A stretch of DNA of 64,000 nucleotides from Deltaproteobacteria bacterium. GTDB lineage: Bacteria; UBA10199; GCA-002796325; JACPFF01. Positions 1 to 64,000 of the stretch are shown here, piece by piece (within the stretch, counting starts at the first letter, position 1; the number at the start of each line of letters is the position of its first letter). Where the stretch lies: the NCBI GenBank assembly GCA_016183065.1, contig JACPFF010000026.1:7545-71544 (forward strand). Reading direction: 5' to 3'. Below the pieces are notes generated by a model. That model saw nothing but the letters and a program-made list of their open reading frames with translations. It was not told where the DNA came from and ran no database searches. Position numbers and translations under genes: made by a program.

Positions 1-1404
1 GACGTTGCCGCCTGGCGCCAATGGATCATTGAAACCTGCAAAGGATCTACGGGAAGGATCGTCGCCCTCTTTGCCGATGCACACGGTGACCGCGTGCGAC
101 TGTACGCCATCATCGGGATGGACCTGCAGCATGAGTTGTGGCTGGCGGCCACGGAGGTGTGCGCGCGGGCGCTCCACTACCCATCGCTCACGCCCGATCT
201 TCCGGAGGCGCACTGGTTCGAGCGGGAACTGTACGAAGAATCCGGTGTGGTGCCGCAGGGGCACCCCTGGCTGAAACCGCTGCGCACAGACCGCCCGTAC
301 CCGTTCTATCGCGTCGATGGGGAAGGGATCCATGAAGTCGCGGTCGGACCGGTCCATGCGGGGATTATTGAACCGGGACATTTTCGGTTTCAATGCCACG
401 GCGAAAAGATTTTCCACCTGGAGATCCAGCTGGGGTACCAACATCGCGGCGTCGAGTCGCTGTTGCTTCAGGCACCGCCGGCCCGCCGTGCGATCCTCGC
501 GGAATCGATTGCCGGAGATACAGTGATCGGACACATGCTGGCCCATGCCCATGTGGTGGAGCAGTTGGCGGGACGGGCCATCCCCGCGCGGGCGGAAGGG
601 TTGCGGGTCATCGCCCTGGAACTCGAACGCCTGGCCAACCATGTGGGCGATTTGGGGATGCTCTCCGCTGATATCGGTTTTCTGACGGCCGCAAATTACT
701 TTGGACGACTCCGCGGCGAATTCCTGAATCTCCTGATGGCACTCACCGGGAACCGCTATGGACGTTCCTTTATCAGACCGGGCGGCGTGTTGCTCGATCT
801 CTCTCGGACCGAGATCGCCGCATTCCAGAAGCGTCTGACACGGAGTGCCAAGGAGGTTCAGGCGGTGGCGAGGCTCTTCTTTTCAGCCACCTCCGTGCTC
901 GATCGTCTGGAACAGACAGGGATTGTCGAGACGACAGCGGCACAGGCGCTTGGCCTGGTGGGTCCCGCGGCACGGGCCTCCGGGTTGCATCGGGATGTCC
1001 GACACGATTATCCCACCGGCGACTATCGATCCTCCCCGTTCCCTCTGGTCCGGCTTACGACGGGAGATGTCTATGCCCGGGCACGGATCCGCGGGCTGGA
1101 AGTGCAGCATGCTCTCGATTTTCTCCAGAGACGGTTGAAGAGTCTGCCGCAGGAAAAAATCTTCCTGGCCTGTGGTGCGGCACAACCCTCCGCCATCATT
1201 GTGAGTCTGGTGGAAGGTTGGCGGGGGGAAATCGCCCACGTGGCGATTACCGATCGCGGCGGGGCATTCACACGGTACAAGATTGTCGATCCGTCGTTCC
1301 ATAATTGGATGGGACTCCAGATCGCCATGCGGGGTGGCCAGATCTCGGATTTCCCACTCTGTAACAAGAGCTTTAATTTGTCGTATGCCGGACACGATCT
1401 CTAA
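1..1404 (+). CDS. Hydrogenase-4 component G-like large subunit (HycE/HyfG/NuoCD family), 5' truncated by window edge
   Basis: The reading frame is open from base 1, so the true start lies upstream of the window. The protein has a NuoC-like N-terminal part followed by the 49-kDa/NuoD-like domain (GYQHRGVE, then LERLANHVGDLGML). In true group 4 [NiFe] hydrogenases this domain carries two CxxC motifs that hold Ni-Fe. Here the first is replaced by ESIAGDTVIGHMLAHAH, and the C-terminal one by DFPLCNKSFNLSYAGHDL with a single Cys. It is therefore probably a quinone- or carrier-linked, ion-pumping complex of the hydrogenase-related (Ehr-like) kind and not a hydrogenase. One base separates it from the small subunit gene; antiporter-like membrane subunits would be expected upstream. 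Confidence 0.85.
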   Translation, partial: DVAAWRQWIIETCKGSTGRIVALFADAHGDRVRLYAIIGMDLQHELWLAATEVCARALHYPSLTPDLPEAHWFERELYEESGVVPQGHPWLKPLRTDRPYPFYRVDGEGIHEVAVGPVHAGIIEPGHFRFQCHGEKIFHLEIQLGYQHRGVESLLLQAPPARRAILAESIAGDTVIGHMLAHAHVVEQLAGRAIPARAEGLRVIALELERLANHVGDLGMLSADIGFLTAANYFGRLRGEFLNLLMALTGNRYGRSFIRPGGVLLDLSRTEIAAFQKRLTRSAKEVQAVARLFFSATSVLDRLEQTGIVETTAAQALGLVGPAARASGLHRDVRHDYPTGDYRSSPFPLVRLTTGDVYARARIRGLEVQHALDFLQRRLKSLPQEKIFLACGAAQPSAIIVSLVEGWRGEIAHVAITDRGGAFTRYKIVDPSFHNWMGLQIAMRGGQISDFPLCNKSFNLSYAGHDL

Positions 1405-1405
1405 T

Positions 1406-2161
1406 ATGTGGACCATAATAAAGAACAGGTTGCAACAAGGCTATCGCACGCAGGCGTTCCCCCCCCGGGAACCGTTGCCAGTCCCGTTTCGGGGGAGACC
1501 GGTGATTGACCCTGCGCGGTGCCAGAGCGGGTGCCAGGCGTGTGCGAATGCCTGCCCAACGCATGCGTTGACCACGCATCCCCTCACCATCGACCTTGGC
1601 CGATGTCTCTTCTGCCAGGACTGTGTCGCGGCCTGTCCCGACGGTGCAATCACGTATTCCCAAGATTATCGGCTTGCGGCATCGCGGAGAGAGGATCTCA
1701 GGTTGAGAGATGCCGAGATTCCGAAAGTGCACCGCCTGGAAGAACAGATGCGCACACTCTTTGGGCGTTCTCTGAAACTGAGAGCCGTCTGTGCGGGAAG
1801 TTGCAACGGATGCGATCTCGAACTCCAGGCGTTGAATAATGTCGTCTTCGACCTCTCCCGTTTTGGCATTCAGTGTGTTGCATCGCCGCGACATGCGGAT
1901 GGACTCATCATTACGGGGCCCGTGACTACACGGATGCGGCTGGCACTGGAAAAAACCTTTGCCGCAGTGCCGGACCCAAAAATCGTCATCGCCATCGGCG
2001 CTTGTGCCATCAATGGCGGACCGTTTGAGGGGAGTCCAGCGGTCTGCAACGGCGCGGACGCGGTGATCCCGGTGGATCTGTACATCCCGGGCTGCCCCCC
2101 GCATCCACTCACGATCCTGGACGGATTCCTGCGGCTTCTCGGTCGCCTGAAAGACCGGTGA
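1406..2161 (+). CDS. Hydrogenase-related small subunit: two [4Fe-4S] ferredoxin domain fused to NuoB-like domain
   Basis: The start is the ATG directly after the large-subunit stop. Residues about 30-90 hold two ferredoxin motifs: CQSGCQACANACP (CX3CX2CX3C) and CLFCQDCVAACP (CX2CX2CX3C). The C-terminal domain is NuoB/HycG-like and keeps all proximal-cluster cysteines: SCNGCDLE, IGACAINGG and YIPGCPPHP. In the family this subunit passes electrons between the ferredoxin-type clusters and the large subunit on the cytoplasmic face of the membrane. HycG/HyfI and HycB/HyfA functions are merged in one chain, as in compact complexes of this type. It is the last gene of its operon. The clusters are intact although the partner has lost the Ni-Fe ligands. 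Confidence 0.87.
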   Translation: MWTIIKNRLQQGYRTQAFPPREPLPVPFRGRPVIDPARCQSGCQACANACPTHALTTHPLTIDLGRCLFCQDCVAACPDGAITYSQDYRLAASRREDLRLRDAEIPKVHRLEEQMRTLFGRSLKLRAVCAGSCNGCDLELQALNNVVFDLSRFGIQCVASPRHADGLIITGPVTTRMRLALEKTFAAVPDPKIVIAIGACAINGGPFEGSPAVCNGADAVIPVDLYIPGCPPHPLTILDGFLRLLGRLKDR

Positions 2162-2417
2162 CCTCTGAAGCACCAATCTCCAAAACAGTGTCTGAGATCC
2201 CCGCCTGTTGAAGGATGGATCCGAGTACGATCCGGTACAACTGTGCCCCATTGAAGAGTCCATCGGCAGAGGTCCTTCTGCGTTGTAAAGACTTCTTAAG
2301 GTGTAAGCAAATTTTGCGCCATTTTGGGCATGTTGAGGGACAAAATCGGAAATTATCTTAACGTGTTGGTATGGTGCGTTAACTTTTCCTGAGTATATAC
2401 GTCTTACGGTACCATAA

Positions 2418-2468
2418 GTATTTCTAACGTTTCATGAGCACATTTGTACTCATGAAACGTTGAAATAC
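2418..2468. repeat. Long inverted repeat between convergent genes
   Basis: Two 20-base arms, GTATTTC then AACGTTTCATGAG on the left and the exact complement on the right, are interrupted only by a single extra T in the left arm, with a 10-base loop. It lies in the 392-bp A+T-rich gap between the hydrogenase-related operon and the convergent glycosyltransferase. No T-run follows either arm, so it is not a classical terminator. An RNA 3'-end stabilising hairpin, a protein-binding site or a remnant of a mobile element are all possible. The rest of 2162-2553, apart from the terminator at 2523-2544, shows no gene. Confidence 0.75.
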
Positions 2469-2522
2469 TATATCAGACAACTATTGATGATGAGATTATT
2501 TCAAATTCCATATTGGTGTCGG

Positions 2523-2544
2523 AAAAAAACCCGGACATCGGGTT
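2523..2544 (-). terminator. Rho-independent terminator of the glucan synthase gene
   Basis: On the minus strand AACCCG-ATGTC-CGGGTT forms a hairpin followed by seven T residues, nine bases past the stop codon of the glycosyltransferase gene. Confidence 0.85.
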
Positions 2545-2553
2545 GAAAGATAC

Positions 2554-5178
2554 TCAACAATTCTCAAGATGATGAGAATCCGTCCGGTCAAAGAGCCGCG
2601 CCGGGAGGCGTGGTATGACGCTCAGGAGGGCGACGATCATGGTGGCAAGGTACGGGATCGATTGGATCATCAAGACGAGGATCCACGCGTGCATATCGAG
2701 TGTCAGTAATCCCTGCTGATAGACGAGGGCCATGGCCGCCCCGAGCAATGTGAAAAAGAAGAAGACCTCCGCACGGATTGCGGCGAGTGTGCGGAGGAGG
2801 TGGCTTGTTGCCGTCATTTTGGGCGTGCGAAAAAACGGGACGCTGCTCGTCGTGATTCCTTGCAGAACGGCGATGGCAATCGTGTGGGAGAGTGCAATGC
2901 CCGCCAGGGCCGCCCCGCAGATCTTCCGGAAGGGCGCGCGAATGCGTGCGCGGTAGAGATAGATCAGTTTGCCGATTTTAAAACTGAACAGGGCGATCGG
3001 AAAGAGCGAGAACTCCGCCAGTGGCGGATCAACGCGTTTTGGCAAAGAGAGCATGGCCGCACTCCAGCAGACCGCCGCCACATTGAACACAAGATTTGCC
3101 GCATCGGCCATCCACGGCAACCATCCGGCAATAAAATGGTATTTTTGCCCGTAGGTGAGCGCACTCGCTTGTACGCCGATCAGTGAACGGAGATGCTGCT
3201 TGAGAATCTGCATGGCCCCGTAGGCCCAGCGGAAGCGCTGCCGTTTGTAGTCGAGAAAAGTATCCGGCATCACGCCTCTGCCGTAACTGGTCGGGATATA
3301 GATGGCCTCGTATCCCTGCTCAAACACGCGGAGTCCCAGCTCGGCGTCTTCGGTAATGCACCATGCGGCCCAACTGCCGACGGTTTCCAACACGGATTTC
3401 CGCACGAGTGTCATCGTGCCATGCTGGATAATGGCATTGCGGTCATTGCGGGTGATCATCCCGATAAAGAAAAAACCGCTGTATTCGGCGTGGCACACGG
3501 CCTTGAAGGCATTGCGATGGGCGTCGCGATAGTCTTGCGGGGCCTGCACGATCGCGATGCGCGGGTTTTCAAATTGCGGGACCAGATCGAGCAACCAGTT
3601 CGTCTCGACGACATAATCGCTATCGATCACGGCAATGATCTCCGTCACGGAATTGGTGTGTTGCAGCGCACAATTGAGTGCCCCGGCCTTGAAGCCAGTC
3701 AGGTGGTCGATGTGGAAAAAGCGGAATTGATTTCCAAGTATTTGACAGTGGGCCTCGACGGGTCGCCAGATGGCAGGATCCTCTGTGTTGTTATCAATCA
3801 CCACCACTTCATATGCGGGGTAGTGCAATGCGGCGAGGGCGTTCAGCGTTTCGATGAGCATCGCCGGAGGCTCGTTGTACGCAGGCACGTGAATGGAGAC
3901 AAACGGCGCGGCGACGTTGCAGGTCGATCCTTTCGCTAACGAACGACGCCGCTCCTTGCTCCAGAGGGCCTCGGCCCACTCGTGGGCCTCGGTGAGGATC
4001 ACGACAATCACACCGATCATGCCGGTGACGACGAGGATGCCGACAATGATCGAGGTGAGGGTCAAATATTGATGGACATATTTATAAATGATCCACACGG
4101 CGGTTGCAGAGGCGAGGTACGCGATGATGGCGAGAAAGCTCCGTCCCCGCGTCTTCAAAGTATGACTATCGAGCAGCAGGAAGCTCAGCATGATGATGGC
4201 AATGACCACCGAAATTCCGGCCAGCCAGTGCCACTGCGGGATGGCCACGATCGGCGTCTGGAGGGGGAATTTCAGATGGCGCTCGACATCGTAGACGCCC
4301 CAATAGGCCCCGACCGCGCCCTCGGTGTCGCGTTTCCACGGTTGATCGAAGGCCTCCATGATGTAATAGATGTATTCTTCCTGCTCCGCGCGATCGAGAA
4401 AGCGGCGCAAAAAAATGGCCTGGTTGGACGGCGACGCCACTGCCGACCGCCGCGTGCGGCCGTTGCTTGGCCAGCCGACCTCGGTCATGACGATCGGTTT
4501 TTTCGGAAAGAGCACGCGCAGGCTATTCATGTGTTGCACAATATATTCCACGGCCTGATCGAGATGGATGCCCTCCCAGTACGGCAACATATGGACGGCG
4601 ACAAAGTCGACATGCTCCGCAAGTTGCGGATATTTGATCCACACGTGCCAGGGCTCCGCAGTACTGACCGGCCGGTCCAACTCTGCGCGCACGCGGTCGA
4701 GGTGCACGGCGAGCTCATCCACCGTCACATCGCCCCGGAGGATGGCCTCGTTTCCGATGATCACGCGGACGACATTGCGGTGCTGCTGCGCGACGCGAAT
4801 CAGTTCCGCGACTTCCCGTTCGTTGTTCTCCCGCCGCGTATCGATCCAGGCGCCGAGCGTCACATTAAGGTCGTGTTTTTCGGCCAGGGACGGGATCTGT
4901 GCCAGGACATCTTCCATGGAATAGGTGCGGATGGCGTGCACTTTTTTGGCCAGCAGCGCGAGGTCGGTTTCGATTTCCTCTGGGGTGGGAAACGTGTCGG
5001 TCAGCGGGCTCTCATCCATCCGCATCGGCGAAAAGGAAAAGCCCTGGATCATTTTGGGCCACGGGGGTTCCTCTTCAGGCCGATTCAGATAGGCCCAGAA
5101 TCCGACGCTCAGGATGGCCACGGCCATGACGACCAGAAAATTGGCCCGGATATTGGATGGGCGCAAGGTCAGGTGCAT
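2554..5178 (-). CDS. GH17-like domain fused to membrane GT2 glycosyltransferase (beta-glucan synthase type)
   Basis: This 874-residue protein starts with a membrane anchor (about residues 13-30). A GH17-like glycoside hydrolase domain follows (about 40-310), with IIGNEAI (acid/base Glu) and MTEVGWPS (nucleophile Glu). Next come membrane helices, a GT2 catalytic domain (about 420-660) with DSDY as the DxD motif and QRFRWAYG as the QxxRW motif, and more helices at the C-terminus. Proteins of this layout make and trim beta-glucans, for example the NdvB-type beta-1,3/1,6-glucan synthases of Bradyrhizobium. Both active sites look intact. A terminator follows it, and the 84-bp GC-rich repeat sits directly upstream of its start. 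The exact glucan linkage cannot be read from sequence. Confidence 0.85.
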   Translation of the reverse strand: MHLTLRPSNIRANFLVVMAVAILSVGFWAYLNRPEEEPPWPKMIQGFSFSPMRMDESPLTDTFPTPEEIETDLALLAKKVHAIRTYSMEDVLAQIPSLAEKHDLNVTLGAWIDTRRENNEREVAELIRVAQQHRNVVRVIIGNEAILRGDVTVDELAVHLDRVRAELDRPVSTAEPWHVWIKYPQLAEHVDFVAVHMLPYWEGIHLDQAVEYIVQHMNSLRVLFPKKPIVMTEVGWPSNGRTRRSAVASPSNQAIFLRRFLDRAEQEEYIYYIMEAFDQPWKRDTEGAVGAYWGVYDVERHLKFPLQTPIVAIPQWHWLAGISVVIAIIMLSFLLLDSHTLKTRGRSFLAIIAYLASATAVWIIYKYVHQYLTLTSIIVGILVVTGMIGVIVVILTEAHEWAEALWSKERRRSLAKGSTCNVAAPFVSIHVPAYNEPPAMLIETLNALAALHYPAYEVVVIDNNTEDPAIWRPVEAHCQILGNQFRFFHIDHLTGFKAGALNCALQHTNSVTEIIAVIDSDYVVETNWLLDLVPQFENPRIAIVQAPQDYRDAHRNAFKAVCHAEYSGFFFIGMITRNDRNAIIQHGTMTLVRKSVLETVGSWAAWCITEDAELGLRVFEQGYEAIYIPTSYGRGVMPDTFLDYKRQRFRWAYGAMQILKQHLRSLIGVQASALTYGQKYHFIAGWLPWMADAANLVFNVAAVCWSAAMLSLPKRVDPPLAEFSLFPIALFSFKIGKLIYLYRARIRAPFRKICGAALAGIALSHTIAIAVLQGITTSSVPFFRTPKMTATSHLLRTLAAIRAEVFFFFTLLGAAMALVYQQGLLTLDMHAWILVLMIQSIPYLATMIVALLSVIPRLPARLFDRTDSHHLENC

Positions 5179-5193
5179 ATTGCACTGCCGGTG

Positions 5194-5277
5194 ACCATTG
5201 GAGGGGCTCGCGTCGCCCCCTCCAGCGGCAAAGCCGCGGGAGCCTCCCCCTCTCGCGCGCGGTGCGCGCTGGGGGAC
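5194..5277. repeat. 84-bp GC-rich stem-loop repeat, copy 1
   Basis: This segment recurs at 31466-31549 with only a handful of differences. It contains two hairpins, one around CAGCGGCAAAGCCGC and one around CGCGCGCGGTGCGCGC. Just downstream, 5283-5350 holds further GC-rich palindromic sequence starting with a second, partial copy (CGGGGCTCGCGTCGCC). The element lies in the upstream region of the glucan synthase gene. It looks like an interspersed REP/MITE-type repeat; no open reading frame of interest lies in it. Confidence 0.75.
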
Positions 5278-5467
5278 TTTTCACCCGGGGCTCGCGTCGC
5301 CTCCGGCTCTCGCCTGCGGGGCCCCACTCTGCGCGCAGAGAGGTCCCGGGAAAAGGTGGTGCGAGCATACCCCTCCCGGAAGAGATCGACCATCCTCGGC
5401 GAAAAGAGAAAAAAGGACATGGACGGCGTCGTTAGCGCAAGGACCGGGCGAAATCAAATCAGATTAT

Positions 5468-5649
5468 TACTAAGGAGTACACAACCCACTACACATCTGA
5501 CTTCGGCTCATGGCCTACGACTGCGTCAGGCTTCAAGAAAAAATCCTCAACGTATCCGAGTGGATACGTTGAGGATTTTTTCTCTCGCCTTCCTGGTCTC
5601 GGCTCATGATCCTGTGTCATCTGTATAGTGGGTTGTGTACTCCTTAGTA
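5468..5649. mobile_element. MITE-like element with perfect 24-bp terminal inverted repeats
   Basis: The left end (5468-5491, beginning TACTAAGGAGTACACAAC) and right end (5626-5649) are perfect 24-bp inverted repeats. The outermost TA on each side could be a TA target duplication, as made by IS630/Tc1-mariner transposases. The 182-bp interior is largely self-complementary and encodes no protein, and its centre is a 20-bp-arm hairpin with A and T runs. The right end reaches into the 3' end of the ACR3 gene and supplies its last codons and stop. No matching transposase is in the window, so a non-autonomous element is inferred. Confidence 0.75.
5536..5583. terminator. Bidirectional terminator hairpin inside the MITE-like element
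   Basis: The 14-bp stem TCCTCAACGTATCC / GGATACGTTGAGGA with a GAGT loop is flanked by six A on the left and six T on the right, so it works as an intrinsic terminator on both strands. It lies just past the stop of the arsenite exporter gene and in the upstream region of the glucan synthase. Confidence 0.85.
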
Positions 5650-6710
5650 TCTGCCGGTATCTCCGTTCCGGCCACAGGCGTGGCAAACCAGCGCCGCCGA
5701 AAATAGAGGGCGACATGGACAAGGCCCATCAGGACGGGGACCTCGACCAGGGGACCGATCACCGCGGCAAACGCGGCCCCGTGGTGAATGCCAAAGGTGG
5801 TGATTGCCACGGCAATGGCCAGTTCAAAGTTGTTGGACGCCGCCGTGAACGACAATGTCGTCGACTCGGCGTAATTGGCGCCGGCGCGTTTGCTCATGGC
5901 GTACGACACGAGGAACATCACCACGAAATAGATGAGAAGCGGCATCGCAATGCGCAGGACATCTCTTGGAAGTGCAATGATATGTTCCCCTTTCAGGGAG
6001 AACATGAGGACAATCGTGCAGAGCAGCGCGATCAAGGTGAGCGGACTGATCCGCGGGATGAACACACTGTCGTACCACCGGACGCCCTTGGCCCTGATCA
6101 AGACGACCCGCGTGGTAATGCCGGCCAGAAACGGGATGCCGAGATAGATGAAGACGCTCTGCGCGATGGCGCCCATCGTGATGTGTATCGTGCTCCCTGT
6201 GAGACCGAGCCATGTGGGAAAGACAGTGATGAAGAGATACGCATAGAAAGAGAAAAAAAGGATTTGAAAGAGGGAATTAAATGCGACCAGGCCCGCGCAG
6301 TACTCGGCACTCCCTTCTGCCAGATCATTCCAGACGAGGACCATGGCGATACACCGCGCCAGACCGATAAGAATGAGGCCGGTCATGTATTCGGGGACAT
6401 CATGCAAAAAAAGCACGGCGAGGAGAAACATGAAGAGCGGACCGATCAGCCAGTTCTGCACCAAAGAGAGGAGCAGCACGCGGCGGTTTGAAAACACCGT
6501 CCCGACGGTTTCGTACCGCACTTTGGCAAGCGGCGGATACATCATGATGATGAGCCCGATGGCAATGGGAACGGACGTTGTTCCCACATTGAATTGATTG
6601 AGCCACGGGACAATGCCCGGCATGAGTGAACCAAGGACCACGCCAAAGGCCATGGCCGTAACAATCCAGACGGTCAGATATCGATCAATCACGCGTAATC
6701 GGCGTTTCAT
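5604..6710 (-). CDS. acr3: ACR3-family arsenite efflux transporter
   Basis: The start at 6710 is chosen for the AAGGAG eight bases upstream. The protein has about ten membrane helices and the ACR3 hallmark [16 protein letters not shown] with the conserved Cys needed for arsenite transport, plus [11 protein letters not shown]. Bile acid:Na+ symporter superfamily. It exports As(III) across the inner membrane by proton exchange. No arsC or arsR is adjacent, which is unusual; it appears monocistronic. The last 15 residues (roughly from TKEYTTHY to the end) are encoded by the MITE-like element, so the original C-terminus has been replaced. The core transporter is complete, so function is probably kept. 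Confidence 0.9.
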
Positions 6711-6803
6711 GCAGCGGGCTCCTTGTGCGGCGCACATGACCACATCAATGTCTCGATTGCAATCGGACCGTGTTTCAAGTAGGCAGCCCGCAGTTCGAAT
6801 GAA

Positions 6804-6867
6804 AGCGCGGAGGGGAGATAGAGGGAGTGGTGTAGAAGCCGTACGATCGCATGCGCCCGTAGCTCAG
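6804..6867. repeat. 64-bp direct repeat including the first 15 bases of a tRNA gene (copy 1; copy 2 at 6933-6996)
   Basis: Bases 6804-6867 and 6933-6996 are identical, offset 129 bp. The last 15 bases of each are the tRNA-Arg 5' end (GCGCCCGTAGCTCAG), so copy 1 is a dead tRNA fragment and copy 2 runs into the intact gene. The spacer (6868-6932) is GC-rich and palindromic (CTCGGCGCAGCCGAG). It shares an AAGTCCCC...CAGCGCG block with the reverse complement of the 84-bp repeat family at 5194-5277. Confidence 0.85.
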
Positions 6868-6981
6868 GTGCGACCGAGCCCGGCCCCGCTCGGCGCAGCC
6901 GAGTGGGGGGCGAGGAAGTCCCCGCAGCGCGGAGCGCGGAGGGGAGATAGAGGGAGTGGTGTAGAAGCCGTACGATCGCAT

Positions 6982-7055
6982 GCGCCCGTAGCTCAGTTGG
7001 ATAGAGCATCAGGCTTCGAACCTGAGGGTCGGGAGTTCGAATCTCTCCGGGCGCG
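6982..7055 (+). tRNA. tRNA-Arg, anticodon TCG
   Basis: A full cloverleaf is visible: acceptor GCGCCCG/CGGGCGC, D arm GCTC...GAGC, anticodon arm TCAGG-CTTCGAA-CCTGA (anticodon TCG, reading CGA), variable loop GGGTC and T arm GGGAG-TTCGAAT-CTCTC with one G-U pair. The discriminator base is G and CCA is not encoded. The 3' side borders decayed mobile-element genes, so this tRNA may have been an integration site. Confidence 0.95.
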
Positions 7056-7193
7056 CAACGACTTTTCGCCAGAAAAGTCGTCCTCCATTTTCTATTTTCC
7101 ATTCTTCTATTTTCTGGGGTTTCTTGCTGTTGGTCGGGGCGGAAAATCGGGAAAAGAGAAAATGGAGAATAGAAAATAGAGGTTTTTAAAATC

Positions 7194-7319
7194 ATGGCAT
7201 TTCAGTTTGAAAAGCTCGAAGTTTACCAGAGGTCGCTTGATTGGGTTGAAACGGTTGAGTCCCTCTGTGAAGCTCTTAGAGCCTGTTTAGAATCTTTTGT
7301 AAGGGCGTGTAATGAATGA
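7194..7319 (+). pseudogene. Truncated four-helix-bundle (23S rRNA intervening-sequence type) protein
   Basis: The first 26 or so codons give MAFQFEKLEVYQRSLDW and a short helix, which is the typical beginning of the four-helix-bundle proteins associated with rRNA intervening sequences (normally about 120 residues). The homology stops near base 7273, where the frame runs antisense into the end of the recombinase remnant and ends at 7319 (41 codons). An A+T-rich imperfect inverted repeat (about 7091-7185) lies upstream. It looks like a gene cut by insertion or deletion. Confidence 0.6.
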
Positions 7320-7786
7320 TAAAAGCTGGATCGGCCTCGGTGTGGGCCGATAGTTTGCCGTTCTTGATTTTGTGGTTGATGCTCCGTTTGATGTTATCAC
7401 TCAATTGCAACACGTAGGATTTGGCGGTCATGACTAAAATCCCAACGCATGATGTCGGTGCTGATCGCGTTGTGATTCAAGATCATGCCTTCACGGTTGA
7501 AATGGAGTTCGATTTTTTCTGCTCGGATCAATTGATCCAACATGACGGATTCCTTGAAGCTCCTCTGAATCCGATCCCCAGCATCGGCCACCATGGCCAC
7601 AATCTCTTTCTGTGCCTTGGCAACCTCGATCATCTGGTGAAATGCCTTCCGGTCGCCTTGGGTGGAAGACTCGATGAGTTTGAAAACATTCAGGACATTG
7701 AGATTCTCAGATGAGTTGAACGCGGCGAGGCTACGCGAAGTCCGTTCGCCCACCATTTTATCAGCGGTTTTTTGACGGTTTGTCAC
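7276..7786 (-). pseudogene. Decayed serine recombinase (resolvase family), frameshifted and truncated
   Basis: One frame (7786 down to 7397) contains VADAGDRIQRSFKES and ELHFNREGMILNHNAIS, then TDIMRWDFS, a typical mid-region of large serine recombinases. After DFS the frame is lost near 7430. The expected continuation VMTAKSYVLQLSDNIKRSIN is found in the next frame (7431 down to 7276), consistent with a one-base deletion. The N-terminal catalytic serine region is absent and the C-terminal DNA-binding domain is missing after about 50 residues. It is a relic of an integrating element beside tRNA-Arg. Confidence 0.75.
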
Positions 7787-7928
7787 GGGATTCCAACTAT
7801 GAGAATCTATCCCCCCAACAAGAAACTCCTAATTATTTGAAATCATTAATATTACGATTTCATTTCCCTTCGTGCTATTTGGCATGGATATTGCTTTTTT
7901 TTCGATCCAGGGACGAAAGCGAGGCCTT

Positions 7929-10124
7929 ATGCCGTCACTACGCTGGGTTATCATAGCATTGCCGCTGGTGTGCGTATCTGCATGTCATGACGGAGGGACG
8001 CCAGCGTCAGCGCCCGGTGACACGACCGAGGGGAATGGAACCGGTCCGTTGCCCGAGAGTGATTCTCCTTCGGCTGTTCTTGGTACCGGAGGGCTGCCAT
8101 CGCCGAATGCTGGTGGCGAGGCCCAAATCCCAGATATTGTTACGGTGCCGACGGAAGGAGTATCGACAGGAGAAGCTGGCGAGGTGACCGGAGCGGGCGC
8201 GGTGGAGCCTGCTGGTGGTGGCGCGACAACGGTCGATGGAGCGGGAGAGCTGGGTGACGGCACGTCCTCTGGGGACACCGGTGTTGACAGCGGAGGGAGC
8301 AAGCCGTCGGCCGCGGCAACTCCGGGTGGCGACATTACCACCGCAGGCCCGGCAGCGGATGCCGGTGGCACAGTGCCGGCAGTAGGCGCGGACGGTGGGG
8401 GGCTGGCTGCGGGAGCAACGCCAGGCGGTGCAACGCCGGGAACGGCGGTGGCTCCCGGAAATGGAGTGATCCAAAGTAGTGTCCCCGCCGTGTTATCGGC
8501 AACTCCGGGTGGCGACATTACCACCGCAGGCCCGGCAGCGGATGCCGGTGGCACAGTGCCGGCAGTAGGCGCGGACGGTGGGGGGCTGGCTGCGGGAGCA
8601 ACGCCAGGCGGTGCAACGCTGGGCGATGCAACGCCGGTGATATCAGGGAGCGGGGCGATTGTGGGTACAGAAGGGAGCGGGGCGATCGTAGGCACAGAGA
8701 CGGGGCCAAAAAATGTCACCGGATCTTCTGTCGTGCAGGATACGCCATATGCGAGTGTGCCGATCAAGGAGGCCGGCGACGGAGCGCGCACGTCACCGAG
8801 TAGGAGTGCTACCGGGATCACCTCCGCAAACGTACTCCAGGGCGGCATCGATCAGTCGCCTCAGGCAACGACGTTAGTGCCTGGCGCCTGTCAGACGGTG
8901 AGTGACTGTGTACAGGAGGGTGATATTTGTGCAGTGATGGGAAGTACGGATGATTTGGGTCAGTGTCAGCCAAGCAATGGCGAATGTGACGATGCGATCG
9001 GTGATGCCTGCGGTGTGGGTCGGGTCTGTGTCTATCGCCCATGGGTGAACGAGAATGCGAAGTATGCTTGCGAGACCGGAGTGGTGTGCAAAGAGGCAAC
9101 AGAGGACCTCTCGGGAGGCACGGACGATTGTCAAGACGAGAGCGGATGGGCATGCGTACGGGGATTATGTCGGCGGTTGGAAGTGGCAACATTGGAGCAG
9201 TATGCCTGCCAAAAAACGAATGAATGTAACACCGGATGGACCTGCGGCACTGTTACATACGATCAGAAATCACACAAGATTTGTGTAGAAGGTCCATCGG
9301 CGTGTATACAAGATGAGGAGTGTGGGAAGGGATATTATTGTGCAAAAGATTATGGAGACGGGGACGGCACATGCCTCGAGAAAAAACTTGCGTGGCAGAA
9401 GTGCAACAAGTCGAACGAGTGCACCGAGGGAACGGTGTGCGGCGGAATTCCATATACGACAAGTAAGTGCGTACCAAAAGGATATCCCTATTTACAGTTC
9501 ACAACGGGGACACTGCATCTTGGTGTGTATGATGGAAAATTCGCAAAAACCAGCATACCGACTCCATCAGTAGATAATCAATCCGTCGTGGTCGGTGTCG
9601 GTGTATCAACGGAAAAGGCCGAAACGCTCGTCTACTCCTATATTGACAGTGTCGTATCAGTGAAAATGCCAATCTCGAATGTGATCACCCCGAATGGTCT
9701 GACCGAGAAGCAGGTGAAGAAGGAGTTGGCAAGCACATCGTTTGTGAGTCCCTATGTTCAAATTCCGACGCTCGATACGGATCAAACATTTCATTATATC
9801 TCCGGATTCGAGGTGCGCGTCGGGCTGTGGTATGGCTGGCCGAATATTATTCGCGGCCTAACACCGTATGTCATGACGCTCAAGATTCAAGGAGATCACT
9901 TTGAGGAAACTGCGCAGCCAGAACAGCCTGGCTATGTCGAGTCGATCTACTGGAGCCCGAAAAATCCAGGATGGTCATATACAGAGTACAATCTCCTCTG
10001 TCCTAAGGGATTCGCCGTCAGCGAGGTGAAAACGAGCAGTGGACCTTCCCTGGAGGAATGGGGCCCCCTTCTTGACGGGTTCGGCATCGACTGCCGTGAA
10101 ATCGTGTTGGAGAAAGTGAAATAA
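7929..10124 (+). CDS. Large Cys-rich outer-surface lipoprotein with low-complexity stalk
   Basis: The start at 7929 follows GAGG and gives a lipoprotein signal (ALPLVCVSAC, lipobox VSAC). Residues about 25-300 are a Gly/Ala/Thr/Pro-rich stalk with an exact 123-bp internal duplication. Residues about 310-515 hold many cysteine pairs (for example CQTVSDC, CDDAIGDACGVGRVC, CNTGWTC, CTEGTVC), resembling the small disulfide-rich repeats common in Myxococcota and related bacteria. The C-terminal 200 residues look globular and beta-rich. It is likely exported and anchored at the outer membrane, perhaps as an adhesin or receptor; function is unknown. It appears monocistronic. Confidence 0.75.
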   Translation: MPSLRWVIIALPLVCVSACHDGGTPASAPGDTTEGNGTGPLPESDSPSAVLGTGGLPSPNAGGEAQIPDIVTVPTEGVSTGEAGEVTGAGAVEPAGGGATTVDGAGELGDGTSSGDTGVDSGGSKPSAAATPGGDITTAGPAADAGGTVPAVGADGGGLAAGATPGGATPGTAVAPGNGVIQSSVPAVLSATPGGDITTAGPAADAGGTVPAVGADGGGLAAGATPGGATLGDATPVISGSGAIVGTEGSGAIVGTETGPKNVTGSSVVQDTPYASVPIKEAGDGARTSPSRSATGITSANVLQGGIDQSPQATTLVPGACQTVSDCVQEGDICAVMGSTDDLGQCQPSNGECDDAIGDACGVGRVCVYRPWVNENAKYACETGVVCKEATEDLSGGTDDCQDESGWACVRGLCRRLEVATLEQYACQKTNECNTGWTCGTVTYDQKSHKICVEGPSACIQDEECGKGYYCAKDYGDGDGTCLEKKLAWQKCNKSNECTEGTVCGGIPYTTSKCVPKGYPYLQFTTGTLHLGVYDGKFAKTSIPTPSVDNQSVVVGVGVSTEKAETLVYSYIDSVVSVKMPISNVITPNGLTEKQVKKELASTSFVSPYVQIPTLDTDQTFHYISGFEVRVGLWYGWPNIIRGLTPYVMTLKIQGDHFEETAQPEQPGYVESIYWSPKNPGWSYTEYNLLCPKGFAVSEVKTSSGPSLEEWGPLLDGFGIDCREIVLEKVK
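8314..8436 (+). repeat. 123-bp exact direct repeat inside the lipoprotein gene (second copy 8497-8619)
   Basis: Bases 8314-8436 equal 8497-8619 exactly, offset by 183 bp (61 codons), so frame is kept and a 41-residue Gly/Ala/Thr segment is duplicated. The lack of any differences suggests a recent duplication or gene conversion. Confidence 0.9.
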
Positions 10125-10219
10125 CGTCCGACGCTCTACTTTTGTGCTCCCCATTCATTGCCATTCTATGGTAAGGCGTCGCCCGTTGTCCTGTGGATGC
10201 TGGGGAAACGGGAGGGGAT

Positions 10220-10924
10220 ATGCGGCTGGCCATGCTCGTGCTGTTTGTGGGGCTCGTCGTTCCCGTCACAGGCTGGGGCGCAAACCGATGTGTCACGTGT
10301 CATGTCAGTGCCGCCGGCGGTGCGGGGAAAATCCACGGCGTGGAGGATTGGCAGCACTCGGCGCACGCGCGGCACGATATTACGTGCGATCGGTGTCATG
10401 GCGGGGATCCCGCGGGCCCGACGGCAGGGGAGGCCCATCGCGGGATCCTCAATTCCCGCGAGGTGAAGAGTCCGCTCTATTTCACGCGCATTCCCGAGAC
10501 CTGCGGCGGTTGTCATGTGGCCGAGTTTGCGACTTTTCAGAAGAGTTATCACTACAAGGAGTTGCTTCGTACCGGACGTGGTCCGAACTGTGTCACGTGT
10601 CACGGGGCCATGGCCACGCGGGTGATGGCCCCGAAAGAGATGGAACAGACGTGTGTTCTTTGCCATGCGCGCCCCACAGGCGCTGGCGAGGCACTGGTGA
10701 CACTCAATCTTGCGGGCTCTCTCCTCACACAATGGGAGACCCGGGTCCGGTCGACGGCGGATGGTCCTGGGAGCGCATCGCTCAAGGCCGCGCAGCAAGC
10801 CTACGCACAGGTGCAACGCAAATGGCACGCCTTCCAGATGACCGCAGTCCGGAAAGAGGCGGAAGAGATCGTTCGCACAGCGAGACGTGAACTGGAGATG
10901 TTACGGAAACAACCGATGCCATGA
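10220..10924 (+). CDS. Pentahaem periplasmic cytochrome c
   Basis: The start at 10220 follows GGGAGGGG. A Sec signal peptide (ending near GWGA) is followed by five CxxCH motifs: CVTCH, CDRCH, CGGCH, CVTCH and CVLCH. The last 70 residues have no haem and form a long helix rich in Lys, Gln and Arg. It is the first gene of the Rieske/cytochrome b operon and overlaps the Rieske gene by four bases (ATGA), so it is probably a periplasmic electron acceptor or donor for that complex. Multihaem subunits next to bc complexes are known in metal- and sulfur-cycling Deltaproteobacteria. The haem-ligating second histidines cannot be assigned by eye. Confidence 0.85.
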   Translation: MRLAMLVLFVGLVVPVTGWGANRCVTCHVSAAGGAGKIHGVEDWQHSAHARHDITCDRCHGGDPAGPTAGEAHRGILNSREVKSPLYFTRIPETCGGCHVAEFATFQKSYHYKELLRTGRGPNCVTCHGAMATRVMAPKEMEQTCVLCHARPTGAGEALVTLNLAGSLLTQWETRVRSTADGPGSASLKAAQQAYAQVQRKWHAFQMTAVRKEAEEIVRTARRELEMLRKQPMP

Positions 10925-11415
10925 TCACCGTCGAAGACCCCGTCCGACGAACACTGCTTAAGCGGGGGATTGCCCTCATGGGCGGATTGCTCTTCGCGGG
11001 CCTCATGGCGCCCGCGGGCGGTTATTTTCTGGCGCCCCTGTGGCGGCATTCCGACGAGGGCTGGAGCGAGGTGGGACCCGTGAGTGCCATCCCCGTTGGG
11101 ACACCGATCAAGGTCGATTTCGTGGAGCGGAAAAAAGATGGATGGGCCACCACCGAGGGCCGCGCGAGTGTCTGGATCGTTACCACGGACGGTGCGCAGT
11201 TCACGGTGTACGATCCGCGCTGTACGCACTTGGGTTGCCCCTACCGGTGGGACACGGAGAAAGGGGTCTTTCTCTGTCCCTGCCACACCGCCATCTTTGA
11301 TATGGACGGTCATGTCTTGTCCGGGCCGGCCCCGCGCCCATTGGACCGGTTGCTGACCAAGGTCGAGGATGGACGCTTGCTGATCCGGGCCGTCACTCAC
11401 CCACAGGAGACGTGA
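10921..11415 (+). CDS. Rieske iron-sulfur subunit of a quinol-cytochrome c oxidoreductase
   Basis: The protein has one N-terminal membrane helix (about residues 15-40) preceded by basic residues, then a Rieske domain with CTHLGCPYRW and CPCHTAIFD, which give the Cys-His pairs for the [2Fe-2S] cluster. It takes electrons from quinol at the Qo site of the following cytochrome b. The gene is coupled by a four-base overlap to the pentahaem cytochrome and followed three bases later by cytochrome b. Length (164 residues) is normal for the QcrA/PetC family. Confidence 0.93.
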   Translation: MITVEDPVRRTLLKRGIALMGGLLFAGLMAPAGGYFLAPLWRHSDEGWSEVGPVSAIPVGTPIKVDFVERKKDGWATTEGRASVWIVTTDGAQFTVYDPRCTHLGCPYRWDTEKGVFLCPCHTAIFDMDGHVLSGPAPRPLDRLLTKVEDGRLLIRAVTHPQET

Positions 11416-11418
11416 ACG

Positions 11419-12084
11419 ATGCGACGTGCCGTGGCGACATGGCTCGACGAACGGTGCGGCTGGCGCACGCTCAAACGCGTCCTCCTCGATCGGAAGATCC
11501 CGAAGGGCGTTGGGTGGCTCTACACGCTGGGGAGCATCAGCCTCTTCTGTTTTCTGTTACAGGTCGTGACCGGCATCCTCCTTGCCATGAATTATGCCGC
11601 CACCCCTGACCAGGCCTATCTCTCCGTCAAGTATGTCACCGAAGAGATCCCGATGGGGGCCTTCCTCCGCGGTCTGCACAAATGGGGGGCCTCTGCCATG
11701 GTCGTCTTCGCGACGCTCCATATGCTGCGGGTCTATTTCATGGGGGCGTTTAAATATCCCCGTGAGATGACCTGGATTGTCGGTCTGGCCATATGGCTCC
11801 TCATTCTGGGACTGGGGTTCACCGGATACCTCCTCCCGTGGGATCAGAAGGGATATTGGGCCACGGTCGTCGGGACCAAAATTGCCGAACAGGCGCCATT
11901 CCTTGGCGAGGAGATCGCGACGCTCCTGCGCGGTGGCGCACAGGTCGGTGCGGTCACGCTCACGCGGTTTTACGCGATTCATCTGCTCCTCCTTCCCGCA
12001 TGTCTCGTAATCGGTCTGCTGGTCCATCTTTTCCTCGTCATCTGGCACGGGATTTCAGGCCCGCCGGATCGGGAGCGGCGGTGA
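11419..12084 (+). CDS. Cytochrome b (b6-type N-terminal half) of bc complex
   Basis: The protein has about four membrane helices with the haem-ligand histidines seen in LHKWGAS, TLHMLR, AIHLLLL and LVHLFLV, and GYLLPWDQKGYWAT of the Qo region. At 221 residues it equals the cytochrome b6 half; the second half is on the next gene. It binds two b haems and carries quinol oxidation/reduction sites in the inner membrane. It lies in an operon with pentahaem, Rieske and subunit IV-cytochrome c genes. Confidence 0.93.
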   Translation: MRRAVATWLDERCGWRTLKRVLLDRKIPKGVGWLYTLGSISLFCFLLQVVTGILLAMNYAATPDQAYLSVKYVTEEIPMGAFLRGLHKWGASAMVVFATLHMLRVYFMGAFKYPREMTWIVGLAIWLLILGLGFTGYLLPWDQKGYWATVVGTKIAEQAPFLGEEIATLLRGGAQVGAVTLTRFYAIHLLLLPACLVIGLLVHLFLVIWHGISGPPDRERR

Positions 12085-12087
12085 TCC

Positions 12088-13059
12088 ATGGAGAATGGCG
12101 ACTGGAAGATGCGCCTCCGCGCACGTTACGAAGCCCTGAAGCAGCAGGGAAAGTCCTTTTTTCCCCATACGATCTTCAAGGATACCGTGGCGGTGCTGGC
12201 GGTCTTTGGCGTTCTGTGTGCCTTGGCGGTCTTGATTGGCGCTGCTTTGGAGGAGGTGGCCGATCCTGCGGACACGACCTACAATCCGCGGCCGGAGTGG
12301 TACTTTCTCTTCCTCTTCCAGGCGCTCAAATTTTTTCCCGGGGCCTGGGAGCCGGTGGCCGCGATTATCTTTCCGACTCTTGTCCTGCTCCTCCTGCTCC
12401 TCCTCCCCTTCATCGATCGCGGACCTGCGAGGCATCCGCTCGACCGTCCCGTCTGGACCGGACTGGGGCTCGTGGCCATTGCCGGGTTCGGCGCGCTCAC
12501 GGTGATGGGATTCCGGTCGCCGCTCCTCAACCCGATCACGCATCACGATCCGGTTGTGGCCGAGGGGAAGGCGCTCTATCAGGAGCTGCGGTGCAACTAC
12601 TGTCACATGATCCAGGGACGCGGGGGGACGGTAGCGCCTGATCTGACCACGGTCGGTGCGCGACGCGATCGCGAGTGGCTGGTGACCCACTTTAACGATC
12701 CCCAGCAGGCCACACCCGGCTCGCTCATGCCGCGACTGCGACTGTTGTCGGAGGAGGCGCACGTGCTGACCGCCTACATGCAATCACTCGGCGGGGCAGG
12801 GCCATTTTCCCCCGAGGCCCCGGCGCTCTTTGCCGACCAGTGTGCCACGTGTCACCGACTCGACGGTGCGGGGGGCGACGCGGGTCCGGACCTCACCACG
12901 GTCCATACCTACCGGGACGCCCCCTATCTCTCCGGCTATATTGCCAATCCGCCCTCGCTCAACCCCGGCGCGGCCATGCCGGGATTTGAGGGTGCACTGA
13001 CCCCGGCACAGATCGAAGACCTCGTCCGTTACCTCTCCTCCTCGCAGCGGGGGAAGTGA
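12088..13059 (+). CDS. Cytochrome b C-terminal half (subunit IV) fused to dihaem cytochrome c
   Basis: Residues about 25-150 carry three membrane helices with PEWYFLFLFQ, the Qo-site PEWY motif. A fourth hydrophobic segment follows, then two cytochrome c domains with CNYCHMI and CATCHRL. Methionines in GSLMPRL and GAAMPGF are likely sixth ligands. The fusion lets electrons leave the Rieske centre through tethered haems toward the multihaem partner. The architecture is known in Epsilon/Deltaproteobacteria, Actinobacteria and Firmicutes. It is the last gene of the operon; 13060-13234 has no gene. Confidence 0.92.
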   Translation: MENGDWKMRLRARYEALKQQGKSFFPHTIFKDTVAVLAVFGVLCALAVLIGAALEEVADPADTTYNPRPEWYFLFLFQALKFFPGAWEPVAAIIFPTLVLLLLLLLPFIDRGPARHPLDRPVWTGLGLVAIAGFGALTVMGFRSPLLNPITHHDPVVAEGKALYQELRCNYCHMIQGRGGTVAPDLTTVGARRDREWLVTHFNDPQQATPGSLMPRLRLLSEEAHVLTAYMQSLGGAGPFSPEAPALFADQCATCHRLDGAGGDAGPDLTTVHTYRDAPYLSGYIANPPSLNPGAAMPGFEGALTPAQIEDLVRYLSSSQRGK

Positions 13060-13146
13060 CGGGGGGCACGGCGCCCGAATGTGGTGACCTACACCTTAAA
13101 TCTGGCGTGAACGATATTTAGTCCCCCCGGTAGCCTGTTATCATCG

Positions 13147-13196
13147 ACTGGCCAAGTGCAGAGGAGGTATGGGGAGCGGAAACTCGCGCCTGGCAC
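13147..13196 (+). repeat. Imperfect 50-bp direct repeat flanking the methyltransferase gene (copy 2 at 14759-14808)
   Basis: Both segments read TGGCC-R-AGTGCAGA...ATGGG...CCTGGCAC with about 80 per cent identity by eye. In one frame they translate to WPSAEEVWGAETRAW and WPSAEAIWAAETDAL, so the conservation looks protein-like. Neither copy lies in a convincing complete gene. They bracket the interrupted methyltransferase gene and may be remnants of a duplicated coding sequence. Confidence 0.55.
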
Positions 13197-13234
13197 GGTG
13201 TGTACAGTGGTGGACCTTACCACGGAGGTGTTCT

Positions 13235-14491
13235 ATGAATGCGTTCCAACCGATGGCACCGGGAAACGGTGATGGCACATGCGTTGCGGGCGCCCCGCTG
13301 GGTGATGCGACCAGCGGTTCTCCTTCCGCACCAGGGGGCCCGTATATTGATATTTTGAATCCGGCCAAAGACTCGAAGATGCACCAGGCGATCTCTCTCG
13401 GGTGTGCCGGAGAGTTCGCCCGTGCCCTGCAAGTGATCGATGCCGTATATTCCTAGCCGGCGGAATTCCTTCGGGGCGTCCTGTTGCTGCACCTCGACCA
13501 ACGATCCGAGGCGTTAACGGCCTTTCGTAGGGTGGCAGCCAAGGCGGATGCCCATTTTCTGGCGCCAGCATTTTGTGACTTTCTCACGGGCGATGAACAA
13601 GCCGCCACCGCGATGTATGGGGGACGCGCATTTACGCAGTACTTTCGCGCTGCCTCGGAATCGATCGTTTTTCGGAATATGTATCAGGCGGTTGATAATA
13701 TCCTGCGCACGTTTCCCCCTCCGGATGACACCTTTACCGTGGTGGATTTAGGCATTGGGACGGCGCGCCAAGTTCAACGGATCGTCGAGTGGATTCCCCA
13801 CCATTGGCCGCAGGTGCGCAGGGTGCACATTATCGGCGTGGAGCCGTATGACCACCTGGCCACCATCGCGCAAACCCAGTTGGAGACATTGACTCAGGTC
13901 ACGACCCTGCACGTCACCTACACCCTGGTGCGCGAATATGCCCAAAAGCTGGATACGGCAGCGATCGTACGCCAGCTGCCCTTTGGCCGGTTGGATCTGG
14001 TCAACGCCTGTGCCTCGATTCATCACATGCGCCAGGGAGAGAAATGGCATCTACTGCGGGTGATGCGATCCTGGGCGCCGCGGTTGTTTCTCATGAGTGA
14101 CGCCGATTCCGACCATGAATCTACGCTGCCCGATCTCTCGCTTGAACTCATTGCGAATGTGACCTCGTTTTATACCCATCTGCTGGCCCTGATCTGTTCC
14201 AACAATCCCGACGACGAGACGGCGGCATGCTACCGGGGGTTTTGTTTTTATGATGCCCGCAATATCCTAATGGAAACTGGTGAGCGACGCATAGAATTTC
14301 ATACAACGGCGGACCGTTGGAAAGACTATCTCCTGGAGGCAGGGTTTGCGATGCTCCCACCGCAGGCTGAATGGTTGGCGGATATCGATCCATCCATGTC
14401 CCAGTTGCATGCAGATCGCCTGATTCCCGCCCAAGGAAAACGTTCACTCATCTTCCAATTGGCGGCCACGCCATCGGGAGGCAGCGTGTGA
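13235..14491 (+). pseudogene. SAM-dependent methyltransferase interrupted by an in-frame amber codon
   Basis: The ATG at 13235 is preceded by GGAGGTGTTCT. The frame runs through a helical repeat-like N-terminus (HQAISLGCAGEFARALQVID), meets TAG at 13454-13456 and continues in the same frame (PAEFLRGVLLLHLDQRSEAL) to 14491. A CAG to TAG transition fits the helix. The C-terminal part is a class I methyltransferase with VVDLGIGTARQVQ as the SAM loop and an acidic VEPYDH after strand 2. With the stop ignored it is 418 residues. Either the gene is dead, or an internal start (GTG near 13480) gives the catalytic part alone. It heads the operon leading to the hybrid kinase at 16717. Confidence 0.7.
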
Positions 14492-14697
14492 AGCCGGGGA
14501 GGCTATGCCTTAATCGGCACCAACGTGTTCTGAAATCCGGCCACTGGGACGAATGGATCTCGGCCCTCCAAATAGCTATTGACGCGGCCTCGCAGGAGGG
14601 CCTAGAGGCGTGGAATAGCACATGGTCACGATTCCAAAGAGGGGTTTCGTCCTACCAGGTCATGTGCCCTTTTCTATCTGCACGCTTCCAACTATAG
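14488..14697 (+). CDS. Small hypothetical protein, GTG start overlapping the methyltransferase stop
   Basis: A GTG overlaps the preceding stop (GTGA) and opens a 69-codon frame with natural-looking composition (GHWDEWISALQIAIDAAS). I recognise no family. It could be a real coupled small protein or a decayed remainder. 14698-14877 holds no gene that I can support, apart from the second copy of the 50-bp repeat. Confidence 0.3.
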   Translation: MKPGRLCLNRHQRVLKSGHWDEWISALQIAIDAASQEGLEAWNSTWSRFQRGVSSYQVMCPFLSARFQL

Positions 14698-14877
14698 GCG
14701 CGCGACGGCGTGGAGACATTCAGTGCGCCGTGCGCACCAACAGCTCCCTAGCCACCTGCTGGCCGAGTGCAGAAGCGATATGGGCAGCAGAAACCGACGC
14801 CCTGGCACAACACGTGAAGCCTTGGGCCTTGCCAAGGAGCGCGCACCATCCCGATCGTATGCTACGAGGTTAGCTCC

Positions 14878-16005
14878 ATGGGAGCAGAAATTCTCATCCT
14901 TGTCATCCTCGCGACGAGCGCACTATGTCTCGCGATCGAGAAACAAGTTGCCTGGTGGATCCATATTAACGGGATTTGCCTGACAATACTCGTTGCCCTT
15001 TTCCTTTCTGCAATCGGCGTGATACCCCATCATCATTTCTTGTACGATTTTTTCTCGACGAGAACGACCCCGATGGCCATTGCAATGTTGCTCCTCAGCC
15101 TGAATATCCGAGAGATTGCCTATTTGCCGCGCTTTTTTTTGTGGATATACGGCGCCGGCATTTGCGGATCTGTGCTTGGCGCGATTATTGCTGCCATGGT
15201 TGGGTCCATGGATCTCGGGCTCGACGCTGCAAAGCTCGCCGCGCAACTGGGGGCAAGTTATATTGGTGGTGGAGAAAATGCCGTCGCAATGAAAGTCATT
15301 CTTGCCATTCCCAACGAGTTGTTTGTCGGGTCTTTCGCTGTTGACAATGTTCTCACCAGCCTATGGATGTTCATGGCAATTATGTACGCGGGATCACGTT
15401 TTTCCCTGGTCGATACCTCATCCGATAGAAAAACTGCCGATCCAGCGCCAAATATTCTTGAAATAGTCTTCATCGGGTTTTTGGCCCTTTTAGTCGTTCA
15501 GGTGGCGACCTGGTTGACTGCGACCGTTGGCATGCTGCATCGTTATCTTTATATTAGCGGTGTGGCAGTGGCCATTGGGCAAATCTCGTTCGTGCAGCGA
15601 CATGTGCGTTTTGCCTACCCCCTTGGTGTCATATTGTTTATCCCGTTCTTCTTTTCGATTGGAGCGATGAGTGACTTTGCGTCACTGGCACAACTTCCCT
15701 GGGCAGCACTGTACATGCCCATGGTGATTGTTATCGTGCATGGCACGGTCATGCTGACATGTGGACACTATTTCAAAATACCACGGCATTATGTTGCCGT
15801 GGCATCCCAGTCTCTGATTGGGGGTCCGTCGACAGCAGTCGCCGTGGCCCAGGCAAAAAACTGGCGCAGTGGCATACCCATTGCCATCATTGCCGGCATA
15901 CTCGGGTATGCCATCGCGAACTTTTGTGGAATGGGGATTTATCATATTGCGCGTTTCATGATTACTCTCTGGGGCTATCATGGGCATCCTCAATCAATTT
16001 CGTGA
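14878..16005 (+). CDS. DUF819-family integral membrane transporter
   Basis: The 375-residue protein has about ten to eleven membrane helices and the DUF819/YjcL features: QLGASYIGGGENAVAM in the first half and a matching SQSLIGGPSTAVAVAQAK in the second half, as expected for inverted-repeat transporters. Members near dipeptidases or muropeptide enzymes are thought to move peptidoglycan-related substrates; this is inference from context. It overlaps by 26 bases with the VanX-like dipeptidase gene, which supports a joint role in handling cell-wall dipeptides. Confidence 0.75.
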   Translation: MGAEILILVILATSALCLAIEKQVAWWIHINGICLTILVALFLSAIGVIPHHHFLYDFFSTRTTPMAIAMLLLSLNIREIAYLPRFFLWIYGAGICGSVLGAIIAAMVGSMDLGLDAAKLAAQLGASYIGGGENAVAMKVILAIPNELFVGSFAVDNVLTSLWMFMAIMYAGSRFSLVDTSSDRKTADPAPNILEIVFIGFLALLVVQVATWLTATVGMLHRYLYISGVAVAIGQISFVQRHVRFAYPLGVILFIPFFFSIGAMSDFASLAQLPWAALYMPMVIVIVHGTVMLTCGHYFKIPRHYVAVASQSLIGGPSTAVAVAQAKNWRSGIPIAIIAGILGYAIANFCGMGIYHIARFMITLWGYHGHPQSIS

Positions 16006-16720
16006 ACGACCGATTCAGTGTGTTTATCCTACTGTTTCGGTAGGTAGAATTCGGAGTTTACAACAACACGCGCAGGTCAGAGCGCTCCAAGACGGTCCGG
16101 GCCTGGAACTCGCCAATGAATATTTCCGCGAGGGATTGGCGGGTTCTCAGCCGACCATGGTTGTGCGCGCAAGTGTCCAGCATCGCATAGAGCGATTGCG
16201 GCGATATGCACTGCGTGATGGGTATGGCGTGCGCATTTTCGATGCGTTTCGCACGAAGCGTACTCAAGCAGCAATCTTTGAAAAGTTTGAGCGGGATATT
16301 TGCTTGGCCCACCCTGATTGGTCTTCCGAGATTATTCGGATCGAAGCGCTGCGGTATGTTGCGCCGCCCGACAACAGCCGGTACCCTGTGCTTCCACACA
16401 ATAGCGGAGGAGCGCTTGATCTGGTGCTCACACGGGATGGGCAGCCCATTGATATGGGTACTCCATTTGATTCTCCAGCCGTTCTATCGGAGACGACCTA
16501 TTTTGAAGGGGTACAGGGCCCCTATTCAGAAATGTCGGTTGAACGATGGAGGCGCGTGAAAGAAAATCGACGGATGCTATTCCATATCATGTGTTATCTC
16601 GGATTTACCGCACATGAGAGAGAATGGTGGCACTTTGACCTGGGAAATTGCCGTTGGGCAAATATATATCGGAGCGCTTGGTATTATCCCTCAATGGAAG
16701 AAGAGGTGATGGCCCTATGA
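15980..16720 (+). CDS. D-Ala-D-Ala dipeptidase-like metallopeptidase (VanX/DdpX family)
   Basis: The zinc-binding residues of the peptidase M15D family are visible: HNSGGALDLVL (His and Asp of the SxHxxGxAxD-type motif) and EREWWHFD (catalytic Glu and third His ligand). GVRIFDAFRTKRTQ matches the conserved Arg region. It should cleave D-Ala-D-Ala or related dipeptides. No clear signal peptide is seen, so a cytoplasmic recycling role after import by the DUF819 protein is likely. The stop overlaps the kinase start (ATGA). There is no vanA/vanH-like ligase nearby, so a vancomycin-resistance role is not supported. Confidence 0.85.
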   Translation: MGILNQFRERPIQCVYPTVSVGRIRSLQQHAQVRALQDGPGLELANEYFREGLAGSQPTMVVRASVQHRIERLRRYALRDGYGVRIFDAFRTKRTQAAIFEKFERDICLAHPDWSSEIIRIEALRYVAPPDNSRYPVLPHNSGGALDLVLTRDGQPIDMGTPFDSPAVLSETTYFEGVQGPYSEMSVERWRRVKENRRMLFHIMCYLGFTAHEREWWHFDLGNCRWANIYRSAWYYPSMEEEVMAL

Positions 16721-18738
16721 GAGTCCCCGTAGATCCAAGCGCCAATGAGGAGAAGAGTACTGCTCCCTTATTAAAAAAGATTGTGACAGGAGTCTTCAGT
16801 GCATTACTCGGCTTCAACGTTTTCGCCTTGTTTGCGTTCGGGATTTTCCTATGCGATTCATTGTCGTCCCCACTTTTCTGGAAGATGCTCTCTGTCCTAT
16901 TGATTTACGTGTTATGTACGGCGCTGATCGCGGCGGGATTTGTTTGGTGGTTGCTACAGGAATCGCTGCGCCCATTGATCGAACTGATTCGATGGGCCCA
17001 TCTCGCAAATAATTTGCAACCATTAACCCCTTCTGGAAAGTGCTCAAAAGAGATCGGAGAGATCTACGGTCTCTTCAATGAAACGCTTGCCCGCTTACGG
17101 TGTGCTCAAGAACAACGTGTTCTTTCTGGCCAGGCAGTGGCATTTGGCAATGTCTGTCGGCAAGTCGCCCACGACATCCGGTCGCCGTTGGCGGCATTGG
17201 AGGTGGCGACGGCGGGGTTAGCGGAGCTGCCGGAAGAGAAGCGCTTGCTCGTGCGCCGGGCCACGGCCCGCATTCGGGATATTGCGAATCATCTGATTGA
17301 GCAGGGTCGGATGGCCATTTTGAAGACGGGGGCCGGGGGAGCCACCACAACCTTGGCAACACCGGCAGGAAAAGAGGCGGTGTCTATCGAGCTGCTCTCG
17401 AGCCTCATTGATCCGCTCGTGACGGAGAAGCGCCTGCAGCATCGTGTGCACCGGGAGGTGGATATTCACGCGGAATTGGGTGAGACCTCATATGGTTTGT
17501 TTGCGGCGGTGCAACCCACGGAATTGAAGCGTGTCTTGTCGAACCTGGTGAACAATGCGGTGGAAGGGATTGAGGGAGCCGGTACGGTGAGTGTACGCTT
17601 GTGTCCGTGTGGCGAGCAGGTGGGTATCGAGGTGCAAGACACGGGCAAAGGGATACCGCCCGAGATCCTGGCGCAGCTGACCCAACGGGGGGTGACATTT
17701 GGCAAAGCGGGCGGCTCGGGGTTGGGATTATCTCACGCCAGGGAGCGGGTGGAGGCCTGGGAGGGGACGCTCGCTATCACCTCCGTCGTCGGGAGCGGCA
17801 CGACCGTGACCCTCCGGTTGCCCGCGGCGGAGCCGCCTCCCTGGTTTGTGCCCGTGTTGACGCTGCGCGACGGCATGGCGGTCGTGGTGCTCGACGACGA
17901 CCAATCGATCCATGACCTCTGGGACGGGCGATTGACCCCGTTGCGCCACCACCTGCCGCACCTCACGATGTACCATGTGACCACGGCGGAGGGAACCTGT
18001 GCGTGGCAGGCCCACTATGGGGCCACGGCGTCGGAGGTGCTCTATCTCTTCGACTACGAACTGATCGGGCAGCCGTCCAATGGGTTGGCCCTCATGGAGC
18101 AGCTCCAGATCGCCCCGCACGCGATTCTCGTCACCAGTCGCTACGAGGAGCCGGCCGTCCGGGAAAAATGTGCGGCCTTAGGCGTGCGCCTCATCCCCAA
18201 AGGATTGGCGGGGTTTGTGCCGATCCAGGTGGAGACCGGAGACCAACGGCCACTGCCCATGACTGGCCCGGTGGCAATCACGCGCCGTCTGGACGGTGCC
18301 GACGCCCGCCTGCCCGCCGTCGCTGGAGCAGAGGCGGGACACCCGATGCCGGACGACGATGTTGCCAGCCCGCCGCCGGGGTACCGCGTGTTGCTGATTG
18401 ACGACGACGCCGGTATCCGGCTGGCGTGGAAGATGCAGCAAGCGGTCCTCGGCATCGACCAGCTGACCCCCTTCCCGTCGATGGAGGCGTGTGAACAGGC
18501 CCAGCCTGATTATCCGGCCTATGACTTTGCCTTTGTGGACAAACAGATCCCCGAGAGCGTGTGGCGCATTGATCAGGTGATTACGCATTTGCAGCAGGCG
18601 GGTGTGCAACACGTGATCGTGGCCTCGGGCGAATCGCTGGAGGCCCTGCAACAGGACCCGGCCTGCCAGGGAGCGGATGGCTTTGCGCCCGAGAAAATTC
18701 CGGACAGTTTGCGACCGTGGGGGCGCAAGGCCACGTAA
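16717..18738 (+). CDS. Hybrid sensor histidine kinase with two C-terminal receiver domains
   Basis: The start at 16717 overlaps the dipeptidase stop. Order: two membrane helices (about residues 20-85) with a short loop, a HAMP-like linker, the DHp domain with VAHDIRSPLAAL (phospho-His), then HATPase_c with NLVNNAVE, DTGKGIPPE and GGSGLGL. Two receivers follow. The first has LDDDQSIHDLW, phospho-Asp in LFDYEL and Lys in RLIPKG. The second has LIDDDAGIRLAW, Asp in FVDKQIPES and Lys in APEKIP. Both look complete. A second kinase with the same C-terminal layout is at 54965. No transcription output domain is present, so phosphate is probably passed on, perhaps through the mini-DHp protein that follows. 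Confidence 0.87.
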   Translation: MRVPVDPSANEEKSTAPLLKKIVTGVFSALLGFNVFALFAFGIFLCDSLSSPLFWKMLSVLLIYVLCTALIAAGFVWWLLQESLRPLIELIRWAHLANNLQPLTPSGKCSKEIGEIYGLFNETLARLRCAQEQRVLSGQAVAFGNVCRQVAHDIRSPLAALEVATAGLAELPEEKRLLVRRATARIRDIANHLIEQGRMAILKTGAGGATTTLATPAGKEAVSIELLSSLIDPLVTEKRLQHRVHREVDIHAELGETSYGLFAAVQPTELKRVLSNLVNNAVEGIEGAGTVSVRLCPCGEQVGIEVQDTGKGIPPEILAQLTQRGVTFGKAGGSGLGLSHARERVEAWEGTLAITSVVGSGTTVTLRLPAAEPPPWFVPVLTLRDGMAVVVLDDDQSIHDLWDGRLTPLRHHLPHLTMYHVTTAEGTCAWQAHYGATASEVLYLFDYELIGQPSNGLALMEQLQIAPHAILVTSRYEEPAVREKCAALGVRLIPKGLAGFVPIQVETGDQRPLPMTGPVAITRRLDGADARLPAVAGAEAGHPMPDDDVASPPPGYRVLLIDDDAGIRLAWKMQQAVLGIDQLTPFPSMEACEQAQPDYPAYDFAFVDKQIPESVWRIDQVITHLQQAGVQHVIVASGESLEALQQDPACQGADGFAPEKIPDSLRPWGRKAT

Positions 18739-18756
18739 GAGTCAGGAGAATAACCG

Positions 18757-18960
18757 ATGGAGAGACCGCTTGCGAAACTCACGCATGATCTGCGGGGGGC
18801 CTTACAGATCGTGGTGGCCTTCGTACGATCTCGTGACGAGACATCACTGACAGAGGAACAACGTGAGCGGCGCGTGTCTTGCCAATCGAACATGGACACA
18901 CTGCGCCACGGACTCGACGCCATCGATATCCTCCACAGAATGTGTTGCGGAAAAAAGTGA
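18757..18960 (+). CDS. Mini-DHp protein (stand-alone histidine phosphotransfer-like domain)
   Basis: This 67-residue protein follows the kinase by 18 bases and has its own GGAG site. LTHDLRGALQIV matches the H-box of DHp domains and a second helix follows, but there is no ATP-binding domain. Such a domain can dimerise into a four-helix bundle and carry phosphate, as Spo0B does. A longer protein of the same kind is encoded at 51805-52233 beside the NtrC-type regulator. Role as a phosphotransfer partner of the upstream hybrid kinase is inference. Confidence 0.6.
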   Translation: MERPLAKLTHDLRGALQIVVAFVRSRDETSLTEEQRERRVSCQSNMDTLRHGLDAIDILHRMCCGKK

Positions 18961-19053
18961 AACCGTGCAGAAATAGGCGTGGAGTGCCTTTTGAGGCCGG
19001 ATTGGCGGAATTTTTGTCTCTCGATGTTATGGGAATACGACTGACGGGACGTC

Positions 19054-19548
19054 ATGAAGACAATGGGCATTTATCTTCTGGTCACTGTCGTGGCTGTCGC
19101 AATGATCTGGGGCGTCATCCGGTATGGCCATAGGCTCTCCGCACCGCCAGCCCTTCCCGACCAGTGGATGATTGCCGAGGCGTCGCTCACACAGGAATGT
19201 CGTCTGCTGCGCCCGCGCGCCTATCCCCTCGTGGTGGAGCAATCCGGGGAGAGTCTCAACGTCGTGTGGGCAGGGTCGCCCCATTGGGCATTTCACGGGA
19301 AGATCGACCGACAAGGCCGGTTTCACCTGAGTGGTCGTCTCATGCAGCACGCGGAGCCAGGATGTCGCCGCGTCAGGATGACGTGGGAGGGAATTGCGGA
19401 TCAGACCACGTTCGCGGGGACCGTACGAATCGTCAGCCCTGGCTGTCCGCTCTGTCCCGAAGGGTTGCATCTCACGGCAACACCCGTTTCACTGGAGCCG
19501 GAACCGCGCGAGGATCAGGGAAATCATCATGCACAGGCTCTTCCATAA
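19054..19548 (+). CDS. Hypothetical membrane-anchored protein
   Basis: One N-terminal membrane helix (about residues 5-22) is followed by a periplasmic beta-rich domain with four or more cysteines, including a closing SPGCPLCPEG that resembles a redox or metal CxxC. No family is recognised. The last 20 bases overlap the antiporter gene, so it is probably co-transcribed with it. Base composition is like its neighbours. Confidence 0.55.
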   Translation: MKTMGIYLLVTVVAVAMIWGVIRYGHRLSAPPALPDQWMIAEASLTQECRLLRPRAYPLVVEQSGESLNVVWAGSPHWAFHGKIDRQGRFHLSGRLMQHAEPGCRRVRMTWEGIADQTTFAGTVRIVSPGCPLCPEGLHLTATPVSLEPEPREDQGNHHAQALP

Positions 19549-21643
19549 TCCCATGGCCTTGTTGCTCATCCAGGCCATGGTGATCATTCCCCTGGCGCGG
19601 ATACTCGGCACCCTCTTTTCGAAAATCAACCAGCCCATGGTGATCGGGGAAATTATTGCCGGGCTCCTCCTGGGGCCGAGCTTTCTGGGATGGATCGCGC
19701 CCGAGCTCTACCACGCGCTCTTTCCCGAATTTTCCCTCCACGCGCTCAATCTCCTGAGTCAGGTCGGCCTGATTTTTTTCATGTTCCTGGTCGGACTGGA
19801 ATTCAATCCGCGTCTCCTGCGCGGTCAGGCGCGCGCGGCCTTGGCGACCAGCCACGCCAGCATTGTCTTTCCGTTTTTGCTCGGGACGATCTTGGCGCTC
19901 TTTCTCTATCCGAAGTTGTCCGACAATAGTGTCCGTTTTGCCCCCTTTGCCCTGTTTATGGGGGCCTCGATGTCGGTCACGGCCTTTCCCGTCCTGGCGC
20001 GCATTCTGACGGAACGGAATCTGATCAAGACCCGAATGGGGGCGCTGGCACTCACCTGTGGGGCGGTCGACGATATCACGGCGTGGATGATCCTCGCCTT
20101 TGTGATTTCGGTCGTGCGGGCCACAGGCGCGGCCCAGATGTTGACCGTCTTTGCATGGACGGGACTGTATCTGCTCATCATGGTGCTGATGGCCCGACCG
20201 CTCCTGCGCCGCTTTGAACGGCGGTACAGCACGCGGGAAGGGCTCTCGCAGAATGCCGTGGCCGGGGTGATGCTCATGCTCCTGGCCTCGGCGCTGGCGA
20301 CGGAGCTGATCGGCATTCATGCCCTGTTCGGGGCCTTTTTTCTTGGCGCGATCATGCCCAACGAAACCGCATTTGTGCGCAATTTGACGGAGAAGATCGA
20401 GGACATTGTGGTGCTCTTCATGCTCCCGCTCTTCTTTGCCTTTACGGGGCTCAAGACGCAGATCGGTCTGGTTGATACCCCCGAATTATGGGTGATCACG
20501 GCCATTATTATGGCGATCGCCTGTGTGGGCAAATTTGGCGGGAGCTGTCTGATTTCGAAATTGGCGGGATGTAGTTGGCGCGAATCCTCGGCGATCGGCA
20601 TTCTCATGAACACGCGGGGACTCATGGAGTTGATTATCCTGAATATCGGGCTCAATTTTGGCGTCATCTCGCCGCTCCTCTTCACGATGCTCGTGCTCAT
20701 GGCCCTCCTCACAACGCTCATCACGACGCCGCTCCTGGCTTGGATTTATCCGGATGCCTTGATTGTCGCCGATGGCGCGGAGATCATGTCAAAGGCGGAG
20801 AAACCCTACACCGTGCTTGTGGCGATCTCGCTCCCGCGTTCTGCCCAGGGCCTGATGACCATTGCCGCCGCGGTGATGGGGAAGATGACGCACACCCGCA
20901 TTTACGCCCTCCACTTGACGCACGCCGGCACGCGGCCATCGAGTTACGTGAAGCGGGGCGAGTCGCTTTCCGAGATCGATCCCATTCTCCCACTCATCGA
21001 GCACGCCAAGGCGAAGGGCCAGGAGATTCGGCCCCTCACCTTTTATACGCACGATCCGAGCGAAGACATCGTCGATGTCGCCAAAACCAAGAGAGCGGAT
21101 CTGATCCTCCTCGGTTGGCACAAGCCGATCTTCGGGGGGAGGGTGTTGGGAGGAACGGTGCGACAGGTGCTCAATGCCGCGACGTGCGACGTCGGTGTGT
21201 TTATTGATCGGGGCATGAACGATGTCCGTCGCATTCTCGTCCCCATTGTGAAATGTTTTCATGACCGGGCCGCCATTCAGCTGGCCAAGCAGATCGCCGC
21301 GCACTTCACGGCCCAGGTGACGCTGTTTCATGTCCTTCCCGCCGGGCTGGCGCCAGTTGCAAAGGCTGTTCCGGTCGGTGGCGGACCCGAGACCTCCACC
21401 GAGGATCAGACCTTTTTCGATCCGGACACCCATGGAGAGGTCGTCTTGATGACCCGCCAGCACGATTCTCCCGCGGATGTGGTGCTGGAAGAAGCCACAA
21501 AGGGATATGACCTGATCGTCATCGGGGTGTCGGAAGAGTTCGCACTGGAGCCGCGCCTTTTTGGTTGGCGGTCGGAAAAGCTTGCCGAACAATCGCCGAC
21601 GTCATTGCTCATCGTCCGCCGTGCCCCGCAAACAAAGGCTTAG
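19529..21643 (+). CDS. CPA2-family cation:proton antiporter with two C-terminal USP domains
   Basis: The start at 19529 follows AGGGAAATC and gives a 704-residue protein. Residues about 1-415 form 12-13 membrane helices of the KefB/NapA type, with GAVDDITAWM (the paired Asp ion-binding site) and MSVTAFPVLARIL. Two universal stress protein-like domains follow in the cytoplasm: one with ADLILLGWHKP and one with DLIVIGVSEEF followed by TSLLIVRR. The USP part may bind ATP or another nucleotide and gate K+ or Na+ exchange. The start overlaps the previous gene by 20 bases. Confidence 0.9.
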   Translation: MHRLFHNPMALLLIQAMVIIPLARILGTLFSKINQPMVIGEIIAGLLLGPSFLGWIAPELYHALFPEFSLHALNLLSQVGLIFFMFLVGLEFNPRLLRGQARAALATSHASIVFPFLLGTILALFLYPKLSDNSVRFAPFALFMGASMSVTAFPVLARILTERNLIKTRMGALALTCGAVDDITAWMILAFVISVVRATGAAQMLTVFAWTGLYLLIMVLMARPLLRRFERRYSTREGLSQNAVAGVMLMLLASALATELIGIHALFGAFFLGAIMPNETAFVRNLTEKIEDIVVLFMLPLFFAFTGLKTQIGLVDTPELWVITAIIMAIACVGKFGGSCLISKLAGCSWRESSAIGILMNTRGLMELIILNIGLNFGVISPLLFTMLVLMALLTTLITTPLLAWIYPDALIVADGAEIMSKAEKPYTVLVAISLPRSAQGLMTIAAAVMGKMTHTRIYALHLTHAGTRPSSYVKRGESLSEIDPILPLIEHAKAKGQEIRPLTFYTHDPSEDIVDVAKTKRADLILLGWHKPIFGGRVLGGTVRQVLNAATCDVGVFIDRGMNDVRRILVPIVKCFHDRAAIQLAKQIAAHFTAQVTLFHVLPAGLAPVAKAVPVGGGPETSTEDQTFFDPDTHGEVVLMTRQHDSPADVVLEEATKGYDLIVIGVSEEFALEPRLFGWRSEKLAEQSPTSLLIVRRAPQTKA

Positions 21644-21729
21644 GGAGGTTGTCATCGTGAAACGACCGGAAATTTTTCTATTGAACCATGGTCATTTCAG
21701 ATATGCCATGGAACAGAGCGAGGTCTGAT

Positions 21730-22398
21730 ATGCGACGAATCACGATATGGTTTGGTCTTCTCTGTATTGGACTCCTCTGCACCTGGAGTCGGTTGGGCCT
21801 GGCCACGACGCCCTGTGTTGTTGACTACCGCGTCCTCGGTTTTTCGCAGGATTGGCAACAGGCCTATTGGGAACTCGTGATTGGGAGTGAGTGTGCGCCG
21901 GCATTGGCACTCTTCCGCTACGACTTTGCCCAAAATCGCGCGGAGAAATTATTCTGGGCGTATGACGATGACGCACAATTTAAAAAAGGACGCTTGGAGG
22001 TGCGAAAGGACGTTTATGAGACGAGAAAAGGCGCGATGGTCAAATCGCTCCAGACCGCGCCGACGGACGGGAGAGGGAATCAGCAAGGCGCTGTGCTGGC
22101 ACCAGCGACGTTTGATTGTCGGAACAAGATCACCACAGTCAACGACCTCCCCTGCCTACTCCGACTCACACGGGGAGCAAAGATCTGTACGTTTTCACGC
22201 GAAACGTTCGCGGACAAAGAAGCATATGTCACGGAGCTTATTCGTCCGACGGAGAGTTACTTCAATCCCCGCTATACGAGTTGGATTGTCCTGCAGGAAC
22301 ACTGTAGTGTGGCGCAGACGCCCTGCTACAACGAAGAGACCCACGCCTGGAATCCCGCCCCGGCATTGGCGATTTACGATGAGCGGACGTGCATCTGA
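21730..22398 (+). CDS. Secreted hypothetical protein
   Basis: The start at 21730 (after GAGGTCTGAT) gives a signal peptide ending near GLATT and a mature domain of about 195 residues with eight or so cysteines. No family is recognised. The neighbouring secreted protein gene begins 33 bases downstream, so the two are probably an operon. Likely periplasmic or cell-surface. Confidence 0.6.
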   Translation: MRRITIWFGLLCIGLLCTWSRLGLATTPCVVDYRVLGFSQDWQQAYWELVIGSECAPALALFRYDFAQNRAEKLFWAYDDDAQFKKGRLEVRKDVYETRKGAMVKSLQTAPTDGRGNQQGAVLAPATFDCRNKITTVNDLPCLLRLTRGAKICTFSRETFADKEAYVTELIRPTESYFNPRYTSWIVLQEHCSVAQTPCYNEETHAWNPAPALAIYDERTCI

Positions 22399-22431
22399 CA
22401 GAAGAATGACAGGCGTTGATATGGAGGTCCC

Positions 22432-23259
22432 ATGCGATCGCTCGTAAAACGGTATGGATGGAATCTTGTTGTGCTGCTCTCTGTGGTTGCACCGCTCCAT
22501 GCTGCGTCGGCGGCAGAGCCGTATCTCGAGGTGCCGATCGGACGATTTGCGAGACTGGTGCAGGCGGTGGATGCGGCCAAGGAGGCCTCGCGCCGCTTGC
22601 AGTATCCCATCGCGGAAGAGACATTGCGGATTCCCGCCACGAAGACGCGCCACGTGGGACGCGTGGTCGAGATCTTTGCCGAGCCCGAAGGGACGCTGGT
22701 CGTGAGCGTACTCCTCATGAGCAATGCCACGGGGTCCAGGGAACGGGACTACTATCTCCAGCAGATCAAGACGGTCTATCCGCAGGTGGTGCTGACACCA
22801 CGACGACTCGACCCGGCGCAGGTGACCATCGATCCATTCTACGCCGCCTATGCGGTGTCGCAGGTGGTCATCCTGGGGAGCTACCCGCAGTATCAGGATG
22901 CGCTGACCAAGGTGCGTACGCTTTCACAGGCGAGCACGATTCCCTACGATGCCAGAGGGATGGTCTATGACCGGCGGAAAGGCCTGATTTGGCCGGACCG
23001 CGACGTGGACAATCCTTTTGCCGGGTCGTATCTGGCACGCCGCGATAATGCGTGCGACACCGAAGGTCCATATTGCCTGACCATTGAGCGCTCTGAATTC
23101 TACGAAGGCTTTACGCCGGGATACTATATCATTGTCGGGGGCATTTTTGCTGCGGACGGCGAACGGCAGGCTGTGGAACAACTGCTGACACGCATTCGCC
23201 CGCATCTCCCCGACGCCTATGTCAAACGGACATCGATTTACATGGGCTGCAATTCGTAA
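22432..23259 (+). CDS. Secreted hypothetical protein
   Basis: A strong TATGGAGGTCCC site precedes the ATG. The signal peptide ends near HAASAAEP. The mature part has two alpha/beta halves of similar pattern (each with LVVSVLLMSN- or YYIIVGGIFA-type strands followed by helices ending IKTVYPQ or ITRIRPHLPDAY). This is reminiscent of SPOR-like repeats, but the match is weak. The end is convergent with and six bases from the peroxiredoxin gene. Function unknown. Confidence 0.55.
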   Translation: MRSLVKRYGWNLVVLLSVVAPLHAASAAEPYLEVPIGRFARLVQAVDAAKEASRRLQYPIAEETLRIPATKTRHVGRVVEIFAEPEGTLVVSVLLMSNATGSRERDYYLQQIKTVYPQVVLTPRRLDPAQVTIDPFYAAYAVSQVVILGSYPQYQDALTKVRTLSQASTIPYDARGMVYDRRKGLIWPDRDVDNPFAGSYLARRDNACDTEGPYCLTIERSEFYEGFTPGYYIIVGGIFAADGERQAVEQLLTRIRPHLPDAYVKRTSIYMGCNS

Positions 23260-23265
23260 CCGTGG

Positions 23266-23853
23266 TTATCCCGCGAAATACGCCTTGAGACCGGCTGGAT
23301 CGGCTTTCATGGTCCGGTCGCCCTGGTGCCAGTTGGCCGGGCAGACCTCGCCGTGCGTCTCGAAGAATTGCAGCGCATCGACCATGCGGAGGGCCTCGTC
23401 GACACTGCGTCCCAGCGGCAGGTCATTGACCACCTGATGACGGACGATGCCGGTCTTGTCGATCAGGAAGAGTCCGCGGAGCGCAACTCCGAGATCTTCG
23501 ACGAGCACGTCGTACGCCCGCGCAATGTTTTTTTGGAGATCGGAGACAATCGGATACGTGACGCCGGTAATACCGCCCTGCGCCCGCGGTGTGTTCAACC
23601 AGGCAACGTGCGAAAAATGCGAGTCGACCGAGCAGCCAATGACCTGCACGCCCCGTTTTTCAAATTCAGAGAGGGATTCCTGAAAGGCATGTAATTCGGT
23701 CGGACAGACGAAGGTGAAATCGAGGGGGTAGAAAAAGAGGAGGACGTGTTTTTTCCCCGCAAACTGTGCGAGTGAAAAATTGGGGACCATTTCTCCACGA
23801 ACAACGGCCATGGAACCAAAATCAGGTGCTTTTTTGCCCACGAGTACGCTCAT
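23266..23853 (-). CDS. Typical 2-Cys peroxiredoxin (AhpC/Prx1 type)
   Basis: The start MSVLVGKKAPDF at 23853 is preferred over the upstream codon. The peroxidatic Cys is in DFTFVCPTEL and the resolving Cys in HGEVCPANW, the standard Prx1/AhpC arrangement; length 195 is normal. It reduces peroxides, using thioredoxin or another dithiol reductant, in the cytoplasm. No reductase is adjacent. The gene faces the secreted-protein genes tail to tail, with only six bases between. Confidence 0.95.
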   Translation of the reverse strand: MSVLVGKKAPDFGSMAVVRGEMVPNFSLAQFAGKKHVLLFFYPLDFTFVCPTELHAFQESLSEFEKRGVQVIGCSVDSHFSHVAWLNTPRAQGGITGVTYPIVSDLQKNIARAYDVLVEDLGVALRGLFLIDKTGIVRHQVVNDLPLGRSVDEALRMVDALQFFETHGEVCPANWHQGDRTMKADPAGLKAYFAG

Positions 23854-23943
23854 AATGTCCTCCATGCCCGGTGACCGGTTTCATGCCAGTTGTGACTGAA
23901 GGTCTTCTCTTGCCTTGCGCGGTGCGCGATCGCAAGCGGAAAG

Positions 23944-23978
23944 AAAAAATCCCCCAAGAGGGGTCTCTTGGGGGATTT
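23944..23978 (-). terminator. Intrinsic terminator of the small cytochrome gene
   Basis: A 14-bp stem AAATCCCCCAAGAG / CTCTTGGGGGATTT with a four-base loop is followed on the minus strand by a run of six T. It lies 22 bases past the cytochrome stop codon and isolates it from the peroxiredoxin gene. Confidence 0.9.
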
Positions 23979-23999
23979 CCCACCGATGTGTGGGCCCGA

Positions 24000-24212
24000 T
24001 TATTTTGCCCCGCAACCATCGAGCGATTTTTTCGCCTTAAAACAGTTCCCGACGTCATTCAAATCCTTGGCGCCGGCCTTTACGTGACACGTGGTGCATG
24101 GCTTGTTGCCGACCTGCTTGCTGAAAGTTGGCGTGGCAAAGAGTGTTGAAATGCCAATGGTTGGTACCGCCATGACCGCTGCCGCAAGGGCAATGAGTTG
24201 CGTCTTTTTCAT
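24000..24212 (-). CDS. Small monohaem periplasmic cytochrome c
   Basis: The start at 24212 follows GGAGGAGAG. A signal peptide (ending near STLFA) precedes a mature domain of about 45 residues with one CTTCH motif and two further Cys in GNCFKAKKSLDGCG. Monohaem proteins of this tiny size with C-terminal Cys occur in metal-reducing Deltaproteobacteria. It probably shuttles electrons in the periplasm. A terminator follows. The 285 bases upstream (24213-24497) are A+T-richer and hold divergent promoters but no gene. Confidence 0.75.
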   Translation of the reverse strand: MKKTQLIALAAAVMAVPTIGISTLFATPTFSKQVGNKPCTTCHVKAGAKDLNDVGNCFKAKKSLDGCGAK

Positions 24213-24497
24213 CTCTCCTCCTGGAGGGTTAACGACATTCACATGCCAACAAACAGGTATCAAGATCAATCACTTTTTTGCGATGACGACAATGATATCC
24301 ATCATATTTTTTTTTACCACGGTTTTACCGTCCGCGTCAGCCTGGAGTCCACCCTGCTCTTCTCTTCAACGCCATGATAGGGATCATACGACATGTGTCA
24401 ATCAGTCATTCACGCCTTTTTTCCCCTTGCTTTCCCGTCAGGACCTGCTAGCGGCGCCGCTGAACACCCAATGGCGGGTCTTTCGCAAGGAGGGCGT

Positions 24498-25220
24498 ATG
24501 AAACGATTCAGTTGGTGTCTGGTCGCCATGCTCATGATGGGCTGTGGCGGTGGTGAGAGTGGCAACGCCGATGATACTGAAGGGGCATCGACCAACGGGG
24601 CAGTCTCCTCTAGCGGTGCAACGACGGCCACTGAGGCCCAGACAGAAACCGCAGTGAGCTCGGCGATGGGAGCAGTGGAAGTCGCCATGACGGCGGCGTT
24701 TGGGGGACTCAGTGCGGAAGTGGCCAAGGGTGTGGCGGGGGTTGGCACTCTCCCGTTACTTACGAAACAGGTCCCGGCGACTGTAAAAGCAATGACGTTG
24801 CAGGAAACCACAACGTGTACCCCTGGCGCTCTGCCGGATGTGGTGGGTGGAGATTTTAGTGGGACGATCACGGGGACGGAGATCGATCCGGATGGGAGCG
24901 GGACCTGCGCGATCATGTTCGATACCGACGATTCGACGGTCGGGATGGTGCTCGATTGCGATCAATTCACGCTCGGCAATGCCATGGACGATGCGGTGAT
25001 TGACGGCAAGGTCGGCTTTTCCGGTCTGTTTGGTGGAGAGATTGCCACCATGTCGTACGGCTCCGAGAATTTTTTCATTACCCTTGCTGATGGAACGAAT
25101 TGCGAACTCGTGCTGAACTTCGGCGTGACACTCAATGTCTCCGCCAATACGATCAGTTACAACGGCTGTGCAACGTTCTGCGGCAGCGGGTACACCATCT
25201 CCGGGACAGATACTTTCTAG
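24498..25220 (+). CDS. Putative lipoprotein
   Basis: The start at 24498 follows AAGGAGGGC. The signal peptide ends in a lipobox (MLMMGCGGG), then comes a low-complexity Thr/Ser/Ala linker and a beta-rich domain of about 150 residues with Cys in several strands (CTPGALP, GTCAIMFD, CELVLNF, CATFCGSG). No family is recognised. Ends 36 bases before the RlmI-type gene. Confidence 0.6.
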   Translation: MKRFSWCLVAMLMMGCGGGESGNADDTEGASTNGAVSSSGATTATEAQTETAVSSAMGAVEVAMTAAFGGLSAEVAKGVAGVGTLPLLTKQVPATVKAMTLQETTTCTPGALPDVVGGDFSGTITGTEIDPDGSGTCAIMFDTDDSTVGMVLDCDQFTLGNAMDDAVIDGKVGFSGLFGGEIATMSYGSENFFITLADGTNCELVLNFGVTLNVSANTISYNGCATFCGSGYTISGTDTF

Positions 25221-25256
25221 TCCGGGCCGGTTTTTTTCGGCACGCAGACGATCGGC

Positions 25257-26537
25257 ATGGTGGAATGGCGACTGCACAAGCGCGGTGAACGCCGCTTTCG
25301 GCAGGGGCATCCCTGGGTTTTTTCCAATGAGCTTGTCCACCCCCCGGCGGGCATCGTTCCTGGGGCTCCCGTCGATCTGTGCGATGCGCGGGGAGCATTT
25401 CTTGCCTGCGGCTATGGCAATCCCCATTCACTCATTGCCTTTCGGCAGATGACCCGTGACCGGACGCAACCGGTCGATCTTCCACTCGTGCGTGAACGAC
25501 TCCGACAGGCGAGTCACTTTCGTCGGCGGCTCGGATATCACGCGACCAGTCACCGGGTCGTCTTTGCCGAAGGGGATCTGCTCCCGGGGTTGATCATCGA
25601 TCGCTATGTCAATGCCGCCGGGCAGGTCTTTGTGGCCGAGCTCTCCACGGCTGGCATGGAACGGTTGGTCGGCGAGACCCTGCCGACCCTACTGCACGAG
25701 TTGGCGGACTGGGAGGTCGCACAGGGGGGTGCGCCGTTTTCGCGGGACGCCACAACGGTCGTGGTCCGACGCGAGGGGGCCTTTCGGGCGCTGGAGGGTC
25801 TTGCAGGGCAGCCTGCGCACGTTGTCGGTCCGTTGGCGTCCGAGGCGCTCTCCGCCTATCCGGCGCGCGTGGCCTCCGGCCAGGGATCGCTCACACTCAT
25901 TGTCGACCTCTTTGCCGGGCAAAAGACGGGGCTCTTTCTCGACCAGCGGGAAAACATCGCGCACCTGCTGCGATTGCTGCAGGCGCGGAGGTCCTCTGTC
26001 GGCGAGGAATTCCGGGTGCTCGATCTCTTCGCCTATGTGGGGCAGTGGAGTGCACACGTCGCGCAGCTTCTGGAGGCACGGTCTGGCGTGACGGCCACGT
26101 TGGCAGATGCCTCGGCAGCGGCGCTCGCCACGGCGGCAACCAATGTCTCGGCCTGCGGCGCGCGCAGTCACCCTGTGCAGCTCGATCTCCTGCAACCCTG
26201 GCCCAAAGCGCTGGGGTTTGCCTATGACCTGGTCGTGTGCGATCCACCGGCGCTGATCAAGAATCGGCGCGACATTGCCGCCGGATATCGCGCCTATGTG
26301 AAATGCAATGCGTGGGCCATGCAGCGGCTCCGTCCCGGCGGACTGTTTGTGACCTGTTCCTGCTCGCATCACCTGAGTCATGACGCCTTTCGCGAGGCCG
26401 TGACCGCGGCGATGCACAAGGCCAAGGTGTCTCTCCAGTGGGTGTATTGCGGGAGCCAGGCGGCGGACCATCCGCGGCGGCTCGAGTTTCCGGAAGGGGA
26501 GTATCTCCAGTGCTCGATCGGGGAACGACAGCCGTGA
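25257..26537 (+). CDS. rlmI: RlmI-type rRNA cytosine-5 methyltransferase (PUA plus Rossmann domain)
   Basis: The N-terminal PUA domain (RFRQGHPWVFSNEL, then GAFLACGYGNPHSLIAFR) is followed by an RlmI/RlmK-type class I methyltransferase domain. This has VDLFAGQKTGLFLDQREN, VLDLFAYVGQWSAH (SAM loop), DLVVCDPPAL and FVTCSCSHHLS (catalytic Cys). In the family it methylates 23S rRNA (m5C1962 in E. coli). Length (426) fits. The ribosome binding site is weak. Confidence 0.88.
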   Translation: MVEWRLHKRGERRFRQGHPWVFSNELVHPPAGIVPGAPVDLCDARGAFLACGYGNPHSLIAFRQMTRDRTQPVDLPLVRERLRQASHFRRRLGYHATSHRVVFAEGDLLPGLIIDRYVNAAGQVFVAELSTAGMERLVGETLPTLLHELADWEVAQGGAPFSRDATTVVVRREGAFRALEGLAGQPAHVVGPLASEALSAYPARVASGQGSLTLIVDLFAGQKTGLFLDQRENIAHLLRLLQARRSSVGEEFRVLDLFAYVGQWSAHVAQLLEARSGVTATLADASAAALATAATNVSACGARSHPVQLDLLQPWPKALGFAYDLVVCDPPALIKNRRDIAAGYRAYVKCNAWAMQRLRPGGLFVTCSCSHHLSHDAFREAVTAAMHKAKVSLQWVYCGSQAADHPRRLEFPEGEYLQCSIGERQP

Positions 26538-26623
26538 CCTGTGGTGTCCAGGCTTGACGATGGACCGCCAACCCGCTAACTCCGCCTGCTAGGGGGCCCT
26601 GGTATGGGACGAGGAGCAATACG

Positions 26624-27508
26624 ATGACCCTTTTGAGACAGCTATTCCGCAGCGGTCGAGGTGCAACAGCCGCCCCGTCACCGGTATCCATCTCGGAGGA
26701 CCCCGCGCCAGCGGCGACCGCAGCAATCACACGTCCGCTCCTGGAGCGCATTCGCACGCATCCGCTCCGGTATGTTGCCCCGATGTCCGTGACCGGACTC
26801 GGTCTCGCCGGGGGCATTGCGGCAAGCGCGATCAGCGGGAGCGGGGGGAGTCTGCGCATCGCCTCCCTGCTGTTGGTCGGCGCGGCCATGGCAGACGCGG
26901 TCGATGGCGTGGTGGCGCGGTTTTTTCATGCCGCATCGCGATATGGCATGCATGCCGACACGATCACCGATGGCGTGGCGTATGGCGTGGCGCCGGCGGT
27001 GATGGTCTTCTCCCTCGGAGAGCGTGCCCATCTGCCGCGGCTCCTCAGTGGGGCTGCGGCGTTGTGGACTGCGGGGAGTGTTTTCTTTCGACTCTTTCGT
27101 TTTGCACGACATGACCAGGCGGAGATCTCTGTCGGGTTTTCCGGGCTCCCGAGTACGGGCGGTGGCCCCATGATCGCCGGAGCCACAGTTATGGCGGACG
27201 TGGAGACCGAGGAAGCGGGAGACACGGTGGCTGCCAGGGCCATTGCGGCTCTCACGACGTCGGTGATTCTCGGGGGACTGATGGTCTCCAAGATCTGGTA
27301 CCCGAAATTGAGCCAGGTCCTCGCCGGACTCAACTGGCGGAGCCTGAAAACGCGCACGGGGGCCGCATTTCTTCTCGGAGCGATCACCGGCACCATCACG
27401 GCCGTCGGTCCGATGGTGCCGCTCCTCGCCCTCTTCGGGGCCTATGCCCTCTCAGGCCCGGTCCACCTGCTTTCGCAGAAGGGACGACAGTTCCGATCTC
27501 GCGGGTAG
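26624..27508 (+). CDS. CDP-alcohol phosphatidyltransferase (phosphatidylserine synthase-like)
   Basis: A CGAGGAGC site precedes the ATG. The signature D-x2-D-G-x2-A-R-x8-G-x3-D-x3-D is complete in DAVDGVVARFFHAASRYG followed by MHADTITD. About six to eight membrane helices are visible. PSS-type residues after the motif (RLFRFARHD and FSGLPSTGGG) suggest a bacterial PssA-like role: joining CDP-diacylglycerol with serine or another alcohol. The N-terminal 45 residues are disordered and extend beyond typical PssA. It is convergent with the cytochrome operon, seven bases from its end. Confidence 0.85.
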   Translation: MTLLRQLFRSGRGATAAPSPVSISEDPAPAATAAITRPLLERIRTHPLRYVAPMSVTGLGLAGGIAASAISGSGGSLRIASLLLVGAAMADAVDGVVARFFHAASRYGMHADTITDGVAYGVAPAVMVFSLGERAHLPRLLSGAAALWTAGSVFFRLFRFARHDQAEISVGFSGLPSTGGGPMIAGATVMADVETEEAGDTVAARAIAALTTSVILGGLMVSKIWYPKLSQVLAGLNWRSLKTRTGAAFLLGAITGTITAVGPMVPLLALFGAYALSGPVHLLSQKGRQFRSRG

Positions 27509-27514
27509 ATCTCC

Positions 27515-29260
27515 CTACTCCTCTCCATGGCATCCCTTGCAGAGTTCCTGGGCGCCATCGCGCAAGGGGCCCTCTTTGTGCGGCCCGAACTCGTGACAGT
27601 CGCTGCAGGGCATCAGGGAAGCGTGCATGGCGTGGGGCATGGTTTTTCCATCGTGCTCGACCGTTTCCGCAGGGATGGTGACCCCGACGCGCTTGTGGCA
27701 GAGTGTGGTGCAAAAGGCCTCGGAAAGGAGCGGCAACGTGCGCAAGTCGGTCGCAGGTCGTCCGAGTTCTTTTCCCACCTCGTCGAGGAGGGCATTGGCT
27801 TTGCGCAAGGTGGCGGCCGCGAGATAGATGTTGTGTTCCCCGTGGGCATATTGCACAAAATTGACCCAGGACTCCACCTGCTGGAGTTGTTCTTCGGCCC
27901 ACAACTCTTTCTCCGAACGCGGCGTGCTGTGCGGCACCGCCGCAGTACTGGCATGGAGTTTTTGCGTCATGGCCCCGAGCGTTTTCTGGACCGCGTTCCG
28001 GGTGTCATCGAAGATGCCGCGGAACGATTCACCATGGCATTTTACGCAGGCCTGCGGAGAGGCCGTGTAGGTGCGGCCTTCGAATTGCGCGCCGGCGTGT
28101 TCCTGTTTGACATAGTGGCAGCCGACGCAATCGACATTGGCGAGATACATGGGGCTCGGGATCTCCGGCAGTCCGAGTTCTGCGACCTTGCCGGTGTACA
28201 TTTCCAGTTGGCCCGCGTGCTTGCCCTGATGGCAGAAGTTGCAATTGAAGGTCAGCGTCGGCAGGTGGCTTGCCGGAGGCGTTGCTTCAGTGGGTCCCTT
28301 CCCCGCGGCGGCTTCACCAATCGGCCCCAGGACCTTTTCCTGCCGGTAACCGAGCCCATGTTCCATCTGCTCGTGACAATGAAAGCAGGCGACGTTGTGT
28401 TCCGTGACATGTTTTTCATGGAGGAGCGGAATGTCGGTAAAGAGGGCGATTTTTTCCGGTTGGTTGTGGCACGTGAAGCACCGCTCGATATGGGCCTCGC
28501 CACTCCCCTTCAAGACATCGAGATGACACGATTCACAGGTGACTCCCCGCTCTGTGACGAACGTCTGATGATTATACCGCATGTTGCCGACGGTGATTTC
28601 CCTCTCCGGCAGCGTATGACAGCCGAGGCAGCCGCCAATGGGATCGAGTGTTCGCTCGGTGCCGCGCCCGCGGAAGTGGCAGAGATAACACGTGCCGTAG
28701 GTCACCTCGACGTGATTCCCCACCACGATCTGTGAGTGACAGGAGACGCATTTCAACCGGCGACCGCGTTTCTCCGTGGTGAGATGGGGACGGTGGTCAA
28801 ACTTGATTCCCGATGCGGTTTTCACACGACCTTCCAGCAGGCGCGTCGAATGGCAGCCGGAACGGAGACACGCCGCGTCTTCGATCTCCGCAAACGGCTT
28901 CGACGAATAGGTGCGCGTGACATACTTCGCCACCTGGGAGAGCGCCTGAAACTTGCGCCATAGGTGACTCTTGAACGATTCCGGCGGATAGTGGCAGTGC
29001 ACGCACGGGACGAAGTTGTGTTTCGAGGTGGCCCAGGCATTGTAATACGGATCCATGATGTGACACGATTTACAGAAGGCGGGGCTTTCCGCGTAACGGG
29101 CTCCCGCGCCGAGCAGCAGGATGAGACAGAGGATCGATCCCGCAATGATCCGGCTCCGTGTTGTCCGAAGCCAGGTCCGTTGCGCATAGCGCATCTTTCC
29201 CCAGAGGATACTGGTGCGAAGAGCCGATTGGATGGCCGCCCAGAGACGCGTATGCCACAT
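27515..29260 (-). CDS. Membrane-anchored multihaem cytochrome c with 13 CxxCH motifs plus CX3CH and CX4CH sites
   Basis: One N-terminal helix (about residues 36-56) with AESPAFCKSCHIMDPYYNAW matches NapC/NrfH-type quinol-oxidising anchors. I count 13 CxxCH motifs, from CKSCH to CKGCH. Two non-standard sites are also present: CLRSGCH (CX4CH) and CTTLCH (CX3CH). The protein likely collects electrons from the quinone pool or from the upstream cytochrome b/c protein and passes them across the periplasm. It follows the 29294-31333 gene by 33 bases in one operon. Haem number (13 to 15) depends on whether the unusual motifs bind haem. Confidence 0.85.
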   Translation of the reverse strand: MWHTRLWAAIQSALRTSILWGKMRYAQRTWLRTTRSRIIAGSILCLILLLGAGARYAESPAFCKSCHIMDPYYNAWATSKHNFVPCVHCHYPPESFKSHLWRKFQALSQVAKYVTRTYSSKPFAEIEDAACLRSGCHSTRLLEGRVKTASGIKFDHRPHLTTEKRGRRLKCVSCHSQIVVGNHVEVTYGTCYLCHFRGRGTERTLDPIGGCLGCHTLPEREITVGNMRYNHQTFVTERGVTCESCHLDVLKGSGEAHIERCFTCHNQPEKIALFTDIPLLHEKHVTEHNVACFHCHEQMEHGLGYRQEKVLGPIGEAAAGKGPTEATPPASHLPTLTFNCNFCHQGKHAGQLEMYTGKVAELGLPEIPSPMYLANVDCVGCHYVKQEHAGAQFEGRTYTASPQACVKCHGESFRGIFDDTRNAVQKTLGAMTQKLHASTAAVPHSTPRSEKELWAEEQLQQVESWVNFVQYAHGEHNIYLAAATLRKANALLDEVGKELGRPATDLRTLPLLSEAFCTTLCHKRVGVTIPAETVEHDGKTMPHAMHASLMPCSDCHEFGPHKEGPLRDGAQELCKGCHGEE

Positions 29261-29293
29261 GGTGAGGACTCCCGGTCGAGGTCAATGTGAATG

Positions 29294-31333
29294 TTAATGC
29301 ACCAGCGCAATCAGGATGATCAATATCAGACCGATTGCGAGTGCCGTAAACCCGAAAATTTTCGCAAAATTGCGCAACCAACGGTCTGGCGGCCGCGCCG
29401 CGAGCTGTTCGAGCTCGCCGCGTGCCTTGAGGAGTGCGTATTGGGCCGGTTTTTCATGCGCGAGTTCCTCTTCCGTGATGCGACCCGTGAACATGACCGG
29501 ATCCATCGGGAATTTGTCCGGACGGAGATGGCCGTTGAAGAAATGGATCGTGAAGATGAAGCCGACTGCCAGGAGCGCTTCGTCGCTATGAATGATCGTG
29601 GCGACGTTGATCACCCATCCGGGGAGAAAGGTGGTGAAGAACGTGGGGAACCAGAGGATGATTCCGGAGCTGCCGATGATCGCAATACCCCAGAAGACCG
29701 CCCAGTAATCGAACTTCTCCCAATAGGTCCAGCGGCCCCACTGCGGTTGCGGGCCGAGGCCGAAGAACCATTGGAGTTGCTGCCACATCTGCACGGCGTC
29801 GTGCCACTGCGGCACGAGCGAGTCCGGTCCCCAGAGGATGTGATAGTCCTTCTCTTTCACCAGGCGCCGGACGAGGAAGGCGAGGTGCATGATGCAGTAG
29901 CCGAAGGTCATGATGGCGCAGGTGCGGTGAATAAAGCCCGCGATCTCGAAGCCGCCGAAGACGTGGGCCAGCCAGATTGCCCACGGACGATCGCTGAATT
30001 TAAGCGGGAGTCCGGTCGAGGCGAGCCCGAGGAAACTGATGATGATCAGCGCGTGGGTCATGCGATGATACAGATCGAAGCGCCAGTAATATTTTTCCGG
30101 CCGCCCGACTGTGCGTCGCGCAAACCGCGCCGGATCGAGTTGTTTGAGGCGGCGTCGCTCAATGAGCGACCGGGTGAGCCAGAGCAGCGCATGGAGGCCC
30201 CATGTGGCAAAGGTCAAGATCAGCAAGACGTTAAATCCCTTGTAGACGTAGTACAACCCGGGATTCCGGTCGGGGCGCGTGTAATCGGCATGTGGCAGGA
30301 ATTGCGCAAAGCCGGCGGTGGCCTTGGGGTGGCATTGCTGGCACGTGGCCAGACGGTGTGTGGCGCTCAAGGTCGATGCCGGATCGTCGATGGGGAGAAT
30401 CTGATGATACCCGTGGCAATCGGAACAGCGGGCCACGGCCGTGTACCCAAGCGCCGTGACCTTGCCATGATAGCTGTGACGGTAGGTTGCGAGGGCCTCC
30501 ACATGGCAGTCGCCACATCCTTCAATGATCGAGAGTTTCCAGGCCTTGCTCCCGACGCGCGTAATCATATGGCCGCGGTGACAGTTGGTGCAGACCGGCG
30601 TGGCCTCGCCGGTGGCGGAGAGGCCCGAACCATGGACACTCTGCTGGAAGGTGGCGGCCACGCCGGCATGGCAGGTGCCACAGGTTTTCACAATGTTCTG
30701 GCGGTGGATGTGTGAGGACGGATCCTGGTGCGGCGTAATATCGTGGACGCCGTGACAATCGGAACAATTGGCTGCCACAAGCAGGCCACTCTTCATGACC
30801 GCGCGTCCGTGGATTGAGTCCATGTAGAGTTGATAGGCGTTTTCGACAGGGATGCGGTTGCGTCGGGCCAGCTCCGGATCGCCATGGCACGTGCCGCAGG
30901 TGCGCGGCAGATTCAGGTGATAGACCGGCGATTGCGGGTCGTCCGTGGCGAGCACGTTGTGCACTGATCCATGACAGGACTCGCACCGCGCGGCCTCCGC
31001 GACCCCGCCGACCTGGGCACGGCCATGCACGCTGTTGCCGTATTCGGTGCCGATCGTGCCATGACAGGTGTCGCACGCGAGCTTTTCCACCGGGGCTGGA
31101 TGGGGATACTCCGTGACATTCGGGTGGCACGTGTCGCAGGAAAACGCGTTGTGCACCGAGGACTGATAGCGCGCCGCATCGACATGCGGGATGCCATCGA
31201 TCGGGGTACCGTGACAGGTGAGGCAGTCCCCGGAGGTTGGGGAGGCGGGGAGATGGCGTGGGGCGGCCACGAGGAGCAGGGCGAGTGCCAAGAGGCATGG
31301 GACCACCAATCGGTGTCGCGGTCGTCTCGGCAT
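29294..31333 (-). CDS. Multihaem cytochrome c fused to cytochrome b membrane domain (CbcL-like)
   Basis: The start at 31333 is preferred because a signal peptide (RLVVPCLLALALLLVAA) and GAGGA follow this choice. Residues about 35-350 carry eleven CxxCH motifs (CLTCH to CQQCH). The C-terminal 300 residues hold a membrane cytochrome b (DiHaem_cytb/FdnI-like) with histidines in YHRMTHAL, IHRTCAIM and TIHFFNGH. The same plan is seen in CbcL of Geobacter, an inner-membrane quinol oxidase for low-potential extracellular electron transfer, although the haem count differs. It is the first gene of the operon with the 27515-29260 cytochrome. The role in metal or direct electron transfer is inference. 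Confidence 0.85.
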   Translation of the reverse strand: MPRRPRHRLVVPCLLALALLLVAAPRHLPASPTSGDCLTCHGTPIDGIPHVDAARYQSSVHNAFSCDTCHPNVTEYPHPAPVEKLACDTCHGTIGTEYGNSVHGRAQVGGVAEAARCESCHGSVHNVLATDDPQSPVYHLNLPRTCGTCHGDPELARRNRIPVENAYQLYMDSIHGRAVMKSGLLVAANCSDCHGVHDITPHQDPSSHIHRQNIVKTCGTCHAGVAATFQQSVHGSGLSATGEATPVCTNCHRGHMITRVGSKAWKLSIIEGCGDCHVEALATYRHSYHGKVTALGYTAVARCSDCHGYHQILPIDDPASTLSATHRLATCQQCHPKATAGFAQFLPHADYTRPDRNPGLYYVYKGFNVLLILTFATWGLHALLWLTRSLIERRRLKQLDPARFARRTVGRPEKYYWRFDLYHRMTHALIIISFLGLASTGLPLKFSDRPWAIWLAHVFGGFEIAGFIHRTCAIMTFGYCIMHLAFLVRRLVKEKDYHILWGPDSLVPQWHDAVQMWQQLQWFFGLGPQPQWGRWTYWEKFDYWAVFWGIAIIGSSGIILWFPTFFTTFLPGWVINVATIIHSDEALLAVGFIFTIHFFNGHLRPDKFPMDPVMFTGRITEEELAHEKPAQYALLKARGELEQLAARPPDRWLRNFAKIFGFTALAIGLILIILIALVH

Positions 31334-31465
31334 CGGACTCGTGGCTTCCTCGGTGCTCACAGGCCTTCCCCCAACAATGTCTCCGCTCTCTCACATACCA
31401 AAATAGGGGAGACAATGATACAGATCTGTCACACGTCTGATCTGGGTCATTATCCGAGGAACGCA

Positions 31466-31549
31466 ACCATTACAGGGGCTCACGTCGCCCCCTCCAGCGG
31501 CAAAGCCGCTGGAGCCTCCCCCTCTCGCGCGCGGTGCGCGCTGGGGAAC
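31466..31549. repeat. 84-bp GC-rich stem-loop repeat, copy 2
   Basis: Near-identical to 5194-5277 (same orientation). Here the first hairpin is perfect: CCAGCGGC-AAA-GCCGCTGG. It lies in the 342-bp gap between the divergent cytochrome and ccmE operons (31334-31675), which otherwise must hold both promoters and shows no gene. Confidence 0.75.
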
Positions 31550-31675
31550 GTCTACTGAAGATCGGTTTGACACATTCACGGTTTTTGGCTACAGGCGCGG
31601 CATTGTTCTCTCGAAGATCAGCCTCACAAGGCGTCGCCTGATTGCGAAGATGTTGGTATCTGCGCACGAGGAGCT

Positions 31676-32068
31676 ATGAAGAGAAAAATCCGGTATATCA
31701 TTCCATTGCTCCTCATTGGGGGCGTCATTGGCTATCTCTTCAGTAGCGCCTTCCGATCGGCCATCCAGTATTACGTCACCGTGGCAGAACTTCAGGCCGC
31801 ACCGCCGCCACCGGGCCGCATTCTCAAGGTTGGAGGGACGGTGAAGTCAGGAACCCTCACCCAGACCGGCTCCCGGCCCGTCACGTATCAGTTCACGGTG
31901 GCCCAAGGCGACGACGAACTGCCGGTGCGATACACGGGGATGGTCCCCGACACCTTCAAAGAGGGGGGCGAGGTCGTGGCGACCGGCACCTTGGGCGCTG
32001 ACGGGACATTTGAGGCCACCCACATCCTGGCAAAATGCGCCTCGAAATATGAGGCAAAGGCCCCGTGA
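31676..32068 (+). CDS. ccmE: CcmE haem chaperone, CxxxY variant
   Basis: A GAGGAG site precedes the ATG. One N-terminal helix is followed by the OB-fold of CcmE (LKVGGTVKSGT, then LPVRYTGMVPDTFKEG). In classical CcmE the haem is held by His in LAKHDENY; here the position reads LAKCASKY, i.e. CxxxY. This variant is known from Desulfovibrio and archaea (System I*), where the Cys binds haem. It delivers haem to the CcmF protein encoded next, with which it shares a GTGA overlap. It likely matures the many c cytochromes in this window. Confidence 0.92.
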   Translation: MKRKIRYIIPLLLIGGVIGYLFSSAFRSAIQYYVTVAELQAAPPPPGRILKVGGTVKSGTLTQTGSRPVTYQFTVAQGDDELPVRYTGMVPDTFKEGGEVVATGTLGADGTFEATHILAKCASKYEAKAP

Positions 32069-34476
32069 TCCCGCAACTCGGTACGACCTGTTTGATGCTC
32101 CTCCTCCCCGTCTCGTTCTACAGCCTCGGGATGACGCTCATTGGGGCGCGTCATGCCGACGCGCGGCTCTATCGCTCCGGGCGTCATGCGGCCTATGCCG
32201 TATGCGGACTCTTGACACTCGCGTGCCTGCTCTTGATCGCCGGCTTTGTGGGGAATCATTTTGAAATCATCTATGTGGCAAGTCATTCCAACCGGGCCCT
32301 GCCGCTCTTCTTCAAATTCGCCGGATTATGGGCGGGCCTGGATGGGTCGCTCCTCTTCTGGGCCTGGCTCCTCGGGGTGATGACCTGCATTGCGCTGGTG
32401 CAGGCCGAACGGCATTTGCCACGGCATGTGCCGTACATCAATGTCGCGGCGATGGTCATCATCGGCTTCTTCGGGATAGTCCTCCTCTTTGAGGCCAATC
32501 CCTTTGCGACGAGCCTCGATTTTCCCTTCGATGGTCGCGGACTCAATCCGCTCCTGCAGGCTACAGAGATGGTCGTCCATCCGCCCTCGTTGTATCTCGG
32601 CTATGTCAGTGCCTCGATCCCGTTTGCGCTCATGGTGAGCGGGCTCCTCTCGGGCGAGATGGGCGAGCGGTGGCTCCGCATGATGCGCGGCTGGCTCCTC
32701 TTTTGCTGGCTTTTTTTAAGCGTTGGCAATCTGCTCGGGATGCACTGGGCCTATGTGGAGTTGGGTTGGGGCGGATTTTGGGCGTGGGATCCGGTGGAGA
32801 ATGCCGCGATCATGCCGTGGTTTACTGCCACGGCCATGCTCCATTCGCTCATCATCCAGGAGCGGCGGGGGATGCTCCGCGTGTGGAATGTCACCCTCGC
32901 GTTACTGACGTTCATCCTCACCGTCCTCGGGACATTTCTCACGCGGAGCGGTGTCGTACAGTCGGTCCACGCCTTTTCGAATTCGACGCTCGGGGTCTAT
33001 TTTGGGGCCTTCCTCGCGGTCATGACTGCCGCGGGCATTCTCCTGATCCTTGCCCGGCGGCATCTGTTGGCGAGCGAACATGATCTCGATTCGCTCCTCT
33101 CAAAAGAGGGTGCCTTTCTCCTGAACAACGTTTTCTTCACGGTCGGGGCCTTTACCATTCTCTGGGGGACCATGCTGCCGACACTCGCCGAGGCATTGAT
33201 CGGCGAACGGATGATGCTGGGGCCGCCATTTTTCAACCGGATGTTGGCGCCGATCGGGATCGTGTTGATTCTCCTCGCGGGGTTTGGTCCGATACTGGCC
33301 TGGCGCAAACATGAACGGCGCGATCTGCTGGAACTGACGCGATGGCCGGCCACGCTCGGGCTTGCAGCGTTGACGATTGCCTGGGTGATGGGCGCGCGCG
33401 AGTGGTACGTCTTGGCCTCGACAGCGGGCATTGCCTTTACGTTACTCATTACGTTCGGAGAGTTTGGGCGCGGCATGCAGGTCATACGCCGTCGCGAACA
33501 GATTTCTTCCGGGGCCGCGGCTATCGAGATCTTTCGTCACGCCCCGCGGCGGTATGGCGGTTACCTGGTTCATGTGGCCATGCTCCTGATCTGCGTCGGG
33601 ATTGCCGGTGCGGTCTATCATTCTGAAGTAACCGCAACGCTCAAGCCCGGCGAACGCCTGGAGATGCACGGATACCAGATCGAATTTCAGGGCCTGCGCT
33701 ACAAGGCCGATGACAACCAGGAGACGATTGCCGGTGCGCTGGCCGTGCATCGCAATGGCGTGCACATCAGCACCCTCTATCCGGCGCGCAATTTTTATCG
33801 CGCCTCCGACCAGCCGACGACGGAGGCCGCGATTCACCGGGCATGGAACCACGATCTCTACACCATCATCGGTGCCTTTGACGTGCAAAAAAACGAGGCC
33901 GAGTTCAAGGTCATGCATAATCCCATGGTTAGTTGGATGTGGATCGGGGGCCTGCTCCTGCTCTGTGGTACCGGCATTGTGGCATGGCCGATGGGCCAGC
34001 GCAAACGCCAGGCGGAACCGGCCAGACGGGTCGCGACGGCCGTGATGCTCGTCGCGGTGTTGGGGAGCGGGTTTGCCCTGCCAAGTGCCGTGGCACAAAC
34101 GATGCCGGAGGGGCATCAGGAGGCCGTGCAGCTCAAAACCGTGACGCCGGAGGAACGGACGCTGGTCGACGCGGCCTCCAAGATGGTCTGCCTCTGCAGC
34201 ACCTGTCCGCGGATCAATCTGGCCGAGTGCGGGTGCGGCTATGCCCGCGAGCGGCGTGAAGAAGTGATGGCGCTTATTCGCTCCGGCAAGAATGCGGCTG
34301 AGGTCATTGTCGCGATGATCGGAAAATATGGGGAAGAGATTTTGGCTGAGATGCCGTTGCGCGGCTGGCAGACTGCGGCGATCTGGATGCCGTTGCTCGT
34401 GTTGGGTGGGGCCATTGGCGGTGTCAGTCTGACTGCACGTCGCTGGATTCGGCGGAATCGCCAGCGGCGACAGTAA
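32065..34476 (+). CDS. ccmF: CcmF haem lyase fused to a CcmH-like domain
   Basis: GTG start overlapping the ccmE stop. Residues about 1-650 are CcmF with about 13-15 membrane helices and the WWD-type haem-handling segment WGGFWAWDPVENAA, with further conserved histidines. After a membrane helix (about 635-655) and a second hydrophobic segment, residues about 690-780 resemble CcmH: CLCSTCPRINLAECGCGYA has the redox CxxC, followed by a three-helix bundle and a last membrane helix. Described System I* lineages lack a separate CcmH, so this fusion is of interest. It attaches haem to apocytochromes in the periplasm. Confidence 0.9.
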   Translation: MIPQLGTTCLMLLLPVSFYSLGMTLIGARHADARLYRSGRHAAYAVCGLLTLACLLLIAGFVGNHFEIIYVASHSNRALPLFFKFAGLWAGLDGSLLFWAWLLGVMTCIALVQAERHLPRHVPYINVAAMVIIGFFGIVLLFEANPFATSLDFPFDGRGLNPLLQATEMVVHPPSLYLGYVSASIPFALMVSGLLSGEMGERWLRMMRGWLLFCWLFLSVGNLLGMHWAYVELGWGGFWAWDPVENAAIMPWFTATAMLHSLIIQERRGMLRVWNVTLALLTFILTVLGTFLTRSGVVQSVHAFSNSTLGVYFGAFLAVMTAAGILLILARRHLLASEHDLDSLLSKEGAFLLNNVFFTVGAFTILWGTMLPTLAEALIGERMMLGPPFFNRMLAPIGIVLILLAGFGPILAWRKHERRDLLELTRWPATLGLAALTIAWVMGAREWYVLASTAGIAFTLLITFGEFGRGMQVIRRREQISSGAAAIEIFRHAPRRYGGYLVHVAMLLICVGIAGAVYHSEVTATLKPGERLEMHGYQIEFQGLRYKADDNQETIAGALAVHRNGVHISTLYPARNFYRASDQPTTEAAIHRAWNHDLYTIIGAFDVQKNEAEFKVMHNPMVSWMWIGGLLLLCGTGIVAWPMGQRKRQAEPARRVATAVMLVAVLGSGFALPSAVAQTMPEGHQEAVQLKTVTPEERTLVDAASKMVCLCSTCPRINLAECGCGYARERREEVMALIRSGKNAAEVIVAMIGKYGEEILAEMPLRGWQTAAIWMPLLVLGGAIGGVSLTARRWIRRNRQRRQ

Positions 34477-34506
34477 CAGCAGGCTCAATGGGATTCGGGA
34501 GGGTGT

Positions 34507-35283
34507 ATGGGTGAGGGAGGATTTTTTGCCACGGTACTCTTTATTCTCGTGTGGGCCTACGTTGCGGCCCCCTATTGGTGGCAGTCGTCGAGGGCATCCG
34601 ATGCTGGAAAGAAGTGCGGGAGCGGACCGCTCGTCAAAAGTCTCCTCTTCTGCGCGATGGTCGCCTGGCCACTCGTTGTGCAGGCGCAAGTTGGTGGCGA
34701 CACCGCCCCGCACCAGTCCATGCCGGAGGGCGGGACCATTTCCGGGACGCTGGCCGTGCGACCTGCGACTGAGGCTGCGTCGCATCTGCTGAGCTCGCAT
34801 CCCTACACGATTGAGGTGATGCAGGGGAGTGCGGCGGTCGTGGCCGTCGAGAAAACGACCGACGCCCAGGGCCGCTTTCAGATCCGCAACGTCATTGCCA
34901 ATCCGGCCTTGCACTATTTTCTCCGCGTGACCCACGATGGACGGCGCTATCGTTCAGCAGCCCTGCAGTTGCCAGGCGGGGTGAAGGAGGCAACGCGGGA
35001 TCTTGTGCTGACCCCGGTTGGCGATGCCTCCGCGGGCGATGTGCCTGGGGTTGCGGCCCCGATGGCCATGCCCTCCTCGCCGGATCGCGCGGCAGCTCCT
35101 CAGATCGCACCTTTCGCCCCGACCGCCGGTGAAGCGATGCCGCCGTCCGCGCCCCGTGACATGGAGCATGACGCGGCGTCCCGCGCCTGGGGGAGCGACC
35201 AATGGATCAGTGTCCTCCTCTGTGGCGGCGTGGCCCTCCTCATTGCCTGGCAGCTCATGGCCCGGCGGGGGAGGAAGGTGTAG
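34507..35283 (+). CDS. Membrane-anchored protein with carboxypeptidase-regulatory-like domain, ccm operon
   Basis: Two hydrophobic N-terminal segments (about residues 6-25 and 40-58), a beta-sandwich (GTISGTLAVRP to LRVTHDGRRYRS) like peptidase-regulatory/transthyretin-like domains, a Pro/Ala-rich linker and a C-terminal helix ending in RRGRKV. The layout recalls proteins beside cytochrome c maturation or cytochrome c oxidase genes. Lies 30 bases after ccmF and is likely the last gene of this operon. Precise role unknown. Confidence 0.6.
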   Translation: MGEGGFFATVLFILVWAYVAAPYWWQSSRASDAGKKCGSGPLVKSLLFCAMVAWPLVVQAQVGGDTAPHQSMPEGGTISGTLAVRPATEAASHLLSSHPYTIEVMQGSAAVVAVEKTTDAQGRFQIRNVIANPALHYFLRVTHDGRRYRSAALQLPGGVKEATRDLVLTPVGDASAGDVPGVAAPMAMPSSPDRAAAPQIAPFAPTAGEAMPPSAPRDMEHDAASRAWGSDQWISVLLCGGVALLIAWQLMARRGRKV

Positions 35284-35291
35284 GGCATCTT

Positions 35292-35320
35292 AAAAAAACC
35301 TCTGCCAGGATGGATCAGAG
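35292..35320 (-). terminator. Terminator at the end of the biosynthetic operon
   Basis: On the minus strand CTCTG-CCA pairs with TGG-CAGAG (with a two-base bulge) and is followed by G and seven T. It begins two bases after the phosphopantetheinyl transferase stop codon. The plus-strand ccm operon ends just beyond. Confidence 0.65.
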
Positions 35321-35321
35321 A

Positions 35322-35951
35322 TCAGTTGTCGACCACGCCCTGCGCTGCGATGGCAAAGGCAGAGACAAAATTTCCGTGCGTGGCGGTACGATAATGGCAT
35401 TCCCATGGTCCATAATGGGCCCGCCGATGGGGGTCATCCACACGGATATCGGTCAATCGTAGATTCGGGGTGGGTGGGAGCGCCTTGAGGCAGGCTTCCT
35501 TGATACACCAGAGTACCTTGCGGCGTGACGGCACGATGCGGTCATGTGGATGCCATATTCCATGTTGCATAGAGTGGAGTCTGTCGCGGCATTCAATGTC
35601 ACAGCCGATACCAATACGACCGAGGTAACGCGCGTGCACATGCGCAATGACAGCAAAACACCATCCCGCTGCATGTGCCAGTGTGACGACAAATGGGCAT
35701 CCCCTGTTGCGACAGCGCAACTGCGGATCGAAACTATGTCGGTGTCGTCGATTCGTGACTGACGATAATGCGTAGAGCGTCTGTGCGATCCACCATCGGC
35801 CAAATAACCGTTCAGCACGACGATCGGGATGGCGCTGCGTTTGAATATGTGCCCATTCGATGTCGTCAAAACAGGATCGATATGCCTCTTCCGGCATATG
35901 CAGCAGGATGGGACCTACATACACCTGTTTAATGTGCAGCGGTGGTCGCAT
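35322..35951 (-). CDS. Sfp-type 4'-phosphopantetheinyl transferase
   Basis: The start may be 35951 or an upstream codon at 35990; the former overlaps the previous gene by 23 bases. GIGCDIE supplies the Mg-binding Asp and Glu, and VLWCIKEACLKAL is the (W/F)xxKEAxxKA signature. It transfers the phosphopantetheine arm from CoA to Ser of carrier proteins. It is the last gene of the operon, and the only carrier protein seen there is the ACP at 43276-43560, its obvious partner. The N-terminal half is divergent and rich in His, Arg and Cys. Confidence 0.85.
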   Translation of the reverse strand: MRPPLHIKQVYVGPILLHMPEEAYRSCFDDIEWAHIQTQRHPDRRAERLFGRWWIAQTLYALSSVTNRRHRHSFDPQLRCRNRGCPFVVTLAHAAGWCFAVIAHVHARYLGRIGIGCDIECRDRLHSMQHGIWHPHDRIVPSRRKVLWCIKEACLKALPPTPNLRLTDIRVDDPHRRAHYGPWECHYRTATHGNFVSAFAIAAQGVVDN

Positions 35952-37203
35952 GTGCAAGAAATACTCTGTTGTGTGTAAGGCGCAGCCCAAGATAGATTGG
36001 GATCATCATGACAATGGCCGCGTGCAGAAGAAATGAGGTGATCAGGAGGGGCATGGAGGCATGGTGTGCGGTGAGCTGTAAGAACCCGCGTGCCACGATC
36101 ATGGCTGCTGCAAAGATGGCGGCGACCACATACCCTTTCTGATCTGACTCAAGAAGATATCGACTGACATGCATACCACCCATAAAGGGAATCAAGGCTG
36201 CGTCAGTCCAGATCACTATGGTCAGCGCGTGCACGGCGTCCTCGAGATGTGGCGTACACAGAGAGAGAATCTGCTCCACATGCGTGAACACGCGGTATGC
36301 GAGGAAGACCGTCATGCCGATCCAGAGGAAAAGTGCTGGCGATATCGGTCGAATGTGCGACCAGTGAAACATCGCATGGTCGTGTTGGCGGCGTTGCGCG
36401 AGAACTTGACCGAGGGCAAGTGCGGGAATGAGGAAGAATGGTTTGAGTTGAAACCAACCGGCAAACACCCCAACGTAGGCGGTATCCCACTGACCGACGA
36501 TGCCATTGAGCCAATGACGGTCCAGTGCGACGACAGACCAACTGAGGATCAGGGGAATCGAAAATCGACTATAGAGATGCAGAGAGTGTCCCTGCAGTGT
36601 GCAACGCCACAACGCGCGGTGCCAGGGTTGTAGCAACAGAAACCAGACGATGGATTCCAGGACTGCCACGTATGCCATCGTGTGCGCCCATGTCGAGGTG
36701 TCGAGCAGGTCGTGCAGTGCGCACCATATGGCCATGCCGATCGTGATGCACAGAAACGCGAAATTCGCACGATAGATACGACGAAATGCCCCACGCGCAC
36801 GCAAAATACCAATACAGCCTGCTGAGGCAATGCTGAGTGCCGCCATGATGAACAGCGGTCGAGCGATCAGGGTCATTTCAAATGTCGTGACACCCCCTGG
36901 TTGATACAGAAAACCACCAGCATAGTACATCAGTGCCAGGCTCGCTTGCCAGGCAAAGAGTGCCACGATGTTGGTCTGTGACTGTCGGCCGATCAGATAA
37001 AAGATCGCCATTTCCGTTCCCTCGGCAATGGCGAACCCCAGGAGGAGATAGGGGAGGAGCAGTCCGTAGACAATGATGGCACGGTCCGAGACTTGGGCAA
37101 AGACCAGACACATGACGAGCGGTGAGGCATATGTGGCGGCAAATCCTTTTGTGCTATGCCATAATGTGCACAGCATCTCGTAATTGTGTTTCCACAGAGA
37201 CAT
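35929..37203 (-). CDS. Multi-helix MATE/flippase-like membrane protein
   Basis: About 12 membrane helices in 424 residues with a repeated half pattern, as in MATE or polysaccharide flippase proteins of the MOP superfamily. No signature is strong enough to fix the subfamily. A clear MATE protein is encoded at 48751-50121, so the operon has two possible exporters. It starts one base after the KAS III-like gene upstream. Likely exports or flips the product or an intermediate; inference only. Confidence 0.6.
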   Translation of the reverse strand: MSLWKHNYEMLCTLWHSTKGFAATYASPLVMCLVFAQVSDRAIIVYGLLLPYLLLGFAIAEGTEMAIFYLIGRQSQTNIVALFAWQASLALMYYAGGFLYQPGGVTTFEMTLIARPLFIMAALSIASAGCIGILRARGAFRRIYRANFAFLCITIGMAIWCALHDLLDTSTWAHTMAYVAVLESIVWFLLLQPWHRALWRCTLQGHSLHLYSRFSIPLILSWSVVALDRHWLNGIVGQWDTAYVGVFAGWFQLKPFFLIPALALGQVLAQRRQHDHAMFHWSHIRPISPALFLWIGMTVFLAYRVFTHVEQILSLCTPHLEDAVHALTIVIWTDAALIPFMGGMHVSRYLLESDQKGYVVAAIFAAAMIVARGFLQLTAHHASMPLLITSFLLHAAIVMMIPIYLGLRLTHNRVFLAHATTAAH

Positions 37204-37204
37204 A

Positions 37205-38143
37205 TTATTGTAGCCGGCGGAGTGTCAGACCAATGATGACCTCGCCGGGTTCGATGAATAGACACAGACATCGTGTGTTATTTGGCATATCGCTCTTGGC
37301 AAGCATCGCCAGGATTTCCAATCCATGGGCCATGCCACAGCAACCGTTGTGCCACGCCATACCGGTACGTACGTGCGAAAATTGTTCCAGCACGAGCGGA
37401 GCACACGCGGGATAAATGACCTGCGAGCATGTCGGTGGATGCTGGCGAAAAAAATGCGTCAGCTGTGTCATCGTGTCATCCAACATCATGTCCCATGCAT
37501 GATCAGCCCAGGCGAACGGGTGTGGATGATAATATGCGATACAATCTTCATACACATACGTCGGTCCTTCTGATGGAATATCTGTCGAGACAGATACCAC
37601 CCCCGCAGCATCCGAAAGCCATCCCAGCGGCGAGAAGGCGCGATGCGCTGGCGCAAGGACCCGTTCAGCCCCCACAATGAGGCTCGTCGCAGAGGCCGAT
37701 TGAGACTGGACCCAGTCAATGGTTTCCTGGAATGCGAGGCCCCATGTGGCGCCTCCCTGGTATTCTACCGTAAATGTCTCCGATGCCCGAATACCGGTGA
37801 TATGTTGCAACCATGCCGCAGGGCATATGTGCAAATCTTCCGGGAAGGTCTGATGGCAGTAGACAAATTGTTGGCAGGAAGCGTGTGGATAGGCCTTCAA
37901 TACTGCGGCGGCCAGTTCGACCTGACTCAGGCGAGGGCTTTGCACAAATGCGTGAGACCGTCCCTCCCACGCCATCGGAGGGACATGGTGGCGAGGTAAC
38001 AGTCCATGGGTACACAAATGCAAATAGTGTAACGAATCAAAGGGATCTTCGCTATGACCTTCCAGATATTCTGCCCAGGATCTGAGGGATAATACCTCAC
38101 CAACCGGTAGTACGGATGGTGTATGGATATAGACATCATGCAT
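37205..38143 (-). CDS. KAS III-like protein without catalytic Cys (pseudoenzyme)
   Basis: Thiolase-fold features of the KAS III (FabH) family are recognisable: SATSLIVGAERVLAP, then WLSDAAGVVSVS, and a C-terminal HNGCCGMAHGLEILAML in the place of the GNT-S-A loop. At the nucleophile position, where FabH has C-S-G, the sequence reads EYQGGATWGLAF, so Gly replaces Cys near residue 130. It is the third and most divergent KAS III-like protein of the operon and overlaps the decarboxylase gene by eight bases. A structural or chain-length partner role, like the cysteine-less subunits of heterodimeric KAS III-type enzymes, is likely. Confidence 0.6.
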   Translation of the reverse strand: MHDVYIHTPSVLPVGEVLSLRSWAEYLEGHSEDPFDSLHYLHLCTHGLLPRHHVPPMAWEGRSHAFVQSPRLSQVELAAAVLKAYPHASCQQFVYCHQTFPEDLHICPAAWLQHITGIRASETFTVEYQGGATWGLAFQETIDWVQSQSASATSLIVGAERVLAPAHRAFSPLGWLSDAAGVVSVSTDIPSEGPTYVYEDCIAYYHPHPFAWADHAWDMMLDDTMTQLTHFFRQHPPTCSQVIYPACAPLVLEQFSHVRTGMAWHNGCCGMAHGLEILAMLAKSDMPNNTRCLCLFIEPGEVIIGLTLRRLQ

Positions 38144-39419
38144 ATCCGGTAACCAGCTGTTGGCCCTTTGCGAGAGTACGCCATGTCATTTGGGGACTGA
38201 GCATATGGATACAGCCGTTGCTGCCAGCCCATTCTGCGGGAAAACCCTCAAGGGCGCGCCATACCGCGCTGGTCGTTGGTCCATAGGCTCCCGAGTTGAG
38301 AAAGACGAGGTAATCGCCGATGGCCAAACGAGGTGCTGTTACACGGGTGGGCCATGGAAGACGCTGTCCATGGAGACGGTACGAGACGGCAGTTGGCAGC
38401 TTTCCACGTTTCCAGCCGTCACGATGCAGCCCGGCACCAAGAAAATGGCGATTCTTTGCGAGAAAACTTCCCGCGGATAATCCGTGAAGGGCTGGTGTCG
38501 CCGCGACTTCCACCTGTTGCAGGTCGCCGTCCATTGCGACGTGTTGCACGCGTGCAAAAAAACACCCCGCCGGACCGATAATATAACGGCCTGACTCCAG
38601 GTAAAACAGGCAGGGCGGGAGTCCGGTCGCGTGATAGGCGCGGACATGTTCCTGTACTGCCTCGGCGAATGATTCAAATGCGCACTCATGCTCGTCTTCG
38701 TAGTAGGGAATGCCGAGACCTCCCCCGACGTCAACTTTGGTGCATATGGCGCCTGTCTGACCAAACTGACGCGCCTGCGCGATGACCTGTCCTACGTTCC
38801 ATGCTGCATCCGTTGCGGAGGCAATCCGAGTCCCCACATAGATATGGATGCCACAGACCTGGAGAGGAGATTGTCGATGGATGGCATCGTGCATGCAGTG
38901 AAGGGCCTCATCGCGTTCGAGACCAAATTGTGTGGTGCGACCCCCCATCGCCATGCGAACGCCCCGAACCTCGTACGTAGGATTAATGCGCACGATGGCC
39001 GTTGTCGGACATCGACGCGTGGTGGCAATATGCCGCAACATGTGGAGCTCGGACGCGGATTCCACGGCAACCGCGCCGATCTGGCGCTCGACCGCTAGAG
39101 TGAGCTCCGCACTGCTCTTTCCGGGGCCGACAAAACAGATGGTTTCCGATGCAAATCCACTGCGCAACGCCAGTAATAACTCTGCACCAGAGGAGACATC
39201 GGCCCCACACCGTTCCTGCGCCAGCAATGTGAGGAGCGGCGGCGCTGGATTCGCCTTGAGTGAATAGAGCAGATGCATATTCTCTGGCAGTGCGCTCTGC
39301 ATCGTGCGCACACGTGATCGTACGATGTCCATATCATAATAATAGCCTGCCGTCAGCTCAGCGGTGACACATGCCGTGTAGAGTGCTCGTCCATTGTGAT
39401 GTGCGTCGCACAGATGCAT
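38136..39419 (-). CDS. Fold-III PLP-dependent decarboxylase (DapDC/ODC-like), lacking the C-terminal Cys motif
   Basis: The start at 39419 has GGAGG nine bases upstream. The alanine racemase-like barrel has HLLYSLKANPAPPLL, with the PLP Lys near residue 55, VDVGGGLGIPYY (Gly-rich phosphate loop) and LESGRYII. The beta domain keeps NSGAYG, whose Tyr contacts PLP in the same chain. The GPxCxxxD motif, which in the homodimeric family enters the neighbour's active site, is replaced by HGQRLPWPTRV. The missing half is present in the protein of 40383-41360. It would act on an amino acid, removing its alpha-carboxylate; the substrate is unknown. Confidence 0.8.
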   Translation of the reverse strand: MHLCDAHHNGRALYTACVTAELTAGYYYDMDIVRSRVRTMQSALPENMHLLYSLKANPAPPLLTLLAQERCGADVSSGAELLLALRSGFASETICFVGPGKSSAELTLAVERQIGAVAVESASELHMLRHIATTRRCPTTAIVRINPTYEVRGVRMAMGGRTTQFGLERDEALHCMHDAIHRQSPLQVCGIHIYVGTRIASATDAAWNVGQVIAQARQFGQTGAICTKVDVGGGLGIPYYEDEHECAFESFAEAVQEHVRAYHATGLPPCLFYLESGRYIIGPAGCFFARVQHVAMDGDLQQVEVAATPALHGLSAGSFLAKNRHFLGAGLHRDGWKRGKLPTAVSYRLHGQRLPWPTRVTAPRLAIGDYLVFLNSGAYGPTTSAVWRALEGFPAEWAGSNGCIHMLSPQMTWRTLAKGQQLVTGYA

Positions 39420-39447
39420 TGTCGACATTCCTCCATTGTCATGAGTG

Positions 39448-40386
39448 CTACTGCGCTTGTACGAGGAGACCGCCCCAACTTGCTCCCATGCCATAGGTCA
39501 GTGCGAGGGCGTAGGTCGATGTCGGTGGATGCTGCGCAACGAATTGCATCAACCCCAGCACGCAATCCGTTCCAAAAAGATGCCCCAAGGTCTCCATCTC
39601 CCGCTGCAGTAGGATCTGGCCGTGAAATTGCAAAAGCTCTCGGATACGCTGCCATGTCACCGGATTGCTGATATGGGGAATCACATGTGCAACCTGCTCA
39701 ATGGTGATCCCATGCCGGACTAAGAGCGCATGAACGAGCGAACGGAGGGTGAAAAAATATCGCCAGCTGAGTTCATCGCCAGCTCCACTCATGTCATATC
39801 GCGATGCATCGGTGATCACGTGCGTTCCCACATACGCGATTTCCGCGGGGGCATGGCTCAGAATCACCGCTGACGCCGCATCGCCCTGGATCACGCCGTT
39901 GCCCAATGTGCGGTGCGTCGTAAAATCCACAACGTCGACCGTGGCCACCAACACGTGAGAATATGGCCGTGTCGTCAACCAGTGCGCAGCCTGTCGCATG
40001 GCAGCAATAGTGCCTGAACACTGATGTCCGCCGAGATGCAGGTATGGTCCCGAAACGCCAATGGGCTGCAATATGGATCGAACAAGAGAGCGTCCAGCGG
40101 GGAAGTGCGTCATCGGCAATGTGCAACAAAATACGGTGCCATCAATTATTGTCGCCGGCATCGATGCCCGTTCGAGCGCACCCGTAATGGCCTCACGCAG
40201 CAATGACATCTTTGCATCGGCCGACCATGCTGCCAGACATGCGACGGTGCGATCATGACCTGCTGTTTCTTGCGTTGCAGAGATGCCCTCTATACGCATG
40301 ATCGCACGACGCAACCGTCGCACCGTCCCCGTGACGCTATAGGCACCATGTACATAAATCCGACGTTGACGCTTCTGCTGATTCAT
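39448..40386 (-). CDS. KAS III-like condensing enzyme with Cys and His
   Basis: The start at 40386 overlaps the previous stop (ATGA). The thiolase fold keeps the nucleophile in GGHQCSGTIAAM (about Cys123) and the second catalytic residue in HVIPHISNPVTW (about His238). The usual Asn of the GNTS motif appears to be replaced (FGTDCVLGLM). The C-terminus LTYGMGASWGGLLV is typical. It is the most complete of three KAS III-like proteins here and probably does the condensation or acyl transfer from ACP or CoA. The pairing resembles PqsC with PqsB, where one subunit holds the active site. Confidence 0.75.
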   Translation of the reverse strand: MNQQKRQRRIYVHGAYSVTGTVRRLRRAIMRIEGISATQETAGHDRTVACLAAWSADAKMSLLREAITGALERASMPATIIDGTVFCCTLPMTHFPAGRSLVRSILQPIGVSGPYLHLGGHQCSGTIAAMRQAAHWLTTRPYSHVLVATVDVVDFTTHRTLGNGVIQGDAASAVILSHAPAEIAYVGTHVITDASRYDMSGAGDELSWRYFFTLRSLVHALLVRHGITIEQVAHVIPHISNPVTWQRIRELLQFHGQILLQREMETLGHLFGTDCVLGLMQFVAQHPPTSTYALALTYGMGASWGGLLVQAQ

Positions 40387-41360
40387 GGATCCACGGGATC
40401 TGCTGAGAGAAATGGCGAGGGAACCTGCTGGACCGGAACAAGGGAGCCATGCGTATAGAGCATCTCGAGCGGCGCGGGATGGCTGATAAAATACAACGGG
40501 CTTCGATAGTGCGCACTGCCGGCATTCGGCAGTGCGATCAGATCGCCTGGGTGAAGTGCAGGAGCGGGTATATCGACCGCCAACAGATCTTGCGGCGTAC
40601 ACAGCGGTCCACAGAACGTGGTTGGACGCACTGTCGCCTCTGCTGCACTGTACGGGAAGAGTATCGGGTACTTCTTGCGCAACGCATTTCCCCGTTGTCC
40701 GGCATCCCAGAGCACGTTTGTTCCACCACTCATGATTGCATACTGACGTCCGTGGACCTGCTTCACCGTGCGTACCACCAGCCACAAGGTACAGGCCTGA
40801 TGCAGCAGTGCTTCTCCATGGAACACCATGCAGCGAATGTCATGATGTTCGCAGAACTGTTGTATGCAATGTGACAGAGCATCATGGTCCTGGATTGATG
40901 CCCCCCGCGCATCAACAAGCCATTGTTTAGGGCGTTGTGCGATAGACCGCAGGGGTGCGCATTGAATGAGCTTCGGCAGGACATGATGGGGAATACAGGC
41001 GATCGAGTGAGAGGCTGGACAGGATGCCAGTGCCAGCCGTGTCCAGTCTTCTGGGGATTCGATCCACAGAGCATGCTCATTCAGACAGCACACGTCAGAT
41101 GGCGGAATATTCGTCAACTGAAGATAGGAGATCCACGCTGTTGTCGGAATGACGACATGGCAGCACAGCTGTTCGTGAATCCGTCGCACAACGGCAAGGG
41201 TTGGCTCTGTTTGGAGGTCGTACACATGCCGTATCCATGGGGGATATTGCTGCCCCACTGTGCGGCAGTTTGCCTCCAATTGTGGGATGTCAACAACGAC
41301 AAACGCCTCCTGGCCGCGTCGTACCCACTGCGTCAGTTGCTCTAGGTAGGGAAACTGCAT
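40383..41360 (-). CDS. Fold-III PLP decarboxylase-like protein lacking the PLP lysine
   Basis: The barrel start is clear (AFVVVDIPQLEANCRTV), but where the family has YSLKAN the sequence is YDLQTEPT, so Gln50 replaces the Schiff-base Lys. The Gly-rich loop is reduced (IMSGGTNVLWD) and the PLP Tyr motif GAY is lost (NAGSAHY). In contrast, CGPLCTPQDLLAV (Cys254) retains the motif that enters the partner's active site in ODC/DapDC dimers, although the Asp/Glu after Cys is Thr. It is therefore the mirror image of the 38136-39419 protein. The gene overlaps the next by four bases. Confidence 0.75.
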   Translation of the reverse strand: MQFPYLEQLTQWVRRGQEAFVVVDIPQLEANCRTVGQQYPPWIRHVYDLQTEPTLAVVRRIHEQLCCHVVIPTTAWISYLQLTNIPPSDVCCLNEHALWIESPEDWTRLALASCPASHSIACIPHHVLPKLIQCAPLRSIAQRPKQWLVDARGASIQDHDALSHCIQQFCEHHDIRCMVFHGEALLHQACTLWLVVRTVKQVHGRQYAIMSGGTNVLWDAGQRGNALRKKYPILFPYSAAEATVRPTTFCGPLCTPQDLLAVDIPAPALHPGDLIALPNAGSAHYRSPLYFISHPAPLEMLYTHGSLVPVQQVPSPFLSADPVDP

Positions 41361-41388
41361 GGCGGTTATGCGTACACGGTATCAGACT

Positions 41389-42759
41389 TCACCCTTGTGC
41401 TGGACAAAGGGGTGAGGAGAGCACGTCCGAAGTGAAAAATGTATGTATACGTTGTGCGAGCATCTGCTGCAGTATGAGGCAACGGTCGCGAGTCGAGGCG
41501 AACACGGCGTACATAAGACGCGATCTGGCGGGGATCTCCCGTAGTCGACTGACCGTGGCCCAATTCATGATCATGAGCCCTTCATCGGTGCGATAGGGGA
41601 GTGCTTTGACGACACGGTCATGAAACTCGGAGAACGTTGGACGATGCTGCAATGTAAACATCACCTGGTTTGATAAGAGACATAGACCGTGATGTCGCGC
41701 CTGATCCAGGGCCCATTGAAAGGACGAGTTGTTGAGTCGTGCGTTAATTTCCAGCAATGGATACACGGTTCCATTCTGAGCCACTAGCCCATCAACCCCA
41801 ACAAGGCCCGTATAGCGGGCCGAGGCGAGTGCCGCTCCGATGACGTCGGCCGCATGACGGCACGTTGCCTCAATGTGCGCATCGGGCATCGCTGGCGTAA
41901 AATGACCGAGATGTTTACATCCCTCGACCAGGGCCTCTTTGTAGAGATAATAACTGACACGACCGGACGGGTGGAGAAAGAACTGATAGTTGAGGTCGTG
42001 GCGCTTTTCAATAAAGGTTTCAACAATCATTGTGCATGAATTGATGCTTCGGCGCTGGAGATATTCCAGATAATGCTCGAGTTCGGCTGTGGACGCGCAC
42101 ATGCGAATGCCGCGTCCACTGACTCCCATTGGATCTTTGAGCAACACCTTTCCATGTGTCTCTTGAAGCAACCGTGTGGCAATGTCATACAGCGCTGCCG
42201 GCGAATTGGCGATCAGCGAAGGGACGGTATGCGGCAATCCCGTCAGGCGGGAGGAAAAACACTTATCATTGACGCGATGGGTCACGTCAGAGGATGCACT
42301 GATATTTGGGATGCCCGTGTCTTGCACCAGTTGATCGGCTGCGATCGTGGCGCCATAAAAGAAGAAACGGAGACGATTGCGCAGCGGATGGGCAGCAAGG
42401 GCTGCAAGAGTCGGCGGATCACGGCAGATCAGCTCGCAGATGTCCAACGTTGGATCGTCGTGTTGCACGATCAGCATGCGACAACGCGCCAATCCGTACT
42501 CCTGCAGATATGCAAGGAACTGTGAATCCGGCGCGCGACGCAAAATCACGATATCCTGTGGGCGTGCCAACAGGAGAACCAATTCCTCCATTGCGGCAAT
42601 CACCTGGCGCTCCGTTCGCGGCGCGACGGAGGGCCCCATAATGTTCAGTGGATTTTTTCGTGGCCAGTGACGTTCCACTTCACATTCGATGGCCCAAATA
42701 ACGGGATGGGGACCGATCCAGTGGAGCAGTGGAAGTGCTATCGGAGAAAAGTGGAGCAT
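41389..42759 (-). CDS. ATP-grasp family ligase
   Basis: The start at 42759 has GGAAAGGAAAGCG directly upstream and overlaps the preceding gene by 80 bases. Pre-ATP-grasp region about residues 1-160; then NDKCFSSRL, GKVLLKDPMGVSGRGIRM (ATP lid with Lys and Gly-rich loop), VETFIEKRHDLNYQFFL, and GLVGVDGLVAQNGTVYPLLEINARLNNSSF with the Mg-binding Glu and Asn. The family joins a carboxylate, activated as acyl-phosphate, to an amine or thiol. It is the only ligase in the operon, so it likely links an amino acid or amine to an acyl group. Substrates cannot be predicted. Confidence 0.82.
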   Translation of the reverse strand: MLHFSPIALPLLHWIGPHPVIWAIECEVERHWPRKNPLNIMGPSVAPRTERQVIAAMEELVLLLARPQDIVILRRAPDSQFLAYLQEYGLARCRMLIVQHDDPTLDICELICRDPPTLAALAAHPLRNRLRFFFYGATIAADQLVQDTGIPNISASSDVTHRVNDKCFSSRLTGLPHTVPSLIANSPAALYDIATRLLQETHGKVLLKDPMGVSGRGIRMCASTAELEHYLEYLQRRSINSCTMIVETFIEKRHDLNYQFFLHPSGRVSYYLYKEALVEGCKHLGHFTPAMPDAHIEATCRHAADVIGAALASARYTGLVGVDGLVAQNGTVYPLLEINARLNNSSFQWALDQARHHGLCLLSNQVMFTLQHRPTFSEFHDRVVKALPYRTDEGLMIMNWATVSRLREIPARSRLMYAVFASTRDRCLILQQMLAQRIHTFFTSDVLSSPLCPAQG

Positions 42760-43279
42760 CGCTTTCCTTTCCGGCATCTTGTTCGAATGCGGTCCATGCG
42801 CGCCGCAGATAGCGGCGTAAGACAAAGGCATATTTACTGATATCAACACCATACAATCGGACGTGATATTGTTGATATGACGTGTCCGCGGCGATCCGGA
42901 ACACTACGGAGGGGATGATCTCGCAGGTCTCAGGGTTCAGTCGCCGGAGGTTGAGCCAACTCATAAGCTCACCGGCCGGACCATCGAGATGGAGGAGAAC
43001 CCAGAGCGGAACCGTTTCTCGAAGGACCAGTCGCATTTCTCCATGTATCTGCAGCATCGCGCCGGAAAGGCCATAATGTACATGTGGTGCGCGGATGTAC
43101 ACGAACTGGTCAGGCCGTGCAGTAGTGGAAAAGACCTCGGGACGAAGCACTCCGGCATTACCGCAGTGACGGTAGAACATCGCCGCGATATGCTGTCCCC
43201 CAGTGACAGTCAGTGGTGCCCATCGCCGTGACATGCGTATGAACGCATATGGTGCCAGGTGTTGTGTGTGGCGCCTCAT
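42680..43279 (-). CDS. Unknown protein of the biosynthetic operon
   Basis: This 199-residue protein overlaps the ACP gene by four bases (ATGA). It is rich in Arg, His, Tyr and Trp. Secondary structure looks like beta strands (FVYIRAPHVHYGLSGAML, then MRLVLRETVPLWVLLHL) followed by helices near ISKYAFVLRRYLRRAWTAF. I recognise no family. Its place between the ACP and the ATP-grasp ligase suggests a tailoring or carrier-interacting role, which is only inference. Confidence 0.5.
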   Translation of the reverse strand: MRRHTQHLAPYAFIRMSRRWAPLTVTGGQHIAAMFYRHCGNAGVLRPEVFSTTARPDQFVYIRAPHVHYGLSGAMLQIHGEMRLVLRETVPLWVLLHLDGPAGELMSWLNLRRLNPETCEIIPSVVFRIAADTSYQQYHVRLYGVDISKYAFVLRRYLRRAWTAFEQDAGKESDAPLFSDSTSTAPLDRSPSRYLGHRM

Positions 43280-43560
43280 GCCGCACCAGCCTCTTGTTGT
43301 TGCGGTACTGTTAAGAGCTTTTGCACAAGCAGAGATACCAAGGCGCTGAGGCGCTCGAAGAGTTCTGGTGAGAGTTCGTCATCATCAAAAACAACGTGTA
43401 ACTGGTTTTCAATGTCAACGATCAATTCCATTACCCCGAGTGAGTCGAGCCCGATCTCAAAGAGGTTCGTCTCCAGCGAAAGCGAATGGTCTGTTGCACT
43501 GAGTTTGACGATCCGCGTGATCATGGGGTTCAGAATCGTCATGATCTGTTGCTCATTCAT
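43276..43560 (-). CDS. Acyl carrier protein
   Basis: 94 residues with helix I, the phosphopantetheine site IGLDSLGVMELI (Ser in DSL) and acidic helix II/III (DIENQLHVVFDDDEL). The C-terminus is extended by about 15 residues (VPQQQEAGAA). It carries acyl or aminoacyl groups as thioesters. Partners in the same operon: phosphopantetheinyl transferase, KAS III-like proteins and acyl-CoA dehydrogenase-like proteins. The gene overlaps both neighbours. Confidence 0.92.
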   Translation of the reverse strand: MNEQQIMTILNPMITRIVKLSATDHSLSLETNLFEIGLDSLGVMELIVDIENQLHVVFDDDELSPELFERLSALVSLLVQKLLTVPQQQEAGAA

Positions 43561-44575
43561 GGTGCGTGCCTTTCTCGTGTCCGTAGTGCATCGGACGTGT
43601 CGGGGTGAAAATCATTGTGCAGAGAGTCGTTCCGAGGCCCGTTGCATGCAGTGCCACCGGCTTCTTTGCGCCTCGTCGCAAAACTTCCATCAGGCATCCA
43701 ATGGCGATATGTGCAGATGTCAGTGCGTATTCCCGAACGTGGTCGTCAATAATAGTCCGCTTTGTCCGGGGATACGATGTCAGTCGGTCCATGGCCCGGT
43801 TCAATGGGGGATTGTTTGTCACAATGAATTCCATATCGTCGGCGGTGAAGCCCGTCTGAGTGAAGGCCCGTTCATATTCGTGGAGTGACCATTGCACACC
43901 CTTTACGGCCAGTGTGCGCAGCGTTTCCAATGGTTCGCGATACCGTCGGCCGCCCTGGGGAATGCAGCGTGAGGCCACGTAGTGAATGGGGCCACCCTCG
44001 CGACTCAGGAGGACGGCGCTCCCAGCATCTCCAAAGATCAGATGGTTGACCACCCGTGGTTCACCACAATGCGTTGCCACGCAGTCTCCACCAGCCACGA
44101 TGACCCGATGGATGTCGGGACGGGCGGACATCACATACCACGCGGCTTCAATCGCGGCGATGCTGGACGCACAATTACGCTGAGTGACATGTGCGACGTA
44201 GCGCAGATCCATCATGCCTGTCAGTTCAGCAAGGCGCGATGGCATATTGATCGTAGTATCCTCGGGCCATGGAATGGCATCATAATAGAGCAAGGCATCG
44301 ACGGCCGCGGGTGGCAGCGCATTGTTGGCAAGCAATTGCTCAACGGCCATCACGGCCAGATCCAGTGGGCGCTCGCTGCTCGCGATAGGGACAGAGGCGT
44401 ACCCTGCGGCGCGATACGATGCGGGATCGAGCGAGGGGGTTGAGACATGATCATAGTTGGTGTCGAGACGCGTTCCCGCTGCAATGCGGGCCCGTTCGAC
44501 GGCAATGACCTGTTCAACAGTGTAGCGTTTTGGTGCGGGGACGTACACGCAATCCTGGATGCCGATAGCGGCCAT
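43553..44575 (-). CDS. KAS III-like protein with Cys but without catalytic His and Asn
   Basis: The start at 44575 has GAAAGGAGGAACG upstream. The nucleophile position is kept in TQRNCASSIAAI (about Cys135), and DAGSAVLLS is typical of the family. Where FabH has the H-x-x-N His the sequence reads IVTNNPPLNR, and the GNTS loop reads YALTSAHIAIG, so His and Asn are lost. It may act as an acyl-transfer or partner subunit to the Cys/His protein at 39448-40386. FabH-related enzymes lacking part of the triad are known to use other acyl-transfer chemistry. Confidence 0.7.
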   Translation of the reverse strand: MAAIGIQDCVYVPAPKRYTVEQVIAVERARIAAGTRLDTNYDHVSTPSLDPASYRAAGYASVPIASSERPLDLAVMAVEQLLANNALPPAAVDALLYYDAIPWPEDTTINMPSRLAELTGMMDLRYVAHVTQRNCASSIAAIEAAWYVMSARPDIHRVIVAGGDCVATHCGEPRVVNHLIFGDAGSAVLLSREGGPIHYVASRCIPQGGRRYREPLETLRTLAVKGVQWSLHEYERAFTQTGFTADDMEFIVTNNPPLNRAMDRLTSYPRTKRTIIDDHVREYALTSAHIAIGCLMEVLRRGAKKPVALHATGLGTTLCTMIFTPTRPMHYGHEKGTHHE

Positions 44576-44606
44576 CGTTCCTCCTTTCGTGTGCAGAATG
44601 AAAATG

Positions 44607-45758
44607 TCAGATACGGAGATGCGTGCAGATATGTTCGCGCTGCATCTCTCCTGTCCCTTCGAGAATATCAAAGACCTTGGCCGCCCGGTACAATCGTTCG
44701 AACAAGTGTCCTTCGACCAATGCCTCTGCGCCAATGATCTCGATGCCGCGAACGGCCATCCGCATGGCGAATTGTGCCGTGTATGCCTTTGCAATCGAGA
44801 CGGCGTATTGGGCCGGGAGTCCGGTATCGTGGGCATGAGCGGCCCGTTGACAGAGCATCCGTCCTATGTGGATGTCACGTTCCACCTCCGGAAGTGTCTT
44901 GCCGTATTCGCTGCGCAATGTGTCGGCAATGGCACGCGCGATTCCCACGCTGATGGCCGAGACTTCGATGCGAAAAAAGCTCCACGCGGCCGTCGCACCA
45001 TGGAATCCAGCCAGATAGGCCTTTCTGTCGGGGCCGCAGAGGAGTTGCGATTTGGGTACAAAGCACTCATCCAGGACGATTTCGGCAATGCCCGCCGCGC
45101 CAAGGCCCATCATTTTCTCGACGGTTCCAATCGAAAATCCTGGGGCATCACGGTCGACAATGAAGGCACGCAATCCGAATTGTTTCCGGGATGCATCAAT
45201 CGTCGCAAAGACAATCGTGTAATCCGCGCGGGCCCCATTGGTGATGAAGCACTTTGTCCCATTGAGGATGTATCCGCCGTCGACCTTGCGGGCGCGGGTC
45301 CGCAATGCTGTTGCATCGGATCCGGCATGGCTTTCGGTGATGGCAAATGCGCCCCATACATTGCGCTGTGTGCTGAACTTCCGAAAATAGCGCTCACGCT
45401 GCGCTTCGGATCCGAATGCGCAGAGCACCGGAAACGTCAGACTTGGGCCCGGCAACCCGCAGGTCAAACCGGGATCACCCCACGCGAGCTCCTCGGTCAG
45501 CAGAATACTGATCTGCGAGGAGCATTCAATCCGCCGGTCGCTGCCCGGAATCGGTACGCCCCCACCATACCTGCAGGGAACGTAGGCAGCGCTCAGAATG
45601 TCCGCCCAAGGATGTTCCAGGACTCGCGGGGGGATCTCTCCTGTGCGGTCTGCCACTGCTGCCGCAGGCCGGAGGTGCTCTCGCGCAAAACAGCGGGCTT
45701 CTTCACGCAACGCCGCGTGCTGTGCAGGTGTCAGTGTGGGTATTGGTGTCATTTGCAA
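44607..45758 (-). CDS. Acyl-CoA dehydrogenase-family flavoenzyme, active-site Glu present
   Basis: The three ACAD domains are in order: helical N-terminus, beta domain with WGAFAITESHAGSDATAL (FAD/substrate segment) and KCFITNGARADYTI, and C-terminal helices ending VFDILEGTGEMQREHI. The Glu in LEGT corresponds to the catalytic base of the MCAD class. In carrier-protein pathways such enzymes oxidise acyl- or aminoacyl-ACP, for example prolyl-carrier proteins to pyrrole. Here the ACP substrate is inferred. The 383-residue length is normal. The start overlaps the preceding ACAD-like gene by 56 bases; a start at 45752 is also possible. Confidence 0.88.
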   Translation of the reverse strand: MQMTPIPTLTPAQHAALREEARCFAREHLRPAAAVADRTGEIPPRVLEHPWADILSAAYVPCRYGGGVPIPGSDRRIECSSQISILLTEELAWGDPGLTCGLPGPSLTFPVLCAFGSEAQRERYFRKFSTQRNVWGAFAITESHAGSDATALRTRARKVDGGYILNGTKCFITNGARADYTIVFATIDASRKQFGLRAFIVDRDAPGFSIGTVEKMMGLGAAGIAEIVLDECFVPKSQLLCGPDRKAYLAGFHGATAAWSFFRIEVSAISVGIARAIADTLRSEYGKTLPEVERDIHIGRMLCQRAAHAHDTGLPAQYAVSIAKAYTAQFAMRMAVRGIEIIGAEALVEGHLFERLYRAAKVFDILEGTGEMQREHICTHLRI

Positions 45759-46686
45759 TGATGGCTCCGAGTTCTCGCAACATCGTTTTCAGCACCTGGG
45801 CATCACGCATCCATTTTTCGACAGGATGATCCTCGAGATAGCCATGACCACCCAAGACCTGTACTGCACCTTCAACAATGTCATCGAGCACAGTACAGAG
45901 CAGACATTGTGATTGCCATACCGCACCCGGTGTCTGCGGATGGTGCAACGCATGATCAAAACACGCTGTTGCCCGTTCATACCCAATGGCCATATTGGCG
46001 AGTTTCTGTGAGACGGCCTGCCACCGGACAATGGCGCGTCCGAATGTCTGACGTTCATGGGCATAGGCATGTGCGTATTGAATCGTTGCACGCAGGAGAC
46101 CGAATGTCACACATTGGTACAACAGACTGATTTCGTCGAGGAAGCTTGCATAGTCGGATGTGGAGATATTTCCCAGCATCACACGCACCGGTGCGGATTG
46201 TGGCGCGAACCATGAAATGCCGCGAAATCCCATATACTGGCGAGTGGCGGCCATGGTCGTACCTATCAAGAGGAGTTCGTGCCCACTGGCACTCGACCGA
46301 ATCATATAGCTATCGGCTACCGGTACATTCATCGCCATCACAAATGCGCACGGCTCATAGGGGAAAATCGGGGCCGTGACGAGCGGATGCGCTGCCCTCG
46401 ACTGTAAGGCGCTGTGGATGAGTCCAGCAAACAGACGGAGGGCGATGGCGGCGTCCCGCTGCCCGACGCACCCGATGATCTGTGCAAGGGCCGCTGCATC
46501 ACAATATGGGTTGTGATAGAATCCCCCCGAGGCGATGTCGTGCAGGCCCAGTTCACTGGCCCGCGCGGCAATTGCTGACCACACGGCTGGATCTCGCTCC
46601 ATGCGCCGTGACATGGGCGCCACGCATGTCGCGGCAAAGTCTTCAACCGGTGGCAACAACGCATTGGTCATTTCATTTGTGCACAT
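45703..46686 (-). CDS. Shortened acyl-CoA dehydrogenase-like protein without catalytic Glu
   Basis: At 327 residues it is about 55 shorter than the family. The C-terminal helices are clear (ERQTFGRAIVRWQAVSQKLA, then VQVLGGHGYLEDHPVEKWMR), but the segment after them reads VLKTMLRELGAII instead of the IYEGT that carries the catalytic base. The central beta domain is reduced and lacks the usual ITEPxxGSD segment. It is probably a non-catalytic partner of the 44607-45758 protein, as in heteromeric ACADs where one subunit holds the active site. The gene begins 12 bases after the previous stop. Confidence 0.75.
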   Translation of the reverse strand: MCTNEMTNALLPPVEDFAATCVAPMSRRMERDPAVWSAIAARASELGLHDIASGGFYHNPYCDAAALAQIIGCVGQRDAAIALRLFAGLIHSALQSRAAHPLVTAPIFPYEPCAFVMAMNVPVADSYMIRSSASGHELLLIGTTMAATRQYMGFRGISWFAPQSAPVRVMLGNISTSDYASFLDEISLLYQCVTFGLLRATIQYAHAYAHERQTFGRAIVRWQAVSQKLANMAIGYERATACFDHALHHPQTPGAVWQSQCLLCTVLDDIVEGAVQVLGGHGYLEDHPVEKWMRDAQVLKTMLRELGAIIANDTNTHTDTCTARGVA

Positions 46687-46698
46687 GGCATTCGTCCC

Positions 46699-47700
46699 TT
46701 ATTGGTGATATCGCAGACGCAAATCCGCCAATCCGGTCACAGCGCGTACTTTGAATGGGGCCGCAGGGTTCGTGGCCACGTCAACGTGGACATCTGACAG
46801 GCCACTTTTGATGGTTGGGGCCACGACGGCCCCTTCGGGGAATTCAAGCGTGGAATCTGTGGCACCCGCACGAATGTCGACCTCTCCGGACGACGGCATC
46901 TGTATCCAGCGGAGAAACAATTCTCCCAGCCCTGTGCGGACCTCGACAGTTGACGAGCGGATCTCTCCCCAAAGGGTTCCCACGCCAACTTTTACTGCAA
47001 GTGGGCCTGCCAGGTTGGTGAGATGGAGTGTCCCTTTGCGCACTTCGGCAGTGATCGCAAGGCCCGAGGGGACCATGAGACCGACATCCACCTCGCAATC
47101 ACCAGGATCCAGCACGGCCTTCTCGGTTTTGACAACGATGCTATCTGCTTCCGTCGTCACTTCGGTTTGGCAGCTTGGACTGCTCTTGCGTGGGTAGGTG
47201 CGCAGCTCGATGGTGTCTGTCGCAATACCGGCGACATGTACCACGCCCACATCATGCCGCACAGTGAGGTGATCGACCTGCACTGCCGGAATCACCCGTG
47301 TGATATCGGGTGCCGTACTGGTGTCAAAGACAAAAGCGGCATTTCGACCGGTTGTTTCTGCGACCTCTGTGGACATGTCGCGCTGTGTGCCGACGAATTG
47401 CGTAACGCTTGCGCGAAAAGATGCAACCGCTGCACGCACATTGTGCTCGACGGTGTGCGCCACACTGGTGGCAGTATTGCGTGCCGTCGCCCATATGGTT
47501 TGTTCATCCCAGCGGGAAGCCAATGCTCTGGTCCCGCCAAGCCATTGCATGGCCGTCTGTACCTCGTCGACCGCTTCAACCACATGGTCAACAAAAGATG
47601 CGGCGGTTTGTTGCACGCCAGATGTCACGTCAGCGATGAATCGCTCGATGTAACATGCGGGCACATTTGTACTGCTACTGCAGGTGCGTAGGTCTCCCAT
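46699..47700 (-). CDS. Beta-solenoid DUF4097-like protein with helical N-terminal extension
   Basis: An AAAGGAGGTGTCTC site precedes the ATG. Residues about 15-120 are amphipathic helices with no signal peptide. The remaining 200 residues are successive short strands of the adhesin-like DUF4097 type (VDHLTVRHDVGVVHVAGI, then EVRKGTLHLTNLAGPLAVKV and AVTGLADLRLRYHQ). The last half resembles the protein of 47784-48470. Such domains occur in membrane-linked, envelope-stress-associated proteins. Its role in this operon is unknown. Confidence 0.6.
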   Translation of the reverse strand: MGDLRTCSSSTNVPACYIERFIADVTSGVQQTAASFVDHVVEAVDEVQTAMQWLGGTRALASRWDEQTIWATARNTATSVAHTVEHNVRAAVASFRASVTQFVGTQRDMSTEVAETTGRNAAFVFDTSTAPDITRVIPAVQVDHLTVRHDVGVVHVAGIATDTIELRTYPRKSSPSCQTEVTTEADSIVVKTEKAVLDPGDCEVDVGLMVPSGLAITAEVRKGTLHLTNLAGPLAVKVGVGTLWGEIRSSTVEVRTGLGELFLRWIQMPSSGEVDIRAGATDSTLEFPEGAVVAPTIKSGLSDVHVDVATNPAAPFKVRAVTGLADLRLRYHQ

Positions 47701-47783
47701 GAGACACCTCCTTTGGTGTTTGGTCAGGTAAGCAAGTGAATATCGCCATCAGTCAGCAATACGAACGATGCCGCGGAATGGTG

Positions 47784-48470
47784 TTATGATGACTGCGGAT
47801 ACTGCAGTGTGACGCTGCCAAAACCCACCTTGGCCTGCAGCAAAAACCCCGAGGTGCTACTGGTTTGTAATGCATTGATAATGCGACCAAAACCTTGCAC
47901 GAGGTCCGGTCGGATGGTCGTGCCGCGGGGAAAGGTCAATGTTACGACCCCAGCGCCCGCCTTGATGGCGAGAATTCCGCGCTGTGGCACGTGGCCCCAG
48001 ACAAGGTCGACGTGGCCCGCGCCCAGCTTGATGTGGGTGTCCTCCGAATCGATGGTGCCTCGGACATGGCCCGCACCCATGTTAATATGCAATGGCCCCC
48101 GGAGATGCGCGAGCTGCACCCTGCTTGCTCCACTGTCGGCACGCACCGCCAGTGTGCGCGGCATCGTGACCACAAGATCCACCTCACAGCTCAGGCCGGA
48201 AAAGAGGGCATGTGCGGTTTTCACGAGCACGGTGTCTCCTTCCGTGCGCACTTTTGTCAGACAGCTGAGTCCGCCTTTGACCTTCTCTGCCCGCACGTGA
48301 ATCGTCTCTGTTTCCATTCCTTCGATCCGCACCGTCCCTTCCTCGTGCTTGATCCATACGGTTGTCACGCCTGCCTGCGGAACGGTGTGATCCAGCAACA
48401 CCTCACCGGCACGCGCAAGACTGCTCCACGACAGAGCGCTGATCATGATTGTGACCATCAAGTAGAGCAT
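47784..48470 (-). CDS. Exported DUF4097-like beta-repeat protein
   Basis: The start at 48470 follows GAGGAGGTATAT. A signal peptide ends near SLARAGE. The mature protein is about 205 residues of repeated short strands (TIHVRAEKVKGG, LHINMGAGHVRGTI, AIKAGAGVVTLTF, KVGFGSVTLQY), the same repeat as in the neighbouring 46699-47700 protein. The two are probably paralogues. It may be periplasmic or surface-located and act in product export, storage or immunity; unproven. Two such genes in a metabolite operon is unusual. Confidence 0.65.
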   Translation of the reverse strand: MLYLMVTIMISALSWSSLARAGEVLLDHTVPQAGVTTVWIKHEEGTVRIEGMETETIHVRAEKVKGGLSCLTKVRTEGDTVLVKTAHALFSGLSCEVDLVVTMPRTLAVRADSGASRVQLAHLRGPLHINMGAGHVRGTIDSEDTHIKLGAGHVDLVWGHVPQRGILAIKAGAGVVTLTFPRGTTIRPDLVQGFGRIINALQTSSTSGFLLQAKVGFGSVTLQYPQSS

Positions 48471-48502
48471 ATATACCTCCTCAGTATGCGTACGGCTGCG
48501 TC

Positions 48503-48754
48503 CTAAAACGGAACCTCGTTCATCCACTGCATGGCACAGTGCCACCATCCATTATCGGCCACCACAGGCCAGCCGTCAGTGACCGCCTTCATTGCCTGCG
48601 CAACATGACCAATGAGCAGTGCCAATGCAACCACGAAAGTCAGGCCAGGGACAAGGAAGATCACAAGGTTGATCAGGAGCACGATAAGGATCAACAACAT
48701 CACGAATAAGCTGATGAATGCCAGGGTTGTCATCAGGACCTCCATGACGGTCAT
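48503..48754 (-). CDS. Small membrane protein with two hydrophobic segments
   Basis: Start chosen at 48754, where ATG overlaps the MATE stop (ATGA). The 83-residue protein has a very long hydrophobic stretch (LAFISLFVMLLILIVLL, then FLVPGLTFVVALALLIG), that is two helices, and a short polar tail with two Trp. No family is recognised. Its place between the MATE exporter and the exported beta-repeat protein suggests a membrane function linked to export. Confidence 0.55.
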   Translation of the reverse strand: MTVMEVLMTTLAFISLFVMLLILIVLLINLVIFLVPGLTFVVALALLIGHVAQAMKAVTDGWPVVADNGWWHCAMQWMNEVPF

Positions 48755-50121
48755 TGTACGGCGCATTGTGCGACAGCCACGTGCGGTCGTCCAACACGTT
48801 GTGATTGCATGAGCCGGCGGTAGGATCGGATGAACCAGATGGCCTCCACTGCATGCAAGACATGTGACCATGGTAAGATATACCGCAACGCCATTGGCCC
48901 CATCACGGGCACGATGATCAGATAGGGAAGTAATCGGCCAAAGACCACGACGATCACCAAGGTGATGAGATTGGGATAGGTCTTCCCCGTCCCTTCAAAG
49001 GCTCCCTGACCAATAAATCCGAGGGCAAGAAACGGAAATCCGACGACCTCAGACTGAAAAACGAGAACGGCAAATTCACGGGCCCCGGTGGCATCGGGAG
49101 CCAGCAGCGATAAGGCCGGCGCGATTCCACAATAGCAAATGATGACCAGACCTATATATGCGAGCACGATAACACGAAATGTGGCGGACACACCATGCCA
49201 CGCGCGGGCTATTTGTCCGGCCCCAAGGTGCTGACTGACAAAAATGCTTATGCCAACACTGATGGCAATGGCGGGGAACAGCGCCATGGTGCGGACTCGT
49301 TCAAGAAGACCAAGGGCAGAGAGCGTTTCTGTGCCATAGTGGGAAAAAAATCCGACGGTCATTCCGGCCTCGATGGCCCCCAGAAGATTGCCTGCCATTA
49401 CCGGCACGGCCATCAACAAAAATTGCCGCAGCCATCTCTGAGAAACGGCCATCCATCGCGCAGGACGCCCGCGGATGGCCAAGCAACGCATATAGACCGC
49501 GGTGCACACTACCGAAATCCACATGGCGACAATCGTCGAAAGTCCGATGCCACTGATGGAGAGATGGCCCGACCACAATAACGCGCCTTGGAGCGCGACT
49601 TTGGTCCCTATGAACGTCAGGGATCCAACATAGGACGGTGAAGTATGGCCAGTCCCACCGCACAGGGCCGCTTGATAGGCCCGAACGCACCAGGGAACGA
49701 TGCTGGCCACAAAGCACAAGGCATAGAGGGTAAACCCCTTCGAGACTACGGGAGACATGGTGAACACTCGAGGCGCAATCGGGAGCAGGGCAAATCCGCA
49801 GACGGTCACGAGGAGGCCCACTCCCACGAGAAGCCCCCATCCCGTATCGCGCACCTCTGCTAATTGCTGCGGGTCACGCGTTCCCACCGCCCGGCCAATC
49901 AGTACGATCAATGGGATACTGAATCCTTCCAGCACCGCATACACGACAAAGAGGCAGGGCGACAAATAGGTGGCTACCGCAATATAGTCGGCTGTGAGTC
50001 TTCCCAAAAAATAGATATCGACCGAGAGCCAGAGGCTATTGATCACCATGCTGGCGAAAATTGGTGCTGAAAGTCGTGCAATGGCACGACCGATCGGTTG
50101 CGTTGTGATATCGTCTCTCAT
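48751..50121 (-). CDS. MATE-family multidrug/metabolite exporter
   Basis: The start at 50121 overlaps the hydrolase stop (ATGA). The protein has 12 membrane helices in two halves, starting PIGRAIARLSAPIFASMVI with the family's P-x-x-S/A motif, and GQGAFEGTGKTYPNL, typical of MATE proteins of the DinF/NorM clan. It uses an ion gradient to export organic molecules. In this context it is the prime candidate exporter of the operon's product. A second multi-helix MOP-like protein is at 35929-37203. Confidence 0.88.
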   Translation of the reverse strand: MRDDITTQPIGRAIARLSAPIFASMVINSLWLSVDIYFLGRLTADYIAVATYLSPCLFVVYAVLEGFSIPLIVLIGRAVGTRDPQQLAEVRDTGWGLLVGVGLLVTVCGFALLPIAPRVFTMSPVVSKGFTLYALCFVASIVPWCVRAYQAALCGGTGHTSPSYVGSLTFIGTKVALQGALLWSGHLSISGIGLSTIVAMWISVVCTAVYMRCLAIRGRPARWMAVSQRWLRQFLLMAVPVMAGNLLGAIEAGMTVGFFSHYGTETLSALGLLERVRTMALFPAIAISVGISIFVSQHLGAGQIARAWHGVSATFRVIVLAYIGLVIICYCGIAPALSLLAPDATGAREFAVLVFQSEVVGFPFLALGFIGQGAFEGTGKTYPNLITLVIVVVFGRLLPYLIIVPVMGPMALRYILPWSHVLHAVEAIWFIRSYRRLMQSQRVGRPHVAVAQCAVQ

Positions 50122-51053
50122 GGCAGTTGCGTAATGAAATGATCGATAGCGGTCAGAAAATTTTCGGGTTCCTCTTGGAATGGATTGTGTCCCGAGTGGG
50201 AAAATATGATGCGTTGGGCATGGTGTATCGCCTTCCAATAGGTCTCCAGACACGCGCGATCGACAATGCGATCATGCGTGCCACCGATGACCAACGTCGG
50301 ACACTCGACACGAAGCAGTTGCGGGGTAATATCCCTCGTCATGACGCTGTGATATTCGCAGGCTGCGAACAAGGTGTCATCGGCATCCTGCAGACTGTTC
50401 GCATCATATTCCCCGGTGCTAAGCGTGCTGCGGATATTGGCCTCCATGGCCGTGCGAGTGGCATCGTGGTCCCGATAGTACAAACCCGCGATGCGAGCAT
50501 AATGGAACAACTGTGTAAATCGCGCGAATCCCAATGGGAGTTGAGTAATCCGTGTCAGGTTGTGCAGGGCCTTGGCATTGTCAGAGAAAAAACCCCGGAG
50601 ATGGCAGAGGAGATTATACAGCATCTCCGGAAACGAGGCGGGCCCGCACACGTTGATCAACGCCCGTGTCCGTCGGGGCATCTGACTGGCAAAGAGCCCG
50701 GCGAGCATGCCGCCCCACGAATGTCCCATGACAATCATCGGTGGAAGGGCAAGCTGCTCATGCATGTGGCACAGGCCCACAAGGAATGCATCCGGATCAT
50801 GATCCTCGCACGGGATGTCTCGTGGAGAATGTCCACATCCCGGTTGATCCACCCATAACACCGTGTAGCGGGCTTCCAAGAGGCGACCACAACAGGCAGA
50901 AAAGTATGCACAGTTGTCACCGGGTCCCCCGTGGAGAAATAGGACGACGGGTTGATCCGTTGCGTGGCGGACCAGTCGGTAGGCGAATGGTGGACTGGTG
51001 CGTGTAAACTCCCACTGAAATCTGTCTTGGGCCCCCTCGATCATGCAAGTCAT
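50118..51053 (-). CDS. Alpha/beta hydrolase of the proline iminopeptidase family
   Basis: The start at 51053 has GAGGAA upstream. Oxyanion motif HGGPGDN, nucleophile elbow GHSWGG, Asp in GGTHDRIV and His in SHSGHNPFQEEP form a full triad. The HGGPG-type motif and cap domain match the prolyl iminopeptidase (S33) family. It may hydrolyse an amide or ester in the pathway, release the ACP-bound product, or remove a protecting group. It is the second gene of the operon, 15 bases after the NusG-like gene. Confidence 0.88.
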   Translation of the reverse strand: MTCMIEGAQDRFQWEFTRTSPPFAYRLVRHATDQPVVLFLHGGPGDNCAYFSACCGRLLEARYTVLWVDQPGCGHSPRDIPCEDHDPDAFLVGLCHMHEQLALPPMIVMGHSWGGMLAGLFASQMPRRTRALINVCGPASFPEMLYNLLCHLRGFFSDNAKALHNLTRITQLPLGFARFTQLFHYARIAGLYYRDHDATRTAMEANIRSTLSTGEYDANSLQDADDTLFAACEYHSVMTRDITPQLLRVECPTLVIGGTHDRIVDRACLETYWKAIHHAQRIIFSHSGHNPFQEEPENFLTAIDHFITQLP

Positions 51054-51067
51054 TGTCGGCAGTTTCC

Positions 51068-51646
51068 TCAGTGGTCGTGCGTGATCCTGGGGCGGGTAAT
51101 GCATGCGAGATCCAACCGAATGCGCTTATTATCTAACGAAACACAAATTGTTGCGCGGTGTTTTCGTTTGGAGAATTTGAGAATCATCCCTTCTTTTCCC
51201 TGTAAGGGGCCTGAGATAATATGTACGCGATCGCCCTGTAACTCACCATGGGAGAGCCCCGCTGTCCCCGTATTGCCGGTTAACGCCTGCAGCAGATCCA
51301 TTTCATGCGATTGCACGGGAATTAGTGACTCTCCGAGGCGGACAGGGCCATACATACTGTCAGGCCTGTTGTCGATCACGTGCCGCAGCACAGTTGGAGC
51401 ACATTGAATAAATGCGTATCCCGGATAGAGCGGTCGTCGGCGTAACTGAAATGCTCCCCGATGGTATTCCAGCAACAGACGCATGGGTTGGAATATGCGG
51501 ATGATTTTTTGCCCGAGACGTTGTCGCAATATCTCCAAGCCCTGTGTTGTGGCCCGTTGTTGAAACGCCAATGCCCACCATGCCTGTTGTGACTGCGTGT
51601 CTATTATGCCCTCTCTTTCATGTGCCGTCATATGTACGACATCCAT
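51068..51646 (-). CDS. Specialised NusG paralogue (LoaP/RfaH-type antiterminator)
   Basis: The start at 51646 is preferred, with CTAAGG upstream and the NGN domain beginning at once (QQAWWALAFQQRATTQGLEI, then PLYPGYAFIQC). A KOW domain follows (GDRVHIISGPLQGKEGMILKF). The 192-residue length is that of NusG. Genes for such paralogues at the head of long biosynthetic operons (LoaP, RfaH, UpxY classes) let RNA polymerase read through internal terminators and pauses. It is the first gene after the sigma-54 promoter at 51749-51765, so it probably antiterminates its own 16-kb operon. Confidence 0.85.
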   Translation of the reverse strand: MDVVHMTAHEREGIIDTQSQQAWWALAFQQRATTQGLEILRQRLGQKIIRIFQPMRLLLEYHRGAFQLRRRPLYPGYAFIQCAPTVLRHVIDNRPDSMYGPVRLGESLIPVQSHEMDLLQALTGNTGTAGLSHGELQGDRVHIISGPLQGKEGMILKFSKRKHRATICVSLDNKRIRLDLACITRPRITHDH

Positions 51647-51748
51647 AGACCTTAGAGTGCGGCCGGGGTTTTTTCTGGATGTGCCATTCGTGCCGTGGTT
51701 GCCGTAACAAACGCAGACATGTCGTGACGCAATTCTGATGTTTTGGAT

Positions 51749-51765
51749 TAGCAAGCACCGTGCCA
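51749..51765 (-). promoter_or_regulatory. Sigma-54 (-24/-12) promoter of the biosynthetic operon
   Basis: On the minus strand the sequence reads TGGCACG-GTGC-TTGCT, a full match to the sigma-54 consensus TGGCACG-N4-TTGCW with correct spacing. A transcript would start near 51737 and have a leader of about 90 bases before the NusG-like gene. Confidence 0.88.
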
Positions 51766-51804
51766 AAAAAGATTGACGAGAAAACGCGGTGAAATGCTTG
51801 TTTG

Positions 51805-52233
51805 CTACCGGACTGCTGCATGTCTCGTCCGATTGCTCGAGCAATCGGACACAAAAACGGGATTTGACGACCAATCATCAGACATTGCCTGTGACTTCTG
51901 CGCGTCATTGATCGACGATTGGACGGGTGCGGCTCCGGAAAACACCGCTGGAAGAACTTCCTGTACGAGTGCATGAATCCGTTCCACATGGATGGCCATC
52001 CGCTCCAGGCTCACTCGGCACGCCTCATGCAGCGCTTGACCATCCGTGGTCAACGTGCGTGCGTCGAGCCATCGCAGAAATCCCGTCACGACCTGCAACG
52101 TACCTCGCAGGTCGTGAATCCGTTGCATCAGTTCTGCGTTTATTGGAACACCTCCATCATGCCTGGACTGTTGATTGTGCAATCTCCCATCCGTACAATT
52201 TTGGACCATGTCGCAGATACGACACGTTGTCAT
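51805..52233 (-). CDS. Mini-DHp protein (histidine phosphotransfer-like), regulator operon
   Basis: The start at 52233 overlaps the small upstream ORF by four bases (ATGA); an upstream GTG at 52239 is also possible. Residues about 36-90 have MQRIHDLRGTLQVVTGFL, an H-box like LTHDLRGALQIV in the 67-residue protein at 18757. A second helix then follows (EACRVSLERMAIHVERIHAL). There is no ATP-binding domain. N- and C-terminal ends are unrelated low-complexity tails, with a CRICDMVQNC segment at the N-terminus that could bind metal. It may relay phosphate between the hybrid kinase (54965) and the NtrC-type regulator (52400). Confidence 0.6.
   Translation of the reverse strand: MTTCRICDMVQNCTDGRLHNQQSRHDGGVPINAELMQRIHDLRGTLQVVTGFLRWLDARTLTTDGQALHEACRVSLERMAIHVERIHALVQEVLPAVFSGAAPVQSSINDAQKSQAMSDDWSSNPVFVSDCSSNRTRHAAVR
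51827..51850. promoter_or_regulatory. 24-bp perfect palindrome, likely activator (UAS) site
   Basis: GTCCGATTGCTC is followed directly by its reverse complement. It lies 61 bp upstream of the sigma-54 promoter, the usual place of an enhancer-binding-protein site. The half site GTCCGA...TCGGAC also occurs at 53918-53940 before the regulator gene. It overlaps the 3' end of the mini-DHp gene. No T-run follows, so it is not a terminator. Confidence 0.75.
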
Positions 52234-52373
52234 GTACACGCTGGTCCGGAACGTGAATGGGCGGTGACATGGTTCGCATCCACAGCTTCCATGTCAAAGA
52301 GGGCATTGGCATCGACCGGTTTGCCGATACGAGAGTCGTCGAGAAAGGATGGTTCCGTATCAGTGACACTCAT
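52230..52373 (-). CDS. Small acidic protein between regulator and mini-DHp genes
   Basis: A 47-codon frame (MSVTDTEPSFLDDSRIG...) with GGAGAA seven bases upstream begins 27 bases after the regulator stop and ends overlapping the next ATG (ATGA). Position and ribosome site support translation; no family is recognised. It could serve only for translational coupling. Confidence 0.45.
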   Translation of the reverse strand: MSVTDTEPSFLDDSRIGKPVDANALFDMEAVDANHVTAHSRSGPACT

Positions 52374-52399
52374 CGGTGTTTCTCCGGTGCCGGCTCACG

Positions 52400-53809
52400 T
52401 TACTCTGAGACGTAGTCCCCATTCGTCATCCCCCAGTCTTTCAGCTTTTCATACAACCGGGAGCGGCTGACTTGCAGGATGGCAGCGGCCTTGCTCTTGT
52501 CGCCACACATGACTTCCAACGCCCGCGCAACGTAGACGCGCTCTGCAGTGGTGACATACGCCTTCAAGGCCTGGAAGTCGCCGGGCGCATCGGGCAACGC
52601 CAGGAGGCCGTTCGCAGGGGTCTGCGCGCCGTTTGTCGATGGGCCCCGCTGGTGAAAGAGCCATTCCGGGAGATCGGAGAGCATGATGGTCGGTCCGGGG
52701 ATGAGGATCACCAGACTTTGAATCAGGTTTTCCAGCTCGCGGACATTGCCAGGCCATGCATATTGCTGGAGTGCCATCATGGCGGTCTTGTTGAAGGTCC
52801 AGTCCGGGGTCCGAGCGTATTTATTGAGAAAGGCCTCGGCGAGGATTGGAATGTCTTCCCGTCGATCGCGCAGTGGGGGGATGTTGAGCGTAACCACCCG
52901 CAGACGATGAAAAAGATCGCGCCGAAACCGGTCGTGTTCCACGAGCGCCTCGAGATCGTCGTTGCACGCGGCGATGACGCGAAAATTGACCTTGATGGAC
53001 TTCACGCTCCCAATTCGCACAATTTCTTGTTCCTGAATTGCCCGGAGAATCTTGGCCTGCAGGTCTTTCTTGAGCGACGAGACTTCATCCAAAAAGAGGT
53101 CACCGTTGTGGGCGAGTTCGAATTTGCCGACCTTCCGCTCGGCGGCGCCGGTAAAGGCCCCTTTTTCGTGACCGAACAATTCCGATTCGAGCAGATTTTC
53201 GGGAATCGCGGCACAGTTGATGGCGACAAATGGTCGATCCGGTTGCTGGTCGAGCCGATGAATATAGCGGGCAAAGAGCTCCTTGCCCGTCCCGGATTCC
53301 CCTTCGATCAGGATATTGGCCTGGTGGCCCTTGAGCTTCCGGGCGCGCTCGAGTTGGCCCAGCAGAAAGGCGGAACGACCCAGGATCAACCGGTCGCCGA
53401 ATGCCTCGTTCAGGTCTTCCAGAAAGGCTGCGTGTTTCTCCCGGATGTCGCGGTAGGGGGCGAGTTTTTCGAGAATCGCGACCACTTCGTCAATCGCAAA
53501 CGGTTTGATCAGGTAATCAGCCGCCCCCAGTCGCACCGCCGTCACGAGCAGCTGTGGATCCTTGTGCCCCGTGACAATGACCACATCGGCCGCCGGACAG
53601 ATCTGTTTGATCGTCCGAATTCGTTGCAATCCGTTGTCCTGGCCGAGCGAGATATCGAGCAGGACGATCTCCATGGGGTGTCGGCGGAGGAGCGCAGCGC
53701 CGTCGTCGAAATTTTCTGCGGTCGTGAGGGTGCACTGCGACCGGAGTCCGATGCGGAGAGCGGTCAGGAACTCGGGGTTATCGTCGATCACCAACACCTG
53801 GGTTTGCAT
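52400..53809 (-). CDS. NtrC-type sigma-54-dependent response regulator
   Basis: The start MQTQVLVIDDNPEF at 53809 has GAGG upstream. Receiver with phospho-Asp in LLDISLGQDNG and Lys in YLIKPF; AAA+ domain with Walker A GESGTGKE, the sigma-54 contact loop GAFTGA, Walker B DLFLDEV and PGNVRELENLIQ; C-terminal Fis-type helix-turn-helix (KSKAAAILQVSRSRLYEKL). 469 residues. It is the natural activator of the sigma-54 promoters at 51749 and 53835, both with a GTCCGA palindrome upstream. It is transcribed with a small ORF and the mini-DHp gene, ahead of the biosynthetic operon. Confidence 0.95.
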   Translation of the reverse strand: MQTQVLVIDDNPEFLTALRIGLRSQCTLTTAENFDDGAALLRRHPMEIVLLDISLGQDNGLQRIRTIKQICPAADVVIVTGHKDPQLLVTAVRLGAADYLIKPFAIDEVVAILEKLAPYRDIREKHAAFLEDLNEAFGDRLILGRSAFLLGQLERARKLKGHQANILIEGESGTGKELFARYIHRLDQQPDRPFVAINCAAIPENLLESELFGHEKGAFTGAAERKVGKFELAHNGDLFLDEVSSLKKDLQAKILRAIQEQEIVRIGSVKSIKVNFRVIAACNDDLEALVEHDRFRRDLFHRLRVVTLNIPPLRDRREDIPILAEAFLNKYARTPDWTFNKTAMMALQQYAWPGNVRELENLIQSLVILIPGPTIMLSDLPEWLFHQRGPSTNGAQTPANGLLALPDAPGDFQALKAYVTTAERVYVARALEVMCGDKSKAAAILQVSRSRLYEKLKDWGMTNGDYVSE

Positions 53810-53834
53810 GCTCGGCCTCGCCGCTGTGAAATTA

Positions 53835-53850
53835 AGCAATTCTCGTGCCA
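53835..53850 (-). promoter_or_regulatory. Sigma-54 promoter of the NtrC-type regulator gene
   Basis: The minus strand reads TGGCACG-AGAA-TTGCT, a perfect consensus match, 25 bases upstream of the start codon. With the palindrome at 53918-53940 it implies that the regulator activates its own gene. Confidence 0.88.
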
Positions 53851-53917
53851 CTATGATTATTTTTCTAACATGCCGAAATTTAATCAGTTTCTGGATTGAG
53901 GTGAGCTATTGCAGACC

Positions 53918-53940
53918 GTCCGAAATCCGACATTTCGGAC
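53918..53940. promoter_or_regulatory. Inverted repeat, likely activator site of the regulator promoter
   Basis: GTCCGAAAT-CCGAC-ATTTCGGAC: perfect 9-bp arms with a 5-bp spacer, 67 bp upstream of the sigma-54 promoter at 53835-53850. The outer half site GTCCGA/TCGGAC and the total length (23 against 24 bp) match the palindrome at 51827-51850. It could also act on the divergent methyltransferase gene at 54062. Confidence 0.75.
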
Positions 53941-54061
53941 ATATTGCCTGAATGTTGAACAATCGTGCAAATGAAAGAGGCACTCATCGAGTTGAGATGA
54001 ATATTGGACATGAATGCATTCATGGCATAGGCATCCGCTGTCGCAAAAGGAGTTATAATAA

Positions 54062-54952
54062 ATGACGGCATCCTCAACGACCCTGCCAAGAGTCTTTTTT
54101 GTTCCTCACCCCACAACAGGTGCGCGGGGTGTGTCAGCACTCCGCACGGCACTTGCAGCGGTCTCTCAAGATATCCCAGGGCTCCAACCAGCGCATCTGT
54201 CTCCAGATCCGCAATACGATAGAGATTATGTCTACCGACAGAGTTATCAAAATCTCTCGCTCAAAGGCACAGATGTCACCCGGCGCCCGTGGAATATCTA
54301 CGCGATCATCGCACGGTCTCTGTCACCCACTGCGGTTATGGTCGATGTTGGATGTGGCACTGCCTACAAATCAATTCGGCATGCTGCGGGGATACGGCTG
54401 CTCATCGGCCTTGAGCCCAACGAAAAGATGATCGGACAGGCTGTGCAGAATGCCATGACCGCGAGTGCATTCAACGTCTGTTTTATGACTGGCACGTGTG
54501 ACGCGCTGCCTTTTGTTGATAATAGCATCGATGTCGTCACAGCATTGCTCGCACCGCACAACGCCCAAGAAATGCACCGTGTCCTCAAACCCGGAGGTTG
54601 GGCCATTGTCGAACGTGTAGGGGACAGAGACAAAGTGAATATCAAGCAATACTTTGGCAGTGATGCCGAAGGGCCGCGTGGGCAGTTGCTGCATTATGAA
54701 GTAGGAACACGGGCAGTCATGATGACGGAAGAATTTCAAGGGTGCTTCTCACACGCCACCGCAAGGAATGGTTTTTGGGACACAGCATATACCATGGGCG
54801 AATTGCTGGTCCTCTTGGCACACACCCCGACGATTCGCAATTACGTGTTACCACACGATCAACCCTATGTTGACGCCATCCAAGCTTCATTAGTGAGAGA
54901 TGGAAAAATCCGGACAACCCAAAATCGGGTTTTGGTGGTCGCACAAAAGTGA
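54062..54952 (+). CDS. Class I SAM-dependent methyltransferase
   Basis: AAAAGGAG precedes the ATG. SAM loop VMVDVGCGTAYKS, acidic strand-2 end IGLEPNEKMI, then FVDNSIDVVTALLAP and MHRVLKPGGWAIVERVG, all typical of Methyltransf_11 proteins. Substrate unknown. It is divergent from the regulator gene and 12 bases upstream of the hybrid kinase, so it is probably part of the signalling operon; the other hybrid kinase (16717) also has a methyltransferase gene upstream. A role in modifying the signal or the product is speculative. Confidence 0.82.
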   Translation: MTASSTTLPRVFFVPHPTTGARGVSALRTALAAVSQDIPGLQPAHLSPDPQYDRDYVYRQSYQNLSLKGTDVTRRPWNIYAIIARSLSPTAVMVDVGCGTAYKSIRHAAGIRLLIGLEPNEKMIGQAVQNAMTASAFNVCFMTGTCDALPFVDNSIDVVTALLAPHNAQEMHRVLKPGGWAIVERVGDRDKVNIKQYFGSDAEGPRGQLLHYEVGTRAVMMTEEFQGCFSHATARNGFWDTAYTMGELLVLLAHTPTIRNYVLPHDQPYVDAIQASLVRDGKIRTTQNRVLVVAQK

Positions 54953-54964
54953 CGAGGTCACGTC

Positions 54965-57610
54965 ATGCGTGCTGTTGTACCGGTAATGTTGCTGCTCTGG
55001 GCGGTCTCGTTCCCCCGCATATGCGAAGGAGCCCCGACGCTCTCCCCATGGAAAGCACGCCTGATATCACAGGCAACCACCGCAGCGACCCCGAACGCAG
55101 GAGATTGGGTTGCTGCGCAGGATCTCCCGATCTCAAAACACTACATCGGCTACATTGAATATGTGACGGAGTTATCTGTCACCCCCACCGATCTCGTGCG
55201 CCCCCTGGGCATCTACCTTGGGGACATTTCGGACAGTGATCGCATCTACATGAATGATGCATTGATTGGCAGCACCGGTGGATTTCCTCCACATTATCAA
55301 GGATACATTGATTATGCGCGAGAGTATTTCATTCCGAGCGCCATCCTTTCGACCGCGAAGGCGAATATTCTACGCATGGTCGTGTATGTGGAGTATCCCG
55401 CGAAAAAAGGAATCGATTTGTCGGTCGTACGCATCGGTGACCACACTGCCTTGCAGCGCATGAAATTTTTTCGTGAAGTGCGATGGTATCTCGTGAGACT
55501 GTTGATGCCGTTTATATGCGTCGTGTTGGCGATCGTGGTATTTCTATCGCTCAATCTCATACGCCAGAAACAGCACGCACTTATCTATATTGGTATTGCC
55601 CTGAGTTTCGGCCTGTTCGGCATCAGCCGCAGCCGTGTCACATTTCATCTGTTTGATGTCGTCACGGCCTATAAAATTCTCATTGTCTCCAACATCCTTG
55701 GCGTGACGTTAATTCTGCTGCATGTCGCACAGGCTGGAAAAAGAGCGCGTGCATGGAGGTGTGCCGGTGTTTTTCTGCCATTGATGTATTTCAGCTCGAT
55801 GGTCTTGTTTGAAACATCTGTCAATGCCATTTTCACTCGGTATGCCCCCTGGTTCGTTGTCGGCACGACCATGCTCGTGTTCTCGTTCATTATCGCCTGG
55901 ATTCGGCGACGGAAAGTCGGCCATTTGTTCGCGGTAGGGCTGGGGATACTCACCGCCCTGGGCTTGTTCGACACGATGTTGTCGACCACCAGTGTGCGGC
56001 TGCCATACTTATTTGATATTGGTATCAGTCTTCTCGTGATGTGCATGATCTGTCGACACATCCTCGCAATCAAAGATTCGTATGTTGATATTTCGAATCA
56101 TCAAATACTATTGGAGGCGCAAGCGGAAATGGCCACCAAGATTGGACAACTCGCCTCCCAAGTCGCCCACGACATCCGGTCGCCATTGACGGCCTTGCGG
56201 GCGATGGTGGGGCAGGTGGCGGAGGTGTCGGAAGAGTCTCGGGTGATGATGCGGAATGCCGTGCAGCGGATCGAGGATATTGCCAATGATCTGTGTGCAC
56301 AGCAAGCGCATGGACAGGCGGGAGAAGCGGGCGGCGCCGATATGTGCTCGGTGCAATTGTTGTCGAGCTTGCTGGAACCGTTGATCTCCGAGAAGCGGAC
56401 ACAGCACCGGGCGCAGTTGGGGGTGGAAATTCATGCGGCGTTGGATGCGGCGAGTTATGGGGTCTTTGCGAACGTGCAGCCGGTGGAGTTCAAGCGCGTG
56501 CTCTCGAATCTGATCAACAACGCGGTGGAGGCGATGGCCCAGGGCCTGGTGACGGTGACGGTGCGCGCCGAAGACGCGGGTGTGGTCATCACGGTGATGG
56601 ATACAGGGCACGGGATTCCGCCGGACATTCTGGCGCGGCTGATGCGCCCCGGAGCCACGTTTGGGAAGGCGGGGGGCTCAGGGCTCGGGTTGTATCATGC
56701 CCGGACGACGTTCGAGCGGTGGGGTGGGACGGTGGCATTGACCTCCACGATGGGCGTCGGCACCACGGTGACGCTCACCGTGCCGCGCGCGGCGGCCCCG
56801 CCGTGGTTTGTGCCGGAGTTGGTGCTGACGACGGGGCAGACGATCGTGATCGTCGATGACGATGTCTCGATTCATCAGATCTGGCAGGAGCGGCTGGAGG
56901 TGCTGGATCTCGCGGCCCATGACATCGGGCTGCAACACTTTTCCTCCGGGACCGAGGTGGTGGCCTGGTATCAGGGGCAGGCCGATACCCACTTCCTCTG
57001 TGATTACGAATTTCTGGGGCATCCGAACAACGGGTTGGAGTTGATCGCGCAGTTGGACGTTGCCGACCGCGCGACCTTGGTGACGAGTCATTATGAAGAA
57101 GCGCCGATCCAAGCGCGCTGTGCCGCGATGGGCGTACGCTTGATCCCGAAAGGCTTGGCGGGATTCGTGCCGGTTCGGGTCGCGCCGGTCGCAGAATCCA
57201 TGGCAGCGACCAGCAGGGCACCCAGGGCCACGGCACCCTCCCCTCAACGATCGAAGAGCGAAACCGCGAAACCCACTGCCCTGGTCCTCGACGATGATGC
57301 AGGGATCCGGTTTGTCTGGCCGATGGAAGGAGAGCGGCTCGGGTTCGACACCATCACCACGTTTGCGTCGATGGAAGCGTGTGAGGCGGCCCAACTCGAT
57401 TACGCCCAATTCGACTTCGCGTTCGTCGATAAAAATATTCCCGAGTCCACGTGGCGCGTTGATCAAGTGATTACGCACCTGAAAGCAAACGGGGTGAAGA
57501 AGGTGTTCGTCGCCAGCGGGGAATCCGCGCGCGAGCTCCTGCGCGATCCGCTCTGTGCCGCCGTCGATGGGATCATCCCCATGAAAATCCCGCAGAAACT
57601 GCCGACGTAA
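54965..57610 (+). CDS. Hybrid sensor histidine kinase: 7TM-type sensor with two receivers
   Basis: A signal peptide (ending CEGAP) and a periplasmic jelly-roll-like domain (about residues 40-165, LGIYLGDISDSDRIYMNDALIG) are followed by seven membrane helices (about 175-375), i.e. a 7TMR-DISM sensor. Then come DHp with VAHDIRSPLTAL, HATPase_c with NLINNAVE, DTGHGIPPD and GGSGLGL, and two receivers (VDDDVSIHQIW/CDYEFLG/LIPKG and LDDDAGIRFVW/FVDKNIPES/IPMKIP). The cytoplasmic half is a close paralogue of the kinase at 16717. It probably senses an envelope or carbohydrate-like signal and feeds the NtrC-type regulator. Confidence 0.88.
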   Translation: MRAVVPVMLLLWAVSFPRICEGAPTLSPWKARLISQATTAATPNAGDWVAAQDLPISKHYIGYIEYVTELSVTPTDLVRPLGIYLGDISDSDRIYMNDALIGSTGGFPPHYQGYIDYAREYFIPSAILSTAKANILRMVVYVEYPAKKGIDLSVVRIGDHTALQRMKFFREVRWYLVRLLMPFICVVLAIVVFLSLNLIRQKQHALIYIGIALSFGLFGISRSRVTFHLFDVVTAYKILIVSNILGVTLILLHVAQAGKRARAWRCAGVFLPLMYFSSMVLFETSVNAIFTRYAPWFVVGTTMLVFSFIIAWIRRRKVGHLFAVGLGILTALGLFDTMLSTTSVRLPYLFDIGISLLVMCMICRHILAIKDSYVDISNHQILLEAQAEMATKIGQLASQVAHDIRSPLTALRAMVGQVAEVSEESRVMMRNAVQRIEDIANDLCAQQAHGQAGEAGGADMCSVQLLSSLLEPLISEKRTQHRAQLGVEIHAALDAASYGVFANVQPVEFKRVLSNLINNAVEAMAQGLVTVTVRAEDAGVVITVMDTGHGIPPDILARLMRPGATFGKAGGSGLGLYHARTTFERWGGTVALTSTMGVGTTVTLTVPRAAAPPWFVPELVLTTGQTIVIVDDDVSIHQIWQERLEVLDLAAHDIGLQHFSSGTEVVAWYQGQADTHFLCDYEFLGHPNNGLELIAQLDVADRATLVTSHYEEAPIQARCAAMGVRLIPKGLAGFVPVRVAPVAESMAATSRAPRATAPSPQRSKSETAKPTALVLDDDAGIRFVWPMEGERLGFDTITTFASMEACEAAQLDYAQFDFAFVDKNIPESTWRVDQVITHLKANGVKKVFVASGESARELLRDPLCAAVDGIIPMKIPQKLPT

Positions 57611-57697
57611 GTTCCTCAGTAATCCATGCGCCTTGCGCGGGATGTTCTCGGCTGTCGGGGTTATCGTCCGATGGCAACGGGAGTGATTTGGGCTTTA

Positions 57698-57729
57698 CAT
57701 GGACCATTTTACGTGTAAAATGGTCCATG
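57698..57729. promoter_or_regulatory. 32-bp palindrome overlapping the ATPase start codon
   Basis: CATGGACCATTTTAC-GT and its reverse complement form perfect 15-bp arms with a two-base centre. The right arm contains the first candidate ATG (57727). Its position suggests an operator or a start-site-hiding hairpin. Confidence 0.7.
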
Positions 57730-58929
57730 ATGGTTCCAAATTACGATTCCTTTCGCTCCATTCAGCACTTTTGGATCGACCCCGAGTGGCTGGGACGACG
57801 GATGCTTTTTCTTTCCGGACCGCGTCAGGTGGGCAAGACCACACTCGTGACGACTACATTATGCACGGAGAAGGCCGCCTATCTGAATTGGGATCATCCG
57901 CGCGTACGACGGACCTATCAACGCGATCCCGACTTTATTGCCACTCTGACCGCAGAATGGATCTGTTGCGATGAAATTCACAAACGGCCGCGGTGGAAAG
58001 ACATTCTCAAGGGGCTGTACGATACCTACCAAGATCGCTTCCGCTTTGTCGTGACCGGAAGTGCGCGGCTGGAAACTTTTCGGAAGAGCGGGGATTCGTT
58101 GGTTGGCCGATATTTTCACACCCACTTGTTTCCGCTGAACCTTGCGGATTTTCAAAAAACAGACACGGCAATGGCGGCGAATGGTGCAGACCTTCTTTCC
58201 ATGGCGGCGGAAACAGAGGAGGTCACGGGACTGGAGGATTTGCTCCGATATAGTGGATTTCCGGAGCCGTTCTTCAGGGGGAGCGACACATTCTGGAAAC
58301 GATGGTCTCATAATCATCTCGATCTCATTTTGCGCGAGGACCTGCGCGATCTGACCAAGGTGATGGAAATTGACAAAATCGCGCACTTAGTCGATCTGCT
58401 CAGGCCCTGTGCGGGCCAGCTGGTCAGTTACCGCAATATTGCCAATGATCTGGAATCCTCGCACAACAGCATTCGACGTTGGCTGGAAATGTTGCATCGG
58501 TTGCATGTGGTCTTTCCCGTGACCCCGTATTCGCGTAAGATCCGTCGCGCGTATAAAATGGAAAAAAAATGGTACTTCATGGACTGGCGCGTGGCGGAGC
58601 AGAATCTGTTTGAAAACTATGTGGCGGCATCGTTACTCCGCGTGGTCACGTTGTTCACTGATCGCTACGGCGACCCGTTTTCTCTCCATTTTGTCCGTAC
58701 GCACGATGGTGCCGAAGTCGATTTCTTGTTATGCCGCTCAGGCAAGCCATGGCTATTGATCGAGGCCAAAGAAGGGACCCCTGAGGTCTCCTCAGCCGTG
58801 CATCGTTTCAGCAGCGAGCTTCGAGTCCCATGCGCCGTCGTCACACGAAGAAACGGCATTGCCAAAAAATATGTCGGCACGGCGATCTATGCCCTCTCAT
58901 GGGCCAAACTCGGAGCCATATTGCCGTAA
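57727..58929 (+). CDS. AAA ATPase of the AAA_14/DUF4143 family
   Basis: Two adjacent ATG codons (57727 and 57730) can start it. Walker A SGPRQVGKTTL, Walker B-like WICCDEIHKRPRW and sensor FVVTGSARLETF are in the N-terminal ATPase domain. The C-terminal DUF4143 part has LVSYRNIANDLESSHNSIRRWLE (winged helix) and a PD-(D/E)XK-like end, DGAEVDFLL followed by LIEAKEGT. These proteins are widespread, often horizontally moved and of unclear role. The palindrome over its start suggests self-regulation. It lies alone between the kinase and the ATP-grasp operon. Confidence 0.87.
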   Translation: MMVPNYDSFRSIQHFWIDPEWLGRRMLFLSGPRQVGKTTLVTTTLCTEKAAYLNWDHPRVRRTYQRDPDFIATLTAEWICCDEIHKRPRWKDILKGLYDTYQDRFRFVVTGSARLETFRKSGDSLVGRYFHTHLFPLNLADFQKTDTAMAANGADLLSMAAETEEVTGLEDLLRYSGFPEPFFRGSDTFWKRWSHNHLDLILREDLRDLTKVMEIDKIAHLVDLLRPCAGQLVSYRNIANDLESSHNSIRRWLEMLHRLHVVFPVTPYSRKIRRAYKMEKKWYFMDWRVAEQNLFENYVAASLLRVVTLFTDRYGDPFSLHFVRTHDGAEVDFLLCRSGKPWLLIEAKEGTPEVSSAVHRFSSELRVPCAVVTRRNGIAKKYVGTAIYALSWAKLGAILP

Positions 58930-59081
58930 TGGGCGTATCTCCAGTCCGCTCGATGATCTTCGGTTGGGCTCACTTGAAAAAAATCGTCACAAAAAATATT
59001 GGACATAATTTTTAAGCCGTGGAAAGCAGGATATACAGAGTATCATATGCTACACCAGCTGTGGAGAAAGGAGAAGCGCCC

Positions 59082-60389
59082 ATGGTAGTGAAAACTATCG
59101 GTATCCTCTATCAGCCACTCGGCAACCCTTCGCCACGCAATCCATACCGACTTGGGGTTGAACGTATGATCACTGCCGCTTCAGCGCATGGCTATGAGAG
59201 CCGTGTATTTATTCCGGCTGGAGTAGCCCGGGAATCACTGCCAAAGGGAAACTGTGAATTGGTAGTTTGCCCAACCTCTTTTTCCGGTGAAGGCATTTCT
59301 GATGTAGTTGCTGCAGTCACCACGTATCATAGGCGGACGCCATTACATCGTCTCTTTGCCGAACAGGAATGTACTGTAATGCTAGGCGCACTGTGCCGCC
59401 AGGCTGGAGAAATCCCTGGCCTCTTGCCGGAGCGAGCTCTGCCGTTCCGTAACAAACATGTCATGGGACGTACTGCGCAGACAATCGGCTTACATGTTCC
59501 GCGTTCTCATCCTGCGACTTCGTGTTCGGAAATTAGGGCCTTTGCTGAGAAAGTCGGATGGCCGGTTATTGTCAAGCCCATTGACGGCGCCGGATCGGAT
59601 GGCATCAGAGAGATTGGATCCGCAGCACAGCTTGATAGACTTTGGTCTATTTTTGCAATCGATCTCGCTCGCTGGAGATTTGAAGAATATATCGCTGGCA
59701 TTGAGTATCATGTCGATACAATCGTAAGAGGCGGTGGCATTGTATTTGTTCGGCTTTGTCGTTACTTAGGACACGTTTTGGATTTTCGCACCTGCCCGCC
59801 TGCCTCTGTGATTCGTCTAAAAAATCTATCAGTGGGTGAACAAACGATCCTGGAATCTGATGCCGGTCTCCTACGGGCATTCGGGTTTACCGATGGCGTT
59901 AGTCATAATGAATATTACGTGCGTAATAACGAGGTTATCTTTGGTGAGGCGGCCGCACGGGTTGGTGGCGGTCACGCCGTCCAGATGATAGAAGCGGCCA
60001 CGGGTATTAATCTTTTTGATGCACGTATTCGCTTGGAACTAGACCCTAGTTATATGCCAGTACTTGTGCGTAATGACGAAGTCGGTGGTCAAATGTTACC
60101 GGCCCGACGTGCAGGGCGTATTACTTCCATTATTGATACAGCAAGACTATTTGAGGCTGGAATATTCGAAGTTGCGCATTGGTTTGATGTCGGTGATGCT
60201 CTCGCCGCTGCTACGCGCTCGAGTCGAATGTTCGGCTATGTCCTGGCGCGTGGAAGAGATTATACTGAAATTGCGAAACGATTAACAGTTGCACGAGACC
60301 TATTCTGGGTTGAAACTGATGAAGAAAGCAGTGATGAGACCGTGCCGCAGCATACATCTCCGCGCGGCAGCACAGTGGGTCTTGGTTAA
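59082..60389 (+). CDS. ATP-grasp amino acid/peptide ligase-like protein
   Basis: The start at 59082 has GAGAAAGGAGAAG upstream. The pre-ATP-grasp domain (about residues 1-110) is followed by GWPVIVKPIDGAGSDGI (ATP-binding Lys and Gly loop), FEEYIAGIEYHVDTIV, and VSHNEYYVRNNEVIFGEAAARVGGGH with Mg-binding residues of the D-Ala-D-Ala/carbamoyl-phosphate-like clan. Such enzymes make amide bonds between amino acids. It heads an operon with acetyltransferase, transporter and binding protein. It is not closely similar to the ATP-grasp protein at 41389. Confidence 0.82.
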   Translation: MVVKTIGILYQPLGNPSPRNPYRLGVERMITAASAHGYESRVFIPAGVARESLPKGNCELVVCPTSFSGEGISDVVAAVTTYHRRTPLHRLFAEQECTVMLGALCRQAGEIPGLLPERALPFRNKHVMGRTAQTIGLHVPRSHPATSCSEIRAFAEKVGWPVIVKPIDGAGSDGIREIGSAAQLDRLWSIFAIDLARWRFEEYIAGIEYHVDTIVRGGGIVFVRLCRYLGHVLDFRTCPPASVIRLKNLSVGEQTILESDAGLLRAFGFTDGVSHNEYYVRNNEVIFGEAAARVGGGHAVQMIEAATGINLFDARIRLELDPSYMPVLVRNDEVGGQMLPARRAGRITSIIDTARLFEAGIFEVAHWFDVGDALAAATRSSRMFGYVLARGRDYTEIAKRLTVARDLFWVETDEESSDETVPQHTSPRGSTVGLG

Positions 60390-60412
60390 CATCAGGGACG
60401 AAGGGGCAGCAT

Positions 60413-61051
60413 ATGCGAATTAGTCCATCCCAAGGTGTGATTTCTCCGATAGCATTACCCGCGACCCTACCTCTGCCGTCTGGTCACACATCATTGCTGG
60501 TCCACAAGGCGGTGTATGCAAACACCGCGGCAGTGGCAGCGCTTATTCGTGCGGCTTTTTCCTATTGGCCGCAGCATGGAGTAAATGTGAGCCCAGCCAG
60601 CCAGACCGACGAAAAGACGTGGGCGCATCTCGTCCGAGGTGGCTATGTTTTTGTTGAGGCGCAAGAACCGTTCGTTCCATTGGCCACAGTGACGGTATAT
60701 CCTATCGACCTTGCATTCGACTCCACGATTCAACAATGGAACCTCGATACGTGTGATGAAAGCACACTTGTCAGATACATTGCCGCACCGAATGTGCGGG
60801 AGCCAGCGGACCCCGTCCATTATTCCATGGTGCTCTTTGAAAAACTTGCGGTGCAGCCGGAATTGGCACACCGTGGCATTGGCACAGCGATATATCGTAT
60901 GATTGAAGAGGTGACCCGGCGTCGTCAAGCCGACGGGTTGGCTATTGAGACGGTTGCTGAAGCCGCCTGGTTATGTCAATGGTATCACCACTCGGATTTC
61001 GCACGATCGGTTCGCTGCGCTACCCAGGGAGTGCGCTGGATACATTGCTGA
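60413..61051 (+). CDS. GNAT-family N-acetyltransferase
   Basis: Starts 24 bases after the ligase gene with GGGGCAGCAT upstream. The core LAVQPELAHRGIGTAIYRMIEE is the acetyl-CoA binding motif (R/Q-x-x-G-x-A). VFVEAQEPFVPLATVTVYP forms the central strands. An N-terminal extension of about 30 residues is extra. It probably acylates an amino group of an intermediate made by the ATP-grasp ligase; substrate unknown. Confidence 0.8.
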   Translation: MRISPSQGVISPIALPATLPLPSGHTSLLVHKAVYANTAAVAALIRAAFSYWPQHGVNVSPASQTDEKTWAHLVRGGYVFVEAQEPFVPLATVTVYPIDLAFDSTIQQWNLDTCDESTLVRYIAAPNVREPADPVHYSMVLFEKLAVQPELAHRGIGTAIYRMIEEVTRRRQADGLAIETVAEAAWLCQWYHHSDFARSVRCATQGVRWIHC

Positions 61052-61070
61052 TGGTCAACCGATTTGAGGT

Positions 61071-62591
61071 ATGAACATGTGGCAGGCAATTGTCGCATCG
61101 TTTCTGGCGAACGTGGCGTGGGGAACCACCTTCTTTGCGAGCAAGGTTTTGTTGGCGGATTTTTCTCCGCACTTTATCCTGGTCGCTCGATTTGGTTTGG
61201 CCTCACTCATGTTTGCGTGCTTTCTCCTTGTACAGCAGAGTGGACGTGCTTTTTTCCGGCAGATCTCACGTGCCAATTGGATAAACCTCGGTGTCTATTC
61301 CTTACTTGTGATTCCAGGTACCTATCTCCCACAACTGATTGGTCTACAATATATCGCCAGTAGTGAGGCGGCCATTATCTGTCACGTGAGTCCAGTGATT
61401 ACGGCACTGTTCGCCATGATGATATTACACGAGGGAATCTCGAAACGACGATTCCTCGGTTTTGTATGCACTCTGCTCGCATCAGTCTTTTTCTTGACCA
61501 TACCAACCGAGGTCAACCGCTATGGATTGGTGCTCAATCTGCTCTCGGCCACCTCGCTGGCGGCAAGCGCCATTTGGCTGCGGGCCCAATTAACTGCTAT
61601 CCCTGCACATATTACCACGCTGGTCTCTTTCGCCATCGGACTCCCTTTTCTCCTCTTGTGGCAGACACCGCAAAGTTATTTGTGGCAATTCGCACATGTC
61701 ACCATGTCACACGTAGTCGCATTCCTGTACTTGAGTCTCGTGTGTACTGTGTTCAGTTTTTATGCCTGGAATTGGGCTACGAGCCGTATCCCCGCGGTTA
61801 TTTCTGCGACCGCCATGGCCGTCAAGTTGCCAATAGCCATCATTTTAGGAACGATCCTGCTGGCGGAATCGTTTCCGGAAACATATGTTTTTGCAGCAAG
61901 CGGATTATTCGTGGGCGCCTTCCTTGTCGTTTATCAACCGCAGCGATATCATCTCAAAAAATTCTCCCCTGATCTCATCATTGAAATCATCAAATTGTGC
62001 AACATGCGCGTTGGGGGGTGTTATTCGGAAAATCGCTTCACTCGAGAGACAACCTTGAGTGAGGATGAACTGCTCCGACTCGCTGAGCAACGAAAAATCC
62101 TTCCGCAGGAAACCCTCGTACAATATCTCAACGCATGCCAGCCTGGACAACGCGTGGCGCTGCGTGGTGGCGAGTTAACTTTGTATCCGGCGTTGGGGAA
62201 AATTTTACGACCGTTTGCAGAACGTGGTGTCCGGTTTATCCTGGAGACCAATGGATTGTGGATGTTGAGAGACAATGGTCCCAAGCTCCATGAGTGGTGT
62301 ACTTTGCCAAACTTGGAGATCAAACTTTCCACAGGTCCCATGCATAACACTTCTCTGCAACTCATTACAAAAGCGCTTGAAGTCGTTCCCCGCCCGGCAT
62401 TGTCGTTCGCCATTACGACTCTCACTCAGAAAGAATGCCTGACGTTTGCGAAGAACATGCATATTCCGGTGGCAGCAACCATTTATTGGCAACGATTGGT
62501 GGAAAGCGTGCACGCCCTTGAAGTTGAGTGCGACGCCGTTGTGCAAGTGGATGGGCGGCTCATTAAGGATTTTGCCTGTTATGAAGTATAA
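61071..62591 (+). CDS. EamA/DMT transporter fused to a degenerate radical-SAM-like domain
   Basis: Residues about 1-295 form ten membrane helices of two EamA repeats (WGTTFFASKVLLADFSP, then GTILLAESFPETYV). The last 205 residues look like a radical SAM half-barrel: LCNMRVGGCYSEN at the cluster site, RGGELTLYPAL as the GGE motif and FILETNGLWM. A true site would be CxxxCxxC; here the middle Cys is Val (codon GTT at 62010-62012). No stop or frameshift separates the parts. The domain may have lost the [4Fe-4S] cluster and serve in substrate recognition. The end overlaps the next gene by 11 bases. Confidence 0.72.
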   Translation: MNMWQAIVASFLANVAWGTTFFASKVLLADFSPHFILVARFGLASLMFACFLLVQQSGRAFFRQISRANWINLGVYSLLVIPGTYLPQLIGLQYIASSEAAIICHVSPVITALFAMMILHEGISKRRFLGFVCTLLASVFFLTIPTEVNRYGLVLNLLSATSLAASAIWLRAQLTAIPAHITTLVSFAIGLPFLLLWQTPQSYLWQFAHVTMSHVVAFLYLSLVCTVFSFYAWNWATSRIPAVISATAMAVKLPIAIILGTILLAESFPETYVFAASGLFVGAFLVVYQPQRYHLKKFSPDLIIEIIKLCNMRVGGCYSENRFTRETTLSEDELLRLAEQRKILPQETLVQYLNACQPGQRVALRGGELTLYPALGKILRPFAERGVRFILETNGLWMLRDNGPKLHEWCTLPNLEIKLSTGPMHNTSLQLITKALEVVPRPALSFAITTLTQKECLTFAKNMHIPVAATIYWQRLVESVHALEVECDAVVQVDGRLIKDFACYEV

Positions 62592-63750
62592 AATACTCAT
62601 GTTGTGTGTTGGATGGCATTTGCTCTTCCCTTTCAGCCTTTGGGGGGAGGAGAAGCCTATTCAAGTCAAGCCCACAATAAAGATCGCAGTGATTGCGAAT
62701 TTTTCGGTGCCGAATCCGAGCACCAGCAATCCCTACGGTGGTCATTTCCTTAATGGTGTACAAATCGCTATTGATGAATACAACACACGGTCAGACAGCA
62801 AATTTCAGATTCAACTGGTGACCATTGATCACGGAGATGTAAAGATGCGGGCACTGGACGCGGTGCAAAAGGGAGTAGAATTGCAAACACTGGGCGCCAT
62901 CGGCTTTGCCTATTCCGATTATGCCATGCTGGCAACACTGGCAGCCGATCAAAAACAGTATCCGATCATCACCCCATCAGCCACTGCGGACAACCTTGCT
63001 CAAAAATCTTCGTACCTGTTCCAAGCCAGTTTTAATGATTCCGCTCAGGGAACGGTCTTGGCACAGTACGCCGCTGAGACTCTCGCTGACAAGCGTGTTG
63101 CCATTATTGAGGCAACGGATTGCACATATTGTCTTTCCCTCTCGGAAGCATTCCAAAAAGCATTTGCAAAGAGGACGGGGATATCAAATGTCTACCACAT
63201 TGCTGAGGAGGATCGACGGTTTCAACCACTCCTCAAACAAATTATTGATGTTGGATTCAAGGCTATCATGTTACCCCTCCATGGCTTCCAATGCGGGGCT
63301 ATTGTTCGTGAAGCCATTGCCATGGGGTATCAAGGGGTTTTCTTGGTCGGGGATGGTTGGGGCGGGGATGCCGTGTCGCTGGTTACGATTCCACAAGGCT
63401 CCGCCGTACAGGTTTTTTCAACTTCTCAGTGGACAGCACAGCTCTTCAATCCACGTAATCAACAGTTCGTTCGCGCGTACCATACGACCTTTGGAAAGAA
63501 CCCTAATAACTCAAGTGCGCTTTCTTATGATGCGGCGCAATTCTTATTGAGAGCAGTCGACAGCCTTTCTCCCACAAGCCCTCTGACGAAGGAAGCGCTG
63601 CATCAAGCTCTGGTTCACGTGAGCCAGTTTGAGACCCTGGAAGGGCGTGCCCTTCGTCGTGACGGCAAAACGGTTAAACCCGTGGTACTTTTCCAACATG
63701 CCGCAGCAGGCACACGGCTGGTGAAAGTTATCCAACCACACTACCAATGA
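62581..63750 (+). CDS. Periplasmic binding protein, Leu/Ile/Val (type I) family
   Basis: The start at 62581 overlaps the preceding stop region; the signal peptide ends near FSLWGEEK. The type I periplasmic-binding fold is clear: IAVIANFSVPNPSTSNPYGG, then GAIGFAYSDYAMLATLAAD, IITPSATADNL, and FGKNPNNSSALSYDAAQFLLRA. It probably binds an amino acid or small amide, either for uptake or for sensing. No ABC permease or ATPase follows within the window; the four-base overlapping small membrane protein gene comes next. Confidence 0.87.
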   Translation: MKYKILMLCVGWHLLFPFSLWGEEKPIQVKPTIKIAVIANFSVPNPSTSNPYGGHFLNGVQIAIDEYNTRSDSKFQIQLVTIDHGDVKMRALDAVQKGVELQTLGAIGFAYSDYAMLATLAADQKQYPIITPSATADNLAQKSSYLFQASFNDSAQGTVLAQYAAETLADKRVAIIEATDCTYCLSLSEAFQKAFAKRTGISNVYHIAEEDRRFQPLLKQIIDVGFKAIMLPLHGFQCGAIVREAIAMGYQGVFLVGDGWGGDAVSLVTIPQGSAVQVFSTSQWTAQLFNPRNQQFVRAYHTTFGKNPNNSSALSYDAAQFLLRAVDSLSPTSPLTKEALHQALVHVSQFETLEGRALRRDGKTVKPVVLFQHAAAGTRLVKVIQPHYQ

Positions 63751-63881
63751 AACGATCATTTGCTCACACAGTCTTTGGCAACAGTCTTCGCACACAATGG
63801 AACATGCTTTTTTTGTCAGTGATGGCGCTTCTGCTTCTTTCGAGCGGTGTCGGCTGTTATTATACACGACGCCATAAGTAA
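63747..63881 (+). CDS. Small single-helix membrane protein
   Basis: ATG overlaps the binding-protein stop (ATGA). 44 residues: basic N-terminus, a hydrophobic helix (MLFLSVMALLLLSSGVG) with a Cys, then YYTRRHK. It is short for any known family. Translational coupling supports that it is real. It may be a lipoprotein-like or transporter-accessory peptide. Confidence 0.5.
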   Translation: MKRSFAHTVFGNSLRTQWNMLFLSVMALLLLSSGVGCYYTRRHK

Positions 63882-63961
63882 TTGCCGATATATTTAGGAT
63901 GTGTTATGCCGGGGCATGACATTAAAAATAACCGTCCCGCACGCGGGATTAATATTACAGG

Positions 63962-64000
63962 ATGAAATTCGACGATCTGAAGATGCCCGTTACGATCATC
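63962..64000 (+). CDS. Start of a coding region cut by the window edge
   Basis: An ATG opens a frame of 13 codons (MKFDDLKMPVTII) that is still open at the window end. A short hairpin TCCCG-CACG-CGGGA lies at 63933-63946 just upstream. Too little is visible to name the product. Confidence 0.3.
   Translation, partial: MKFDDLKMPVTII

Follow-up and report, generated by a model that had tools for sequence, protein, structure and literature searches.

A conserved operon from an uncultured deltaproteobacterial lineage with a putative two-protein PLP decarboxylase and a probable NRPS-free carrier-protein pathway

Introduction

The AFC-BC11 and bolagladin biosynthetic pathways, which make N-acyl dehydro-beta-alanine, are the closest described systems to the locus reported here (PMC12186527; PMC7756342). 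AFC-BC11 is sensitive to light. The afc cluster of the Burkholderia cepacia complex, devoid of condensation domains, has a sole carrier protein, a VinN-type adenylating enzyme loading Asp, the BtrK-type decarboxylase AfcP, described as one protein, the KAS III-like acyltransferases AfcL, AfcO and AfcR, acyl-ACP dehydrogenases and membrane proteins for export, together with a fatty acyl-AMP ligase, a citrate synthase and an O-methyltransferase (PMC12186527). In the bol cluster of Burkholderia gladioli, a four-module NRPS and the adenylating enzyme BolO are accompanied by ACP-bound Asp, the BtrK-like BolN, the KAS III homologues BolM and BolP, and the acyl-CoA dehydrogenase (ACAD) BolQ, which yields dehydro-beta-alanine; the enamidonins and autucedines are structurally related to the bolagladins (PMC7756342).

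Butirosin biosynthesis employs an ACP, an ATP-grasp ligase and a PLP decarboxylase for aminoacyl-ACP (BtrI, BtrJ and BtrK), with BtrK being a single polypeptide that carries both the barrel and the Cys loop. AR-fold PLP decarboxylases are homodimers with two identical sites, each using residues of both subunits. The barrel of one subunit and the Cys in the C-domain of its partner together form the active site (PMC7857480).

Here we analyse a window of 64,000 nucleotides, i.e., the whole stretch of DNA studied (assembly GCA_016183065.1, contig JACPFF010000026.1, positions 7,545 to 71,544), carrying an operon whose core (carrier protein, BtrK-type decarboxylase, KAS III-like proteins, acyl-ACP dehydrogenase) follows, by analogy, the AFC-BC11/bolagladin logic. 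Neither the afc nor the bol cluster turned up in the collections searched, and the likeness is drawn from their published descriptions. Judging from its genes, the operon probably uses its small carrier protein to assemble an amino acid that is fatty-acylated and dehydrogenated.

Results

Organisation and conservation of the operon

Eighteen ORFs, all on the minus strand, occupy nt 35322–51646 of the window (Table 1), in agreement with the 17 to 18 unidirectional, tightly packed genes of a preliminary description. With starts set by homology or ribosome-binding site, neighbouring genes overlap or lie 1–83 bases apart, the widest gap (about 83 bases) being between the two toastrack-like genes. 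Pfam and NCBIfam recognised a NusG-type antiterminator, an alpha/beta hydrolase, a MatE exporter, two ACAD-type proteins, an ACP, an ATP-grasp protein, a 4'-phosphopantetheinyl transferase, the C-sheet and the barrel of a PLP decarboxylase on separate proteins, and two KAS III-like proteins. The gene list first proposed was confirmed, the second exporter-like protein having no Pfam match; the reported absence of an NRPS module or large PKS holds for the 18 ORFs.

Co-occurrence of homologues in other genomes had been suggested as a check, and 14 genes do recur together, in the same order and orientation, in a second genome of the order (G005; two contigs, L018 and L017), with protein identities of 33–65%. 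Given this synteny, the operon is conserved and not a chance assemblage. The G005 locus was the sole match in a scan of genome contigs with KS1; in plasmid searches, the 199-residue protein and KS3 gave no match and KS1 one weak match.

Table 1. Features of the operon and its upstream region (window positions; identities refer to counterparts on contigs L018 and L017)
Feature	Position	Strand	Evidence or remark
4'-phosphopantetheinyl transferase	35322..35951	-	Pfam ACPS E 3e-7; 37% identical to L017
Second membrane exporter/flippase-like protein	35929..37203	-	37% identical to L017
KS3, KAS III-like, without active-site Cys (EYQGGATW)	37205..38143	-	33% identical to L017
PLPn, putative decarboxylase half with complete PLP barrel	38136..39428	-	Phosphate-site Tyr kept; GPLCTP loop missing
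KS2, KAS III-like	39448..40386	-	Cys (GHQCSG), His (IPHISN) and conserved Asp (LGHLFGTD) by alignment
PLPc, putative decarboxylase half with C-terminal GPLCTPQD loop	40383..41360	-	Barrel degenerate, shortened, without PLP lysine
ATP-grasp ligase with pre-ATP-grasp domain	41389..42759	-	Pfam PreAtp-grasp E 1e-8, CPSase_L_D2 E 1e-4
199-residue unknown	42680..43279	-	Predicted fold of ACAD middle domain only
Acyl carrier protein with DSL serine (GLDSLG)	43276..43560	-	Pfam PP-binding E 2e-9
KS1, KAS III-like, active-site Cys (VTQRNC)	43553..44575	-	56% identical to L018
ACAD alpha subunit	44607..45752	-	Pfam ACAD N, M and C domains; 65% identical to L018
ACAD beta subunit	45703..46686	-	Pfam Acyl-CoA_dh_1 E 9e-18
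Toastrack-like protein 2	46699..47700	-	33% to L018; paralogue of toastrack-like protein 1 (alignment)
Secreted toastrack-like protein 1	47784..48470	-	Signal peptide by eye; 38% to L018
Small hydrophobic membrane protein, about 76 aa	48503..48733	-	Translation; start with ribosome-binding site
MATE-family exporter	48751..50121	-	Pfam MatE E 2e-26
Alpha/beta hydrolase, proline-iminopeptidase-like	50118..51053	-	Pfam Abhydrolase_1 E 2e-26; start 51053 or 51104
NusG-family specialised antiterminator, LoaP-like	51068..51646	-	Likely start 51646 or 51631
Sigma-54 (-24/-12) promoter TGGCACGGTGCTTGCT	51750..51765	-	Exact consensus match, about 104 bases upstream of first gene
Sigma-54-dependent response regulator	52400..53809	-	Pfam Response_reg, Sigma54_activat, HTH_8; start ATG 53809

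Among the remaining genes, the alpha/beta hydrolase matched NCBIfam pro_imino_pep_2 (E 9e-26, under the cut-off), the MATE exporter had no counterpart in genomes G001–G005 and the small hydrophobic protein belongs to no Pfam family. The second exporter-like protein likewise falls in no Pfam family, and its kinship with MATE was unsupported (hhalign 6.9%). Toastrack-like protein 1 gave a weak match to the DUF4097 toastrack family (E 0.12), and a relationship of the two toastrack-like proteins with a DUF2807 protein of the Rahnella cluster was not supported; this secreted pair has no part in the pathway proposed below, which counts against the proposal.

A PLP decarboxylase apparently split over two proteins

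BtrK was the best PDB match of PLPn over its whole length (E 1e-42) and, among solved structures, also of the C-terminal part of PLPc (E 3e-18). Invariant residues are differently retained: PLPn keeps 27/29 in the barrel and 0/8 in the loop region, i.e., the region carrying the cysteine donated across the dimer interface, whereas PLPc keeps 3/29 and 6/8, respectively. The loss is complementary in both lineages (27/29 and 0/8 vs 3–5/29 and 6/8), with Fisher p values of 4e-5 and 2e-4 for complementary retention; 13 full-length homologues have 26–29/29 barrel and 7–8/8 loop residues. PLPc was matched over its full length in only 2 of 385 genomes, its own and G005, the other 12 matches covering the C-terminal part only, in frames of 420–646 codons. 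For PLPc, single-chain AF2 modelling gave a poor result (pLDDT 42), which was left out of the fold search.

At the level of sequence, PLPn and PLPc have between them the residues for one composite AR-fold site, and they appear to be complementary halves of one decarboxylase, two proteins pairing for one active site. The enzyme would be an obligate heterodimer: the barrel with the PLP lysine would come from PLPn, the loop with the catalytic cysteine would reach over the interface from PLPc, and each pair would have one active site. The open-access literature yielded no AR-fold PLP decarboxylase whose half-sites are complementary and encoded by two genes.

A probable heteromeric dehydrogenase and the 199-residue protein

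The two ACAD subunits also divide their motifs. The alpha subunit has retained the catalytic Glu (ILEGTGEMQ) and the flavin loop, and it misses the C-terminal RxxFG site and QxxGGxG; the beta subunit has RQTFG and QVLGGHG and is without the catalytic Glu. A Glu on only one of two subunits, as expected of a heteromeric alpha2beta2 enzyme, is thus present, and the occurrence of the FAD-adenosine motifs on beta only is consistent with one FAD at the heterodimer interface. The beta subunit is akin to that of a B. cenocepacia cluster (hhalign 96.7%), and related clusters divide the motifs between alpha and beta similarly. Such an arrangement is known from the alpha2beta2 acyl-CoA dehydrogenase ChsE4-ChsE5, with the catalytic Glu on one subunit only and the FAD site between two different subunits (PMC8399759).

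ChsE4-ChsE5 was also the best match (Z 10.1, rmsd 4.0, 134 aligned residues) of the AF2 model of the 199-residue protein (pLDDT 58, core 70–85), for which the top rows in both Foldseek and VIA-align were ACADs. The protein folds like an ACAD in this model, fold comparison being its only link to the family: hhalign detected no sequence relationship with the beta chains of ACADs, nor with the small hypothetical proteins that related clusters encode. The dehydrogenase would be an alpha/beta heteromer, perhaps with this middle-domain protein as a third chain; it would differ from ChsE4-ChsE5 in that additional chain, resembling the middle domain only, and in a substrate that is presumably ACP-bound.

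Carrier protein, ligase and KAS III-like proteins

The best NCBIfam match of the ACP was the cispentacin ACP AmcB (39.7 bits, under the cut-off of 80). The ATP-grasp protein, presumed to be the amino-acid:ACP ligase, carries PreAtp-grasp and ATP-grasp domains, may be a homologue of BtrJ, and is 30–33% identical to ATP-grasp genes beside BtrK-type decarboxylases in Streptomyces decoyicus and in genome G371. Cysteine-bearing KAS of related clusters aligned with KS2 (hhalign 99.1%) and with KS1 (98.0%), whose catalytic residue set is unusual, a point against the scheme proposed below. KS3 was comparable with a Cys-less KAS of the B. cenocepacia cluster (90.7%), its KAS likeness being seen by profile comparison only, and it would act as the cysteine-less partner to a cysteine-bearing KAS.

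Transcription of the operon

Three exact sigma-54 sites (TGGCAC-N5-TTGCW) were observed in the window vs 0.09 expected. One precedes the operon (51765–51750) and another (53850–53835) belongs to the nearby response regulator gene, whose product, an NtrC-class activator by predicted function, is the probable activator of the operon; both an exact site and such an activator, as for a sigma-54-dependent operon, are present. Sigma-70 promoter and terminator scans gave counts under chance level. Gene overlaps, conserved order and the single exact promoter support co-transcription. The product of the first gene matched Pfam NusG (23.0 bits, cut-off 22.2) and NCBIfam LoaP (93.1 bits, E 2e-26), the latter under the cut-off of 125, hence only LoaP-like; a search of five genomes from the order gave no relative, and the leader RNA ahead of its gene showed no unusual structure (z 0.43). 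Transcription would begin at the sigma-54 promoter, and the NusG/LoaP-like protein would keep the polymerase going across 16 kb.

Discussion

The gene set and its conserved order, the complementary residue loss and the promoter match can be read directly in the DNA, and from them we infer each reaction, the subunit pairing and the product class. After priming of the ACP by the phosphopantetheinyl transferase, the ATP-grasp ligase would load a dicarboxylic amino acid (Asp or Glu) via its side-chain carboxylate, and the BtrK-type decarboxylase would strip the alpha-carboxylate to leave beta-alanyl- or GABA-ACP. The KAS III-like proteins would put an acyl chain on the amine or take one from it, the heteromeric acyl-ACP dehydrogenase would turn the N-acyl-aminoacyl thioester into an enamide, and the product would then be released and exported. 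According to Pfam and NCBIfam, the 18 ORFs include no AMP-binding domain, fatty acyl-AMP ligase or adenylating enzyme, so that acyl source and amino acid are guesses. The pathway logic is backed by experiments on AfcQ/K/P and on BolN/BolQ (PMC12186527; PMC7756342), and fusions of PLP decarboxylase and ACAD in Tritonibacter and Gemmobacter suggest that the two catalyse consecutive steps. On balance we hold as probable the whole scheme, an NRPS-free carrier-protein pathway with heterodimeric decarboxylase, heteromeric dehydrogenase and sigma-54 start; with slightly less assurance, we favour the view that three of its enzymes are obligate heteromers of complementary defective subunits, namely the split decarboxylase, the two- to three-chain acyl-ACP dehydrogenase and a pair of KAS III proteins of which one is without its cysteine.

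The idea, put forward in the preliminary description, of an acyl-amino-acid or oxidised-amine product built on ACP appears to hold up. Its statement that no described cluster has this combination stands for the exact set, no paper on which was found in the open-access literature, but not for the core logic, already published for AFC-BC11 (PMC12186527) and the bolagladins (PMC7756342). It had also noticed the PLP pair, the 199-residue unknown and the KAS-like proteins, and had overlooked the apparent splitting of one enzyme over the two PLP proteins, the ACAD-like predicted fold, the loss of the cysteine from one KAS-like protein and the sigma-54 promoter. The operon differs from the AFC/bolagladin type in three respects: the ATP-grasp ligase in place of an adenylating enzyme (VinN-type or BolO), the 199-residue ACAD-middle-domain-like protein and, most strikingly, the decarboxylase apparently in two chains. 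The fatty acyl-AMP ligase, citrate synthase and O-methyltransferase of afc and the NRPS of bol have no equivalent in it.

An uncharacterised B. cenocepacia cluster (NZ_CP091013.1, L033) is similar in its BtrK-like decarboxylase, ACP, ACAD, and cysteine-bearing and cysteine-less KAS. Similar uncharacterised clusters occur in Rahnella, A. vitis (Agrobacterium), Rhizobium, Tritonibacter, Gemmobacter and S. decoyicus. Most of this group, like the operon, have a separate ACAD beta chain; in contrast to the operon, they have a full-length decarboxylase or one fused to ACAD, use adenylating enzymes instead of ATP-grasp (S. decoyicus excepted) and in several cases include P450 or NRPS genes.

It is possible, although we doubt it, that the operon follows a butirosin-like route, with the ATP-grasp enzyme loading Glu to give GABA-ACP and then adding residues to the amine, and with a gamma-amino acid derivative as product instead of dehydro-beta-alanine. 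The use of ATP-grasp rather than an adenylating enzyme would fit, as would BtrK being the best structural match, the Glu-loaded carrier protein that is the substrate of BtrK (PMC7857480) and the joining of GABA-ACP to the side chain of Glu in the butirosin pathway (PMC6133997). The nearest gene neighbourhoods are, however, afc/bol-like. Butirosin biosynthesis, moreover, is not known to include the ACAD and KAS III set. BtrK itself unites in one chain the two residue sets that the operon has on different proteins.

A true condensation, in which the KAS III enzymes would add malonyl units to aminoacyl-ACP and build up a short aminopolyketide, seems unlikely to us. The three KAS-like proteins and the AmcB match of the ACP recall the type II PKS-like KS pairs of cispentacin, where AmcF-AmcG is a KS/cyclisation-factor heterodimer (PMC10698177); that match is nevertheless below cut-off, malonyl transferase, ketoreductase and dehydratase are all absent from the operon according to Pfam and NCBIfam, and the Cys/His/Asp-like set of KS2 resembles that of the acyltransferase AfcL (PMC12186527).

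We likewise give little credit to PLPc being a regulator or pseudoenzyme, in the manner of a prozyme or antizyme inhibitor, that stabilises or activates PLPn homodimers having their own altered site. Trypanosome AdoMetDC does have paralogues that are catalytically dead and serve as activators (PMC5201418), and PLPn does retain the whole PLP site, but the Cys loop is gone from PLPn in both lineages and exactly that loop is kept by PLPc, while a mere regulator would not need GPLCTPQD. Finally, an ordinary diaminopimelate or ornithine decarboxylase of lysine/polyamine metabolism in a chance neighbourhood is hardly credible and was rejected on scores and neighbourhood: LysA models do match PLPn, but NCBIfam lysA at 178.9 bits is below its cut-off of 297.9, BtrK fits better structurally, and full-length homologues elsewhere sit among the same ACP, ACAD and KAS genes, the conserved operon largely refuting this origin.

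The recurring split of ACAD motifs between alpha and beta suggests a hypothesis on whether a second dehydrogenase participates, a question left open in the AFC-BC11 paper (PMC12186527). If PLPn and PLPc do form a natural pair with half a shared site per gene, they would provide a clean case of the passage from homodimer to obligate heterodimer. More widely, a minimal form of the NRPS-free carrier-protein logic of AFC-BC11, driven by ATP-grasp, would extend to an uncultured lineage.

Organization and conservation of the operon

The operon stretch is filled on the minus strand by 18 ORFs, whose neighbours either overlap or, at the most likely starts, lie 1–83 bases apart, thus bearing out the one-direction gene run over exactly the stretch claimed in the preliminary description. 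The source genome is a 1.97-Mb draft, and the sample for its phylum comprised 46 genomes, every one in a single class. Order and orientation of 14 genes were the same in G005, another genome of the order (NCBI label "uncultured delta proteobacterium", with an isolate name leading to a lake dataset), at 33–65% identity over two contigs. Contig L018 carries the toastrack-like pair, acyl-CoA dehydrogenase-type (ACAD) beta and alpha, KS1, ACP, the 199-residue protein, ATP-grasp and PLPc; contig L017 carries KS2, PLPn, KS3, the second exporter and the phosphopantetheinyl transferase. Two of the operon's first four genes, NusG-like and MATE, were searched in G005 and gave no match there; L018 stops just upstream of the conserved block. 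No relatives of KS1 and ATP-grasp were found in the remaining 44 genomes of the class. Outside the operon, the window also has a gene for a second ATP-grasp protein, whose C-terminal domain is of the L-amino acid ligase type, and, downstream, genes for multihaem cytochrome c and for cytochrome maturation (CcmE/CcmF/CcmH).

Features of the window and of related loci
Feature	Location	Positions	Strand
Operon	window	35322–51646	minus
KS1	window	43553–44575	minus
PLPc	window	40383–41360	minus
KS2	window	39448–40386	minus
PLPn	window	38136–39428	minus
KS3	window	37205–38143	minus
Sigma-54 site, operon	window	51765–51750	
Sigma-54 site, response regulator	window	53835–53850	minus
Sigma-54 site, within KS3	window	37339–37354	minus
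Response regulator, start ATG	window	53809	
Hybrid histidine kinase	window	54965–57610	
Second ATP-grasp	window	59019–60389	plus
Cytochrome genes	window	27515–29260; 31676–34476	minus; plus
Decarboxylase-ACAD fusion	L025, Tritonibacter	13248–15683	
Decarboxylase-ACAD fusion	L026, Gemmobacter	13233–15707	
Unannotated cluster	L033, B. cenocepacia	8986–20241	
DUF2807 surroundings	L034, Rahnella	18154–22184	
BtrK-type decarboxylase	L035	10590–11873	
BtrK-type decarboxylase	L036	10581–13004	

Pathway reading and related clusters

In the AFC-BC11 (afc) pathway, Asp is put on AfcK by AfcQ and then decarboxylated by AfcP, AfcA acylates the chain, AfcL transfers it, and AfcE is the proposed desaturase of beta-alanine to dehydro-beta-alanine (PMC12186527). 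In bolagladin (bol) biosynthesis, deletion of the ACAD BolQ leads to a beta-alanine analogue, and that of BolN abolishes the product (PMC7756342). The logic is common to the present operon, in which an ATP-grasp ligase, probably loading Asp or Glu, is present and an NRPS, a fatty acyl-AMP ligase and an adenylating enzyme are all absent. The operon would work like an afc/bol pathway, yet it is not assigned to that family. The earlier interpretation is partly supported: the absence of an NRPS held, and the lack of a described cluster with this combination held only in part, the core logic being that of the published afc/bol carrier-protein pathways.

BtrK-like decarboxylase, ACAD and KAS III-like genes were found in Tritonibacter, Gemmobacter, Rahnella, Agrobacterium vitis, Rhizobium and S. 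decoyicus plasmids, in Burkholderia cenocepacia NZ_CP091013.1 and in genome G371, with carrier proteins too where annotated. In Tritonibacter and Gemmobacter the BtrK-type PLP decarboxylase is fused with the acyl-CoA dehydrogenase, suggesting consecutive steps; these fusions are annotated as ACAD only. In S. decoyicus and G371 an ATP-grasp gene of the operon's family directly precedes the full-length decarboxylase. Among plasmid records, KS1 matched nothing but the B. cenocepacia locus, where the top match to ACAD alpha was found as well. This unannotated cluster, adjoined by a LuxR-type regulator, is like but not identical to the published afc description, unlike which no citrate synthase was seen in it. 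Besides a DUF2807 protein, for which no sequence relation to the toastrack-like pair was found, the Rahnella locus encodes a sigma-54 regulator, an ATP-binding protein and a phosphopantetheinyl transferase, a set that parallels the surroundings in the window. The L035 and L036 decarboxylases are annotated as diaminopimelate (DAP) decarboxylase, likely a misannotation.

KAS III-like and ACAD proteins

KS2 has the Cys, the His and the aligned Asp. In KS3 the Cys is lost, and several related clusters each have a KAS-like protein with the same loss; by profile comparison KS3 is related to the Cys-less proteins of B. cenocepacia, with no detectable relation to the shorter ones of related clusters.

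The catalytic Glu and the flavin loop are on ACAD alpha, from which the C-terminal RxxFG site and QxxGGxG are missing, whereas ACAD beta has RQTFG and QVLGGHG and lacks the catalytic Glu, the same arrangement as in ChsE4/ChsE5 (PMC8399759). The division is similar in related clusters, with a beta chain that is much shorter (about 200–225 residues) or, in B. cenocepacia, has 372 residues; beta motifs are eroded in S. decoyicus, and Rahnella has two alpha-type chains, no beta being found. The AF2 model of the 199-residue protein was moderate (pLDDT 58, core 70–85), and in structure it matched ACAD middle domains, with a ChsE4-ChsE5 chain as the top match (Z 10.1, rmsd 4.0, 134 residues). Resemblance to an ACAD middle domain is held with moderate confidence, because no sequence comparison confirmed it.

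Promoter and control

Exact sigma-54 consensus matches numbered three in the window, against 0.09 expected. One, a perfect promoter match, lies just upstream of the operon's first gene; another, 26 bases upstream of the response regulator ATG, suggests that this sigma-54-type regulator, which adjoins the operon and beyond which lies a hybrid histidine kinase, is itself expressed sigma-54-dependently. The third, inside KS3, may serve the last genes as an internal promoter or may have arisen by chance. The first-gene product belongs to the NusG family and is LoaP-like, scoring below the LoaP cut-off. On our reading, the response regulator would turn the operon on and the NusG-like protein would aid polymerase across 16 kb.

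A probable split decarboxylase

PLPn, the half with the PLP barrel, matched BtrK, the glutamyl-ACP decarboxylase of the butirosin pathway, along its entire length (E 1e-42; best DAP decarboxylase, 2e-32), whereas for PLPc, the half with the C-terminal Cys loop, the match was limited to the C-terminal part (E 3e-18). An alignment that included 13 full-length homologues had 44 columns of at least 90% invariance. PLPn kept 27/29 invariant barrel residues in both lineages and PLPc 3/29 or 5/29; over BtrK K309–D370, the region around the catalytic cysteine that includes C366, PLPn kept 0/8 and PLPc 6/8, again in both lineages. PLPn also carries the phosphate-site Tyr (BtrK Y395), which PLPc has lost. 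Full-length homologues kept 26–29/29 and 7–8/8, respectively. Retention is complementary, and the two genes would therefore represent two halves of one composite site, from which we infer subunit pairing. At 36–48% identity, the two families each retain both frames intact, which argues against decay. Full PLPc matches occurred in 2/385 genomes only (the window genome and G005); 12 others there covered the C-terminal part only, in frames of 420–646 codons, and none among 72,556 plasmid records reached 80% coverage. The split decarboxylase thus predicted is the main point of interest of the operon.
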